A program made the position numbers and the translations under genes. From Prorocentrum cordatum (taxonomy: Eukaryota; Sar; Dinophyceae; Prorocentrales; Prorocentraceae), in contig CAUYUJ010015505.1 in NCBI GenBank assembly GCA_963575745.1, positions 363,285-427,284 of the forward strand: DNA of 64,000 nt, read 5' to 3'. Below, piece after piece: positions 1 to 64,000 of the stretch. Position 1 is the first letter of the stretch. Each line of letters starts with the position of its first letter. Under the pieces are notes generated by a model, which did no database searches, had not been told where the DNA came from, and saw only the letters and a list, made by a program, of their open reading frames with translations.

Positions 1-590
1 GTATTTACAATTCCATCCTCCAGCCAGCGCTGGCCTGACGTCGTGCAGGCGCTGGCTCAGGGTCAGAACTGGTTGCTGTCGTCCAGGCCGACGTCGTTGC
101 TGGTGTCGTCGACGTGGCTTGCGCGCAGGCGGTGGCTGGCGGTCCTGGTTCCCAACCAACGTCATGGAGGACCCAATCCAGCACGCAACCTGCCTGACAA
201 TGTTGAGCATGTTCGAGTGGAGCTGGATGACTTCCGACGGCAACGCGTGCATAGCCAGCCCCCGCTTCGCTGCAACATCTGCATAGTCATTGCCCTTCTT
301 GTCTACCGTTATCTCTCCTTGAGTCTGGTGCGATCGAACATAGGAGATCTCCAGCTGCGAGGACAATCCTCCATGATCTGGGATGGCCTGCCATAGCAAT
401 CTCCACAGATCACAATTCGGCCTGCGCGGGTGTGTGCACCGCTCAGGCCCGCACATGATGCCCTCCACGGTGCCCAGGCAGTCCGTACGAATATGCATCG
501 GCAGGATCCCGTGTCGTAGAGCTTGAATGACCGCGTATAATTCAGCACGCGGTACTGATTGTTGGTGTCCTGGGAGTGGTCCATACGCAA
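1..590 (-). mobile_element. Retrotransposon RNase H domain, truncated, runs off the left edge
   Basis: An uninterrupted minus-strand frame runs from about 590 to the window edge and has no start codon. It reads as a type I RNase H domain of the kind carried by some LINE and LTR elements, which degrades the RNA strand of an RNA-DNA hybrid. Visible motifs in order are QQSVPRAELYAVIQAL (acidic E, codon 541-543), RTDCLGTV (D, codon 481-483), VRSHQTQG (H, codon 328-330) and GNDYADVAAKRG (final D, codon 277-279). The first catalytic D, normally in a TDGS-like strand upstream, is absent because the frame meets a (CCT)n tract at about 590. The domain has therefore lost its N-terminal strand and is probably dead. 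The element class cannot be set from this piece alone. A basic, glutamine-rich tail follows the domain. Confidence 0.75.
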
Positions 591-595
591 TCCGG

Positions 596-716
596 AGGAG
601 GAGGAGGAGGAGGAGGAGGAGGGAGAGGAGGAGGAGGAGGAGGAGGGGGAGGAGGAGAAGGAGGAGGAGGACGAGGAGGGGGAGGAGGAGGAGGAGGAGG
701 AGGAAAAGGAGGAGGA
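596..716. repeat. (GGA)n purine tract
   Basis: Nearly pure GGA/GAG triplets with sparse GGGGA and GAC interruptions. The tract abuts the broken end of the RNase H domain. All three frames are open on both strands only because the triplet contains no stop. Confidence 0.95.
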
Positions 717-950
717 ACATCAAGAGAAGATGTGGCGCAGCCCAGTGTCAGCAGCTGCACCAGCGGCGACCAGGCGAGGCCAGCGGTAAAGACCGGGCAT
801 CACATCAGCTACAAGGCTGGGACCGGCTCGTGCGAGAGAGCGGGCAGTGACAGCAACATCTCCCTGTGCGCTGCAAAGCACACGCCGAGCGTCCTCAGCC
901 TCACTGCAGGGGAGAACTATTGTCAGGCGGCCGGCGGATCTGAAGGGGCC
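717..950. other. Unique sequence, possible minus-strand exon
   Basis: A minus-strand frame (720-950) directly downstream of the intron-like element at 951-1098 is open, with mixed composition (for example RLTIVLPCSEAEDARRVL). No family is recognised and no continuation was found. A related stretch lies near 1500-1580. Confidence 0.2.
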
Positions 951-1098
951 CTGGGACACACAAATAAATATACACAACTAACAGGCTTCCCCATATTTGC
1001 CTATAGTTTCTAAGTTGTTTGTATTCCCCCCCACTTCCCATATTTTTCCATATTTTCTGGGGAATCGACGATGAATTGTGTCTGTGTGTTTTTCCCTC
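951..1098 (-). mobile_element. Family-2 intron-like element, copy 1
   Basis: Read on the minus strand it starts after CAG|GAGGGAAAAACACAC, carries CAATTCATCGTCGATTCCCC and a C/T-rich middle, and ends GTGTGTCCCAG|GGCC. Both ends and the inner blocks recur at 9843-10046 and 10630-10790 in the same orientation. The terminal AG|GA and AG|GG would be usable by dinoflagellate splicing as a GA-AG intron. Splicing of this copy is inference. Confidence 0.6.
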
Positions 1099-1241
1099 CT
1101 GAGGATCGTGCGAGGTAGATAACAGCAGCGGTGATCGTCAGCGGGAGGCGAAGCACGAGCTACAATGGTACACCACAGCAGCAGCGGGCCATCTCATTGC
1201 GAGGCGAAGCCAGAGCCACGCCCTCCCAATTTCAATACTCA

Positions 1242-1396
1242 CAGGAGGAGGAGTAGGAGGCGGAGGAGGAGAAGGCGAAGGAGAAGGAGGAGGGGAAGGA
1301 GGAGGAAGAGGAGGAGGGGGAGGAGGAGGGGGAGGAGGAGGAGGAGGAGGAGGGGGAAGAGGAGGAGGAGGAGGAGGAGGAGGAGGCGGAGGCAAA
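1242..1396. repeat. (GGA)n purine tract
   Basis: GGA/GAG triplets with GCG interruptions, similar to the tract at 596-716. Confidence 0.95.
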
Positions 1397-3249
1397 GGCA
1401 TGATCTGTCATGCTGCAAGGAAGCAGGAAACAGACGCCATCAGCTGTAATGCTGGGTTCGCTTCTGTATGAAGACAGGCAATGGCCACAGGCGCGAAGCG
1501 GTGCACGAACCAAGTGAGAGCGCGGGCAGTGGCAGCACGATCTGTGAGATTGCGGCGACGCGAGGACCCATCATCACCAGCTACACCGCCGGGAGCAGCG
1601 CGCGCCAACGGTTTGGCAGTGGCAGCAGACTGTGTCAGGAGCCCGTGGGCGACGACCACCCCCTGCGCACGGACCGAGGCCGAGGAGTGAGATCGGGCAT
1701 CGGTGCTGAAGAGAGCGGGCATGGGGAGCAGGTGAGAGCAGGAGCAGTGGCGAAGCCGAGCCCGAGCCCGACGACCGCAGGCCTGCTGCGCCCCAAGGTC
1801 TGGGCGATGCGTGCTGGCGCAGGCGAGCCGCGACGGGAGGTTTGCTGCCAGGGCAGGGCCACCGCAGCCCTGCGACCAGGCCCCGGCGCAAGAAGTGGCA
1901 CGCGAGGAGGGGGCCGTATTTTTGTTTGGTCGCTGGCGCGGAAGACAGCCCGCGCTGAGGCCCCACCGACGGTGCTGCCCTGGCCTGAACTCTCGTGCAT
2001 GTTGCACACGGCTCAGGTGTGCTCCCCTGACGAGGCTGCCTCGGCCTCTGCCGCAGCTGGGCGAGCTCTGGAGACACGGCTTGGAGCTCAACGCCTTCAA
2101 GCTACGCCATGTGGGCCCGCGCGCGTCTGAAGGGGACGATGGCTGCACGGGCCATCGCTGCACGCTGTGCTAGGGGGGGGGCGCGATTCGGAGCCAACTC
2201 TCTCAGCTACAGCACCGCGAGCGGCGACTCTGGGCAGCAACGCCAGCAACTCTGCGAGACGTGGCCAATCGATGCGCCCAAGGTCGGCCTAGGGGGGAGG
2301 CTGCATCGTTCCCAAAACCTCGAATCGGAAGCGGGTCTGCTCGCACTCGCTCCGGCACTCGCCATGTCCAACAATCTCCCTGCTCTCTCCCTCTCTCTCT
2401 CTCCCTTCCCGTCGCCCCCATCCTGGGCCCGCTCCGCCCGTCCTCTCTACCCTCACCCCTCGGTGTCCCTGCCCCTTCACCTCCCCATCCTCCCACTCTC
2501 CATTCTTCTCCTCCTCTTTCAGCCGCCCTCCTTCCCTCCTTCCCACTCCCCCTCCCGCCCCCCTCGCCTACAGACGGACGCGAGGGGCAGAAACTGGCCT
2601 CCCAAAAAGCGAGGTGCATTTTTGGCTGGGAGGCGTCATTCAGAAGGTCGCTCTTCGATCGGGAGCTGCCAGCTCATTCCACTTCTGTAGGTCGAAACGG
2701 CGAGGGAGTGGGAACGGGAAGACGAGAAGGAGGAGGGAGAAAGAGTAGACAAACGAGGAGGAGCATGTCCGACCGTGCTGTCTACTGGAACTGGCACGCA
2801 CCTTGGCGAGCGCTAGCGAGGCGCTGGGTGCAACGTCGATCCCGGGGGTTGTCAATAGTGTTCCTGACCTGCGATTCCTCCAGATCTTCGCACCATTTTG
2901 GTGCCCCATACAGGGCCCTCTGGGCCGCATACAGGGGGTGCTCTGGAGGCCGAGGGCCCTGGTGGGGGCGCGCAAACATGGACTAGCGATCCATGGACGT
3001 GGCGCGCGGTCGCCAAATCCATGGATCGGGGGAGGTGCCCTCCCCAAAATGCGGCCGGTGCCGCCTCGTTCGGCGGCGGAAATCCACGAGTTCCCATGGA
3101 AGCGGGACCCGTCGCCAATACACGCCCCCTTGATCCATGTTTGCGATCGCCTGATGTGGGCCAAGAAAACCATTGGCAACGCCCGGAGATTGGCACTACG
3201 GCACCCCAGCAGAGAGCTGCGATGAGAGTGGGCAAGCGGTAGAGTTAGG
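1397..3249. other. Gene-poor stretch, no confident gene
   Basis: GC-rich unique sequence with overlapping open frames on both strands and no recognisable domain. The segment 2370-2570 is C/T-rich. The segment 2940-3150 holds inverted words around ATCCATGG and CAAACATGG that could fold. I see no supported coding region. Confidence 0.6.
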
Positions 3250-3386
3250 TCGGGCGTGTCCCCCTACATGGGGTGTTTGAAGAAAATCAAAAGATATTCA
3301 AAACCATTCAAAAATCATTGAAACATCGTCACCAGACGATTGTTTGACTATGTTGGAATATTCCTCCTGTAGAGGGACAGGCCTGA
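3250..3386 (-). mobile_element. Introner family 1, copy A
   Basis: The left end TCGGGCGTGTCCCCCTACA and right end CCTGTAGAGGGACAGGCCTGA are inverted copies with a few mismatches, as in the other seven copies. Imperfect 8-bp direct repeats (CGGTAGAG and CGGCAAAG) flank it. CTAAC follows the inverted repeat on the minus strand. No coding exon is visible on either side, so this is either an old insertion or an intron of an unrecognised gene. Confidence 0.75.
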
Positions 3387-5829
3387 CCCAACGGCAAAGA
3401 CGAAGACGCGGCTGCAGATGAGAAGGACGGTGCTGACAGGTACGGGGGCACGACGAGGCAAAGGGCGCAGCAGGTGACGAGGAGACCCGCACTGAACCCA
3501 GCAATCAAATCGCCCCCTCCCCTGCCCCGCCATTGTCCTTTAGCCCCCCCTCCCCGCCCATCCCGTCGCCCTTTGTACCCCATCCGCCGTATAGGGGCGG
3601 AAGGTGAGGAGGATGAGATTTGCAGGCTTAGCGAAGGGCCCGTCGAGGAGGCAAGGGAAGGACTGTTTCGCCCACGTGCGCCATGACTCCTCAAAAACTC
3701 AAGTCCCCCTCCTTCCTCCGCATCATTATCATCATCCTGTAATCTCACCAGCCGTTTGGGCGACAGGTGGTCTGAGGAGGGTCTCTTTCCTCTTCCACAA
3801 CCCCTCCTCCCGTCGGGGAGGGGAACCCTCCCCCTCTCCTCCCTGAGGTTTTTGGGGGGATGTCGCGATGTGTCGGAGGCTCTTTTTTTCGGCCCCTGGG
3901 AGGGCCTTTTTTGCAATCCCTCACCAGGACCGTGGCCCCCGAGGGGGGGACGCAAGTCTACTACCCCCACTCTTTTGACCGACCGCCTCCAAGATGGCCC
4001 CAAGAGGCCCTCCAGGTCTCTCAGGAGGTTCCCAAAACGGCCCAAAGAGCGCCAAGAAACCCCAAGGGGCACCCAAATGACACACGAGAGGCCCCCAAGC
4101 GGCCCCCGAGGGGCCTCACAGAGCCCAAGATGACCTTCAAGATCTTAAGATAGCCCAAGCTAGCTCCAGATGGGCCCCAAGATGCTCCAAGAGGCCCTAA
4201 GACCGCTCCAAGACTGCTCAAGGTGGCCGCGGAGCTTCCCCAGGAGGCCACCAAGAGGCTGCCCGCCCCCGCTGTTTGACTACGCGTGTCTCTTCCTCTC
4301 TCCCCCTGTCAGCTCGCATGGTCAGCGAGCGTTTCTGGATGGGCTGGCTGGTGGAGATTTTTTTTTCGTCGCGGCCGCAAGCGGAAGCGCAGGCGGCGTC
4401 CGAAGTCAGCCCGGGCTACGAGCCTAACCTAGTTACCGAAGCTCGCGGACTAACGGCCGCCGAAACTGCCGCCTAGGAGCGCCGAGGAACGACGCCGGGG
4501 ACCGAAGGCAAAGCTGCAAGCGGTGCCAGGTGTGCCAGGCGGCTGAGGCGCAACCATTCCAGGGGCGATACTACCGCGAAGGCAAACGAATTGTACCTTG
4601 TCGCGCCAGGCGCAATGGGTAAACGAGCCACCCGAACAAAGCACGGCATAGCGTGGGGCTGAGCAGGCAGCCCACCGTACCTGTGTCGCATGCCAACAGT
4701 GGCGACCTCAGGTGGTTGAACAATAAAGATAAACCACTCATGAGCAATCCACGCGGAGATGCACCCCACCCTTGCGCAGCTGCAAACACGGCCAGGCTGT
4801 GGCAGTGTCTGGGGACCAGGGGCCATGAACACGCGAGCATGCTAGCTGGAGCTGGTCGACGTGCAAGTCACCGGAACGGCTGGTGGGGACACTTTTTCGG
4901 TCGCGGCCGCGAGACGACGGTCAGGCGGCGAAAGCAAAGTCGGGGACGCGAGCTAGGCGAATTAGCTAGGACAGGCGCAGGCCGGCCGGCCCACTCAGAC
5001 TGCAGCTGCGGGCTGAGTGAAGCTGAACTGATCGGCGCACTGCAAGCTCGGGCACGTGCGTTGGACAAAATGACCAGAATTCAAGCGGCCAAGGCACAAC
5101 CCGCACAGATTGGACGCGGACCTCGGTGGGCAAGTCTTTGTGCATGGTGAAGACGTGCTGGCCATTGGAGTGAGTCACCAATGTGGCGCCAGGCTCCAAA
5201 CGGACGACCTGAGCTAGCCAAGCAGGCTAAGCAGTCGTGAGCCGTGGTGCAACGCACAGGGGAGGCTGAAGGTGGGCCTGTAGGACTGCACCTGTTGCGG
5301 AAGGCTGGATCACTCTGTACCATGGCCAGCCCCAGTCAGACCACATCACAGTATCGGGGGGTAACCGAGCGACTGTGAGCCATCCAGCGCGTGTCGGCAC
5401 GGCAAGGCCACTGAGTGTGGGGCTGGTGGGGACACGCGAAGCGTCAAGAATTCGCCTCTTCCTCCTCCGACTCAACTTCGCGCTGCTGCTTAATCTCTCG
5501 CTCCTGCTCCTACACCTGCAACAACACCTACAACATCCTCCAACCCCCGCCGTTTCTGACAACACCTAGTTTAAATGCGGGCGGCTCCAACCTAACCGTC
5601 AGAAAGCAAACGACTTGTCTACATTAATCCGTTCAACTCACGCGATTAGTCAGCGACGTAACAACTGGTGTGGTCAAGATGAGACGCAGGGCGCATCCCG
5701 TGCGATTGAGCGAAGCGTCGCAGCCGTTCCAGCGACGAAGTGAAATGTCCTGGAAGATTGCTGTCGCTGACTAAGCCCTTATGCCATTGCGCGATGCCTG
5801 GCAAGACCTTTGGAATCCGGGCCAAGCAC
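3387..5829. other. Gene-poor stretch with repeat fragments
   Basis: Positions 3940-4260 hold the degenerate CCCAAGA-GGCC repeat that recurs at five other sites. Segments near 4337-4440 and 4878-4980 share a CTGGTGG-A/C-rich start, TCGCGGCCGC and a similar tail, which suggests a diverged dispersed repeat. Open frames around 4650-5565 have no recognisable domain on either strand. Confidence 0.55.
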
Positions 5830-6200
5830 ATCAACTCGGAACGTTGCTCTCGCTATCTCTCACTCTCTGCTTCTTTCTCCTCCGTTCCCCACACGCCTCC
5901 TCTCTGTATACACCCCTCTCTCTCCCCCTCTCCCCGTTTTTTGTTTTTGTTTTTGTTATGTTCTCTCTCTCTCGATGCATGAATATATAGATGTGTAGGT
6001 ATCTCCCTCCCTCTCTCTCCCCTTCTCCGTTTGTCTCTCTCTCTCTCTGTCTCGCCCGTGTCGGTTTGCTCTCTCTCTCTCTCTCTCGTTCTCCCTTTCT
6101 CACTCTCTCTCTCTCTGTCTTTCCCCCCTCCCCCCCTCCCTCTCTCATTCTCAATTTGACTCTCGCACTCTCTCGTTCTATCTCTCCTTCTCCCTTCTCA
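5830..6200. repeat. (CT)n low-complexity tract
   Basis: Long CT/TCTC runs with T-rich interruptions at 5935-5960. Confidence 0.9.
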
Positions 6201-6868
6201 GCCCTGCGAGCAACGTGGCCGCTTTGGCACGGCGCACGCCGCCCGCGCACCGGGCCCATCCGAATCGGTGCCGCGGTGCAAGCCGACAACCATTGTAGCA
6301 CGTAGGTGCGTTTAGCTATATGTCGTTACCGCCGCCAGCCAGTGTTAGGCCCCACTCACGGTGACCATCACTTTGACATCGAGTGGAAACCCACGCGGGA
6401 AAGTGGAGTCAGGATTGGGTGTGCGGCCAGCACCTGATATTTTCCAATCGGGCATGCGAGTCCTGCTTCATGTTCGCTCCGCGCGGGGGCTCGCGCATTA
6501 TTGTGGTCCAGTAGCGGGCGTTGACGTCCACAAATATTCCTGCTCTTCCCCACTCCCCCTGACGCCCTGAGGGTGCGAGGGTCAGCCTTGAACAACAAAT
6601 TACTCCGACGGTAGGACCCGACGGCCAATCTGGAAGTAACCCACGGACGCAAGCAAAATAACGAGCGGAACGTGACGTGTGGCAGAAAGAAGCAACCACG
6701 ACGAAAGAAACCGAAGTGAAAATACCGAGACGCCAGGATCGCAGGACCTCGGGACCCCGACGCGAAACCGAATTGGGGAAACTGCAGCTGGTTTCAGGGA
6801 CGCGGGCCCCACCCCCGCGCATGCGGCCAGCGGCGCGCAGGGCAGGGGAGCGACGGAAACCCACGTCC
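6201..6868. other. No gene or element seen
   Basis: Mixed-composition unique sequence. Short open frames only, and no domain recognised. Confidence 0.5.
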
Positions 6869-7210
6869 TTTCATGAGGCCAGAGGCTCCCGCGTGGAAAA
6901 AAACTGCGCGGCCAGAGGCTCGCGCAGCTGACGATGCCAGAGGCTCTCGTCGTACACCTGCGTTGCCAGAGGCCCACGCAGCTGACGAGGCCAGGGGCTC
7001 TCGCCGTCGACTGCATGAGAACCAGCTGTGCGGCCAGAGGCTCGCGCAGCTGACCAGGCCAGAGACTCTCGCCGACGCTGGCTGGATCATACAGAAGTCG
7101 TGCGCGGCCAGACGCACGCATACCCTGACGAGGCCAAAAGGCTCTCGCCTCGCTGAAAGCCCAGCGTGGCCAGAGGCACGCGCAGATGTCGATACCAGCG
7201 GCACTCGCGG
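6869..7210. repeat. Tandem minisatellite, GCCAGAGGCTC-based
   Basis: Imperfect repetitions of GGCCAGAGGCTCGCGCAGCT alternating with a GCTCTCGCC word, roughly 70 bp per double unit and about five units, decaying to the right. Confidence 0.75.
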
Positions 7211-7429
7211 GACCCCTGCTTGGGATCCGCAACCAAGCCGTCCCAGTAGCCCCCCGGGCAGCCCCCAACAGAGCCCAATATAGAATCCCCGAACAGCACC
7301 CAACAACACCCAAGAGGACACCACAAAACCCCGAGGCACGTGAAAACCTCCAGGAGACTCCCACGAAGCCTTCCATGAAGCTTCCATGAAGCCCACAAAC
7401 CGCCCCGGCGTCGCCACGGCATGATTCCG

Positions 7430-8295
7430 GCACGCGGGCCTATGACAGTAACACATTGGCCGACGACCAGCTCGGACGAGGCTACCCGCAATTCGCTCAC
7501 AAACGAGGCTCCCGCCTCGCACTTCCCCAAGATTCCTCAGGAGCCCCAAAATAACAGCCATTACAGGTTTCCGATGACCCGCTCGGATTACTCATGTGAG
7601 CTGCGGGCCCCATATAGAGAGGGGGCTCCCGCCTGAGACTTCCTCGCGATTGACTCACAGACGAGGCTCCCGCCTGATACATCCTCCAAATTCAAGCTTC
7701 AGGGGCCCAAAAATAACGACAGTTGCAGGAGGCCGATGACCCGCTCGGATTACTCACGTGAGCTGCGGGCCCCTGAGGCTTCCTCGCGCTCCCGCCTGAT
7801 ACTTCCTCCATCTGCAGGCCTCAGGGGCCCAAAAGTGACGACAGTTGCAGGAGGCCGATGGCCCGCTCGGATTGTTCGTATGAGCTGCGGGCCCCATGGG
7901 GAGGGGGCTCCCGCCCGAGACTTCCTCGCAGTTCACTCGCAGACGACGCTCCTGCCTTATACCTCCTCCAAATTAAAACCTCAGGGGCCCAAAAGTGACG
8001 ACAGTTGCAGGAGGCCGATGACCCGCTTGGATTACTCATATGAGCTGCGGGCCCTACAGGGAGGGGGCTCCCCCCGGAGCCTTTCTCGCAATTCACTCGC
8101 AGACAACGCTCCCGCCTGATACTTCCTCCACATGAAGAGCTCAGGGGCCCAAAAGTGACAACGGTTGCAGGAGGCCGATGACCCGTTCAGATTACTCAGA
8201 TGAACTGCGGGCCCTATAGGGAGGGGGCTCCCGCCTGAGACTTTCTCGCAATTCACTCACAGACGAAACTCCCGGCTGATACGTCCTCAAAATGA
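7430..8295. repeat. 163-bp tandem repeat array, about 5.5 units
   Basis: Units start at about 7573, 7735, 7855, 8018 and 8177 with CCGATGACCCGCTCGGATTA, contain GAGCTGCGGGCCC and GGGGGCTCCCGCC, and end CAGTTGCAGGAGG. The unit at 7735-7854 lacks about 40 bp. A degraded unit precedes at 7430-7572. Short frames inside it have no homologue I recognise. Confidence 0.9.
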
Positions 8296-8314
8296 ATGCG
8301 TGCGCGCGTGAGTG

Positions 8315-8315
8315 G

Positions 8316-8401
<86 letters not shown>

Positions 8402-8568
8402 CGCGTGCGGATGACGATGTGAGTGATGATGATGCTTGTGATGTAAGTGGTGGTAATGATGATGACGATGATGACGATGATGAGGGTGGTGGTGATGAGT
8501 GTGTAAGTGATTGAGTGACTGATGATGAAAATGATGTAATGAATGATGATGAAGAGGTTGATGGTGTT

Positions 8569-8607
<39 letters not shown>

Positions 8608-8610
8608 GTG
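8315..8610. repeat. (GAT)n tract with interruptions
   Basis: About 29 pure GAT triplets at 8315-8402, followed by mixed GAT/GTG/GAC triplets and a second purer block at 8560-8610. Confidence 0.95.
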
Positions 8611-9014
8611 TGTCTCATTGAATGAGTGGGTGTGCGAAAGGAGAAGAGCTCATCAGGTCTGTGTCGACTCATTGGGTGAATGACTGAAGACGATGATGAT
8701 GCTCACGATGATGTGTGTGAGTGAGTGGGTGTTCCTGTGTTCCTGCGCGGGGTGTCACAATAACCCCACTTTGGATGTGAGGAAACCGATGGGCGCAGAA
8801 CGGTGAGGCCGACGACAGAATGGAAAAAAGAAGGGCAGGACACCAGCATGCATATTGTCCAGGGCTGCTGGAACCACATGAGCAATGAGATCCAGCCGTC
8901 CACACCCCTCCTTCGCTTGTCCGCCCCCACCCTCCAAGAAGGCTCAGTCTCGCAACCCCTGCGGTGGTGGCAGCCCTGAACTGCGACACTTCGGATTCGG
9001 CCGTTCCGGCGCGA

Positions 9015-9844
9015 TCACACGGAGTATCCGTACGAGCACTTGTTCTCAGTGAAGCGAACCTTCGGCAACTGTGAGAGGTCTGTGCGAAGATGACACTCTG
9101 CTGAGCACTTGACCTTCAGCACGTTTACGCTGGCGGTGGTGCGCCCGTCGACCACCAGGCGGAGCTGGCTCCCTGACTGCAGCATCTCCTGCAGCATCAT
9201 CATGCCCACGTTCGGGGGGACATTGTCCACATCCACCTGGACACTGAACTGCGTTGACCCTCTTGCTGGCACCGTAGTAGGCAGAGTATCGGCAGCACCG
9301 ATCTCCTCGCCTCTGTACCGTATCTTGAAGACGCCTGAGGATGAGGAGAAGAGCAGGGCAGACACCCGACGTGCGTCCGATGACACCAGCGCTCTTGAAA
9401 TGGCGACGCACTTCGAGCAAGATGCTTACACCTCGGACGCACAAGAATTGAGCAGGGACCGACCGTCCTGGCCTTCCTATAGTCCTACCACGAAATGTTC
9501 TTAGAACCCAAAACTGTTCTAAGAAAAAACAATGTTCTTAGAACATAAGCCCGATGTGATACAACAAAACAGTCTCAACCAGACATGTTCTAAGAACATT
9601 TCGTGGAGACCACAAAAGGTTCTTAGAACATTGTTTGGTAGGCCTATAGGCACGCCAGGACGCTTCGCCACTGCTTGAAAGAAAGGCGGAGAACAGTTCC
9701 CCAGCACGCGCAGTCCTGCGCGCGAGCGAGGCGGCAACCCATCTGCGACCGGATGCACGTCGAGAGGCATCGAGGACGGGGGGAAGGGGAGGCCGTCGGA
9801 GGGGGAGGGAAGAGGACGAGGGTCCCGAAGACTGACGGGGCCCT

Positions 9845-9896
<52 letters not shown>

Positions 9897-10121
9897 CACA
9901 CAAATAAGCGCACAAGTAGCAGGATCCCCCACATTTCCCATATCTTTTCTGGGTTCTTGTCTCCCCCCCCCCACACTTCCCAGATTTCTTCCCACATCAT
10001 CCTGGGGGATCGACGATGAAGTGTGTCTGTGTGTGTTTTTCCCCTCCTGGAGGACGCCTGGGTCCACCTGGGCGCCGATGGGGTTCGGGTTGAACACCTC
10101 CACCGCCGCCCGCAGCGCCAT
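9015..10121 (-). CDS. LEA_2/WHy-domain protein, two exons visible, 5' end incomplete
   Basis: Late-embryogenesis-abundant type 2 proteins are small beta-sandwich proteins linked to desiccation and stress tolerance. Exon 9334-9015 ends with TGA. Its upstream partner is at least 10121-10058, with an in-frame ATG at 10121, and together they give 127 residues. The family signature is rebuilt only across the junction: VFNPNPIGAQVDPG joins VFKIRYRGEEIG, then TLPTTVPARGSTQFSV. The NPN motif, the GxxIG turn and the later polar-hydrophobic alternation are typical of LEA_2. The 723-bp intron (9335-10057) has donor CCCAG|GCGTCC and acceptor CCTCAG|GCGTCT, so it is GC-AG with an 8-bp direct repeat CAGGCGTC at the junctions. 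The frame stays open 5' of the ATG (PTTVK), so an upstream exon is likely, possibly the signal-anchor-like exon at 10991-11326. Confidence 0.72.
9488..9606. mobile_element. 119-bp element with perfect 20-bp inverted ends
   Basis: CCACGAAATGTTCTTAGAAC at 9488-9507 is exactly the reverse complement of 9587-9606. Between them lies the odd palindrome ATGTTCTTAGAACAT (9532-9546) and further TTCTAAGAA words. A related word, GGTTCTTAGAACATTG, follows at 9618. It lies inside the LEA_2 intron. It is most simply a MITE or a foldback sequence; no target duplication was established. Confidence 0.7.
9843..10046 (-). mobile_element. Family-2 intron-like element, copy 2, inside the LEA_2 intron
   Basis: Minus-strand start CAG|GAGGGGAAAAACACAC and end GTGTCCCAG|GGCC match copies 1 and 3. 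It is enlarged by a (CA)n run at 9848-9902. Its 5' end lies 11 bases inside the true intron donor at 10057. Confidence 0.65.
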
Positions 10122-10629
10122 CTTCACGGTGGTCGGCTGCTTCTGGCCTCGGCCGGCGCCCGGGCCCGGGGTCACACGCCCCCCGGCGCGCGCGCGCGCG
10201 CCGTCGGCAGGCGGCGACCTGGGAGGCGGAGGCGGAGGAAGGGTCGGGTCGGGCGAAAGGGAGGAGCGCGCCGACGAGGCTGCTGCTGCCGACAGCGGAG
10301 GCGCAGTGCGTGCGTCGCGAGGCGTAGCGGCGCGGTGCCGGGAGGCTCTGAGGTGAGGGGCCCGCCCTGCTCGCCGCCCCGGGAGGGGGCGTGGCCCGCT
10401 GGCGTCGGCCACCAGGCAGGCTTATCGGGTCGGTCGAAAGGGAGGGATAGCGAAGGGGGGGGGTTTGAGACTCAGCTCACGTGGCTGATTTTCCCGGCGC
10501 CTCCCGGCGCTGGAGGCGGCCATGCATCGAGGAATGGGCCCCTCGGTGGGGCCGAAACCAGCTGCATGCAGCAAATTTCGTACCCCCCCCTTTCCCAATC
10601 CCCCCCTTTCGTCCGGCCCGAAAGGGGCC

Positions 10630-10790
10630 CTGGGACACACACGTAATTACACACACAAATAACAGGATCCCCCACATGTTCCCCATCTTTTTTCTTGACT
10701 TTTCTCTTCCCCCCCACTTCCCATATGTTCCAATCTTTTCTGGGGAATCGACGATGAATTGTGTCTGTATGTGTGTGTTTTGATTCCCTC
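10630..10790 (-). mobile_element. Family-2 intron-like element, copy 3
   Basis: Minus-strand start CTCAG|GAGGGAATC and end GTGTGTCCCAG|GGCC, with the same inner CATCGTCGATTCCCC word and C-rich middle as the other two copies. All three copies lie on the minus strand. Confidence 0.65.
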
Positions 10791-10841
10791 CTGAGTGGAG
10801 GAAGGGGGAGGGGAGGGGACGGTTTGGGGCAAGGGACTAGG

Positions 10842-10988
10842 TCGGGCATGTCCTCCTACACGCAGAGCTTGGAGGAAGGATGAGAAGTCCAAAAGATATG
10901 CAAAAGTGCCCAAACGTGCTCAAAGCATCGGCCCCAGACCAGGTTTTGACTGTTTCTGAATATTTTCCCTGTGGAGGGGCACGCCCGA
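10842..10988 (-). mobile_element. Introner family 1, copy B
   Basis: Inverted ends TCGGGCATGTCCTCCTACA (left) and CCTGTGGAGGGGCACGCCCGA (right). Flanks carry imperfect 9-bp direct repeats GCAAGGGAC (10830-10838) and GCATGGGAT. On the minus strand the 3' side reads CGACCTAG. It lies between the LEA_2 exons and a signal-peptide-like open frame and may be an intron of that gene. Confidence 0.75.
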
Positions 10989-10990
10989 CT

Positions 10991-11326
10991 TCAGCATGGG
11001 ATGGTGAAGGGGGGGGGGGCCAAGAGGTGGAGGAGGGGGAGGCGGAGGGGCAGGACGCAGAGGGAGAGGGGCGCCGTTGCAGCCGCGGAGAAGCACACAG
11101 GGGGGGGGGGAAGGAGGGCGCCGGGGGAGAGAGCAGGAGGAGGCGACAGAGCGATGGGGGAGCAGAAGGAGGGACCGCCGCGCCAGTTGCGCGCCGCTCG
11201 GGTGCAGCACCTCCGCGTCTGCCACTGTTCTGGCACCGCGTCTGGCTGCTTCGGCGAGCGCTGCTGCCACTGAGAGCAGCCACAGGCGCAGACAAGGAGG
11301 AGCGGGAGCAGGATAAGAACTTTCAT
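10991..11326 (-). CDS. Possible N-terminal exon with signal anchor
   Basis: The frame from ATG at 11326 begins MKVLILLPLLLVCACGCSQ, a strong hydrophobic signal or lipoprotein-like leader, followed by a polar stretch with several cysteines and then low-complexity P/A/S. A longer start at 11353 adds nine residues. It lies upstream of the LEA_2 exons on the same strand, separated by an introner and a family-2 element, and could be the start of that gene, since many LEA_2 proteins are membrane-anchored. No splice path was proven. The downstream half is low complexity and the exon end is unknown. Confidence 0.25.
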   Translation of the reverse strand: MKVLILLPLLLVCACGCSQWQQRSPKQPDAVPEQWQTRRCCTRAARNWRGGPSFCSPIALSPPPALSPGALLPPPPVCFSAAATAPLSLCVLPLRLPLLHLLAPPPFTIPC

Positions 11327-11339
11327 TTCTATTGATTCA

Positions 11340-12948
11340 AGTACAATCGACATTGTTGATGATGATTATTTTCTACTCACTTCCTCTCTATTTTGGTCGT
11401 CTAATTGCCGCAACGAGTTTGATTCTTGTTTTGAAATAGCAGGGGGTCGGAGGATCGCAGAGGAGCAGGAGCAGGGGGCGAGGGCGAGGAGCCATGCGGG
11501 CAGGCGAGAAGGACGAGGGAGGGCAACAGCGAGGGTGGAAGCAACAACAGAAGAGATGAGAAGGTGACAGCACGAAGGAGGGGACGAGGCATGATATAAT
11601 CACGGGGAGGAGGTGGATGAGCAGCCGGAGCAGGTGGGCGAGGAAAAGGAAGAACAGAAAAGGGGGAGTCTGATAATGATGGAGGAGGAGGAGGGAGAGG
11701 AGAAGGAACGTGAGGACGTAAGGACGACGAGCAGGAAGAGGACGATACGATGATGTCCAGGAAGAGGAGGAGGAGGAGGAGGAGGAGGAGGAGGCGCAGG
11801 AGGGGAGGAACAATGAGGAACGCGCGGAGGAAGAAGAGGAGGAGGAGGAAGAAGAGAAGGAGGAAGAGGAGGCGCCACATCAAATTCACTTCGCCGAACG
11901 GATGGTGCCGTACACCCTTCCATCGCCGCAATCCCCCCCTCGTAAGTATACGGAACCTATCACTCTCACCGCGGCGGGCGCCCGCTTGAAGGTGCAAGGG
12001 GCGCCTATGGGCTTGCATCCGGTGACTCTTGGCGGACTGGAGTTCGAATTATCTGACGGCCATGCCGCGTGTGCGGGACGAGAGCTTAGCGGAAGTGTCA
12101 AGGTCGCCACACCAAGACAAATGGCCTTCGAATGGTTGGACTCGCAAGGGCAATGTCTTCACCTCCAGGAAGGCCCATGATGGCCGCAGTGCGTTGTTTT
12201 TGAGCTGCTGTTTCTCAATGGGGTCTTGGCTTCTGTTGGCGCCAAGGGGTACTTGCGCGGCGCACAGCCAGGCTGCGCCATTCAGCGCGCGCGGAGACGC
12301 GCGCGGTCATGAGGCGCGGCGCAACTGGCAGACACGCCCATAGGCGGCCACGCCGGACCAGGGCCGTTCGCAAGCGCGCGGGGGCAATGTCAAACACACC
12401 CGTACAATCACGTCTGCCCAAGGGCGGCGGGGAGAGCCCGCGCGCGCGCCCACCCGCGATCGCAGCTGACTACGAGGCGCCCGCGGGAGGCTTCAATCAG
12501 GGGCACGCAGCTCAGGCCACCTACGCGAGCGCAGAAGCGCCCGCCGACCCCCCCTTCCCCCGCAGCTTCCAAACGTTCGCGCGTGGCCACGCACCGCCTC
12601 GCAGGCGAGCGGAAGCCTCGTCCAAGAGGCCCCCTGCTTCCACATTCCCTCGCGCGGCGAGGCGCTCATAGGTGCCGGGCGACTGCGCGACGCTCGAAAT
12701 CCCCCCTCGTCGCGCTCGCCCGGCCTTTTTTTCACATCTTCGCCGACCCTCCTTCCGCGCAACCATCCTCCCCAACTCCCACCTATATTCCCACCCCCAT
12801 TCCCCATGTTCCCGCGCCCCCGCCCGCCGGCCCATCCGTCCGAGTGAGGAAAAGGACGAAACAATACAAGAGCACTTGCGAGCCAATGGTTCGGGATGTC
12901 TTTGCGGCCGAGCTGCGACAGCAGCAATGAATATGGAGACAAACATGG

Positions 12949-13003
<55 letters not shown>

Positions 13004-13521
13004 TGGCTCTGTGAAAGCTTTGGGAAATGCCTACCAGCGGCCCAGCGTGGGAAGTCCTCTGGCCTAGGGAAGGACCACACCTGGGGAAAAGTGGCCCCTA
13101 CATGGCCCTCCAAAGGCACCTTTCCCCTTAGAGCTGAATTTCAAATCTATAGGTCGCAATCCATTCAATCACTCACCTGATTCACTCGCTGCCTGGCGCA
13201 GCCAGCCTGTCAAACAGCTGTCTGACATACCCTCATTAGAGGAGGGGGGAGGGTCAAGAAGGGGGAAGTGGACTCAACGGAAGAGAGCGGGAGGTCTCCT
13301 GGCATCCGGCGGACTTGCGAAGCCCTCTGAATTAGGGTAGTCACGCTGAAATTAAAATCCACAGGGGCTCCAGGCTTAAAAAACACCCAGAAGCTCCTAG
13401 TGACAAGCGCAGTATTCTAGAATAGGCCTGGAGGATCTAGGCTGAGGGGTATCAAGGGAGGCCTCACTCTGTATCCCAGTGAACATAATTTCGCGCATGC
13501 TGTCGGGTCCTGTTCTGGCGG
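11340..13521. other. Gene-poor stretch with purine and CT tracts
   Basis: Purine-rich GGA/GAA sequence at 11455-11875, then GC-rich unique sequence. A minus frame from ATG 12946 starts MFVSIFIAAVAARP like a signal peptide but has no recognisable sequel. (CT)n and (AT)n occur at 12951-13002. Nothing is supported at 13003-13521. Confidence 0.5.
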
Positions 13522-14180
13522 TCAGCCTTGCCCTGGGCCCCTCACGCCCATGCCGCCCTTCTTGTTGACCTGCTTCTGGACGTCCTCGCGAGAAAGCCCA
13601 ATGCGCGCCAGAAGCTTCTCCGCGTCCCTCTCCATGGCCCACCGCGGCGCCGACCCTGGTTTGAACGTGCCTTTCTGGTGTTTGACCGCTCTGCAGATCG
13701 CCTGGTGAGGACTGATCTGGCCCTGGCCCGCTTCGCCCTCGGTGTTGATCGTCTGCTGCGCTGGCGCCACCATGGGCTGAAACTTGTGCATCTGCGAATC
13801 TTACTGTTGCTTTGAATCGAAGTAACACCCCCGAAGACGAAGAGACCGAAGGTGCCCCTGAACCGCGCGCAGCGCTGCGCCCTTGCTCATCTGACCTGCC
13901 GCGTCCCAGTAGGCCGCGAGGGCCTTGGCGCACTCGCTCGCCCCGCCAGCTCGCGACTCTTCTGCAGCGCGAGGCGGCGCAGGATGGCAGTGAGCGCTGC
14001 GAGCGCCCCCCCGGGCCCCTCTTTGTCTCGAGGTGCCTCCTCTTGAATTGTGGCTAGCTCTGTGTCTGAGCCCGCTGGCGAGTCTGCCAGTCCCTCGCGC
14101 TCCCCCTTGGGCTCAATGAGCCAGCCTGGCGCCTGCAGGGCCGCCGCTGCCGTCGCCCGCGGTAGGGGGTAACGCGACAT
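13522..14180 (-). CDS. Putative two-exon gene, 184-residue protein of unknown function
   Basis: Exon 14180-13896 (95 codons, ATG start) ends CGGCAG|GTCAGATG. Exon 13791-13522 begins after GATTCGCAG| and ends at TGA. The 104-bp GT-AG intron joins in frame (phase 0), whereas reading through it meets a stop at once. The first half is Ala/Arg-rich with an acidic middle (ELATIQEEAPRDKEG). The second half has a mixed, globular-looking composition (AMERDAEKLLARIGLS). No family is recognised and no membrane segment is seen. It lies just downstream of a decayed LINE on the same strand, so an origin in that element is an alternative. Confidence 0.4.
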
Positions 14181-14949
14181 GGAAACGACCGCGCCGCAAC
14201 AGATCTGAAACGGTAGCGTGTTGGGCCTCGCATAACGGACATCCAAGAGTATGCGCCATGCTGGGCAGGACTGCCGAAATTCTGGAGTAACGCAAACTCC
14301 TGCCATTCAGCTCTGGGCAACGCGCCAGCACTCCGAACTCTTGGACTCGAAGAACCTCTCCCAAACAAAGCGCTCGTTGGAGCAGAGATGGCCAGCGCCG
14401 AGACCGAACGGTGGCCATGGTGAATTTGGGTCTTGACCAGGAGCTCGCGCTCGCTATGGGCGGCTGCGGGACACCCGCGGGCAGCGCATGGGAACTCAGC
14501 CAGCGTGGGGGGCTCTCGCGATTAATTTTGCGCTGCGGACGTGGGAAACCACCCGGGCGGGGGGATGCGCACTCCAGGCCATCGCGCTCTGAGGATCTCC
14601 GGGTCAAGTGAGGCGAACCAATCAACGAGCTCGGCGGAAGTGAAAAGGCGGGAGGGAGCGCCGTTTAACTCCTCGGTCCTTTCGATTTCAGCGCCCCCAA
14701 GCATCGCGAAGAGGGGTTAGATCTGTCGCGAGCCTACGCGCCGAGGGTCAATCACCTTCAGATAGCTGACCGATTACATTCAAAATGCTGCCCCCAAACT
14801 CATCGCCCACCTCCATGGCCCCAAGGGCGCCCCCCCCAACCCTGCCGCGCGTATGTTCGGCTCGCGCGCCCATGGCTGATGCCGTTCAATGCGACGGGCT
14901 TTGCATTGTACTTCCAGTAGTGCGGTGTGCCCATCTGTTATAATTGCAT
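14181..14949. other. Unassigned sequence between gene and LINE remnant
   Basis: Several minus-strand frames are open, one with CPLCEAQ. None can be assigned. It may be the decayed 3' part of the LINE to the right. Confidence 0.4.
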
Positions 14950-17000
14950 CGTTAGATACAGATCCATTTGTGTTCCACTAAAGTTCGCCCCCCCCCCCCC
15001 CCGCCCCGCCCGCCCCCGCCCCGCGCGCGGCTTTCCTGTCGCGCAGCGAGATTCGCACCTGGATCTTCTCGTAATGGGTAGCAGGCAGGACGCGCGCTTC
15101 CATGCCAGACAACGCTGGGCCAAAGACGCGACTGCGGAAGACTGCTCGTTCCTCTGTGCGGCATGCGATCTCGGTGCCAGTGGCGGCCCATGGCCGCAAA
15201 TCCAACATCGATCGCCCCCTGCTGGCGCACCCGCTCACTCTGGGGCGCGGCGTCTGCACGCATGGTGCCCCCCAAGTATTTAGCGCGTTCTCGTGCTCGG
15301 CCAGCCACTGGGAGATGTCCGCCATGGAAACGTCGGCGAATCGACGGTGAATTCAGTCCAAACAATGCCACCACCGTCTCGTTCTTAGAAGGGTTAAACA
15401 AGTAGTTGCGCTGCTGAATATTGCTGATGGGGATGGTTTCGTACTCGATTGACTCGCGGCTTATACAGGTACCTTTTCCTGCGCAACCGACATTACAATG
15501 GAAACTGCGGTCGGGCTGCTCAACTCCGTGGCCGTCATCCGCGGAAATGCCCACAATGCGCCATTGCGCCGTCTCATCACCAGAATAACAATGCTCCTGC
15601 TGCGGATCCTCAAATGCAATTCCTATATCTCGTCTGAAAACGTTGACTGCCCATGGGTCTCTTTGCAGAGCGCCGGCGTTGGGCTTGGCTTCAAGAGCGC
15701 CTGCAGGCCCACTGAAGCACGCAGCTGGGCGTTGAAACCGATGTTCTAGTAGCATTGCTACCAGTGGGCGATTCAAATGCAATGCTGTCGAAGGCGTTCG
15801 TCACAGCTTTGTTGTCGCGAGCGTGATGTAGTCCATGTCTGCGCAATCTCCATTCCAGCGGCTGCTGGAACATCACGGGAGTCCCTCTTCCTCCTGACGC
15901 TGCCCATCCGCGCGAGAAATTTGGTCCACGATTGCGCTAAGCAGGGCTGGTACACGTCGGTATAAATCATTTCCCAGAAAGGGGCATAACACATGAATGA
16001 TGCGTATCCACGCAATGGCAACTCCATTGGATAAGCTCTAACTCAGAGGGACCTCGCCCGTGCGATAGATCGCGCGCGGCAGGCATTCGAAAAGGTAGCT
16101 GCTTTCCCGTAGCTCGCTGTTCGCGGCTTCAGTCCCCCAGCCCTCGGCACCTGCGCGACGTTCGTCTTCGCGGGCGAAACGCCGCCCAGAAGAATTCAAG
16201 AGATAATGGCCATGGCTGCGCTGCTCGCCTTTTGTCTGCGACCCTGGGGCGCCGCCCAATTGCTTTCAATGCGTGTCTTTGTTTGTTCTGCTCTTTTGGG
16301 AAAAAAAAACAAAAAAAAAACACGCGGGGGTCAGGGGCCGCTGGCGCGGCAGAGACTGCCCGCGCGTAATTACGTTTGCGTGGGCCTGTTCCTCTGGCAG
16401 ACACTAGTCTCGAAAATATTGAAGCCTCTGCTTTTCGCCCGCGCTGGCGAGTTTGAAGTAATTCCCGTGGAACTTCCTGCCGCCATGCAGCTGCACGTTG
16501 CAGTCGCTGATTTCTTTGCTCTCGAGAAAGACGTCTGAGCCCAGATGCGGGGCCATTCTCCATGTCAGATACCGCTGCCACTCGAAATCGAAGTTGTCGT
16601 CTTTGATGGAGAAGGCCGAGTGGTTGTTCCGCTCGTTTTTGTATCCTGGGGATGTCTCCATCGCTGAGGTAAGCACACGTTGTGCCTCCTGCGCCACGAG
16701 ATTCAGATATATGCCCATTCATGATGTGGTGTCGGTTCGTCTTGTCGGGTTTGCTTGTGGACTTCGGCTTCCTGATGGAATGGCTGTTCAATTGCACGTA
16801 GAAGCTCTGCTCGATTCGTTCGTCGACGCCGTGCATCCATGAGGGCCTCCCTATTCCACTCGGTGGGCAGAAACGCGCATCCAAGACTGATGCCCTACCC
16901 AACGGGGCTGTGAAGTCCAAGAATTGCTTGCAGTGGGTACGCCACTCGTACATGGACTGGAATGTGCCCACGATGGTGTCGAGATGTTATGGTCTGGAGT
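14950..17000 (-). pseudogene. Decayed LINE (non-LTR retrotransposon) reverse transcriptase
   Basis: Minus-strand frames interrupted by shifts carry reverse-transcriptase landmarks in the right order: NAFDSIAFE (motif A-like, about 15785), GISADDGHGV (catalytic ADD box, about 15540), NPSKNETVVALFG (about 15380) and KYLGGTMRADAAP (the post-palm KYLG element, about 15275). Upstream frames around 16400-16970 and 15775-16027 have mixed composition and probably come from the linker and the early RT. At least three frame changes are needed, so it is not functional. A GC-rich interruption near 16270-16380 may be a later insertion. The clade cannot be assigned by eye. Confidence 0.62.
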
Positions 17001-17189
17001 TGTGTCGCCAATCTTCTCACTGGGCCCACATTATTGACCGAACTTTATGAGGCATCGAGGTATTAGTACACAGCCCCACTGCGAACTGGTACCACTTGCA
17101 CTGTATAGTGTCGATCCCATTCCGCGAACAGGTATTGATTGGAATGGGATGAAGTTTCTCGAACAATGGCAGGAGTACATCTGCGACAT

Positions 17190-17890
17190 ACTACTGTCGT
17201 ACTGCAAGACGTGTATCCCCAATGCACTGTGACGATATCCTCTGCCACTCCTCTGCTCTTGCCCACGCTGCTGCACAACTCCCGGTCCCTACCATCGTCC
17301 ACACCACATCCCCCGCTGTTGTTCCCAGCGCCACTGTCCTCACCACCGTTGTCCCCGCTGGATCCACCACCGCCTCTACTGTCCCACCAGTGCCACCACC
17401 ACTGTCGCACTGTCCCCACTGTCCCCACCACTGTTCCCACCACGGCTCCACTCTCCCCACTTTCTCCACGGCCCCAACCACTGCCCGACTATCCCCAGTG
17501 TCCCCACTGTCCCACTGACTCCTCCGCTGTCCCACTGAGCTGTCCCACTGTTCCCACTACTGTCCCCACTGTCCCCACCACTGTCCCCACTGCACCTCTG
17601 TCCCATTGTCCCACCGCCGTCCTCGCCACCGCCTTCACCACTGTCCCCACCACCACCGTACCCTCCACTGTCCTTCTGTTTCCACCACGTTCCCACTGTC
17701 CCCACACCACTGTCCCCACCACCACCGTCCCAACCACTGTCCCACTGTCCCCACTGTTCCCACCATTATCTTCACCACTGTCCCCACCACTATCGTCCTC
17801 ACCACTGTCCCTCTGTCCCCACCACTGTCCCGCTCTCCCCTCACCACTGCCCCCACCACCACCGTCCCCACCACTGTCCGCCCCCCCCCC
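17190..17890. repeat. Degenerate CCACTGTCCC minisatellite
   Basis: Around 45 imperfect repetitions of a 12-15 bp unit built on CCACTGTCCCCAC. Frames are open because the unit lacks stops. Confidence 0.9.
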
Positions 17891-18075
17891 TCCGGTTTTC
17901 GAGGGGGGGGGGTCGAATCGGTAGTCGACCGGTAGTGACCCCCCTCCCTTTTTTCATGATGGACTGGGGGGGGGGGGGGAGGGGTTCGAACTGGTAATGA
18001 CCCCCCCCCGGTTTTCCGAAGAGTGGGTGGGAGGGGTTCGAACCGGTAGTGACCCCCCCGGTTTTCCGCCAGCAG
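17885..18075. repeat. Three tandem units of about 60 bp, G/C runs
   Basis: GGGGTTCGAACCGGTAGTGA followed by a C run and GGTTTTC, three times with different G-run lengths. The TTCGAA word resembles a tRNA B box but no tRNA fold is present. Confidence 0.7.
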
Positions 18076-18723
18076 CGGTAAAACACGCTCTTTCAAATCA
18101 AGACATACCACAGGCGTGGAACGGTGGGCACCCTATATACATAAAGATCGGAACCATGCCGCGAATGCATCACGTGCCGAAATGCAGGAATTTGCTGGAA
18201 GTGATGAAGACGAGGTGGCACATAATTGCTGCATGTTCAAGTCAAGCTGCTTGCTGCGTGCTCGGATGGCGAATCTCCTGCATGCTGCGACCTGCGGCGT
18301 AATCCACACGTTTGTCACACTCCTGCGCGGGATGCGAGGGCCCAGCATTATAGAACAAACAACAGATGTGTTAGTATACGGCCCCCGCTTCCAACAATGA
18401 GAAACACACCGTCGCCGCGGTCCAGCTCGCTTCCACTGAGCCACCTCTCCTCCATACGTTTTTCTGTGGTACCGTTCAAACGCACACAATCCAAGCTACT
18501 CGTGCGCAGGACTAACTCATGCAAGATTATGGGACAGCTCAAAGAAAGAGGATTGCATTGAAGGGCTGAGACATGTTGCATCCTGCGGATGAGGCCATCA
18601 ACCACCGAACAAAATGAGATCCTGATGCAGGGTAACAAAAAATGCCACATTAACAACAAAACATTGTAATATGACAACGTGCAGGAGAGCTTGTAGGCTA
18701 CCGTAGCTGACGCGCGCGGTGGT
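18076..18723. other. No gene seen
   Basis: Mixed-composition unique sequence with short open frames on both strands and no recognisable domain. Confidence 0.5.
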
Positions 18724-18958
18724 TTGGAAGGGTGCCCGGGCCAGAGCATTTCTGAGGAGGAGAAGGAGGATATGGTGGAGGTGGATGCGCCTCCGCTTCC
18801 GAAGCAGAGCGGAAGAAACCAGGGGGGCCCGGAGCGCCAACTCGCAGCACTCGTCGGCGGGGCCAGGAGCATGCCTCTCAGCTGGTCCAGCCCCGCCTTT
18901 CGGCGCACACCCCCAGCCAGCGCGCGCGCGCGCCTCAACCCTCTCTCGGCAGGAAGTA
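18724..18958 (+). CDS. Exon-like open frame, unknown
   Basis: The plus frame has codon composition like the better genes here and an acidic start (ISEEEKEDMVEVDAPPLP) followed by a Ser/Pro/Arg-rich part. It has no ATG at its head and no proven splice partners. It ends near GGCAG|GAAGTAAG, a possible GA donor. It may be an orphan exon or chance. Confidence 0.2.
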
Positions 18959-19010
18959 AGAGACAATGGCCCAATATCAGCATTCATGAAACAACACTGC
19001 GCCATTCAGC

Positions 19011-19083
19011 TCTGCTGAAGTCCATCTGGTTAGGATACTCGGCTCTCACCCGAGCGACGAGGGCTCGAGTCCCAGTGGCGAAA
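19011..19083 (+). tRNA. tRNA-Glu(CTC)-like sequence, degenerate (pseudo-tRNA or SINE head)
   Basis: TCTGGTTAGGATAC matches the A box of eukaryotic tRNA-Glu. The anticodon arm CTCGG-CTCTCAC-CCGAG pairs perfectly with anticodon CTC and T33. GGCTCGAGTCC is one base off the B-box consensus. The acceptor 3' strand TGGCGAA should pair with TTCGCCA, but the 5' strand is TCTGCTG, and the T stem pairs at only three of five positions. It is therefore a relic or the head of a tRNA-derived SINE, not a working tRNA. Confidence 0.5.
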
Positions 19084-19839
19084 TTTTGATTCCACGCCCT
19101 GGGCCTAAGATGGAAGGAGTCCGCGCTGCTGCGCCCCCCGCGGGCTTCCGACAATCCGTCGCCGTGTCTGAGCGGAAATGACGCGCTCGAGTGCCTGCGA
19201 GTCTCCACGTGGCCAACCGCTGACAAACTCATCCCCAAGCAGTTTCGCAAGGACCGGGGCGTCGCGTTCAGAAGGCTCGCGCAACGGGTCGGGCGTCTGA
19301 TGATATGCCTTGCCTGTCGCCCTCGGCATCCGTTCCCGAGCGCTGACACGTGGCACTTTCAGCGGACCGTCGCCAGAGGCCCACCGACCCAGGAGCAAAT
19401 GCATAGTTGTTTTGGAGGCCAATCTGTGCTTCAGCATGTAGAGGCATCAGGCTGCAGGGTGGATGTTGGCCAAACACGTCTCAATATTTGCATGGGCCAA
19501 CCTACAAGCAACGCGTAGATGCATAAGCCAATCTTGAACGCAGCCTTATGGACTGGCCAGTGGAGAAGCGTGGGCGCATGGATGGGTGCAGAAAAAGACA
19601 CATGCATGGGCCGGTGGAGAAGGACATCGATACGCAAGTGTATCCATTACGCGATGAAGTTAGCTCGGTCGTCTATACACGTAGCCTGCCTCACTTTCGC
19701 ACAGTCTGTGGGACGATCCGTGCCTCGCGGGTTTCTCGTGGGGCTCTCCTGGGCTATCACGGGTCTCGTGGGCCTCGTGCGTCGGGCTCTCATGGGTTCA
19801 TGAGGCGTTCTTGTGTGGCCGCGGGAAGGGAGAACGAAG
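19084..19839. other. No confident gene
   Basis: A minus-strand frame (19105-19437) of mixed composition has no recognised domain. If the tRNA-like head belongs to a SINE, its body would begin here on the plus strand. No poly-A or terminal repeat was found. Confidence 0.45.
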
Positions 19840-19945
19840 AGGCGGAGGGGGAGGAGGAGGAGGGGGAGGAGGAGGAGAAGGGGGAGGAGGGGGAGGAGGG
19901 GGAGGAGAAGGAGGAGGAGGAGAAGGAGGAGGAGGAGAAGGCGTC
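19840..19945. repeat. (GGA)n purine tract
   Basis: GGAGGA/GGGGGAGGA triplets. Confidence 0.95.
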
Positions 19946-19969
19946 TCCCCGCATTGTTCTAGCCAGTAT

Positions 19970-20400
19970 TCCCTCGGGGTTCGCTCGGGGTCTCGTGGAG
20001 CTCTCGTGGGGCCCTCGCGGGGCCCCCCTGTGGGGCTCTCGTGGGGCTCCCGGGGGGCTCTTCGGGACTCGGTTGGGCACTGTCGGGCTCCTCTCTCCTT
20101 GCCCTCCTCGCTCATCCTCTCTCCTCGTCCTCCCCCTCCTTCCTCTCGTCGAGCTCCGTCGGGTTCCTCCTCCTCTGTCCTTCTCTGTCTTTTGGGCTCC
20201 GTCGGGTTCAGCCGGGCTTCGTCCCGATGCGTCCACATTCGTCTGGCTCCGTCGGGCTCTCGTCGGTCCCAGTCGAGCTTTCGTCGTCTCTCGTCGGGAT
20301 CCCTCGGGTTCCGCCGGGTTCCATCGGCTCCGTCGAGTTCCGTCTGGCTCAGTCGGGTCCGTCGAGCTCGGTTTCCTCTTGCCTCCTCTCAACTCCTCTC
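19970..20400. repeat. Degenerate TCCGTCGGGTTC tandem sequence
   Basis: Many imperfect 12-bp-like units: CTCGTGGGGCTC on the left, grading to TCCGTCGGGTTC and TCGTCGG on the right. Open frames are repeat artefacts. Confidence 0.7.
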
Positions 20401-20674
20401 GCCTTGTCTTCTTTCGCCTCCTCCCTCGTGCTGTCCCTCCCGTTTCCTCCCTGCGCCCTCGCCGTCGGCTCTGCCCTTCATCCCAAATGTGCTTCGCAGT
20501 CCTCGTCCCTTCCACCTTCGCTTCGCCTCCCTGCTCCCCATAGCCCCCACTGCGGGCCCTCCCAGCGACTCACTGACAGCCCACTAACGATCCTCACAGG
20601 GCTGTTGGCCCTCCAGAGTCGAGCCCAATGCTGGACCCAAGATTAAAGAAGAACAAACGCCATAAACAGAAAGT

Positions 20675-20808
20675 GTTGGCACTCCGCGCGGATTTCCTGG
20701 ATCTGCGCTGGACCCCCCCCCTGGCGCGCGGAGCGCGCCAGGGGCGGCGCCGGAGGAGCCGCCGGGCAGGCTCAGCGCGGATCCAAGAAATCCACGCGGA
20801 GCGCCAAG
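20675..20808. mobile_element. Foldback element, copy 1
   Basis: The left arm 20675-20710 and right arm 20773-20808 are inverted copies built on GCGCGGATTTC[CT]TGGATC. The central part is GC-rich with nested palindromes. The same design recurs at 23551-23694. No coding capacity; it looks like a non-autonomous foldback or MITE. Confidence 0.75.
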
Positions 20809-20834
20809 AGTCAGGTCCGGAGTCGGGTCTAAGA

Positions 20835-21200
20835 TTTTTCCTTGGTGGGGGCCCTAGTGGGTCCACTAGTGGGTCCGCTAGTGGGGCCTCAGTGGGCCCG
20901 CTGGTGGGGCCTCGGTGGGCCAGTTGGTGGGGCCGCAGTGGGCCCATTATATTTTTTCCCAACCATTCTGTGGTGTTGGGTCCTCGTTTTGAGAAGACGG
21001 CGCCCAGAGTTCTCCCCCTCCCGCCTCCTTTCTCCCCCTCCTCCCTCCTCCTCCTCCTCCTCCTCCCTCCTCCTCCTCCTCCTCCTCTCCTCCTCCTCCT
21101 CCTCCGCCTCCTCCTCCTCCTCTCTCTCCTTCTCTCCTCCTCCTCCCCCTCCTCCTCCTCCCTCTCCTCCTCCTCCTCCTCCTCCTCCTCCTCCATTCCA
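20835..21200. repeat. GGTGGGCC short repeats, then (CCT)n
   Basis: Seven or so imperfect units of GGGGCCTCGGTGGGCCCGCT at 20840-20950, related to words at 22190-22215 and 26345-26400. A (CCT)n tract follows at 21015-21195. Confidence 0.85.
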
Positions 21201-21235
21201 TTTCCTTATAAATGTCCCTGTCCCGCCCCGAGTCC

Positions 21236-22150
21236 AATTTAAAGGGCGGGCCCTTCGTTTCGCCTGAGACTTCCTCACCATTTTTGACTCTGAAGCATGA
21301 AAAATTGGCAACGGTTTCACAAATGCAGGGCGGGTGGCTTTAAACATGTGGCTCTCGCCTTAGCTCGGCGCACATTCGTTCCAAACATTTGCAAGAGCTT
21401 CACGGATTGAAAGCGGGTGGCCTTCAAATGTGGCTCTCGCCTTTGGCTCTCGCCTTTGCGCGACGCACATATTTTCGATACAGATGCAGGAGAAACAGTT
21501 GCAAGAATTTCACAGATTGAAGGCGGGCGGTTTTCAACATGCAGCTGTCGTATTAGCGCCGCGCACATTCGTGTGAAACATATGCAAAATCTTCACGGAT
21601 TGAGGGCGGGTGGTTTTCAACGTGTGGCTCTCCTTTTAGCGCGGCGCACATTAGTTTGAAACATCTTCCAGAGTTTCACGGATTGAGGGCGGGTGGTTTT
21701 CAAAATGTGGCTCTCGCCTTAGCGCAGCGCGCATTCGTTTTAACACCTTGTACAGGTTTCACGGATTATGGGCGGTTCCTTTTCAAAGTGTGGCTCTCGA
21801 CTTAGCGCCGCACGCATTCGTTTCACAACATTTGCAAGGGTTCTACGGGTTTCCATCATCAACGCACCAGAAATGGTGTTGAAAGGATTCAGGATTACGT
21901 GGGCGCAACATTTACGTTGATTCGCTGTTTTGAAATCCCCAGAGTGGCGTTCTGGCACGATTCTGAATCGTCAACACGCAACAATACGGTTGACCCGTGG
22001 CGTTGGAATCCCGAGAACTATGTTTTGGCATGCTGCAGGATCTTCAAACGGTTGTCTTCCAACGTCCCTCAATGGAAATGAACCATTGTAGGAGGAGCTC
22101 GGAGGGAGGGTTCATTCCAACATCGTTGATGATTCTTGAGTTTGCACCTG
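21236..22150 (+). repeat. Composite repeat block, copy 1 (about 75-bp satellite plus unique tail)
   Basis: A boundary segment (CGCCTGAGACTTCCTCA) is followed by about seven units of roughly 75 bp containing TTTCACGGATTGAGGGCGGG, GGTTTTCAA and GTGGCTCTCGCC. A 250-bp non-repetitive tail ends in a GTTCATTCCAACATCGTTGA word. The entire succession occurs in reverse orientation at 57540-58440. Inside the tail, a frame at 21899-22081 reads FEIPRVAFWH and VDPWRWNPEN and ends PQWK, with a counterpart in the other copy. Confidence 0.85.
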
Positions 22151-22154
22151 TCCT

Positions 22155-22801
22155 TCTCCTCCTCCTGCTCCTCCTCCTCCTCCTCCTCCTCCTCGGGCCT
22201 TGGTGGGCCCGTTGCATTTTTTGTTGTGCCCGACCCCTTCTCGGCCTAGTGCCTGCGTCGAGGGTCTGCCCCTGGGACCGGCGCCCCGTGCCTGCGTCGA
22301 GGGTGTGGCCCCCCCCCGCAGAACTGGCACCCAGTGCCGCTCTCGCGGCGGAGAGCGCCGCCGAGCATCCCCAACGGGCGGCCAGCTGCTGGCAGCCTCA
22401 GTCTGCCCCCTCTCCCAGCAGCCTCCTCGGGCCCTCCCCCCCGATGCATCTCCCCCCCCTCCCCTCCAGCGACGAGGCGCGCGCGCGCGACAGGCAGGCG
22501 GTAGCACGAGCCGACTCGGCCCAACAACGCGCGCGCGCACGGTTCGCCGAAGGGCGGCGGCCGCGGCGCCGCGGACAAAAACGACCATCGGGCGCGGCGT
22601 GCGGCGGCGGAGCCCAGGGCGCTCGTAGAAAGCAGGGGCCTTCTTGAGACTGGCCCGGAAGTTTCTTGGAGGGCAGAAGATCCACCTCCATAATAATCAC
22701 CCCGGTAAGCGAGGCCATCTAGCAAAAGTACCCAGAGAAGAAATCGAACTGGGCAGGGCTGTTTAGTAACTAACTACCCAAGGCCGTTTAGTGAACGTCA
22801 G
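22155..22801. other. No confident gene; short (CCT)n at 22155-22195
   Basis: GC-rich with overlapping open frames and no domain. GGGCCTTGGTGGGCCCG at 22196 matches words at 20900 and 26370. Confidence 0.5.
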
Positions 22802-23550
22802 TTGTCAGGTCCGGGCGGTGTTTCGTCCCTTGATTCCTGTAACGTGGCACGAACAGCCCTACAGCAGCACACCAGAAAAGAAGCGGGGCTCCACGGAACG
22901 CTGGCGCCACCCGAGCGTGCAAAGACCCGTGCGGAGCAGCATTTAGCCGGCGCCCGCGCGAGGCCCGAGGCTCTCCGCGGCAACCTTCCATCGCAGCCGC
23001 TGCCCGGAAACAAAGGGCAAGCCCGAAACGAAGCAGTCGCGCAAGTTCTGGCGGCCGCTTGCCTCCGAAGCAACGCAGTGAAGCGAGACGAGGACGAAGC
23101 ACAGGCGGGGCAAGGGGTTTGGTGGGGCATGTCCTCTTGCGTACGGGCGGGCCCTGGAGGAAGAGAGAAAAAGAGGCAAGCAAGTCCCCCAGATCGCCGA
23201 ACAAAAGCATGTATAGCAGTCGCCCCCCGGCCATCCTCCTGCGATCTCTGCACACCCCTCCTGCGGAGGCACACGCCCGACCTCAGGCAAAAGGGAGGGG
23301 ACGAGGCGCAGGAGCGCCGAGGGCGTGCCGCGCTCGCCCCCCGACCGGCGCCCACCGCGGGGCACCGACCGGCGGCTTCCCGAGCCCCTCGGGCACCGCG
23401 CCTCGCGGGGGGAGAGCGCCTCTCTGCGCCGGCCTGCCCCGGAAGCGGCCGCGGGCGTCACAGGGTCGCGCCACGCCCGGGGCGCTGTGCAGCAGCCATG
23501 GGCCCAGCACTGCCGCCATCGTGGAAGACGACAGAGCGTCGGAGGCATAA
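22802..23550 (+). CDS. Putative gene split by an introner, function unknown
   Basis: The exon up to 23104 reads in a natural-looking frame (NEAVAQVLAAACLRS, VKRDEDEAQ). The exon from 23312 continues in the same frame (ERRGRAALAP). The 207 bases between contain introner copy C and can be removed as a GC-AG intron (GCACAG|GCGGGG ... GGCGCAG|GAGCGC). The 13-bp direct repeat GACGA[AG]GC[AG]CAGG makes both edges read DEAQ. The true start is not visible: the frame opens at TTG, and GTTGTCAG|GTCCGG near 22808 could be an acceptor. The second exon is Ala/Pro/Arg-rich, and its end before the foldback element is uncertain. The gene would be convergent with the channel gene. No family is recognised. Confidence 0.35.
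23105..23311 (+). mobile_element. Introner family 1, copy C, as a GC-AG intron
   Basis: The inverted core spans 23124-23280 (GGGGCATGTCCTC on the left, GAGGCACACGCCCGA on the right) and is more diverged than in other copies. It is flanked by a 13-bp direct repeat with two mismatches. The inferred intron starts GCGGGG and ends GGCGCAG. Its length (207 bp) is a multiple of three, so retention would not shift the frame, though it inserts foreign residues. Confidence 0.6.
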
Positions 23551-23694
23551 ACTTTTGGCGCTCCGCGCGGACTTCTGGGGTCTGCGCTGGGCCCCCCCTC
23601 CCTGGCGCGCGGAGCGCGGCAGGGGCGGCGCCGGGGGCGCCGCCAGGGGGGGTCCCAACGCAGATCCAAGAAATCCGCGCGGACCGTCAAAAGT
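23551..23694. mobile_element. Foldback element, copy 2, abutting the channel stop codon
   Basis: The left arm 23551-23591 and right arm 23654-23694 (41 nt each, about six mismatches) are inverted. The middle contains the palindrome GGCGGCGCCGGGGGCGCCGCC, which extends the stem. The right arm ends six bases from the TAA of the channel gene, so a transcript would carry a long hairpin at the start of its 3' untranslated region. Confidence 0.8.
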
Positions 23695-23700
23695 CCATGA

Positions 23701-25906
23701 TTATGCCGTCTTGTCTTCTTCGAGCTGTGAAGCAGCCATCGGCTCATCATTGCTGAAGTCGCTGTCCAAGGACATCTCTTTGGTCCACGCCTCGTGGAGC
23801 CTGGGCGTCGGCGCCGCGGTGCTGCCATGAACACCTCCTTCTGGAGTGCCCAGGGCGCCGTTGCTGCCGCCGCCTCCTGCGTCGACGTTGTTATCCGGCG
23901 CCCTCCTCGACACCCTTGTCCGCGAGCATCGGCTGCCGACCTCTGGCCAGCCCATCTCCTGCAGGCACGCGAGCATGCCCCGCTCGTGCAGGAAGCAGAC
24001 CCTCTCCTGCAGGTCCTGGATGCACGATATCTGCTGCCGCAGCATCTGGATCATCTGCGTGCTCTCGATCGACACGCCCTGCATGCCAGACGAGAGCGCG
24101 AGGTGGCACACGCCGTTCTCGAACTCCTGCTCGTCCAACTCCCCTGAATCGTCCACGTCGAGAAACTCGAACAAGTCCGACAACAACGCTGGCTGAATTA
24201 TGTCCCGCAAGTCGTCAGGTATGGAGATCGTATCGAAGTCGATCTCGCTGAACTGTATGTGCCCGTCCCCGGATTGGTCCAGGGCCTTGAACACCTGGTT
24301 TATCTGCGGCTTCAGGTCCCTGAGGCGTCTGCGCACCGCGAGGGCGGCCATGTCGGCGTCCGTCTTTGCGCACCCAATGGCATGATCGACTATGAGGGCA
24401 GTCACCAGGTTCATCAGGCACACAGGTACCACCAATATGACGGTAATGAAGTACACGCACAAGACAGGCCTCACTTTGATGATCGGCACGTAAATCGAAG
24501 CGATGGAGTCGTAGTTCGCAAACTGCACCAAGGTCAAAATCGCCATCGGGAGCGAGGAGAAGTGGAGCTCCATCAGCTGGGCCGTACGCGGGTCGCCCTG
24601 CAGGACCTCGTCCTCGGCCATCAGCTGCACCCCTATGCAGCCGAAGAGATATAAGCTGCCGAAGATCAGCAGACAGGCCGATGTGACGGTGCGCGCCGAG
24701 CCGATCATGCCGCGCACGAGCTTCCACATGTCCTTGAAGAGCTCCATTGCCCGCAGCGCACGCACCAGCCTCAGCAGCCGGAGGCTGCGCACGACCAGGA
24801 CCTGCTCCAAGAAGCCCAGCTCGTCACCGCTGTCCATGAGAGCCAGGAGAGAAGGCAGCATCCACTCTGAGAAGACGCCGACGGAGACTAGAAAGAAGTC
24901 GAAGATGAACCAAGCATTGTGGAAGCAGTGCCTGCCCCACGCAGCCAGCAGTATGCCGACCTCCACGACGTAGAACGCCAGGAACACGTTCTCCACGGCC
25001 TCGAGCGTGCTGATGTCCCTTCCGTCCAGCTCCCACTGCAACGAAATGCCTATGCAGAGGCTGTTGGAGAAGATGATCACGCCAACGAAGGCGTCGAAGA
25101 ACTTGGAGTGCGAGATGCGCCTGCAAAACCTTGACAAACCCCGAACACCTATCTTGCTGCGCAAGCTCGACCCGTGAAGAGATGAATTTGCACTCGCACG
25201 AAAGTCCCAGCTGGTTTCCAGTGTTCGCATGGCGTTGTCCTTCAGGTTGCGCCCAGCCCGATAAAGGTCTCGGCGTGCAATCGCATCCTGCTGCGCGCTG
25301 TTCGCGTTACCCCTGGCGTCGGTGCCCGTCATGGAGCTCGAGCTGTCGCTGCGCAGGGGTACCTTGCCCTTGGCCGGCGACTTCACCATGAAAGTGCGCG
25401 GTGAACCCGACGTCGCGTGGCTGGTGGCGTTGCTTTGCACGGTGTGCCAGAGGCCCGGCCTGGCCTGGAGCTCCGCGTGGCTGGAGCCGTCGCCGGCCGA
25501 CCTCAGGTCCTGCAGGACCTGCAGGATCGCCTGCTGGCCCTGCTGCATCTCCCGCAGCTCGCGCCGCATCTTCTGCTCCTGGCGTTAGCTCGGGCGTGTC
25601 CCCCTACAGGGGGATGCTGGACGAACACACAAACAAAGACCCCCAAAATGCTCCCAACGACCCCAAACCTAGTCGAAGCATCCTCCCCCTACGACTTTGA
25701 AACCACTCCTGAATCTGACCCCTGCAGAAGGGGACACGCCCGACTGGCTCCTGGCGCCACAGGTCCCCGATCTGCCCGCGCAGCTCGGCGTCGTCCTCGG
25801 CGTGCCCGGCCGGGCCCGGGTCGGCGTCCCCGGCGGCCCGCGGGTGGCCCGGCCACGGGCTGGGCCCGGCCTCCTGGGCGGCAGGCCGCGACATCGTGCC
25901 GGGCAT
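23701..25906 (-). CDS. Single-domain voltage-gated cation channel with paired EF hands
   Basis: Exons 25906-25751 and 25578-23701 give 677 residues from the ATG at 25906. A coiled coil (about residues 35-80: ELRGQIGDLWRQE joined to QKMRRELREMQQ) is rebuilt across the junction. Then come S1 (about 214-233), S2 (247-266), S3 (275-293), S4 (312-330, VVRSLRLLRLVRALRAM with arginines every third position), S5 (348-372), a pore loop (392-413) with TLVQFANYDS, and S6 (422-451). Two canonical EF loops follow, DQSGDGHIQFSE (486-497) and DVDDSGELDEQE (526-537). The plan matches one-domain Na+/Ca2+ channels of protists, which act in plasma-membrane excitability with Ca2+ feedback. The filter lacks the usual acidic residue (TLVQ instead of TLES/TLDS), so selectivity is unclear. 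The frame is open 5' of the chosen ATG; the relict spliced leader at 26332-26344 supports a leader exon upstream. Confidence 0.9.
25579..25750 (-). mobile_element. Introner family 1, copy D, a GA-AG intron in the channel gene
   Basis: Minus-strand reading: CGCCAG|GAGCCAGTCGGGCG ... GCCCGAGCTAACGCCAG|GAGCAG. The 10-bp direct repeat CGCCAGGAGC flanks the element, and one copy remains after splicing. The inverted ends are TCGGGCGTGTCCCC (25590) and its partner ending 25743. CTAAC sits between the inverted repeat and the acceptor AG. Removal keeps the frame and restores a coiled coil; retention would not. Confidence 0.85.
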
Positions 25907-25949
25907 CGTGCCGCGGCGGGCCTCGCGGTGCGCTGAGTCAGCCCTTCGG

Positions 25950-26275
25950 TCGGGCGTGGCCCCCTGCAGGCGGATTGGTTGTCGGCGGTGGACAGACCTC
26001 CCTTTGGTACACCTCCCCTGCGTGAAAACGGCCTGGGACCAGAATCGACGGGCCTGGACCCGCAGAAATGACGGCCGCGACGCCCTCTCGCGAACCGAAA
26101 ACGGCCAATTCCTTAATCGACGTGTCAGGGTAGGTCTACCCACCTCCGAATTTGGGACGCAAAACTTTAAAAAAAATCAACAATATTTAAACATAGCGTT
26201 TTTCAATACAAAAAACTACCTCTGACAATTGATGAACTATTTTTGAATACTCCTCCTGTAGAGGGACAGGCCCGA
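25950..26275 (-). mobile_element. Introner family 1, copy E, probably in the channel 5' UTR
   Basis: Inverted ends TCGGGCGTGGCCCCCTGCAG (left) and CTGTAGAGGGACAGGCCCGA (right). The body is longer than in most copies (326 bp) and contains A/T-rich sequence near 26160-26250. On the minus strand a good acceptor CTGACTCAG|CGCACC lies 45 bases before the channel ATG. The donor is unclear (GGGG|GTAGCG is possible). No clean direct repeat beyond AGCG. Confidence 0.7.
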
Positions 26276-26331
26276 CTGAACGCTACCCCCAGGGGGCTAC
26301 ACGCGCGCGCCAGGCCCCCCCCGCGCCGGAG

Positions 26332-26344
26332 CTTGAGCCAAAAG
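26332..26344 (-). promoter_or_regulatory. Relict dinoflagellate spliced-leader sequence
   Basis: The minus strand reads GGGCCCACTTTTGGCTCAAG. Its last 12 bases, TTTTGGCTCAAG, match the 3' end of the conserved 22-nt dinoflagellate spliced leader exactly, and the preceding CCA aligns after one inserted base. It lies about 425 bp upstream of the channel ATG on the coding strand. Genomic spliced-leader relics next to genes are known to mark retroposed, previously trans-spliced mRNAs. Confidence 0.6.
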
Positions 26345-26568
26345 TGGGCCCGCAAAGGGGCGCCAGTGGGCCCGTACGCGGGGCCTTGGTGGGCCGCCTC
26401 GTCGCGGAAGAGCCTTGGTGAGGCCAGGCGGAGTTATTGATGCGAACTCTCACTGCACCGACCTTGCAGACGTGCTGCAACGTATGGTTGCATGGATTTC
26501 TGTTAGTGCAAAACCCCGAAAGGGCGGATGAAAAACGAAGCGAGTTTCGCGCGGATTTCCTGTGGTCA

Positions 26569-27215
26569 TCATTCCTGGGCGACAAAAACCCGCACTACAT
26601 ACACTTCGAAATCCTGAGCGGAATCCTCCAAGGCAATCCGGGCCCATCCCATTGTTTTCCGAGCGAAACCCGCTCTGCGATGTTGGCGCCATGAGATCTC
26701 TGAGTGACCCCCTCCAAGAGAGCCCGAGAATACCACGACGCAGCGAGCGCAGCCCTCACCTTGCGTGAAGTCGGGCCTGCCCCTCTACAGGAGGCACATC
26801 CAAACATACATTGCAACACAAATCGTCAGGCGACGATTGCTTTCTACTATTTCCTGATACTCTTGCACGTTTGTTTGGGCGCCCGAGTTATCCGGGGTAA
26901 CTCGGGTCCGGGGTAACTCGGGTTTGGATTCCCGAAAAAGGAACCCGAGTTAACCCTGACCCGAGTTACCCCTGATGATTCGGGGCTCTGATTTGTGGCG
27001 TTGTTGTTTCCCCCGCTGTTCGCCCAAAACCTGCCTGTGGGAGGCCAGGCCCGACCTGAACCTGGCGCCCGCCCTCGACCCGCGCAGCACCCGCCGGCGG
27101 CATCCGCCCCCCTCTCCGTGGGCGCCGCCCCGGCGCTCTCCGAAGCCGCTCGGATGCCCACGACGGCCTTCGAAGCAGCCCCGGCAGGCCACCAAAGGCC
27201 GCCGAGGTGGCCCAA
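26569..27215 (-). CDS. Putative C-terminal part of a gene spanning an introner
   Basis: The left exon (26759-26569, ending TGA) and the exon ending at 27062 join across a 302-bp GT-AG intron. Upstream sequence reads AVVGIRAASESAGAAPTERG and ends GRGRAP. After joining it continues GEGCARCVVVFSGS, then MGWARIALEDSAQDF and VYVVRVFVAQE before the stop. Composition changes from GC-rich to balanced across the junction. No domain is recognised, and the 5' part runs into a repeat near 27190. It would end about 225 bp upstream of the relict spliced leader of the channel gene, in the same direction. The chance of an accidental open frame is not negligible. Confidence 0.3.
26760..27061 (-). mobile_element. 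Introner family 1, copy F, with a nested palindrome
   Basis: Minus strand: CGCCAG|GTTCAGGTCGGG ... CCCGACTTCACGCAAG|GTGAGG, a GT-AG intron bounded by the direct repeat CGC[CA]AGGT. The inverted core is 26771-27054. Inside it, 26878-26985 is a separate palindromic insert built on CCGAGTTA[CT]CC and GGGTAACTCGGG, with arms of roughly 45 bp, absent from the other copies. Confidence 0.7.
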
Positions 27216-27720
27216 TGGGGCCCCAAAGCGGCCCGAACTGCTCTGCAGTCGGCCGAGAGGCCCAAGATGGCCAAGGAGGGCTCCAAGAGGACACCCCGGA
27301 GGGCCGCAGGAGGTTCAATTCACGGATGTTCCTCAAGCTCGGGAGCAGGCTCCGCATTCTCGCCCTGTCGGGCTTCCGTCCGCTCCAGATGACCCAAGCG
27401 AACCTCTAAAAATGACCCTGGAACGGCCCACGATGGCCCAGAAATAACCCAAGAAGCTTCCAAGACGGCCTCAAGACGGCCCAAGAGGGCCTGAAGACGG
27501 CCCAAGATGACCCCAAGAACCCTCTACTAAGCTGGCCCAGGACAGTCCCACGACGGCCCAAGAAGACCCCGAAGGGAGCCTTGGCTCAGAGACGGCACGA
27601 GCGATCCCCATAACAACCGCAGAGGGCCCGAAAACGGCACAAGAGGGCCAAAGAAACCCGAATCACTACTGCCTCGTAGGAGCTCAACACAGCCCCAGCA
27701 CGGCCCAAATGAACTCCGTG
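27190..27720. repeat. CCCAAGA-GGCC degenerate repeat with core
   Basis: Roughly 12-bp-periodic GGCCCAAGA/GGCCTCCAAGA sequence around a less repetitive core at 27325-27400 (CGCATTCTCGCC, GGGCTTCCGTCCGCTCC). The same layout occurs at 42640-42870, 53150-53700, 61460-62110 and, reversed, 62930-63440. Confidence 0.8.
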
Positions 27721-29399
27721 ATAGCTCCACAAGACGTGAAGACGAAGCGTGTCAGATGCTTGTTCCTCTTCCCCATCCTCCTCCTACTCTCCTCATGCTC
27801 CTCCTCGTTCTCCGACTTGTTTTCCCTCCCCTCCCCCTCCTTTTCCTTATCGTCGTACCCGTCGTCACCATGACCACCCCCAAGATCATCTTCAAGCCCT
27901 GCAATCGCCACACGGAATTGCTGGGTGCGCGGCGAAGGAACGTGCCGCAACGCAGCTGGATGTGAAGGATGATGGCGCGATGTAGGTTTGTTCCCGATGG
28001 GCCCACACGCCCACCCCCCCCGCGAGAAGCCCGTGCCGATCTGTCGGCGTCGCGGGATCTATGCGGTGCCAGCTACGCGGTCGTGACAATGACAAACCAA
28101 ACCCGCGCCCTTCGCATCCTGTGGAACAGAGGCGCCAACAATCCACAAGGAAAACCCAGATGAGGCGCAGAAGGTTCTGCCGCGACGCCGACAGAGCACG
28201 CGACGCCGAAGAGGTGCAAGCGCGCGCGAGGCAAAGACGGGCCAACTACCCACAATGCGCCACGCGGCCCGGATTGATTTGAAACAAACTCGCAGGGAAT
28301 GCTTCCCCTTTCTGTTCAAGCGTAGCTCGGGTAAGCCGCATCAGCGATGCACAAGCGGCGCGCTACTGTGAAGCGCGCGGTCGCGAATGTCTGGCGTTAT
28401 CCACATACATGACGCGCGCGCACGCGCTGGCTCGGTGCGCCACTTCCAAGCCAGACAGAATCCACGTCCTCGCGCAACACGATCCCTCCGCTAGAGTGCA
28501 ATGTGCAAGCCGTTGGGCGCGCACCGCGCCCCGCCTCGCGCAGTTGCAAACGCCGCGAACTGCTCGAACGACTCGCGCGGCCGCAGCCATACGCGCGCCC
28601 GTGATGCAGCCATCCCCGTCGGGATTGACGAGACCAAACCGAAGCGCGCAAATCCAGCAAATACAGCAGTGAACGAAAAGGAGTGAAGAGCAAGGCCAGC
28701 AACTAAATCAACAAAAGCAGCCGCAATACAAACATAGCAAAAAGGAACTCCCTAGTGAACATGGTCCCGTCTGCGGATGAATATCTGGCCACACTGGGAG
28801 TGCAACCACGAGAAAAGTTGACCAAATCGCATGCAAAACGGGTGTTTGAGCTGTGGCCCGTGCAATCCACGGAGCCCCCGCGTGCTATAGGGGTGAGAAG
28901 GCGTGTGAGCTGGTTGACCGTCCCCCTCGGCCTTTCCCCCTCCTCGGGGGTCAAGTTTGCCGTGAGGGGTGGGCGGGCGGGGGGGGTCTGCGAACTCCCC
29001 GACGCACCTCCCGGGCCCTCTGAGCCTCCGCCCCGGACGCCTCTCGGGTGCCCAGGTTGCCCTCCACGAGCGGCCCCCAGTTCCGAATGGCCACGCGGAG
29101 GCCCAGGAAGGCGCGCGCGAGGCCAGAGCCATTCGGAAACATCCGCTCCTCTCGTGATGGTCGCGCGGGGGGAACCAACTGATACCGCTGATCCCCGGAC
29201 CTCTCCCGGGGTGCGTTCTGACCAGCATGTCGAGGCGAATCCAGCGGTGGCGACGAGGGTGTCCCAGGAGGCCCGACAGGAGGAACACGAGGGAAGGGTA
29301 GCGGCATGGGTACCCTTTCCTCCTCTGACGCTCTGCGGCCTTCTCGCCTCCGCTGGTTTCCTCTGAGGCCCCAGGGCGGCTCCCGCACCGCCCAGGAGG
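27721..29399. other. No confident gene
   Basis: Unique, mostly GC-rich. A plus frame beginning at ATG 28761 (MVPSADEYLATLGVQ) looks protein-like for about 55 codons and then becomes Pro/Gly-rich; a minus frame covers the same bases. No domain is recognised in either. Confidence 0.4.
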
Positions 29400-29551
29400 A
29401 GCGCGGGAAGAGGAGGGGGAGGAGGAGGAGGAGGGGGAGGAGGAGGAGGAGGAGGAGGAGGAGGAGGAGGCGGAGGAGGCGGAGGAGGAGGAGTGGGAGG
29501 AGGAGGAGGAGGAGGAGGAGGAGGAGGAGGAGGAGGAGGAGGAGGAGGAGG
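29400..29551. repeat. (GGA)n purine tract
   Basis: About 50 GGA/GGG triplets with occasional GCG or GTG. Confidence 0.95.
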
Positions 29552-30365
29552 GCACCCCCTAGCTTGGGACACCCCTTTCTGCACCGAGGTCCTGCGGAAC
29601 GGGCCCAACGAGGGCCTCCACGGCCCCCAGAAAGGGCGCACGAAGAAGCCCGCGAGGCCCGACGGGCTCCCCGACGGGGCCCCCAGGAGGTCGCCGACAG
29701 GACTCCGAGAGGAAGGGCCCGCACGTTCTTCGTCGCCTGGCTTTGTGCCCGGGCGTCGTTTCTGGATGGGTTGCTTCGATCACACTCGCCCATCAACATG
29801 TCGGGGTCCGACTGAAGGGCGTAGGCCTCTTGACGACATCACTATTCCAGAAGACTGCAGGCGGCGCCACTGCAGGACCGCGAATCAAAGACCACCCACG
29901 TGTCGTCCACGTGCATGTTCCACATACTCGGTTTCAGGCTTGACTCCCACCAGCAAAAAGTATTCAGCGACCGCAATTCGCAATTATTTGTTTGTTTGGC
30001 AAGGTTTCCACGGGGGGGGTCTCAAGTTGCAACAATCAAACACACAAGACGCGCTTTAGCGCTGCACTCGGCCGATCCTCTTGCCAGCCGCTGCACGGGC
30101 TGAGGCAGAGGCCAAGATGTGGGCGGATCCTTGCAATTCGCAACGAACAAATCCGCCGGCCCTTTTGTGGGGCCACCAGGCTGTAGGACTAGGTTGGTGC
30201 TCCCTGCGCCACTTGCAGTTTCAAGTCTCCAATGTTACAGTCCTGCTTTCTGCTTCCCACTGTAAATTGTTACTGCCCACGAGAGGGGGGGAGCCGAAAA
30301 GGGGCCTGGTTACCACCCCACGAGAGGGTTCTCAGAACTTTTTCTGGGGTCGTGGGATATATAAA
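29552..30365. other. No gene seen
   Basis: Unique sequence of mixed composition with no recognised domain or repeat. Confidence 0.5.
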
Positions 30366-30366
30366 A

Positions 30367-30401
<35 letters not shown>

Positions 30402-31170
30402 ATTCTGCGCATCCGGAGCCAACAACCCTCGCACATTGCACCATGCTCGCGCTGCCGAAGCCACATTCCTCGGCAAATTGCACCGTATTCGCGCTGACGA
30501 AGCCACAATCCCTTCCGAATTGCACCATACTCGCGCTGTCGAGGCCACAATCCTTCGCAAAGTTCTCCACAGTCGCACTGCCGAGGCCGCAACCCCTCGC
30601 AGATTGCGCTGTACTCGCGCTGTCGAGGCCACACTCTCTTGCAAATTGCGCCATACTCGCGCTGCCGAGGCCACAATCCCTTGCAAATTGTGCCGTGCTC
30701 GTGCCGCCGGCGCAACAACTCCTAGCACAGTGCGCCATACTCGCGCTGCCGAGGCAACAATCCCTGGCAAAGTGCGACATGTTCGCGCTGTCGAGGCAAC
30801 GATCCCTGGCAAAGTGCGCCAGAGTCGCGCTGCCGAAGCCACACTCCCTCGCAAATCCATGCTCGCGCTGCCGATACCAAATTCCTTAGCAAATGGAGAA
30901 ATTGTCGCGCTGCCGAAGTCACAATCCCTTCCAAGTTGCGCCATACTCGCGCTGCCGAGGCCACGATCCCTCGCAATGTGCACCATACTCGCGCTGCCGA
31001 GGCCACAACCCCTCGCAGATTGCGCCGTGCTCGCGCTGCCGAAACCACAGTTCCTTACAACCGAAATGTGCGCCAGACTCGTGCTTCCGACGCCACGATC
31101 CTGGAAAATTGTGCAACATTCGTGCTGTCGAGGCAGCAGTCCCTCGTACATTGCGCCATATACTCCAAAT
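30366..31170. repeat. 42-bp tandem repeat array, about 17 units, preceded by (CA)n
   Basis: (CA)n occupies 30368-30400. From 30425 the unit is CTCGCGCTGCCGAGGCCACA followed by A/GTCCCTTGCAAATTGCGCCATA. As 42 is a multiple of three and the unit has few stops, five or six frames stay open over hundreds of codons (14-residue repeats such as LALPRPQSLANCAI). Degraded units reappear at 31750-31900. Confidence 0.92.
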
Positions 31171-32480
31171 CCCGTATGAATGGTCCCCCCCTCTCAAAAA
31201 CCAAACCACCCTTCCAAATGCGACCTGATATTCTGGACCCCCCTCTTCGACGGGTCGGCTTAATATTCTGGACACCCCCTTTCAACAAAATAACATCACC
31301 GTTGCGGGCACACCAGAAGAGTTGTTGACACCGAGGCGCACGCTTTTGGGACGCAGTGCAATGTTCAGATTCCGAAGAGGGCCGTTCTAAGCATACCGCG
31401 CCAAAAGATTTATCAACACCCAGGCGGTTGCATTTGAAAAGCAATTTGTTCCTCGCCATTCCGGGCGCACCATCGCTGTCGTGATGCACGTCGCCATTGC
31501 ATTGCTACCGCCACCATCGCTGATGCCGATGCTGATGATGCGGATAAGGATGACGATGAATATGATGCTGATGACTAGGATGAAGATATGCATCCAGAAC
31601 AAAGAGCGGCACAACAATTTCCAAAAGGCGCCCTAATAAACCGGATCCCCCTAAGGTCCAATCCAAAGATAAGGGCCCAATAAACCGGACCACCCCCATT
31701 ACAAAAAAAGTGCCTTAAAACACCGGACCTGGGGGACGATTAATAGAAGATTTGGAGTTCGTGCCCCCGAGGCCACGTTCGCCTCTAAATTACACAATAT
31801 TCGTGTTTCCGAGCCACGAGCATGTGTCCCGAGGCTACGACCGATTGTAAATTACGCCGAGCTCGCGTTCCCGACGTCACGCTCCCTTGCCCGAGAAACC
31901 CCAAAACCGTCCAAGCCGCGCGATTTTGCCCGACGTAGCCTCGGGCAGCCCACGGTCGTTCCAAGTGGGCAGCCGATACACAGCATGAGGGGAAGTTCGT
32001 CAAAAGCCTCAACAGAGTTCAGCCCTATCATCTGAATATCAATTTCTCTTGGAGATTACGAATAATCCTCGCCCGAGGCGTCGATACTGCTTCACGACGG
32101 CGCCCAGGCGTCCCAACATGGCTCCTGCATAATCCTTTAAGGTGGAAGGGAGGCCAGCGGCAGAGGGCGAAGTACTTAAGGATAACATCGTTGCATGCAT
32201 CAACCGCAAACACACCGCTATGAGGGCACCCGAAAGATAGCTATATTCTACAAAAGCAGGAACCTATGTGTTATGATCGCCGCTGGGGGAACTACGTAGA
32301 AGTATACGCCGAGCAAGCGACTTGAAAAACGGGCAATGATTTGTTCCGTGAAATTCTCGCATATTCGAAATAGCCGGATAAAGTCCAGGCGAATGGCCCG
32401 ACAATTTGCGGCGAAAAATATTGCGAGGCAGGTTCGACGAAGGAGAGGGCCTTCGGTTGAGCTCCTTATTGGTTCACGAG
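31171..32480. other. No gene; short duplicated motifs
   Basis: A pair of CCCTCTTCGACGGGTC / CCCTTTCAACAAAAT-type duplicates follows GATATTCTGGAC (31227) and AATATTCTGGAC (31262). AATAAACCGGA occurs twice at 31636 and 31680. Mixed GAT triplets lie at 31510-31590. No coding region is supported. Confidence 0.5.
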
Positions 32481-32484
32481 GCGT

Positions 32485-32670
32485 GTGAGGGATGTGCCTA
32501 AATGGGCACGGCGCCGCCATGCGAACGCAGCCATTGAGGCCTTCGGTGGAAATCCATCGTGGGCCTCGACGCGCGTGAAGGGGGTGTCGAAATGGGCGAG
32601 GTGCCACCATGCGAACGCACCGACTGGGGCCTTCGGCGAATTTCCCTATGGGGCCACGAAGAATGTGGTG

Positions 32671-32690
<20 letters not shown>
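32485..32690. repeat. Tandem repeat of about 90 bp, left part
   Basis: Two units with AAATGGGCACGGCGCCGCCAT, GAACGCA and GGCCTTCGGTGGAA, ending in a (GT)n run at 32666-32710. The array resumes at 33735 beyond the LINE fragment. Confidence 0.85.
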
Positions 32691-32702
<12 letters not shown>

Positions 32703-32739
32703 TGTGTGTCGCTCGTACTCAAGGAGGGTCCACACGGGC

Positions 32740-33648
32740 GCCCCAGAGACCTACGGAGCCTCCCGAGTCCTTGTGAGCTCGACGAGAGCGAGTGCAGCGC
32801 GCCGAATTTCGTAAAGATGGCCGTCCCACTCCTCATCAGCAGGCGGCGGAACACTAACACGGGCAGTGTTGTAGAGATGATACGCCATCGCCATAGCCTC
32901 GACACACGGCATCGATGGGGCTCCATTGAGACCTAACCGAGCTCTGAGGCAACGGGGAGGCGACAAACCCTGGGGATATGCAGCGCCCCAAAGAACAGCA
33001 CACTGAAGGTAGTGGGAAAATGTATCGAGGGCAGGGACCAGCGGGGGCTCACGACACCGAAACTTGCACGGGTGCGCGCCGTCCTGCACATGAAGCCGTG
33101 CCGAGGTCAACCGAGCCCCTGAGATTGTCTTCAGGACGGCGCTCTGCCACGCTGGGGCCACCCTCTTTAGGAGCTCGCGCAGAGGGGACCATCGATCATG
33201 GGCGATGGCGGCACCCACACGGGCGTCACGAGCAACCTCGAGTCCCAACGCCCTCATCCTACGCATAGTCAAGAGGTGGAGGAAATCAGGGTGGAGGGAG
33301 GAGTGCAACGAGTCATACAGACTTCTCTGCACGCGCACTCGCCCGCCCGACGCCAGAGCCTGCTCCTCGGCCTGTCGGAGAGCAGCCCAGGCGGCGCCAG
33401 CAAGGCGGGCGAGCGCACGATCACTCACGAAGCCATCGTGCGCCCCGGCCAACCCCATGACGATGGGCTTCGTTCTCCAGAAAGACGGGGAGAACTGCCG
33501 CATGCCGACGGCGAGCAGCGACGCGTTGTCGAGCTGGTCGTGGAGCCAGGCGAAGAGCTGCTGCCAATTGGTGACCGTCGTGTGGGCCGCACGCATCATG
33601 GCAGCCAGGCCGGCCGCCCTCATCGACCGTATGCGGAGGCCCGTCGCC

Positions 33649-33650
<2 letters not shown>
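32740..33650 (-). mobile_element. 5'-truncated LINE, C-terminal end of the ORF, between CA tracts
   Basis: One open frame (stop at 32751, about 300 codons) shows the C-terminal region typical of LINE polyproteins beyond the reverse-transcriptase palm: helical sequence, then CKFRC, a spacer and FSHYLQC (Cx3C...Hx3C, a zinc-knuckle-like end), then an amphipathic tail. No polymerase motif is present, so the element is truncated. Both ends meet (CA)n on the minus strand (33650-33712 upstream, 32666-32710 downstream), and both tracts lie within the same 90-bp repeat array. The frame is intact, which suggests a fairly young insertion. The assignment to LINE rests on the Cys/His pattern and overall style, not on a database match. 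Confidence 0.55.
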
Positions 33651-33688
<38 letters not shown>

Positions 33689-33734
33689 TGTGTGTGTTTG
33701 TGTGTGTGCGTGTCGAAATTGGAACATCGCGGGC

Positions 33735-34260
33735 CACGAATCGTGTGAGGGTGTACCGGCATGGGCGCGACACCGCCATGCGAACCCAGCCACCGAGGCC
33801 TTCGGCGGAGCTCTATGGGACCACGAAACGTGTGGGGAGCGAACCAGAATGGGCGCGGTGCCGCCATGCGAACGCTGCCACTCGGGGGTTCGGTGGAGCT
33901 TCCCGTGGCGCTACGAAGAGTATAGTGGGTGTGCTGAAACGTGCGCGGTGCTGACATGCGAACGCAGCCACTAAGGCCTTCGGCGGAGCTCCCTGTGAGA
34001 TCACAAAACGTGTGAGGGGTGTGCCGGGATAGTATGTAAGGACGGATCCGCCATGCGAACGGTACGCAGTCACTGAGGCCGTCGGTGGAGCTCCATATGG
34101 GGCTACGAAACGTGTCGGGGGTGAACCAGGATGGGTGAGGTGCCACAGTGCGAGCGCCGCCACTGGGGCCTCCTGTGGAGCTCCCTCTGGCGACATGCGA
34201 AAGCAACCATTGGGGCCTTCGGCGAAGCTCCCTATGAGGCCGGGAATTGTTAGGGGTGTG
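33735..34260. repeat. Tandem repeat of about 90-100 bp, right part
   Basis: Five to six units containing GGCGCGGTGCCGCCATGCGA, ACGCAGCCACT, GAGGCCTTCGGCGGAGCTCC and CTACGAAACGTGTG. Single diverged units also occur near 49400-49530. Confidence 0.9.
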
Positions 34261-34631
34261 CCGACATGATTGCTGGGAGGAGAGAAGGGGGAAGGCAGCG
34301 GGAGGGAAAGAAAGAGACGCGCGGCGCTGTATCCTCAAATCGAAGAGCCAACAACACAGGATGGCTTGGAATGAGAATCGAGTCGGACAACAATACGATT
34401 ACCATAATGATCCGCCTTTCGTCCGCGCAACTGCTAGATCCGCACGGGCGGGGGGGGGCGGCGACTATCCTTACACTGCCCTGTGGGGCGCGGCTCCAAC
34501 GGAATTACGCAATGCCATGTCATACTCTTCGCCTCCCCCCTCACCCATAAAACCCTAAATAATTACACCGCCTGCCTTCCTGCATTGACCTCAGGCAGCT
34601 CATCTTCTTATCCAATGGTGCGTTCGTTTCC
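34261..34631. other. No gene seen
   Basis: Unique sequence with a short purine-rich start and no domain. Confidence 0.5.
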
Positions 34632-34970
34632 CTACATGTCCTGGTAATCAGGCTCCCTGGAGTCGCCCACAGAAGTGGAGGACCAAATCACGATCACACT
34701 GCGACCCTCTCGTTCTGGGGGAAGAACGAACGCCCCAACACTTCCGAAGACAGCGCTGCCCGTGACCCATTGCACCATCACCCTTACGCGTGGCATCTCA
34801 AAGCTTTCGGAGCGACCCCAGTGAAACGATCTACACGACAGCTTGAACCTGACCTTTGCGCCCCACCCGTGATCCACCCGCGCGACCGTGCATACAAACC
34901 CCTGAGCGACGATCAAAACGGGTCTCACGCGAGATAGCACAATGACCTTACGCGGCGGCTTACGCAGGCG
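34632..34970 (-). CDS. Exon-like open frame, unknown
   Basis: The frame ends at a stop at 34632 and reads like a folded protein with alternating hydrophobic residues (VRPVLIVAQGFVCTVARVDH, RVRVMVQWVTGSAVFGSVG, GRSVIVIWSSTSVG). It has no ATG; upstream it runs into a short CTTACGCG repeat at 34945-35040, so it would be a terminal exon with an acceptor near 34950. No family is recognised, and no other exon was identified. Confidence 0.3.
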   Translation of the reverse strand, partial: RLRKPPRKVIVLSRVRPVLIVAQGFVCTVARVDHGWGAKVRFKLSCRSFHWGRSESFEMPRVRVMVQWVTGSAVFGSVGAFVLPPEREGRSVIVIWSSTSVGDSREPDYQDM

Positions 34971-35040
34971 ACCAGCGCCTCACGCGACATTGTAGGCGAA
35001 GGCGCTTACGCGCGACCTTACGCGGGCAGCTTACGCGCCA
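34945..35040. repeat. CTTACGCG short tandem words
   Basis: Five or six copies of [CT]TTACGCG with variable 8-20 bp spacing. Confidence 0.7.
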
Positions 35041-35224
35041 ATGTCGGCGCAGACGACCCCTTTTCTGGCGTCGCGCAGATGCAATCCAGGCTGGCCCCTT
35101 CGGGCACACCACTTCCTCAGGCCCCCATTCAGGGCTCAAGACGGCGCAGGCTGCTGAAGCCAGATGGGACTGCATCTCGTTTCTGAGACCTTCCGTACTC
35201 CTGCCCCGCACATATAGGATTATC

Positions 35225-36020
35225 AGAGCACTTAGAAGGAGGAGTACGAGGAGGAGGAGACGGAGAAGGAGAAGGAGGAGCACGGGGAGGGGAAAAGGAA
35301 TAGGAGGAGGAGGATGACGAGGGAGGAGGAGGAGGAGGAGGAAGAGGATGATGAGGAGGAGGAGGAGGAGAAGGAGGAGGATGAGGAGGAACAAACAAAG
35401 GAGGAGGACGAGGAGGAGGAGGAGGAGGAGGAGGAGGAGGAATAGGAGAAGGAGGAGGAGGAGGAGGAGGAGGGAGGAGGAGGAGGACGACGACGACGAT
35501 GGAGGAGGAGGACGAGGGAGGATGAGAACGAGGGATGAGGAGTACGACGGAGGAGGAGGAGGAGGAGGAGGAGAAGGAGGAGGAGAAGGAGGAAAAGGAG
35601 GAAGAGGAGGAGGAGAGGACGAGCCACAACCGCTTCTGCTCGAGCGGCGAGATCGGGCCAACCGGGTGACACGGCGCTCTGGGGCCCATCGGACCCAGCG
35701 AGCAACACGATCGGCGGCCGCCATGCCAGCGATCCGCAGCTACCGTGGAGGGGCAGGGTGGGGGGGGCGGAGGGTGAGGTGAAGGAGGGGGAGGCATGAT
35801 GGAGGGAGGACTGGAGGAGGACGAAGACGAGGACGATGATGGCGATAATGATATGGAGGGGAAGGGGGGGGAGCATGAGTGAGGGAGGACAGGAGGAGGA
35901 CCAAGACGAGGAGGATGAGGACGAGAATAGTATGGAGGGAAAGGAAGGGGGGGCGGGACGCGGGGTGAGCGGAGCGGGAGAAGGGCGAGGAAGGGAAGGG
36001 GGCGGAGGCGGAGGAGACCG
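35225..36020. repeat. (GGA)n and purine-rich tract
   Basis: Dense GGA triplets at 35225-35625, a 130-bp unique gap, then purine-rich GGA/GAC/GATG sequence to about 36020. Frames of 250-315 codons here are artefacts. Confidence 0.92.
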
Positions 36021-36269
36021 GCGATCGCGCCGTGGCAAGGACTCAGCGCTCGGCCTATGCCCAGCATCGACGCCATGCCGCCCCCAACACTGCGGGCGAC
36101 GGTGCTCAGGCCGTCCGGGGGAAGGTTGCCCGTTTGTTGGACGAGTCCGTGTTTGGGAAAGGAGGGCGAGACAGAAGGGACGGCAGAATGAGGAGGCAGG
36201 AAAACTTATGAGGGGTAGCCGTCAAAAGAGAGGGTTACCCGCCAGTCCCTGTTGGTTTAGAGTTAGAGA

Positions 36270-36615
36270 TGGGGGAGCGTGGGAGAGAGAAAGGAGAGAG
36301 AGAGAGAGAGAGACAGAGAGAGAGAGAGAGGGAGAGGAACGAGCAACAAGGGAAACATAGACAGAGAGAGAGATGGGGCTACAGATGACGATGGAGATGG
36401 GGCTCGGGCGGGGGCCAGGCGCAAAGCCTGATCCCCCTCCAACCCCTCCTCCTCCTCCTCCTCCTCCTCCTCCTCCTCACTCCTCTCCTCTCTCCTCTCC
36501 CCCCTCCGCCTCCGCCTCCACCTCCTCCCTCCTCCTCCTCCTCCTCCTCCTCACTCCTCTCCTCACTCCTCTCCCCCTTTCCGCTTCCGCCTCCGCCCCC
36601 TCCCTCCTCCTGGGT
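36270..36615. repeat. (GA)n then (CCT)n
   Basis: GA dinucleotides at 36290-36372 followed by CCT triplets at 36435-36610, so purines switch strand within 100 bp. Confidence 0.92.
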
Positions 36616-36619
36616 CCTC

Positions 36620-37870
36620 CGAGAACGATGGCCGCAAAGACCAAGATCTGCTGGGCGGGGCCGCACCGCGAGCTGCGGTGCACCGCCGCCAGAGTTAGGT
36701 CCGGCATGCCCTCCTACAGGCAGATCTTGGAAGCAAGACAACGAGCAAGAAATGCCCAAACATTGTCGAAAATTAAACAGTCCCACTGGATATTCAGAAA
36801 CCATTCTTGGCTAGATTCCTCCTGTGGACGGGCATGCCCGACTTCAGCGCAGTGGCCATCGCAGCCCAAGACGGGGTCGACTCGCGCTGGGCGGGCCGAA
36901 GCGCTCCACACTCGGCCGCCCAAGCGAGCGGCGGGGGCGGCAACGCGCGCACGAGCTTGCGCCCGGCCCGCTCGCCGAGCGGAGCGACGCCCTGCACAGC
37001 CGCAGGAACCGACGCGGGCGAGCGCTGCTGCCGGCAGACGCGGGCAGGGCTCGAGGACAAGAGCGTCGCGCCGAGGTCGACGACGGTCGCCGAGAGGGTG
37101 GGGAAGGCGCACCCGCGCGCGAAAATCGGCACTGCGGCACGGACAGATGTTCAGACTGTTCAGACTACCTCGAGAGTCTCTCGCTCGCCGCTACAGGCGC
37201 GGACCCCGACCCCGGGGAGGAGACCAGCCCCACGCAGGTTCCGCTCGGGGGAGACCCAACAGGGCCAGGGGGCACCAGGCCCCCGATGCACGGACAGATG
37301 GAGGAGCGCGCGGGCCCTCGGCGCGTGCAGACCTGCGCGTGCACGAGGGGCACGGCAGCGTCAGCGCACCGGCCCGGCTGGCGTTCGAAGCCCGCACTCG
37401 ATCGCGCGAGGAGCCAACGACGTGGATGCGTCTAACCTCCCGCTTCCACGCGGCCCTGTCAGCCCTTAGGGCGGCCTATGGCGCGGCGCGGTCCTCGCCA
37501 CAGGATTCGGCCGAATCTTGCGGTCCGTCTCGTGGCTCGTCGAAGGCGGGCAGGCCAGGGAAGAAACCCGAGCTCTGCAGCATCACCGCATCGCTGCGCA
37601 CAGTCGCCATCCACGGCACGGGCAGTTCGCGCGAGCGCGCGTGTAGGGCGGCCACCAAGCTGCGAGGCCGCTCGCGCTTCACGCGTCCAGGGTACAGTAG
37701 CCGGCTCACCATCAGCAAGCAGACGATCGGGGCATGCCGAGGGAGAAGCGCACTGCATGATCCGTGACGCTGTACTCGTGCGAGTGGCGCATCAGGCCTG
37801 CAGTCCGCCGCCGACCCAGCATTTCCATACAACAATGAGCTCCTGAACGGCTCGCGGGGCGACCACAAAT
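36620..37870 (-). CDS. Possible multi-exon gene around introner G, unknown function
   Basis: Three minus-strand stretches look like exons. Near 37476-37740 the frame reads VCLLMVSRLLYPGRVKRERP and SGFFPGLPAFDEP. At 36842-37132 it reads PTLSATVVDLGATLLSSSPA and GERAGRKLVRALPPP. At 36620-36695 it reads LAAVHRSSRCGPAQQ and VFAAIVLGG. The introner lies exactly between the last two. A CCGCAG|TGCCGATT acceptor near 37135 fits the middle exon. Donor sites and the frame across the introner are unresolved, and a plus-strand frame of 464 codons overlaps everything. No domain is recognised. Confidence 0.25.
36700..36841 (-). mobile_element. Introner family 1, copy G
   Basis: Inverted ends TCCGGCATGCCCTCCTACAG (left) and CTGTGGACGGGCATGCCCGA (right). 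On the minus strand it starts CTGAAGTCGGGC and ends CGGACCTAACTC, with the CTAAC word next to the inverted repeat. A CACCGCAG|CTCG acceptor lies about 20 bases downstream. No convincing direct repeat. Confidence 0.75.
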
Positions 37871-38339
37871 ATCTGCATGTCTGTCAACAAGCCGAAACAC
37901 TGCCAAGGTCTTGAACAACAGCAGTCCAAGCTTCTGGTGGACGAGCTTCGAGCCCATTTTTCTTCAACTTATCAAGACAATGCTTTGTCTGACGAGCTTT
38001 GGGCCGAAGAACTTGCGGTCCGGCGGGCAATAATTTGTAGATGCCTCCTAAATGGGGTCCCGAATAAATGGGGTCGGAGGATCGCACCGGATCGCCAATG
38101 CATCGCCGATGCGATGCGCTGGCGACATCGGCGATGCATCAGCGTCATCGGCGCGGGGAAAGTCGTGCTCCGCATCGAAAAGCATCGCCGATGAATCGGG
38201 GAAGCGGCACGATCCCTCGACCCCATCTGCTCGGACCCCATCCGGGAGGCCCAGCAATAGGCCGACACGGCGTGGCGCACGTGGGCGGCGCTGTTCGCCG
38301 GGGACAAGCCCTCGTGGCCCGCATATGCGGGGTGCTACG
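37871..38339. other. No confident gene
   Basis: A plus frame from ATG 37877 (MSVNKPKHCQGLEQQQSKLL) is open for 105 codons and changes to a GCATCGCCGATG-rich inverted-word segment at 38095-38200. Unassigned. Confidence 0.4.
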
Positions 38340-38623
38340 TATAGATTGTGCAAACCACGTGGTGCAGTATACGCGGTGCAATTAATGCCGTGCGAACGGT
38401 GAGGTGTCGTCTAATTGCGTTGTACAGTAGGCGCTGTGCATTATATGCTGCGCTATGGTGTGCAGCATATGCGCTGCGACCTACGTCGTGCAATCCATGT
38501 TGTGCGATCAATTGTGTGCAACCCGGGTGGTGCAATCTACCCATACGTGGTGCAACCTACTTGGTGCAATGTGTGCATTGCGATCTACGTTTGCAATATA
38601 CGTGTTGCGATCTACGTTGTGCA

Positions 38624-38657
<34 letters not shown>

Positions 38658-38700
38658 GAGGCAATCGACGTGGTGCAATTCGCCCGGCCGAATGTGAAGC
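38340..38700. repeat. 14-bp satellite (GTGCAATCTACGTT type) with (AT)n
   Basis: Imperfect 14-17 bp units with TGGTGCAA and CTACGT; (AT)n at 38624-38657. The same satellite appears at 40030-40075, 45260-45340, 45540-45620, 54000-54060, 55440-55970 and 60390-60430. Confidence 0.85.
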
Positions 38701-39080
38701 TGACAACTCCAGTGCCCGCGCAACACCCACCCACCCCAACCCACCCCTCCGCAGTTGTGATTGCGATGAGTGCTTGGCGTTGGCTGGTGCATCCCTGCGG
38801 CCGCGCTAACCCGCGCATGCTCGCGCGCGAAGCGGCCAAGTAGCTTGGCGCGACCGACGCGGCCGCGGTGGCGCTGATCGCTGGGCAAGGCCCAGTGGGC
38901 ACTTCAGTGCGTGTCGGCGACTTGGGCGGGAGCGGTATCATGGCACCTCTGACAAAAGGTAGATTCGACGCTGGTAGCGATGCTGGTGACGATGATGACA
39001 ACGACGACGGCAATGCCAGCGAAGGTGCCGATGCTGATCAAGCCGACGACGATGACGGCGTCCTCGCGTCGGCAATGAAG
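38700..39080 (+). repeat. Long dispersed repeat, copy 1
   Basis: From CAACTCCAGTGC through TGCGGCCGCGCTA, GCTCGCGCGC and GGGCACTTC to a GATGACGA-rich end, this segment aligns with 45650-46040 over about 380 bp with indels. The first 50 bp also appear reversed at 55385-55435. Each copy follows 14-bp satellite units. No coding capacity is recognised. Confidence 0.8.
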
Positions 39081-39284
39081 GTTCTGAAAAGAGTTCGGCA
39101 TGCGCGCGCGGCCGACGCACAAGAGTGGCCCGCATGGTATTATTGGACAAGGATCGCGCCCCCCCCCCAGCACGCGCGCAAGGGCGCTCGAATGATTTTG
39201 ACATGCGGCGCGAGAGGGCCGTTTGGCTGAATGTCTTGGGTTGTTTGGTATCTAGGTATATGCATACATACATATATATACATT

Positions 39285-39323
<39 letters not shown>

Positions 39324-39880
39324 GACAGTTCCCTAGATAATTCGCAGGAGCGCGGGCGCACGCATTTTTGAAAACTGATGTTGCAAAACCATGTGTTTCA
39401 TGCGCCTCTCGAAACACACGAAATTGAAATCCCCACGACACCTGGAATGTTCGAAAGATTTCCGCATGCGCGCGCGACGGCGCCCGTGTGCGCAGTTCGC
39501 CTCACTGTTTGCAAGGAACTCTTGCGACAGCACGCGCGCAACGGCTACCGAGTGATTTGGACATGCGCGCGCAAGAGGCACGTATGGTAGAATGTGAGAA
39601 CATGTTGAAACATCACTGGCTTCATTTTTTGTTGTGAAAAACAGAGCCCGCACGCAAGTTTTGTTTTGAACGCATTTGTTGCGAAACCATGCGTTTTGTA
39701 TATGTTTTAGGGACACTCGAGTTTGAAATCTTTGTGAAACCATGAGATCTTGGAGGGTTACGGCATGCGCGCGAGACGACGCGCCCGTGCGCACTTCGTC
39801 CGAAATGTTGCAAGGGATTCTTGAAAACTGATCATTTGTGATGAACGAATGCGCGCTCATAGTTTTTTGCTAAGGATGAG
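39081..39880. repeat. Repeat of about 305 bp, two diverged units, with (AT)n
   Basis: (AT)n at 39285-39320. Words GCATGCGCGCG and GTGTGCGCAGTTCGCC at 39462-39503 recur at 39761-39800, a 302-bp period. The same family lies reversed at 54230-54710. Confidence 0.75.
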
Positions 39881-40029
39881 AGGGGGCGATACAGGCCCGC
39901 CGCTGATGGTATAAATTCAGATCCAGGATGGACGACGGGGCAGACTCGTGTGCAAACTGCACACGATAAGAAGGACCGTTAAGTCTGGGGTGGGGGGCAG
40001 AAGATCTTAACATACTTTTACAATCCGAA

Positions 40030-40215
40030 AAATCTATATGGTGCAATCCGCGCGGTGCAATCTATGTGGCATGCGTGGCTGCGACAAGGCGGCGACCGGG
40101 CGACGGCGACATCATAGCCGCCAGACCGGCACGCGGGCCCGGACGACGGGCGGCGACGAAGCAGCGACGGGGCGGCGACGGCGACAACACAGCCGCCAGA
40201 CCGACACGCAGGCCC
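40030..40215. repeat. 14-bp satellite plus 72-bp GC-rich repeat
   Basis: Three 14-bp units, then two 72-bp units containing GCGGCGACGGCGACA and AGCCGCCAGACCG. The same composite occurs at 55440-56215. Confidence 0.85.
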
Positions 40216-41507
40216 AGTTCCTTATGAAACAAATCAGTGGCCCTAAGTGCAAGCAGCGTTTGGGGAAAAACAGAACGTATACATTCTCCTGTCAACATTC
40301 ACGTGTTGCCGTCGCCGTTGCAGAACATGTGGCAGAAGTGGGACGTCGGCGCACATTCCGCGCGAAAGGGCGCAATGTTGTTCTCGTCTCGGCGGCGCAT
40401 TCACTTATCCGGAAGATGGAGATTCTCGGCGTTTGTCGACAGCGGGATCACGCGCGGACGGGAATGTTGCTCTCGTCCCATCGCCTGAAAGTAGCGCTCA
40501 CGCCTTGGAGCGGCGAAAACTCGCCACTCGCCAAGTCATTTGGGGCGGAGCAGCGCAGGAGCGGACGATTTGTCCCCCTCAACCCACAATCAATGCTGAT
40601 TTCGGTTGGAAGTGGAGCTCCCGCTTGGGCGTGATATGTTTCGTTCGCCGAATCGAATGGAAGCGGCAGCAGCGACGGTGCCGCGCGAGAGCGGGCGAAA
40701 TACTGCCCTCGCTCAAACGCCGTGCAACTTGTGCGCAAAAGTGGCAATACTGTCTCGGCGCGGCACGTGTTTTGCAGTCGCCGCGCTCGTCGGAAATTTG
40801 GCCGCCCGAGCAAGGGTTTGGTGCTCTCGCCACAGCGGCCAGCACACATTTTCTGCAGTTCCACTTCTGCCCGTGCTTGGCCAGCCTGTCTCTTCGCCAA
40901 GTCGTTGGAAGCGGGACCAACGCCTTCCGCTCGCCATGTAGAAACTCGTTCCAATCCCAGTGTCGGGTTATGTCGCCTTTGATCACTCTTCTATGGGTGG
41001 GCCGGGCCCGCTGGCTCGTCCGACCTGGCAGATTTGAGCACATCCTCCTTCCCCCATTCCGTCTCCCCCTAGAGTTCCTCCATCCTGCCCCCCCCCTCTT
41101 TCGAAGCCCTCCTCCTCCCCACGGGTGACCTCCCCCCCGAGCTGTTGAAGAACTGCGAAGGGGATATCGCTTGGCGGCAGGTGCACCCGTCATTGGTCCA
41201 GGTGTCGTCGGGGCACGCGGAGCAGCCCCGCGCCGCCAGGACGCCGCACCTCGGCCAAGGTTGTCAGCCGCTTCCTCCTTGCCCTGGTCCTTCTCATCGT
41301 CGTCCTCCTGCTCCTCATCATCGTCAATCCCCTCTTGCCTCTTGCCCCTCCTCACCCTTTGCCCCCTCCTCACCCCCCCTCCTAATCCTCGCTACCCCCT
41401 CCTCCATCTGCCCCTCCTCCACCCCTCCCCCTCCTCACAGACCGCATGTGTTCCATCGTCTCACGGTCGCGAAAGAGCTGTAGTAGCCATGCCAGCGGGT
41501 CACACTA
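40216..41507. other. No confident gene; C/T-rich right part
   Basis: 40216-40980 is unique, with overlapping frames and a recurring GCGGAGCAGC/GGCGAAA word set. 41040-41450 is C/T-rich. No domain is recognised. Confidence 0.45.
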
Positions 41508-42068
41508 TTAGGTCACTTTCCAGACTGCGATAAATTCAAGTGGACACGAACGCAATGCAATAACACCGTGCTTACACCATACCACGCTGACCAATACCAT
41601 AATCGAGTTACCTGGCACAATTCTCTGTGCACGGGGGGGGAATTGATCGCGAACCATCGGATGTAACGCGTCTGCCCCAATTGGTAAGCGAGTCAAGGCA
41701 ACGAACAGCTGCTTGCAACTATGGAGGGGCGGTCTGCCCGATACGTGGGCGATTTCTGTGAGATGAAACGATCGGTATGAACACCAAGCGCGATCAAATT
41801 CCATTTGAATCCACATATCTGGTATGTGCAACGGCATACTGCGTGTGATCGGATGTGCCGAAGAATCACGCTGTGTCGTGTAGCGACTGTTGTGCGCTGA
41901 CACCTGGCTCAACTTTGATGGTTGTTCAGGACACTGTAACGCGTGACAGTACAACTTATTGACCACCCTTCGGGTGATAAGGAAGTTTGGGGGGATGGTT
42001 GGCGCCACCGTCGATTTGCATCGGATGCACCTTTCAGCCCACGAAAGGGCATACGTCGGGACATCCAA
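41508..42068 (-). CDS. 186-codon open frame of balanced composition, unknown
   Basis: The frame is open for 186 codons in sequence of about 50% GC, where stops should be frequent; no simple repeat explains it. It lacks an ATG at its head (internal ATG at SMPLHIPDMW). Composition is mixed and protein-like (MEFDRAWCSYRSFHLTEI, GADALHPMVRDQFPP, PLEFIAVWKV) and ends in TAA. Codon use differs from the GC-rich genes of the window, as expected for a mobile-element or viral remnant, or for chance. I recognise no domain and assign no function. Confidence 0.35.
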   Translation of the reverse strand: MDVPTYALSWAERCIRCKSTVAPTIPPNFLITRRVVNKLYCHALQCPEQPSKLSQVSAHNSRYTTQRDSSAHPITRSMPLHIPDMWIQMEFDRAWCSYRSFHLTEIAHVSGRPPLHSCKQLFVALTRLPIGADALHPMVRDQFPPRAQRIVPGNSIMVLVSVVWCKHGVIALRSCPLEFIAVWKVT

Positions 42069-42639
42069 ATAATTACATTATAACATATCGGTTTACTGGT
42101 CGACGTGTCCAGAAAAAATATGCATATTTACATCTCGTCAAAGATCGATCTGTATCACTACATATCTGCCTATCTGCCGACCATCGACCTATCAATTTCC
42201 CTAGCTGTCGGCCTCACTAGATATCGATCGACCACACTATCAATCGATCTGCCGGTATCACTACAGTACGAGGACAACACTCGGGACAACTGTTTTTTAT
42301 GTCCATCGATCGGCATCTCTATCAAGACGTCTGTGCGACACGGCCTCGCAACCGATTTGTATGCATCAATCGATCTACGGTGAGGGCATTGGACCAGGAA
42401 GCGTTGGATTAGAAATTATCAGGTCTGGATGTCGGTAGAACTTCAATGTTGTGGAGCGGCCATGGATATCGCCGCAGCCCTCGTTAGATCCACCGTACCC
42501 TTGAGGCACGAGTTGGAGTGGCTTCAGGTTCCTTGTTCAAAACCTGGAGCTGAAGTCCTCAATCCTGAGTTGTAAGGGCCCAGACCGCAAATTCTGAAAT
42601 ATCGGGGCTCCTGGCGTCTTCTGTCATTACTTTTTCGGG
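42069..42639. other. No gene seen
   Basis: A/T-richer sequence with repeated ATCGATC and CTATC words at 42140-42370. No coding region is supported. Confidence 0.5.
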
Positions 42640-42870
42640 ACTCTTTGAGGCCCCCAAGACGGTCCAAGGGGGCTCCGAGTCGCCGAAATATAGCTCAAAG
42701 ACGCCCTTGACGGTCTCAAGACGGCCCCAGATGCCCCCCAGACGCCAAAAGAGGCCTCCAAGAGGCTTCCAAGAGACAGAAAGCATGCATGTGTTTGAGG
42801 TTATTGGAAGATTTCGGCGTTCTCGCATTTTCTGCTTCCCGACGCTCCAGGACGGCTTAAGAGGTCCCCA
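42640..42870. repeat. CCCAAGA-GGCC repeat with core
   Basis: The core 42800-42860 reads GATTTCGGCGTTCTCGCATT then CTTCCCGACGCTCC, closely matching 53355-53395. Confidence 0.85.
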
Positions 42871-42875
42871 AGATC

Positions 42876-43365
42876 GGGACAACCATCGGGACAACCATCG
42901 GGGCAACCGTCGGGTTAATCATCGGGACAAACATCTGAACATCCATCGGGACTGCCTTCGGGACAACCACGGGACCACCATCAGGACAACCGTCGGGACA
43001 ACTATCGGAACAACCGTCGGGAACACCGTCGGAACAACTATCCGGACAACCGTCGGGACAACCATCGGGACAACCATCAGGACAACCGTCGGGATAACCA
43101 GCGGGACAGCCTTCGGGACTACCTCCGGAACAGCTACATCGGGAGAGCCATCGAACCAACGGGACAAACATCGGAAAATCCCTCGGGAGAACCATCGAGA
43201 CAACAATCGGGAGAGCCGTCCAGACAACTATCGGGACAACCATCGGGATAATCATCGGGACAACCACCGTCGGGACAACAATCGGGACGACTATTGGGAG
43301 AACCATCCGGACACCATCGGAACCATCATCGGAACAACCATCGGGACAGCCATCGGGACAACCAT
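42876..43365. repeat. 12-bp tandem array CGGGACAACCAT, about 40 units
   Basis: Perfect and near-perfect 12-bp units with substitutions. Translation gives 4-residue repeats in open frames up to 370 codons. Confidence 0.95.
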
Positions 43366-45259
43366 GCGCGGCACAACTCCGGGGCCAGGGCGACTCATCT
43401 TGGCCCGACTCATCCCGTACCACGGCAGGAACTCTCGCAACATAGCGTCACCTCGCCCGCACGCACGTCGTGCACCACACGAACCGACACGCAAGTTTCC
43501 ATCGGTTTCCACGCGGCACACGAACCGACACGCAGACACCACGCGGCACATGCACCGACACGAACCACTCGGTTTCCCATTTGGGCGGCCCCGTTCATGT
43601 CGATCTCACCCCAGAACCTCCGATGAAGCTTTTCATCGGCGGCGCCGGCGGACGTGGGCGCAGGTGTCGTGTCCGGCGGGCCGCGTCGGGCGCGAAGCGC
43701 AGGGGCAGGTGGGAAAGGAGAGGGCGGCCGCGGAGGAGACAGAGGGACGGACCCCGACCGCCAAGACTCGGCGGGTGAGGATGGCGCAGATGGCCTCAGG
43801 CACCGAGCCCGGTGCGTGAAGTAGAGGACGGCCCGGCGACAGCTTGCTCGATCGCCACACGCCAGGGGCGAGGCAAACTGGCAGAGCTCCAGGGTGCGTG
43901 GAGCCGGGAAGGAGGCCATCAACTCGAGCGTGGGTGTCAAGCTGGACGGGTGTGCAGGCGGAAGCGATGTCTATACCAGCACCGAGTTCCAAGCCTGGCC
44001 GACGAGCTTGCACTGGAGACTCGAACCGGCACGCGGAAACACTGGACAAAAAAGGGGCAGCCGGGCCAGGCGAATGTCCGGGCGGAGGCAGGTGCATGAT
44101 GCCAACACCAAAACTGATCCGCTACGCAAGAGCGAAACAATCAGACTGAGGCTCCGATAAAAGAGGTGCACCTGGCCAGGATGTGAGCCGGCCGGTCCTG
44201 GCACCCAGGCCTCGCCGAGGAAGTGCCCAGGCGGAGCACGGAGCGGGCGCAATCACACACGACCCAGGGACCAGGCCTTCGCAGCAAACAGCGGCCAGGG
44301 CGGCCGAGGGAGGAGGGGCGACAGAAAAGGGGGGTGGAGGAGGAAGAGGAGGGGACTCCGAGGGCGGGCGCAGCGAGCAGCGACCTGGCCACCCGCACGA
44401 GCCACGTCACAGCCCCAGCCACTGCGCGCGAGAACCCTGGATGGCGGCCAGTTGTCGCAGAAACTGGTGCAACGCCCGCCTGCCCAGCCAACGCGCCGAG
44501 TGAGTGCCCCGAGGCCCAAGGGGACCTCAGGGGCGCCAGTAGCCGCTGCATCTTTCTCCGAACCTGAGGTAAGCGACTTGATCGTCGCAAACGCTGGCGG
44601 GGATCCGCCATCCGACTCCCCCACTCTTTGGCCAAGGGCGACTGACGGGGGGGCCGGGCGTGTGAAAATGGCCGACGGACCCGAAGGGGGTGTCGACGAG
44701 AGGGCACCTAATCGGTGCAGCTGCTGGTAGAACAGACGTGGCGACGAAGAACCAGGCGCATCCAGGGCGGACCGTTCCCGTTCCCCCGCGGCTAAACACG
44801 CCAGGAACGAGTTAACCTCCGATGGAAAATCCATGACGGCCATTGATTGTTGAAGTAGTGTGGGAAGGGTGATGGGCGATACATGCATAAGGTTCACAAA
44901 ACATCACATAGACAGGTCGAAGCGGCAGCATGCAGTGTGCAGCAACTTCTGGGCGGGTGGCCATGGGTTGGACAATCACCAACGTATGATGGAAGGTGCA
45001 TGTTTCTGGAAAACGATATGAGAAAAATGACGGGGATGGCTGTTTGACCGTCATACGTATCAGCCGTCCAACGGGAATATGTATGGAGCTGAGCGCAGTG
45101 TTGCATGTGGCACACATTGTACGAAGTATTGAACGTGTGGGTCATTGCGTTTAGTAAAGCCGCCCCTGGCTGTGGCTTCGTAAACAAAGGCACATTGACA
45201 AACATGCTTACCAGGGTTAGCCTTAGACAAAAAGTTGTCGCACTGTGGAAAAGAAAGCC
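43366..45259. other. No confident gene
   Basis: GC-rich to 44780, then balanced composition at 44800-45230. Overlapping open frames without domains. The motif CACGAACCGACACGCA is repeated four times at 43470-43565. Confidence 0.5.
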
Positions 45260-45393
45260 ACGTGGTACAAACTATGTCGTCTAAACCATCCGGCGCAATC
45301 TGCGGAGTGCAAATCCCGTGGTAGAGCCCTGCGGGGGGGGGGAGGGGGTAGCATATGTATCACATCTATGTATGTATGTGTGTATGAATATAC

Positions 45394-45424
<31 letters not shown>

Positions 45425-45645
45425 TGTATGTATGTATGTACGTATATACACATGTATGTATGCAGGTGTAAGAAAGGCAGTGACACCTATGTGGGGTATG
45501 CTATGTGGCGTATGCTCCGCAGTACAAAATAGGTGGTCTGAGCTATGCGATGAAATATGTTGGGTCTAAGCTATATGGTGGGCGGCACGTGCCACGTGGT
45601 GTAATCTATGTTGTGGAAGTCATGCTGTTGTGTCGCAGTGAGTTG
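45260..45645. repeat. 14-bp satellite fragments and (ATGT)n
   Basis: Degenerate units at 45260-45340, (TATG)n at 45363-45440, and more satellite-like units to 45620. Confidence 0.8.
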
Positions 45646-46040
45646 TCAACTACAGTGCTCGCACAATCATCCCATCCACCCACCTGCAACTTGGTTTGCA
45701 AAAGCCATGCGTCGGCGATTGCGATGACTGCTCGGCGCTTGCTGGCGCGTCGTTGCGGCCGCGCTAGCGCGCGCAGGCTCGCGCGCAGAGCGGCCAGCTA
45801 GTCTTGTGCGACGGACGCGCTGCGGCGGCGCTGACCGCTGAGGGCTTCCCAGCGCGTCTCGCAAACCTCGCAGGCGCGCGGGCACTTCGGTGCGAGTCTG
45901 TGACTCGGGCGGGCGCCTTACCATGGCGACATCGACAGAGGCAGACACGATGATGGTGGCACCTATGCCGATGACGACGATGACGACGACGACGGCAAAG
46001 CCGTTGACGGCGCCGATGCTGATCACGCCGATGCCAAATG
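45646..46040 (+). repeat. Long dispersed repeat, copy 2
   Basis: Aligns with 38700-39080 in the same orientation, including GCGGCCGCGCTA, CTCGCGCGCAGAGCGGCCA and GCGGGCACTTC, ending in GACGATGAC triplets. Confidence 0.8.
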
Positions 46041-46570
46041 ATGGTGCGCCCGCCGCACGGAGCACCCGCGAGGCGCCCCACGACCGGCCCACCGCACGGA
46101 GCACCAGGCGACGCCTCGGCAGACCAGCCCTGCGCCAGGGGCGCCCGCGCAGCGCCCAGGAAACCGGGCACCCGCCGGGCAGCCATGGACCAGACCTCGA
46201 CGGACCAGCCCAGCGCCAAAGGCGCCCACCAGGCGCCCGGGACCAGGCACCCATGGGGGACCCAGAAAAGGTACACCACCACCACCTCCCTCACCCCCTC
46301 CCTCCCCCAGGAAAGAAGAGAGGAAGAGGAGGGTAGAGGAGAGAGGAGGGATTGACATGGTGGTGGTGGTGTGTATTCTTTGGGTCCCCAACCAACCAGG
46401 CACCAGGCGAACCCTCGATAGACCAGTGCAGCGCACGGGGCGCTCACGAAGCGCCCTCGACCGAGTACCGACCCGGCACCAGGCCAACCTTCGACAGACC
46501 AACTCAGCGCATGAGGCGCTCACGCGGCAAGCTCGACCAGTACCAACCAGGCACCCAGCGAAACCTCGTC
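46041..46570. repeat. Tandem repeat of about 93 bp with purine-rich spacer
   Basis: Units with CAGGCACCAGGCGAACC, GACCAG and CAGCGCA[CT]G[GA]GGCGCTCACG at 46060-46255 and 46390-46565, split by a purine-rich stretch at 46300-46350. Confidence 0.8.
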
Positions 46571-48284
46571 AGAATCGCCCAATGACTTGAGAGGCAGTTG
46601 AGAACCACCAAATGCAAGCACAGCTGCGGGAATTCACACTTTTGCGCGTTACCCAACACACACCAGCCACCTATCCACACAATGGTGGACGACAGGCCTG
46701 CGACACTCAAACATAACATACGACACTCTACATTACACTCCGTGTTCATCAACACGTGCCTTGCAGTACTCGTCACAGCGCACGGCCGGCCGAGACGCAC
46801 TCCCTGAAATGCCATGGGTCGTTAGACCACGCAGGTTTATCCTTACTGGCTGTTCGCAACATTCCTCGGAAGTGCGTTGAGTGGCAAGTGGTACTCCTGT
46901 TGCACGCTACTCGCTGGCTCCGGGCTGTTGCCCTCTGGCTTGATCCACTGCCCGCACAACTGATTATTTCGTGATGCTGATGTGTGGTGCGTTGCTTCTC
47001 GCTCAGTGGTGTCTTCCGGCGCGCATTACCCTGAGACGCAGCACGTGTGTATTGAGTCATAGTCCAATCACCGTGCAGCTCGCAAGCACCACACAGCACG
47101 GCATTCTGGGTTAAATGGGGCTACGATTGGCCTGCGGGTCCTCGTTGCTACCCCCTGTTTCTGGATTATCCTTGTCCTCCTTCTAATCCTTGTCTCTCCT
47201 GAATCAGGCTCTCGCCTAACTCATCCTGCACATCTGTCGATGTCCAGGCAGCCTAGAAACCGAGGCCACACGGACGCTCGCAATTAGCAAGGTCACCGTC
47301 CAACGACAAATGAACGTATGAGATATGATGAGGAATGACCACTCAAACCCACACGAGTCATAACGAGCTTAACAGGTATGGACAACGAGCATTGCAAAAT
47401 TTGGAGGCGCAAATCTAACGTGGCAAGCATAACGAACGGGCAAGGCGAACGAATGCACAACACACTGAATGCATGGCTCCGCCAACATCCGAAACGAAAG
47501 CTTCTCTCCTTCCTGCCTCCACCCCATCCCCCTCTCTCTCCACCCGCGCCTGTCGTAGTCTGGGCAGGCCGACGTGTCGGCCTGTTAGAAGGGAGCCCAG
47601 AACACCCGACCTGCCCACGGTGGCGCCCGAGCAGAAAGACGTGCATCGATTGTCCACACCCGAGGGCGCAGCACGAGGACGAGAAGGAGGAAGGAGGACA
47701 AGGAGGAAGCAGGAGGCACGAGGCACGAGGAGAAGGAGGACAAGGAGGAAGGAAGACAAGGAGAAGGAGGAAGGAGGACAAGGAGAAGGGAGAGCAAGAG
47801 AAGGAGAAGGACGACAATGAGGAAGGGAGAAGGAGGAAGGATGACAAGGGGGAAGGGAGAGCAAGAGAAGCAGGAAGAGCACGAGGCAGGCGTGAAGAGG
47901 CGCGCGGCGTTGGGCGGGTTGGCGGCGTGGCTGTGTGGCTGGCTGGGCTCGATGGCGGGTTGCCCGGTTGGGATGGTTGGGCCGGTTGGGTTGGCTGGTT
48001 GAGCTGCCCAGGGCAGCTGGTTAAATCAAAGTGGCCTTGTCGCCCCAACGGCAATCGACTGTTGCTTCCATGGGGGGGTGGGGGACCTTGGATCATGACT
48101 GTGTGTTGTGCTTCGCCCCGACGGCCCTCCTTTCGTATCTTGTATGGCTACATTGCTGCTCAGTCAGCCTCAACCGCAGGACTTACTTGAGTTATTGTTT
48201 TCGCCTCAATGCGAATTGATGTTGATTGTCTGGTTCGCATATATGGTAGATGAGTGTGACGATTGCTGTGTACACATTCGCATT
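46571..48284. other. No confident gene; purine-rich at 47680-47890
   Basis: 46571-47380 is unique and of mixed composition. 47660-47890 is rich in AGGAGGAAGGA. 47900-48000 has TTGG-rich words. Frames of up to 270 codons are due to the purine tract. Confidence 0.5.
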
Positions 48285-48530
48285 GTCAGCCAACCAACCA
48301 TACAGCCAACCAGCCGACCAGCCAGCCAATCAGCCAAACAACCCACCAACCAACAAGTCACCCCACCAACCATAAAATCAATCCACCAACCAGCGGACCA
48401 AGCAACCAACCAACCAACCATACAACCAACCAACCCACCAACCAACCAACACAAACAGGACAACCAACCAACGACTCAACCAACCAAACAACGAACCAAC
48501 CAATCAACCAACCAAACAACCAACCGCTAT
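48285..48530. repeat. (CCAA)n-type array
   Basis: CAACCAACCAACCA with CAGC and CATA interruptions. Confidence 0.95.
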
Positions 48531-50280
48531 TGTCGAGGATGTCTCGCGCGGCGGCGCCCAAATTTAAACAAACATCTGGCACGAACAAAAACCATGCCCC
48601 CCGTGCTTCGTCAAAAGCGACGGGAGTCAGACAGGACATTTCTGACCATACTCGCCTCACACGACTGCAATCAGACAAGGAAACAAATCAGAGACGCGGC
48701 CCAACCCGCTGCATTCTCGTGTAGCGTAATGCGTGAGGAGGAGGAAGAGGAAGAGGAGAAGGAGGAGGAGGTGCGCCGACGTGGGCGGGGTGCAACGTGC
48801 GCGCGCGCCCACCGCGGCTCGCAAGGACGGACAGGTGCTCGAGCGCGGCGCGGAGCGCTGAGCATACTGTGCCACTTGTTTTTGTTAGCGGCCGTAAGCG
48901 AGCGCGCCAACGGCGAGTAGGGTCCGAGCGGGCCGCGCGGGGGTCTAAAACATACCGTGCCACGCAGAGCTGCTGATCTTCCTGCTGGCTGCAACTGCCA
49001 CGTGGCGGAGCTTTCTCTGGCACTATGTTTCGCAAAGGTGATACTGTGGTACCCACAGGCACAAGCCATACCACAACGCCACCTCTGCAGGATGGGATGC
49101 GCACCCGTCTTGACGATATCACATCACATAGATCGAGTCCTAGCTTGCAAGGTTGCTCGTCAAGGGCGGGGAACGGGCGCAAACACATGGGGGGCCTTAC
49201 CATGAGCAATGCTATACGACGAAGCTGCAACAGACAAATCGCGATTCGTTCTTGTTGGGGAGAATATGAAAACACGAGAGGCATAATCTTCGAGCACCGG
49301 ACTGACTGCAGAAACTCGCCCTGCAGGTGTTCTAATCGAGTTGTATGCCAATTGCGTGGAAAATTATTGAGGTCGGGCCGTAGGCGGAGCTCTCTAGTTA
49401 GGCGCGGAACATGCGAGGCTGTGCCGGCATGGGCGGGGGCGGCATGTTCTCCACCAACTGGGGCTGCAAGTGTAGCTGCGTAGCTGCGCATAGGGGCACG
49501 AAAAGTGTGAGGCTGTGTCGAGATGGCAGCAAGGTAAGAAGAGGAACAGGACGAGGAAGAGGATGATGGTGACGGTCTCCCCGAGCCAAGCCACGAAGGC
49601 AAGTGCCCTCCATCTCAAGACCTCTCCGTGGTGGCGCCAAGCGCAAGGTAGGATACCAAACGTTCGGTCCAAGCTCGCCTGGAATCCGCTCCCAGACGAA
49701 CTATGGTGTGGGAGGAGGGTGAGCACGAGGAGGAACAGGAGGAACTGGGAGAGGAAATACAAGACGGACGTGGATGAGGATAACAAGGGAGAAGCGCAGA
49801 AAGATCAGGAGTGTGAACAAGAGGAGGCCACAGAGCAGAGGACTCTCGTTCTAGATCCAACGTGTCCACGGAGGCTGCCGCAGCCTACGAACCAGCCTCC
49901 AGAGGGGTGGTGATCCGCCGAGGCCATTACCCTCGCACACCTTCTTCTGCTCCTCCCCCCTTGCTCCTCCTCCTCCTCTTCCTCCTCCTCCTCCTCCACC
50001 TTCTATGGTACGAGAGTCGGGAAGTAACAACGCATTTCACAAATCATGCTCTGTCCCCTGCGCCGCATTTTGGCGGCACCGCGTTTCCTCCCGGGAAGGC
50101 CTGGATCACAGAACCCGGCTGGGCGGTGGCGTTGCTGCCGGGGTCTCTCTCCTGGCAGAGGCAGCCGTTGTTCCACATGGAGGCGACGGGGCACTTGCTG
50201 CCTCGGGCGTGCGGGCTCTGGTGGACTCTGATGCGACTTATGATGGCCAGCTCGGTTACCCTATTATAACCCGTTGCTGC
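48531..50280. other. No confident gene
   Basis: A minus frame (48688-49602, 304 codons) contains a balanced-composition middle (LEHLQGEFLQSVRCSKIMPL) but merges with a Ser/Pro microsatellite at one end and a diverged 90-bp-repeat unit at the other. No domain. (CCT)n at 49960-50000. Confidence 0.45.
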
Positions 50281-50289
50281 GATGTGCCG

Positions 50290-50391
50290 CGCGTGTTTGT
50301 CTGTGTGTGCGCGCGTGCGCGTGCGTGCGCGTGTGTGTCTGTGTGTATGTGTGTGTGTGTGTGGGAGTGTGCGTGTGCGTGTGTGCGTGCT

Positions 50392-50423
<32 letters not shown>

Positions 50424-50441
50424 CGTTTGTGTGTGTGTGTT

Positions 50442-50473
<32 letters not shown>

Positions 50474-50545
50474 TGCGTGCGTGTCGGTATGTGTGTATCC
50501 TTCTTTGCGTGTATGTTTGTGTGTGTGTGCGTGTGCATCGGGGCT
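50290..50545. repeat. (GT)n tract with GCGT interruptions
   Basis: Alternating purine-pyrimidine for about 250 bp. Confidence 0.95.
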
Positions 50546-51252
50546 CCTGGCTTATCGGAGTCAGCATGTGACTGTGTGATGCTCCACGTCCCTTGGCTTG
50601 TGTTGCCCCCCGTCAGGGCATGATGCCAAACAGCGAAACTCCAGGTGAGCCTCCCCATGCCCTTCCACCCAGGGCCTCCAGCCCCACACCCCTAGCGCCA
50701 CCCCATTCCAGACCCATACTGCAGAGAGGCTCATTTGCGCGGCAGCGCAGCTAGAGGCACCCAGAGGGACCACAAGAGGCATCCAAGATGACTCTGACCT
50801 ACAACCTAGGCGCGGTGGTGGATGCCACTAGATCGCAATTTCTTGTCTGAGAGTTTTGAAGGACTGCTTGCTAGCAACTTTCCAGACCCAACGAAAACCT
50901 ATGCAACTCAATGGCACGACCTCCCGCCACCCCTGCGTGACTACACTTTCCTGGGACATCCGCACCTGTTGCTAATGCCCCCCCCATGTTTTGCACAATG
51001 TTGTTGACGTGATTGCGGACAGACATTCATACATACCTACATACATACACACATACTCTCTATATATATATGTATACACATACATACCTACCTACCGACC
51101 GACCTACCTACATATACATACATCGGAGGTGAGGGGGTGAGATCAAAGTGGAACGGAGAGCCCCCCTACCGGGAAATCGATTTCGGTTTCGTGTTCGTGC
51201 GTGCCGTGCGTGCGGGCGAGGCGAAGCTGCGTGGGCGGGCGAGAAAAAGTCT
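50546..51252. other. No gene; short (CATA)n
   Basis: Unique sequence, with CATACATAC words and TATATATA at 51025-51125. Confidence 0.5.
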
Positions 51253-51450
51253 CCTGTGGCTGAGGCGCGGCCGGACCAAATGTCTCCCTTCCGGGCGGCC
51301 GGTGGCCCGCGGTGTCCCGCCGGTGTCCCGCTGGTGTCCCGTGTGGCTGAGGCGCGGCCGGACCAAATGTCTCCCTTCCGGGCGGCCGGTGGCCCGCGGT
51401 GTCCCGCCGGTGTCCCGCGGTGTCCCGCGGTGTCCCGCGGTGTCCCGCGA
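51253..51450 (+). repeat. Near-perfect direct duplication of about 85 bp
   Basis: TGTGGCTGAGGCGCGGCCGG through GGTGTCCCGCCGGTGTCCCG occurs twice, starting at about 51257 and 51341, followed by short TGTCCCGCGG repeats. Confidence 0.9.
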
Positions 51451-51454
51451 GGAC

Positions 51455-51486
<32 letters not shown>

Positions 51487-52375
51487 GATGATGAGATGAT
51501 GATGATGATGATGATGATGATCATGATGATGATGATGATGATGAGATGATGATGATGGTGTCCCGATGAAGTTGATGGTGATCTTGATGATGGTGTCGAG
51601 AATGATGATAGTGTCCCGATGATGAGGATTATGATGCTCATGATGATTATGTTGATGATGATGATGACGATGATGGTGTCCCGATGATGATGATGATGAT
51701 GATGATGATAATGATAATGATGATGATGATGATGATGATGATTCCGATGATGTTGGTGATGATGATGTTGATGGAAATGGTGTCCTGGCGATAATGATGT
51801 TGATGATGATGAGGTTGATGATGATTATGGTATCCCGATGATGATGCTGGTGCTCGTGATGATGATGGTGATGATGATGATGGTGATGCTGATGGTGTCG
51901 CTATGATGATAATAATGCTAATGACGATGTTGATGATGATGTTGCTCATGATGATGACGGTGCCCCAATGATGATGATGTTGTTGATGATGATGATGATG
52001 TCGATGATGAAAATGAAATTGTCATGATGATGGTGTCCCGAGGATGATGACGATGTTGATGATTCTGTTGATGATGAGAACGATGGTGATCATGATGGTG
52101 TCCCGATTATGATGATGATTATGATGATGCTGCTGATGATGATGACGATGACTGTGTCCCGATGGTGATGATAATGATGATGTTGATGATGAGATGATGA
52201 TGGTGATGATGATGAAGTTGTACCGATGATGATGCTGACGTTGATGATGATGTTTATGATAATGATGATGATGATGGCGGTGCCCTCATGATGATGACGA
52301 TGTTGGTGATGATGTTGATGTTGATGATGTTGATGATGATGATGATGAAGATGATGATGACGTTGATTGTGAGAG
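51451..52375. repeat. (GAT)n with phased GGTGTCCCGATGA words
   Basis: Over 900 bp of GAT-rich triplets in which GTGTCCCGATGATG recurs about every 60-90 bp, linking it to the TGTCCCG repeat on its left. Confidence 0.92.
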
Positions 52376-52770
52376 CGATTGTGATATCGATAGTGAAATC
52401 GATATTGAGACCGAATGTGAGATCGATTGTGTGATCGATTGTGAGATCGATTGTGAGATCAAGTGTGAGATCCATCGAATGAGATAGATCGAGTGAGATC
52501 GATTGTGAGATCGATCGAGTGAGATCGATCGAGCGAGACCGATAGTGAGATCGATACTGAGATCGATAGTGAGACCGATCGAGTGAGACGTTGGTTCCCC
52601 CCCCCCCCGAACCTCCTTATCACCCGAAGGGTGGTCGTATAGGTATATACATACATGCATACATACATACATACATACATGCATACATGCATCCACATGC
52701 ATCTACATGCATCTACATGCATCCACACATCCACACATACACACATACACACATACATACATATTTCTCG
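52376..52770. repeat. 12-bp GAGATCGATTGT array, then (CATA)n
   Basis: About 17 units of the 12-bp repeat at 52376-52590, a C run, then CATACATA/CATGCATC repeats at 52645-52765. Confidence 0.92.
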
Positions 52771-53149
52771 GTGTTTCCGCTAACGTGCCTCTGGGCACGG
52801 AGTGGGCGTGTCCTCAAGTCCTCTGCCTACTGCTCTAAGCCTCAAGCCTCACTCCCGAGGAGTCTCTTAAGGAGCCCGGACCCCAACTTCTCCCATTTAC
52901 CGAGGCGTCCCGCGTGCCCCCTGTGGGAACAAGGAAAAGCGACACCAACACCACCAGGGCGAGGAGATGCGAAGAGGCACGGGGGGTCTCCCTGGTGGTG
53001 TGGTCCCCCCCTCTCGCTCGAGACATCCCCAGCCTCCAGCTCGGGGAGGCATCGTGGACCTCCTCGCTGGAGGTGGGCCACCTGGTGGTGTTGATATCGC
53101 TTCTCCTCCCTCCGACCCTGGGCTCTGGGAAATGTTCCCGCATGAATTT
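52771..53149. other. No gene seen
   Basis: Unique GC-rich sequence with frames open on both strands and no domain. Confidence 0.45.
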
Positions 53150-53700
53150 CACGGGCCCGAAAAGGCCTCTACACAGACGAGCACGGGCCCCAAGAAGCCC
53201 CCACGACGGTCCAAGAGGGCCCCGAGTCGCCGAACGATCGCTCCAAGGCGCTCAAGATGGCCCCCAGACGGCCCAAGGAGCCTCCAAGACGCCCCCGAGG
53301 AGGCCTCCAAGAAGCCTCCCGAGAGGGCCCCGAATTCCCTTGGGGTCTTGAAGGATTTGAGCGTTCTCGCCTTTTCAGCTTCCCGACGCTCCCAGACGGC
53401 CCAAGAGGCCTCCAAAAGGGCCCAAGAGGGCCCCAAGACGGCCCAAAAGGCGCTCAAAACGGCCCAAAAAGGTCCAAGTCTGCCCCAAAAAAGGTGGCCC
53501 AGAGAGGGAATACGAAACAAAAAATCCGAGCCTTCCGCCCCAAGAGGCCCCCAGGAGGCCCCATGCCCCACGAGGTACCAAGAAGCCCCCAAGTGGTCCA
53601 AAAGAGGCAACAATATGCACCAAAACGGCCCCCAACAGTCGTCCAAACTGCCTCCGAGAGGCCCCCGAGAGGCCTCCCACGAGATCCCAACGAACATCCA
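53150..53700. repeat. CCCAAGA-GGCC repeat with core
   Basis: The core 53350-53395 reads GAGCGTTCTCGCCTTTTCAG then CTTCCCGACGCTCC. Confidence 0.85.
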
Positions 53701-54060
53701 TTAGGCTTCATACCCGCAACCCAGGCACGGTGGCGGGATGGGCCGAAGGCCATTATCCGCCGCCCCCTGTCGATTCATCGCAGGGGTGCCTGGCGTGCTA
53801 GACCCTTTCGGTTTTGGTTTGGGTTCTTCTTCCAAAGGAACTTCGCCCGTCGCCGCCGCCGCCGTTACTGCCGCTCGCGGGCGGTGCCGCCCATCGCCGC
53901 CGTCGCCGTCGCCGTCGCCGTCGCCGCCGCTCCAGGCGAATGACGGTTTTTGCGGGCGGTGCCGCCCGTCGCCGCCGTCGCCGTCGCAGATATTGCACGG
54001 CATAGGTTGAATGACATAGGTTGCTGCGCGCAAATGGCACCGCATAGATTGCGCCATATA
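53701..54060. repeat. GC-rich GCCGTCGCC repeats and 14-bp satellite
   Basis: GCCGTCGCC words at 53850-53990 related to the 72-bp repeat, followed by 14-bp satellite units at 54000-54060. Confidence 0.75.
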
Positions 54061-54229
54061 TATTCTCCTTTCTAAAAACAGAATAGGATCTCCTCCCCCC
54101 CAGCGTTATCGGTTCACCTTTCGGGTATGTAAATCAAATATGATTCTGACCAAATGTCCATCCTAAGTATGAATTTAAACTATCCCCGGGGGGCGGCATC
54201 CCCCCCCTGAGGTTCCTTCGTACAAAAAA

Positions 54230-54712
54230 AAACACTATGCGGTGACATTGTTTGCTCCAACATAACACTTTTCCACGAATCCATTGCAAAAAAAAGGGAC
54301 GAAGTGCACACGCGCGCGTCGTCGCGCGCGCATGCCGAAATCCTTCAAAAACTCTCGGTGCCGGAAAGATTTCGCAATCGAGTTTCCAAAAAACATACAA
54401 AAAACATACGGTTTCGCAGTACTGATTTGCGAAAAAAAGCTTACGCGCGAGCTCTTGCGAAATCTTAAGAAAACCATCGGTTTTCAATATTTACACAAAA
54501 TTCTACCAAACGGGCTTCGCGCGCGCGCGCATGTCGAAATCTGTCGAACGCCCTTGCGCGTGTGCCGTCGCGAGAACCCTTTGCAAAACATGTGACGAAG
54601 TGCAGACGCGCGCGCCGTCGCGCGCGTATGCCGAAATCCTTCGAAACCCATCGGTTTCGGAAGGATTTCAGAATCGTGTGTCCAAACAACCTACAACAAC
54701 ACAAGGTTTCGT
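54230..54712. repeat. Repeat of about 305 bp, reversed relative to 39 kb
   Basis: GACGAAGTGCA[CG]ACGCGCGCG recurs at 54291 and 54596, with CGCGCGCATGCCGAAATCCT words. Reverse complement of the family at 39345-39880. Confidence 0.8.
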
Positions 54713-54716
54713 CGAT

Positions 54717-54772
<56 letters not shown>

Positions 54773-55330
54773 ATTCATCTTCATCTTCATCATCATCATC
54801 ATCATCGTCTTCCCTCCACCCTCGTCGTTATCATCATCAGCGTCGCCGTCCTTCCTCCTTCTTCGTCGTTCGCGTCGTCGCCGTCCTCCCTCCTCCCTCG
54901 TCGTTGTCGTCGTTGTCGTCGTTGTCGCCGTCGTCGTCCTCCCTCCTCCATCGTCGTCGTCTTCGTTGGCGACGTCGTCGTCGTCTTTATCGTCGTCGTC
55001 GGCGTCGGCGTCGTCGTCGTATTCGTCGTCGTCGATGTCGGCGTCGTCGTCGTCGCTGCCGTCGTCGTCGTCGTCGTCGGCGTCGTTGACGTCGTCGTCG
55101 TCGGTATCGTTGTTGTCGTCGTCGTCGGTGTTGTCATCGTCGTTGTCGTTGTCATCGTCGTCGTCGTCTGCGTCGGTGTCGTCGTCGTCGTCGTCGGTGT
55201 CGTCGTCGTCGATGTTGTCGTTGTCGGCGTCGTCGAAGTCGTTGGAGACGTCGTTGGTGTCGTTGTAGTCGTTGTCGGCGGCGTCGTCGTCGTCGGTGTC
55301 GCTGTCGTGGCCGGCGTCGCTGTCGTTGCC
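54713..55330. repeat. (ATC)n and (GTC)n tract
   Basis: Pure ATC at 54716-54772, then GTC/GTT triplets to 55325. Open in several frames. Confidence 0.95.
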
Positions 55331-55379
55331 AAGTGCCATTTTGTACCCACCGTCACGGTCTTAAGAGATTTTGCAAACC

Positions 55380-56215
55380 AAGTTGCGGGTGGGTGGGTGG
55401 GATGTTTGCGCGAGCAGTGTAGTGGACAACTCACTGCGAACAGAAATTAATTACACCACATAGATAGCACCGCATACGTTGCATTACATAGGTTGCCGCG
55501 CGTAGATTGTACCACATATATTGAACCGTATGTATGGCATTACACAGGTTGCACTGCGTAGGCTGTACCACATAGATTGCACCGCATATATTGCATTACG
55601 CAAGCTGCATCGCGTAGATTGCATCAAACATATGTTTTTCGTGTGTATATATATGTATATATCGGTGTGTATATATACATATATTGCACCGCGTAGACTG
55701 CAATAGCATACTGTTTGGGGTCCACGCTGGCTAACATCAGGGCACTCTATGTGGTGCTACCTGTGGGGGGCGCTACAGGCTGTGAAATCTGTGTGGTGCC
55801 ATCTATGTGCGGCAATCTGTGTGTTGTACACCCTAGGTGGTGCAACCAATGTCGTACAACATGTGTGGTGCAACATATGTTGTGCAATCTATGTGGACGC
55901 ACCAGTGCGGTGCATGTTATGCGGAGCAGTCTTTGTTGTGCAAGCTGTGCTGCAACAAAAACATGTTGTGCAATCGATTGGACTGCGACAGGGGCGGGTG
56001 GGAGGGGGCCACGGAGCGGCGGCGACGGGACGGGGCGGCGACGGCGACAACACAGCCGCCAGACCAGCGGTCAGGCCCAAACGACGGGCAGCGGCGAGGC
56101 GGCGACGAGGCGGCGACGGCGACGGCACAGCCGCCAGACCGACGCGCAGTCTCAGAGGACGGGCGGCGACAAGGCGGCGACGGGGCGGCGACGGCGACGA
56201 CACAACCGACGAACA
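55380..56215. repeat. Composite: reversed dispersed-repeat end, 14-bp satellite, 72-bp repeat
   Basis: 55385-55435 is the reverse complement of the start of the 45.65-kb repeat. 55440-55700 holds 14-bp GCACCGCATAGATT units. 55740-55970 holds the complementary-phase GTGGTGCAATCTATGT units. 55985-56215 holds three 72-bp units. Confidence 0.85.
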
Positions 56216-57539
56216 GGCCCTACTCCCTTAAAGCATAAGTAAGTACCCCTGAGTGCAAGCACTGCTTGGGGAGTCTCTGTATGTACGCACAGGAAGATAG
56301 CAAAACACCAAAAACATATATGCATGCTTCTGTGGAGGGAAGGCAAGACAAAAAGAGGGAGACAGAGAGAGAGAGAGAAAGAGAAACAAAAAGATAATGA
56401 GGTTGAGAGAGGGATGGAAAGAGAAAAGGCGATTGCACGGGCCACTTCCCAAAGTTCTGACCGTGAAGTGCTGGAAGAGTGGCCATGAAGGTCCCACGAG
56501 CCCGCAGATGGAATATCACGATGACGATGGGATAAGGGAGGAAGGAGGAGCAGGAGGAGCAGGAGGAGCACAATGACAAAGGGGAGAAGGAGAAGGAGGC
56601 GGAGGAGGAGGTGGAAGATGATATTGAGAGGGAGGAGGAAGATCCTTCGCCCTGTCTGCTCCTATGCTCCATGATCTCACATGCATTGTCAACCTCGGGC
56701 GGCTTCCTCGTTGCTGCCCTGTTTGGTGTCGGGATCGGTCGGCAGCTGACCACGAAGATCCGGCTCTCGGTCACGGATCAGCGTGCAGCCAAGCTTGCGG
56801 CAGCCCCTGGCCAAGCCGACGCCGCAGAGGTCCGCGGTGGGGCATCCGCTGGTGTCGGCCGGGGCCATCCCCTTGAGGCCCAGAGTGGGGATGTCGATGT
56901 GCTCCTTGGACGGGTGCGTTTGCTCAATCAACGACCGACCATGGCTCCAACGGTCTCCCAGACTACGGGTGTGCCCGAGGGGCGCTCGTGTGGAGGAGGA
57001 GGCGTAGCACCGAGGGGGTTATGAGGACTAGGTACAGGAGGAAAAGACCTGTCAGCACTAGGAAGTCTAAAGTGGATACTTGTCGACTGCAACATTCAGC
57101 GGATGCCGACGCCAGTCCGCCAGTCTCCCTTTGAGGCTCGTGTTAACGTTCTGGATGCTTCGTTCAAGGTCAACGGATTTCTACCACTATAGCAACAGCC
57201 CTCTGCTCCCACCAGACTGTGCAAGGACAGGACCAGATGCTGATGCTAATTTTCTGTGACGAGTAAGCGGCTTGCTCAACTAGTCAGGGCAAAAAGAATG
57301 GGGGAGAAGGAGCAGGAGAGAAGAGCTGATATCAACCAGCTCGAGAGAGACCTGACAGTGCCAACTTCATTAAACACCGTCCCGAACGTAGCGATTACCA
57401 CGATCTGCATAGCGTGCGTTTCAAGGCGCATCAAGCCAGTGGACCCTAACTAGCAAAAAATGGCGGCAAGCAGCTAGGAGAGCGAACACACTGAGAATGA
57501 AAGGGAGGAGGAAGAGGACCAGTGTAAACCAAAGACCCA
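56216..57539. other. No confident gene
   Basis: GA-rich at 56345-56400 and 56545-56640. A plus frame (ATG 56611, 137 codons) and a minus frame (56689-56931) cover the same mixed-composition bases, and neither shows a domain. 57025-57539 is unique. Confidence 0.45.
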
Positions 57540-58440
57540 TCAACGATGTTGGAATAAGCCCTCCCTGCAAGCTGCCCCCTCATAGGCCTCTACAACAGTT
57601 CATTTCCACTGAGGGAACTGCCTCGTTGGAAAACATATGTTTGTGAAGACCCTGAAACATCCGAAAACATTATTCTCGGGACTCCAACGCCACGGATCAA
57701 CCTGACTGTTGCGTCTTGACGATCCTGAATTGTGCCAGAACGCCACTCCTGGGATTTCAAAACCGAGAATCAACGTACATGGTGGGCCCTCATAATCCAG
57801 AATCTTTTCAGAACGCCATGTCTGGCATGGTTGCCATGGAAATCCGTGAAACTCTTGCAATTTGTTTGAACGAATGCGCGCGGCGTTATAGCGAAAACAA
57901 CATTTTGAAAACCACCCGCCCTCAATCCGTGAAGCTCTTCCGTATGTCTAAAACGAATGTGCACGGCGCCAAGTTAAGAACCACATGTTGAAAACCACCC
58001 GCCCTCAATCCGTGTGAAGCTACATTTAAAAAGCGAATGTGCGCGGCGCCAAAGCGAGAACCACATTTTGAAATCAACCCGCCCTCAATCCGTGAAACCC
58101 TTGCAAAAGGTTTGAACCGAATGTGCGCGGCGCCAAAGCAAGAACCACACATTTTAAAAACCACCCGCCCTGAATCCGTGAAGCTCTTGCAACATTTTAA
58201 CGCGGTGTGCGCGGCGCCAAGACGAGAACCACATTCTGAAAACCACCCGCCCTCAATCCGTAAAACTCTTGTAAATGTTTAATACGAATGTGCGCGGCGG
58301 TAAGGCGAGAACCACATATAGAAAACCACCGGCCCTCAATCTGTGAAGCTGTTGTCAATTGTTAAGCTTCAGGGTCTGAGGAAGTCTTAGGCGAAAAGTC
58401 CGGCCCGCCCTAAAAACTGGCCTCGGGGCGCTGGGATAAG
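57540..58440 (-). repeat. Composite repeat block, copy 2, inverted
   Basis: In reverse orientation to 21236-22150: the unique tail (57540-57870), then about six satellite units of about 75 bp with CCCGCCCTCAATCCGTGAA and GCGCGGCGCCAA, then the CTGAGGAAGTCTTAGGCG boundary. The minus frame 57600-57860 reads FEIPGVAFWH and VDPWRWSPEN and ends PQWK. Confidence 0.87.
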
Positions 58441-58580
58441 TTATTATTATTGACGCTATTGTTATAAGGAAAAGGAAATTGTGGAGGAGGAGCAGGAGAA
58501 GGCGAAGGATGAGGTGAGGAGCGCCGGGCGTCAGGCGGCCAAGAGGCGGGCACCCGCCACTTCGACGACGCACGGGCTCC

Positions 58581-59348
58581 TCACCACAGGGGCGGGAACG
58601 CCAGAACGCCGTCCGCCGCGATGCTCCCGGCGCCGTGCCCCACGACCCACGCCTGCCGAATCCTCGGCTTAGGTCGGGCATGTCCTCCTACAGGCGGGTT
58701 ATGGACGAAAAATAAAACACCGTCCAAAAACGATCCAAATACGACACATCAAAAACGCAGTCGAGAACGACACATCAAATCGTTCCCTGATGATTCTTTG
58801 AGACTGTTTCTGCATACTCTTCCTGTGGAGGGACATGCCCGACTTCGTCCTCGGCGTGGCCGCGCACGGCGTGGCCGCCCGCGGGGCGGGCGCCCCCGAT
58901 GCTGCCGGCGCCCGCCGGGCAGCGGCCTGCGGCGTGGCCGCCCGGGGCTCGTGCGGCCCGGGCGCCGACGCCCCCGGCGCGGACGCCCGCGGCGCCTGCG
59001 GCCGCGGCGCGGGCCCTCCGCGCAGCAGCGCGCGTCGAGCAGCGGCCTGCGGCGTGGCCGCCCGAGGCGTCGCCGCCGCCCGTGCCGTGGGCACGCAGGG
59101 GGCGGAGGCGCCGTCTGCGAGGGGCGCCGTCTGCGAGGGGCCGCCCTGTGGCGGCCGCGTGCCCGCGGCGGCGCGCGCCGGAGCGCGGGCGGAGAAGGAG
59201 GCCGACGGGGTGCAGTGCAACACGCGATGGCCGATGGGCTCGAAGACGTTCCCATCCCAGCTGCACTTGCCGGCGCGGCCCTCCGGCGCATTCGCCCGGA
59301 AGATCCTCTCGGCCTCAGCGCCCCGCACCATCGGAATCGATAGGCGGC
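58581..59348 (-). CDS. Putative gene split by an introner, Ala/Pro-rich, unknown function
   Basis: Exon 59348-58850 (after acceptor GGAACCAG|GCCGCC) starts with natural-looking sequence, SIPMVRGAEAERIFRAN and CSWDGNVFEPIGHRVLHC, then becomes Ala/Arg/Pro-rich with repeats such as RAATPQAAARRA. A 187-bp introner is removed as a GA-AG intron, and exon 58662-58581 adds RIRQAWVVGHGAGSIAADG and stops at TGA (58583-58581). The 5' exons are not identified. Frames in the Ala-rich part are ambiguous because all are open in such GC-rich sequence. No family is recognised. Confidence 0.38.
58663..58849 (-). mobile_element. Introner family 1, copy H, a GA-AG intron
   Basis: Minus strand: CACGCCGAG|GACGAAGTCGGGC ... 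GCCCGACCTAAGCCGAG|GATTCG. The perfect 8-bp direct repeat GCCGAGGA bounds it. The inverted core is 58674-58842. A CTAA-like word follows the 3' inverted repeat, seven bases before the acceptor. The pattern is the same as copy D in the channel gene. Confidence 0.8.
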
Positions 59349-60599
59349 CTGGTTCCGATCGCGATCCAGCTGTCCCGATCCACCTCCTAGAGCGGCACCC
59401 TATGTTTAACGCAAGAAGCAATTAAGAACCCCCCCTCTCCGGCGAAAGTATAACGCATCCGGCACCCCAGAAGCGTTACCCTTCGCACTTTTATGTGAAC
59501 GCAGACGAGTCTTGTTCTTATGATTCGGATGAAGATGTTGATTGCTCTTACTCTTATCATTACTCTTATTCTTATTACTATTACACTTAATAGTATTCGT
59601 ATTATTGTTATTATTATTATTAATCGCATGTCACTGTTGTTATTAGTCTTATTCCGATTCCAAGTGGGATACCACCCGAGCAGGGGCGCGGGAATTATTT
59701 ATGTTCGTTCCATTTGCGCGGTGCTAATCACATCGTTCGGCGAAAACCGCCCCCCAGAATTACTGAATTACGGTGCTGTGCTAATGCTAATCCCGGGGGG
59801 TCCTTAATGGCTTCTTGCGGTTATCGAACACCCACTCGATCGCGCACCGATCGATCAATGAGTCAGCAATCTGTGATTCACATCCACGGTCCAAAAGTAT
59901 CTAAAATCCAGATCGACGGGTGATGGCCGTCTAAGTTCTGTTCATAGGACGCCTTCTTCCCGTCGCCCCAGGTCTTGCGCATGTCGTTGTCGTAAGTCGT
60001 CCGCGCGTATCTGTATCCAATATTGTGCTCATGCCGGCCAGCCTCGTTCGGGATACCGTCGGCGTGATTATTGAGCCTGGGGCCCATCGCATCAACCATG
60101 TCGCTGCTGTGGCACATCGCCTCATACCACCACTGATGCTTCTGCCAATCTGTACCTGCAGGTGTGAAGTTGGCAGTTCCGCGCCTCGCCATATTGGTAA
60201 AGCGCGGAGTGCGCCTTCGGCGCCTAATGCTCCAGCCAAGATGGCTACGTCAAGGACGTAATGTCAAGAAAGCAAAAAAACGTTTACCAGCATGGCCTCA
60301 AAGCAGGTCATTAATCAACTCTCTGTGTGCAGTATGTGTGGCATTTCTGTGCATGGTGCAGCCCACGTCTGACAGTACCTGCGTAAAAGTAGATATGAAC
60401 AAATATGGTGCGATCCATACAGAGCAAACTGCGGGGTCTAAATGACATTGCTGGCACCCGCACGTGACCCCCTTTCCGATGCTCGTCCAAACATCCCATT
60501 CCCTAACGCGCAACTGGTTGGCAAAACTCCACTGGCGTAAAGACGCGGGGGCCCTTCGAATGCAGATCCATGCCTCGGGCGAAATAATACTGATGGCGA
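59349..60599. other. No gene; short (ATT)-like tract
   Basis: Triplet-like CTTATT/ATTATT sequence at 59560-59640. Unique sequence otherwise, with 14-bp satellite-like words at 60390-60430. No domain recognised. Confidence 0.5.
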
Positions 60600-60697
60600 T
60601 GCTGCTGATGATGATGAGAAGAAGGATGCGGATGATAATGGTGATGATATTGATGATGCTGCTGCTGATGCTGATGCTGATGCTGATGATGATGATA

Positions 60698-60732
<35 letters not shown>

Positions 60733-61080
60733 CAGCATCATCATCATGATGTTGATTGTGGCGCTGATGACCAGGGCGACAACGGCAACGATGACGATAA
60801 TGATGGTGATAACGATGAAGAACTTCGAGATGATAACGACGGCGAAGATAGAAGGTGTGATGGATATGATGGCGATGACGGTGGCAATGAATACGCTGGC
60901 GATGAAAATAAGATGATGCTGATGGGCGACGTCAACGACGATTTCCTTGTCGGTGCCCTTGGTGACGGCGGTGGTGGATGAGATTGATAACGACGTCTAT
61001 GACTTTGATGGTGACTGTGATGTTGATGACGGTGGCAGTGCTGTCGCTGGTGATGCTGACAACAAAGGTGCTGATGAGGA
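60600..61080. repeat. (GAT)n-rich tract
   Basis: GAT/GCT/GAC triplets with pure GAT at 60685-60730. Frames of more than 100 codons are artefacts. Confidence 0.9.
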
Positions 61081-61459
61081 TGACGAAGAAATGCACGCGG
61101 GCAGAATGTGCATGGCCATCGTGCTACCGCAAGGGATGCAGAGTAAGGAGCCGGTGGGCTTGCCTGGCCCTGGCAAACCTCGGCCACGAATGGTTCCCCG
61201 ACCTAGATATTGACTACCTACCACCAGACCACAAACCAACCCGAAGATCCGAATTTCGGGTTCGGGGGGGGGGGGGTACGGGCTTCAGATGTGTTTTTGT
61301 CCATGTTTCCCGACCCCCCCCATCGGAAATGGAAGGCAAATTGGGGCCTTCGGGTTGGGTTGGGGTGGTTTGGTGGGCGGTGATATACTCCTCTTCCTAT
61401 ACTTTTACAAGCCCGGGCGGGGGGAACCCCCATCCCCCCCAAAACCGGACTCCCGGGAT

Positions 61460-62110
61460 CTGGGGCTTTGGAACCCCGCGGACGGGCCTCGAAGCGGCCC
61501 CCGGGTCCTCGCAGGACGTTTTGCCTAGCCTTCCCAACACACCTAAGGCGATCAGGGGGGTCATCGGAGACGTCCCAGAGACCCCCAAGACAGCACAAGA
61601 GCGCTCCAAGAGTGATCGACGTGACCTCCAGATGGCCCAAGAGGCCTCCAGGATGGCCCCAAAGAGGCCTCCAAGAGCACTCCCAACAAGACCCCAAGAG
61701 GCACAAATCATTGATATTCTGTTGGTTTTTTGTGATTTTTGGGGTTCTCCTCCTTTCGGCTTCGCGACGCTCCAAGGCGGCGGTCTCCTGGGCGTCCGAA
61801 GCCGCCTGGGAGGCTCCAAAATCGCCCGACAACCATACCAGGAGGCTTCCAGGCAACCCAAGAGAGCCCCAAAACGGCACAACACGGGTCCACGATGGCC
61901 CTCAGAGAGCCCCATGGCGGCCCAAGATGGCCCAAAGAACCCTGCGAAGCATTCCAAATCGTGACCCGGTCGTTCAGGGAGACCGCGGTGGGAGGCAGGG
62001 TGGCCCGAGGAAGCCCCCAAAGGCCCCCAGAATACGCCCAGGAGGCCTCCAGAAGGCCTTAAGAAAGCCTGAAACAACTGTTGTGAAGCCCCCAGAGGCT
62101 CTCCAAGGAG
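61460..62110. repeat. CCCAAGA-GGCC repeat with core
   Basis: The core 61735-61775 reads GGGGTTCTCCTCCTTTCGGC then TTCGCGACGCTCC. Flanks are GGCCCAAGA/GGCCTCCAAGA. Confidence 0.85.
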
Positions 62111-62384
62111 GAGTCTCCGCAAAAAAGAGCTGAGGAGCATGGAGAGAATGCGCAGGGTATGGCGAACATCCAGAAAAGGAAACATGGAGGAAAGATAACG
62201 AATAACATTATTATAGCGGCGATGCCGGAAAAGGCAACAAGGACTTATCGCTAAATTGTCGGCTTGACCTTCCTGCTATCCGCCTGCACACTAAACTTCA
62301 AGGACGCTTCTCGGAAAAGCAATACGTCATCGCGTGTTTCAGCAGGGGGGGCGTCGAAACCACGAATACGACCACGATCACGAG

Positions 62385-62728
62385 GACCACCACCACCACC
62401 AGCGACACCACCACCACCGCAACCACTACGACGACGACGACGAGGACGACGACGACGACGACGCCGACGACGACGACGATGGGGCCCTCGTCTGAACTGC
62501 AGATGGGGCGCTCGTCTTTCGAGGGCCTCTGCAAGCTCCCGATGGGACCAGAAGCGCTCAGAAACTTGGCCCTCCCTCGCCATCGTCCTCCTCCTCCTCC
62601 TCCTGCTCCTCCTGCTCCTCCTCTCGGGCAGGCCGCGGGAGCGAGCGCTCGGGGCGCCAGTAAGCGGGCTACGCAATAATGAGGCGGCAGCCCGCGATGA
62701 CAGGCCGAGACCTCCTGCTCCTCCTTAG

Positions 62729-62777
<49 letters not shown>

Positions 62778-62795
62778 GCGACTACGATTGGTCGC
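62385..62795. repeat. (GAC)n/(CCT)n short tracts
   Basis: ACCACC/GACGAC at 62385-62480, CCTCCTCCT at 62588-62625 and GACGAC at 62728-62765. Confidence 0.9.
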
Positions 62796-62929
62796 TTCCT
62801 GAATGCCTGAGGGGTCCTTGACGCTTGTGGGGCTTCTGAGGTCCTTTCGAACCACCGTCCTGGGAACTACGGCCTCGTGGAGTGTCTGCAAGCTATATTG
62901 GAACGGTGCAGGCTCGCGTTTGAGCTCCT

Positions 62930-63440
62930 GGTGGCTCTCTGGACCAGAGGACTCCTTTTGGTGCTGTTTTGGGCCGTCTTGGAGCCCTCTTGGGCCGTCC
63001 CAGAACCCTGTTTTGGCCATTCTGGGAGGCCGGGCCATCCAGGGGCTTTTCGGGGGCCCTCTTGGGACACTCGTGGGATCCTCCTGTTGCTCTCTTGGGG
63101 CTCTCTTGGGAGTTCTCGGGGCCCTCTGGGGCCCCTCTTGGGCCGCTTTGGGCTTCTCTTGATCCGTATTGGAGCTCTTTTGGGCTGCCTTGGGCCGCTC
63201 ATAGAAGCCTCGGAGGCCGTCCTGGGGCGATCTTGAAAATCTCTGGGGATGCCGTGGACGCTGTGAAAGCGGAAAAAGCTAATATCTTGAAAAGCGTACG
63301 TTTCCTCAGGTAATGGGACGATTTGGGGTTTTTGGGGGTTCCGTTAGGGGCCTCTTGGACCGTCTTTAGGGCCTCGTGGACCGTCTTGAAGCCATAGTGG
63401 GTCCTCTTTGAGCGCTGATGGGCCGTCTTGGGGCCCGTTT
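62930..63440. repeat. CCCAAGA-GGCC repeat with core, reversed
   Basis: TCTTGGGCC/TCTTGGAGG units. The reverse complement of 63245-63310 resembles the core of the other copies (TTTCCGCTTTCACAGCGTCC). Confidence 0.75.
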
Positions 63441-63604
63441 TGGACCCATGGGCTCCGATCGGCAGGGGCGTCCAACTGCCCGGAAGGCCGCCAGGACTCC
63501 GAAAGGGCGTGCAGGGCGTTCGTTGGGTGGAGGGCCGGGGCGTCTGGGGTGTCCTGGGGGAGGTGGTCCGGTTTAGGGGGGGATGGGGGGGGTCCGGGTA
63601 AGAA

Positions 63605-63640
<36 letters not shown>

Positions 63641-64000
63641 AAGAACGGCCCGAAAACCGGGGCCCCGCCCGAGCTCAACGTGACCACTATGACAGCGCAG
63701 TTGGCTCCATTCGGAGCTCCACGTGTGGCTGACCGCGCCTGAGCGGCTCGCTCTCCTCCCGCCCCCTCTCTCGGCCGCGCCCTCCTCCTCCTCCTCCTCC
63801 TCCTCCTCCTCCTCCTCCTCCTGGCCTAAGTATTCCCGCATTCCTCACGAGATCCACGCCCCGCGATGATCATACTGGCAAACTCAACACCTCCTCCTCC
63901 TCCTCCTCCTCTCCCTCCTCCTCCTCCTCCTCCTCCTCCACCTCCTCCTCCTCCTGCATGGTGGCCCAATTCGCCATGACGGCATCCCCGTTCATGCCTC
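63441..64000. repeat. Unique segment, (AT)n and two (CCT)n tracts to the right edge
   Basis: (AT)n at 63607-63636, (CCT)n at 63780-63822 and 63890-63957. No gene is seen. Confidence 0.9.

Follow-up and report, generated by a model that had tools for sequence, protein, structure and literature searches.

A very abundant family of short inverted-repeat elements in Prorocentrum cordatum, one copy of which is supported as an exactly removable intron of an ion-channel gene

The origin of new introns is a long-standing question, and a 64,000-nucleotide stretch of Prorocentrum cordatum DNA (contig CAUYUJ010015505.1; hereafter the window) raises it in concrete form: are eight dispersed segments with common inverted ends copies of one transposon, and can such a transposon double as an intron, as a sequence-only reading had proposed? 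The segments are present at the places claimed for them, with one start corrected from 23124 to 23123, and they are copies of one TIR (MITE-like) family of this species. Standard copies measure about 140–180 bp, with ends near TTAGGTCGGGCRTGTCCYCCTACAGG and TTAAGTCGGGCATGTCCCTCCACAGG facing each other. The eight window copies, with no strand assigned, are as follows.

3245–3391: copy 3250, 147 bp, between duplications CGGTAGAG (3237–3244) and CGGCAAAG (3392–3399), matching at 6/8
10837–10993: copy 10842, 157 bp, between duplications GCAAGGGA (10829–10836) and GCATGGGA (10994–11001), 7/8
23118–23285: copy 23123, 168 bp, whose duplication at the fixed offset matches 3/8; the deposited protein P0001 includes its translation (about residues 748–803)
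25585–25748: copy 25590, 164 bp, between duplications TCCTGGCG (25577–25584 and 25749–25756), 8/8
25945–26280: copy 25950, 336 bp, duplication 4/8; the start codon of the channel gene (25906) lies a short way downstream of it
26766–27059: copy 26771, 294 bp, between duplications ACCTTGCG (26758–26765) and ACCTGGCG (27060–27067), 7/8; an inner palindrome lies at 26882–26984
36695–36846: copy 36700, 152 bp, duplication 4/8
58669–58847: copy 58674, 179 bp, between duplications TCCTCGGC (58661–58668 and 58848–58855), 8/8

With a profile built from the 16 ends, 15 scored 22.4–39.5 bits and the weakest, the right end of copy 25590, scored 15.1; apart from these, just two window sites exceeded 9 bits, 12337 (16.6) and 36823 (12.7), the latter overlapping one end of copy 36700. 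In 20 Markov shuffles scores went up to 17.6, and under leave-one-out profiling the right end of copy 25590 fell to 6.6 and the left end of copy 23123 to 15.6. The 14-base motif alone, allowing up to 3 mismatches, occurs in the window at chance level (32 matches vs. 31.2 expected); it is the longer, paired ends that carry the evidence. When inverted repeats with duplications were screened for without reference to the motif, six window places were returned, of which 25590, 26771 and 58674 belong to the family and 9494, 60651 and 60684 are unrelated; the same screen on 12 shuffles returned none in 11 and a single place in the remaining one. The interiors had been described as unrelated, which is wrong for six of the eight copies, as each of these aligns over more than 50 bp with another copy (3250 and 10842, for example, at 68% over 152 bp); copies 23123 and 36700 have little in common beyond their ends.

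A search of the genome with the ends, run as a 19-base end pattern, matched at 176,855 places and the reversed control at 184, and the copy number in P. cordatum is therefore of the order of 10^5. An exact 21-base end match was absent from viral contigs, and five such matches in prokaryote contigs were taken as chance, the best partner-end match within 450 bases being 14/22. Rfam (gathering threshold) and tRNA scans found nothing. Inverted ends common to dispersed copies are what defines TIR DNA transposons and MITEs, and the proposal of a non-autonomous DNA transposon is strongly supported by the paired ends, the 8-bp duplications and the roughly 177,000 genome end matches.

The duplications had been noticed as short direct repeats beside several copies, and this is borne out in a stricter form, for in every window copy an 8-bp slot lies exactly 5 bp outside TCGGGC. 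Matches at this fixed offset (6, 7, 3, 8, 4, 7, 4 and 8 of 8, in order) sum to 47/64, compared with a mean of 17 and a maximum of 36 in 100,000 random placements. Direct repeats also accompany copies elsewhere in the genome, as 27 of 33 paired copies outside the window match at 6/8 or better, eight of them perfectly, vs. 2.7% of mismatched pairings. Thus the duplication, like that of a MITE, is constant in length (8 bp) and differs by site. The target in the outside duplications is the palindrome nn(C/G)TA(G/C)nn, with T and A each at a frequency of 0.70 at positions 4 and 5 (27 duplications), and such a palindrome places AG at positions 5–6 on at least one strand. AG is found there in both duplication copies of 21 of the 33 outside paired elements, vs. 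a background of 12.4%.

This target invites comparison with hAT transposons of the Buster group; other superfamilies with 8-bp duplications exist. As described for Buster elements and their MITEs, such as Mar (PMC3517528), the present family has short non-coding copies and an 8-bp duplication that fits the group's nnnTAnnn consensus. The ends do not agree with the group, however: Mar ends are CAG(G/A)GGTAGGC (PMC3517528), whereas the P. cordatum family has TTAGGTCGGGC/TTAAGTCGGGC, that is, TTAGG/TTAAG in place of CAG(G/A)G.

A Pfam scan of 20 ORFs in the window matched one gene only, an ion channel, and a codon-usage scan trained on that gene alone listed, besides the channel itself, mostly simple-repeat ORFs. 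The stretch at 136–315 (minus strand) may be RNase H-like. Mapping of the deposited channel protein P0001 onto the DNA gave the following features.

25748–25906, minus strand: piece 1, residues 1–53; its exact end is ambiguous inside the duplication, and AG|GA puts it at 25751
25579–25750, minus strand: predicted intron, 172 nt comprising the element and one duplication, CGCCAG|GA...CGCCAG|GA
23719–25575, minus strand: piece 2, residues 54–672, with ion-transport and EF-hand domains
22946–23509, minus strand: piece 3, residues 673–860, containing copy 23123; it may be a prediction error

The gap between pieces 1 and 2 is copy 25590 together with one duplication, and removal of these 172 nt yields P0001, itself a deposited prediction. 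AG|GA is the only exact GT/GC/GA...AG cut available at this copy, and the removal would be exact because both splice signals come from the duplicated target site. If retained, the copy would shift the frame and bring a stop inside the element after 100 codons, and the paralogue P0002, encoded on another contig, is collinear and gapless across the junction. At the level of the deposited predicted protein and its paralogue, copy 25590 is thus supported as an intron of the channel gene. Splice sites carried by the element itself (TTAG|GTCGGGC, paired with an acceptor at the opposite end) were set aside, as by our arithmetic their use would not remove the element exactly and the intron as mapped draws on the duplication. 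P0003 was considered as a second witness, since by eye its start holds RQEQK, but it was not used because BLASTP leaves that part unaligned.

The idea that the transposon doubles as an intron consequently holds to differing degrees. Among the eight window copies, intron function is supported for 25590 alone; on their sequence, copies 26771 (AG|GT, minus strand) and 58674 (AG|GA, minus strand) allow the same kind of exact cut and are possible introns of putative genes, and copy 23123, being translated within P0001, speaks against such a role for itself. The stronger statement that four copies make usable introns in open frames went too far: three of the eight offer an exact cut within the duplication that uses GT, GC or GA as donor, and a fourth, 36700, offers one only across a duplication that has eroded (4/8 match). 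The open-frame argument itself was abandoned, as a spanning frame of 198 codons or more survived in 59% of 1,500 random-deletion trials. Three of eight exact cuts anywhere in the duplication has a chance probability of 0.096, and a cut at duplication position 6, a position chosen afterwards, one of 0.0015. Outside the window, exact cuts anywhere in the duplication are not enriched (5/27 vs. a background of 17.9%), enrichment being confined to the cut at position 6 (4/27 vs. 3.75%). Four outside copies were listed as offering a cut; codon scores of the sequence around them are zero or negative, and in two of these copies, L010 and L024, the duplication copies differ, making the printed joint unreliable. 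No deposited protein matched any of 14 junction peptides from four of the eight window copies at E 0.001. Many copies of the family are probably not introns.

The explanation that we favour, and consider probable as a whole with its intron route included, is that the family is a single, old DNA transposon of P. cordatum, a non-autonomous MITE with short copies and AG-bearing target duplications, and that copies in exons would be exactly removable through splice sites derived from the duplication. We infer a transposase that would prefer the palindromic target nn(C/G)TA(G/C)nn, leaving AG at duplication positions 5–6 on at least one strand. If a copy landed in a transcribed exon and the letters after this AG were G plus one of A, C or T, a donor AG|GN, which dinoflagellates accept, would come from the upstream duplication and an acceptor AG|G from the downstream one; splicing of the RNA would then remove the element and exactly one duplication, leaving the mRNA unchanged, and further introns, in whatever number, may have arisen by this route.

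A rather unlikely alternative is that this is an ordinary, very abundant MITE mainly of non-coding DNA, in which copy 25590 is a rare lucky splicer with an AGG target and for which "introner" is an unfair family name. The background frequency of exact cuts outside the window, the codon scores around the four outside copies and a window with one recognisable gene only all fit this, but the target motif itself puts AG into the duplication, and four of the eight window copies cluster at 22,946–27,060 around the sole recognised gene (binomial 0.001, noticed afterwards). That the mapped gap at 25590 is a gene-prediction artefact and the copy unspliced seems very improbable: the tail of P0001, where copy 23123 is translated, is indeed doubtful, and a search with the first 252 residues of the protein found no transcript-derived protein (under candidate length limits that exclude P0001 itself too), yet the removal restores a reading that P0002 keeps gapless and retention would shift the frame. 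Chance inverted repeats in GC-rich DNA could account for the frequency of the short motif with 3 mismatches, but the long paired ends, the fixed-offset duplications and the genome matches against the reversed control reduce this reading to a negligible one.

Introners in dinoflagellates were rightly described as known, and they are already published for P. cordatum as well (PMC10666404); the present family is a very abundant one of that kind. In that species, donors are reported as GT (24.7%), GC (51.4%) and GA (23.8%) with 79.7% AGG acceptors, and introns with inverted repeats at both ends, as here, are reported as enriched; that study made a general search for 8–20-nt inverted and 3–5-nt direct repeats, and its passages on these introns define no family, 8-bp duplication or target motif (PMC10666404). 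The introners of Florenciella sp. (PMC9860276, Fig. 2E) likewise lack splice sites of their own and take both from the target, in another lineage, whereas in the P. cordatum family the duplication is 8 bp long and the target is an AG-bearing palindrome. Those of Aureococcus sp. have an 8-bp duplication too, but bring both splice sites with them and lengthen the transcript by 12 bp (PMC9860276, Fig. 2F), while the predicted 25590 intron adds nothing. Closer in lineage, the dinoflagellates Amoebophrya (PMC7789003) and Symbiodinium microadriaticum (PMC9860276) have introners with terminal inverted and border direct repeats, the latter described as 3–5 nt in Amoebophrya and as 4 bp with an own 3' splice site in Symbiodinium, in contrast to the 8 bp here with both sites predicted from the duplication.

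It is conceivable, though we hold it only tentatively, that one family of some 10^5 copies, with a transposase targeting an AG-bearing palindrome, seeded thousands of exactly spliced P. cordatum introns. If true, such families would explain the GT, GC and GA donors of dinoflagellates and AG|G at both intron ends, the three donors being accepted because the letter after AGG in the target sets the second donor base, and the splice code would follow the target choice of transposases. Transcriptome data exist for this sequenced alga, and the ends, duplication, target motif and copy-number scale of the family are now defined; existing data therefore suffice to measure what share of copies turned into introns, and the AG|G within the duplication that would distinguish them.

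All eight segments with common inverted ends described in the sequence-only reading were found again (copies 3250, 10842, 23123, 25590, 25950, 26771, 36700 and 58674, named by their start), and their ends match one profile. Of the 16 ends, fifteen exceed 22 bits. The exception, the right end of copy 25590, reaches 15.1 bits, less than an unrelated site (16.6) and less than the top score in 20 shuffles (17.6), and falls to 6.6 bits when omitted from its own profile. The direct repeats said to flank several copies proved to be an 8-bp repeat lying 5 bases beyond TCGGGC on each side, with 6-8 of 8 positions matching in five copies. Summed over the eight copies, 47 of 64 positions match, the maximum in 100,000 random placements being 36.

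Matching positions between the two copies of the 8-bp target duplication
Copies 25590 and 58674: 8 of 8
Copies 10842 and 26771: 7 of 8
Copy 3250: 6 of 8
Copies 23123, 25950 and 36700: 3-4 of 8

The idea that the interiors are unrelated did not hold for six of the eight copies, which have aligned stretches of more than 50 bp in common. RNA folding pairs the outer 42 nt of both ends in every copy (12-32 pairs, plus strand), and G+C is lower inside (0.33-0.61) than in the flanks (0.62-0.70) in all eight. A motif-blind screen of the window recovers three of the eight copies together with three unrelated structures. Copy 26771 carries an inner palindrome (26882-26984, 43-nt arms, 88%) that is missing from the other seven, and a different imperfect palindrome with ends unlike those of the MITE family lies at 9451-9675 (58-nt arms at 79%). 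A short frame at 136-315 on the minus strand, with GNDYADVAAKRG, presumably resembles the RNase H of a non-LTR retrotransposon; a Pfam search of this frame gave no match. The window has a G+C of 0.53-0.63 per 4 kb, in agreement with the published P. cordatum mean of 59.7% (PMC10666404).

Across the assembly of 4,128,499,153 bases, in which the window occupies 363285-427284 of its contig, a 19-base end pattern with at most 2 mismatches gave 88,629 + 88,226 matches, compared with 93 + 91 for the reversed pattern as control. Counting one match per copy, the genome would contain some 1.8x10^5 copies, a figure good to its order of magnitude only. The genome mean is 2.7 matches per 64 kb vs 8 in the window, the latter coming from six of the eight copies. 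Along another contig of the assembly, 20 stretches at fixed steps (L036-L055; 200 kb, 10.8 kb of it N) contained three ends and one pair detectable by the profile which, set against eight copies in 64 kb, indicates that the spread of copies is uneven.

This contig and 50 stretches around exact pattern matches, whose choice favours copies with one end intact, yielded 33 outside copies at a pairing limit of 400 bp (19/30 and 13/20 from the stretches, the remaining 18/50 being excluded, and 1 from the contig). Thirty-one are 139-177 bp long and two are 223 and 232 bp. At least 6 positions of the duplication agree in 27/33, as against 2.7% of mismatched pairings, and the match is perfect in 8. With the limit widened to 1,200 bp, six further candidates (688-1,180 bp) appeared. 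Between 1 and 8 of 8 duplication positions match in these, most contain internal tandem repeats, and some may be wrong pairings. Tandem repeats occur in the long candidates L012, L020, L025, L028 and L035, the last having units of ~90 bp and a perfect duplication. Among the short outside copies the median identity is 71% (100 pairs) and the maximum 82.7%, showing that in this sample the family is old.

Copy 25590 adjoins a 627-codon frame (23701-25584, minus strand) with ion-transport and EF-hand domains, to which the deposited P0001 ('unnamed protein product [Prorocentrum cordatum]') is 100% identical. Around the copy, P0001 maps to 25748-25906 and then to 23719-25575, leaving a gap of 172 nt (164 + 8). 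Reading through the element shifts the frame and meets a stop inside it after 100 codons, and P0002, a paralogue on another contig, aligns across the joint without a gap. As judged from the deposited protein and its paralogue, the prediction that copy 25590 is an exactly removed intron is well supported. The P. cordatum genome paper describes transcript mapping and predictors altered to allow GC and GA donors (PMC10666404).

Four copies had been thought to give a usable intron, which overstates the case. An exact cut, i.e. removal of the element plus one duplication with AG|G inside the duplication, is possible in 25590, 26771 and 58674, in each at duplication position 6 on the minus strand; the cut for 36700 crosses an eroded duplication. 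Three such copies out of eight would arise by chance with a probability of 0.096 when any position is allowed and of 0.0015 when only position 6 counts, a choice made post hoc. Counting against the intron reading, P0001 contains copy 23123 as translated sequence in its third mapped piece; this tail may have been mispredicted, given that exon 2, read straight on, stops after residue 677. Copies 25950 and 26771 are upstream of the channel start codon. Copy 25950 (25945-26280) ends ~40 bp upstream of that codon (25906); a place in the 5' untranslated region, or an effect on the spliced-leader acceptor, is possible. For copies 3250, 10842, 36700 and 58674 no recognisable host gene was found within the window. 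That four of the eight copies cluster around the channel gene, within 4.1 kb (binomial probability 0.001), was noticed post hoc.

The 27 well-kept outside duplications, both strands pooled, have the consensus nn(C/G)TA(G/C)nn, with frequencies at positions 3-6 of C 0.63, T 0.70, A 0.70 and G 0.63. In 21/33 pairs, all within the 27, one strand or both carry AG at positions 5-6 of the two duplication copies, vs 12.4% of octamers from pattern loci, which suggests that the acceptor AG tends to come from the target. At position 7 of the 27, G is no more favoured than C. Exact cuts anywhere in the duplication are not enriched among these outside copies (5/27 vs 17.9% background); those at position 6 amount to 4/27 vs 3.75%.

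Introner families of 5 to >2,000 copies each are known, some taking both splice sites from the insertion site and another having 8-bp duplications (PMC9860276); the main text of that paper does not contain the word 'Prorocentrum'. P. cordatum introns have been reported to be enriched in introner elements (PMC10666404). Among the titles and abstract openings covered, none defines this MITE family. The nnnTAnnn duplication of the Buster group of hAT fits that of the P. cordatum MITE, whereas the Buster end sequence is unlike its ends (PMC3517528).

Introners as a kind are thus known, also in P. cordatum, and what is new is this family as a further member: a real and old MITE family, very abundant, whose duplication and target motif are defined. 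We consider it probable that a copy of this old MITE, on landing in an exon at an AG|G target, becomes an exact intron by means of its duplication, and we put this no more strongly because exact cuts outside the window occur at background. A link between the AG|G splice signal of dinoflagellates and the targets chosen by a transposase can be tested with this family.
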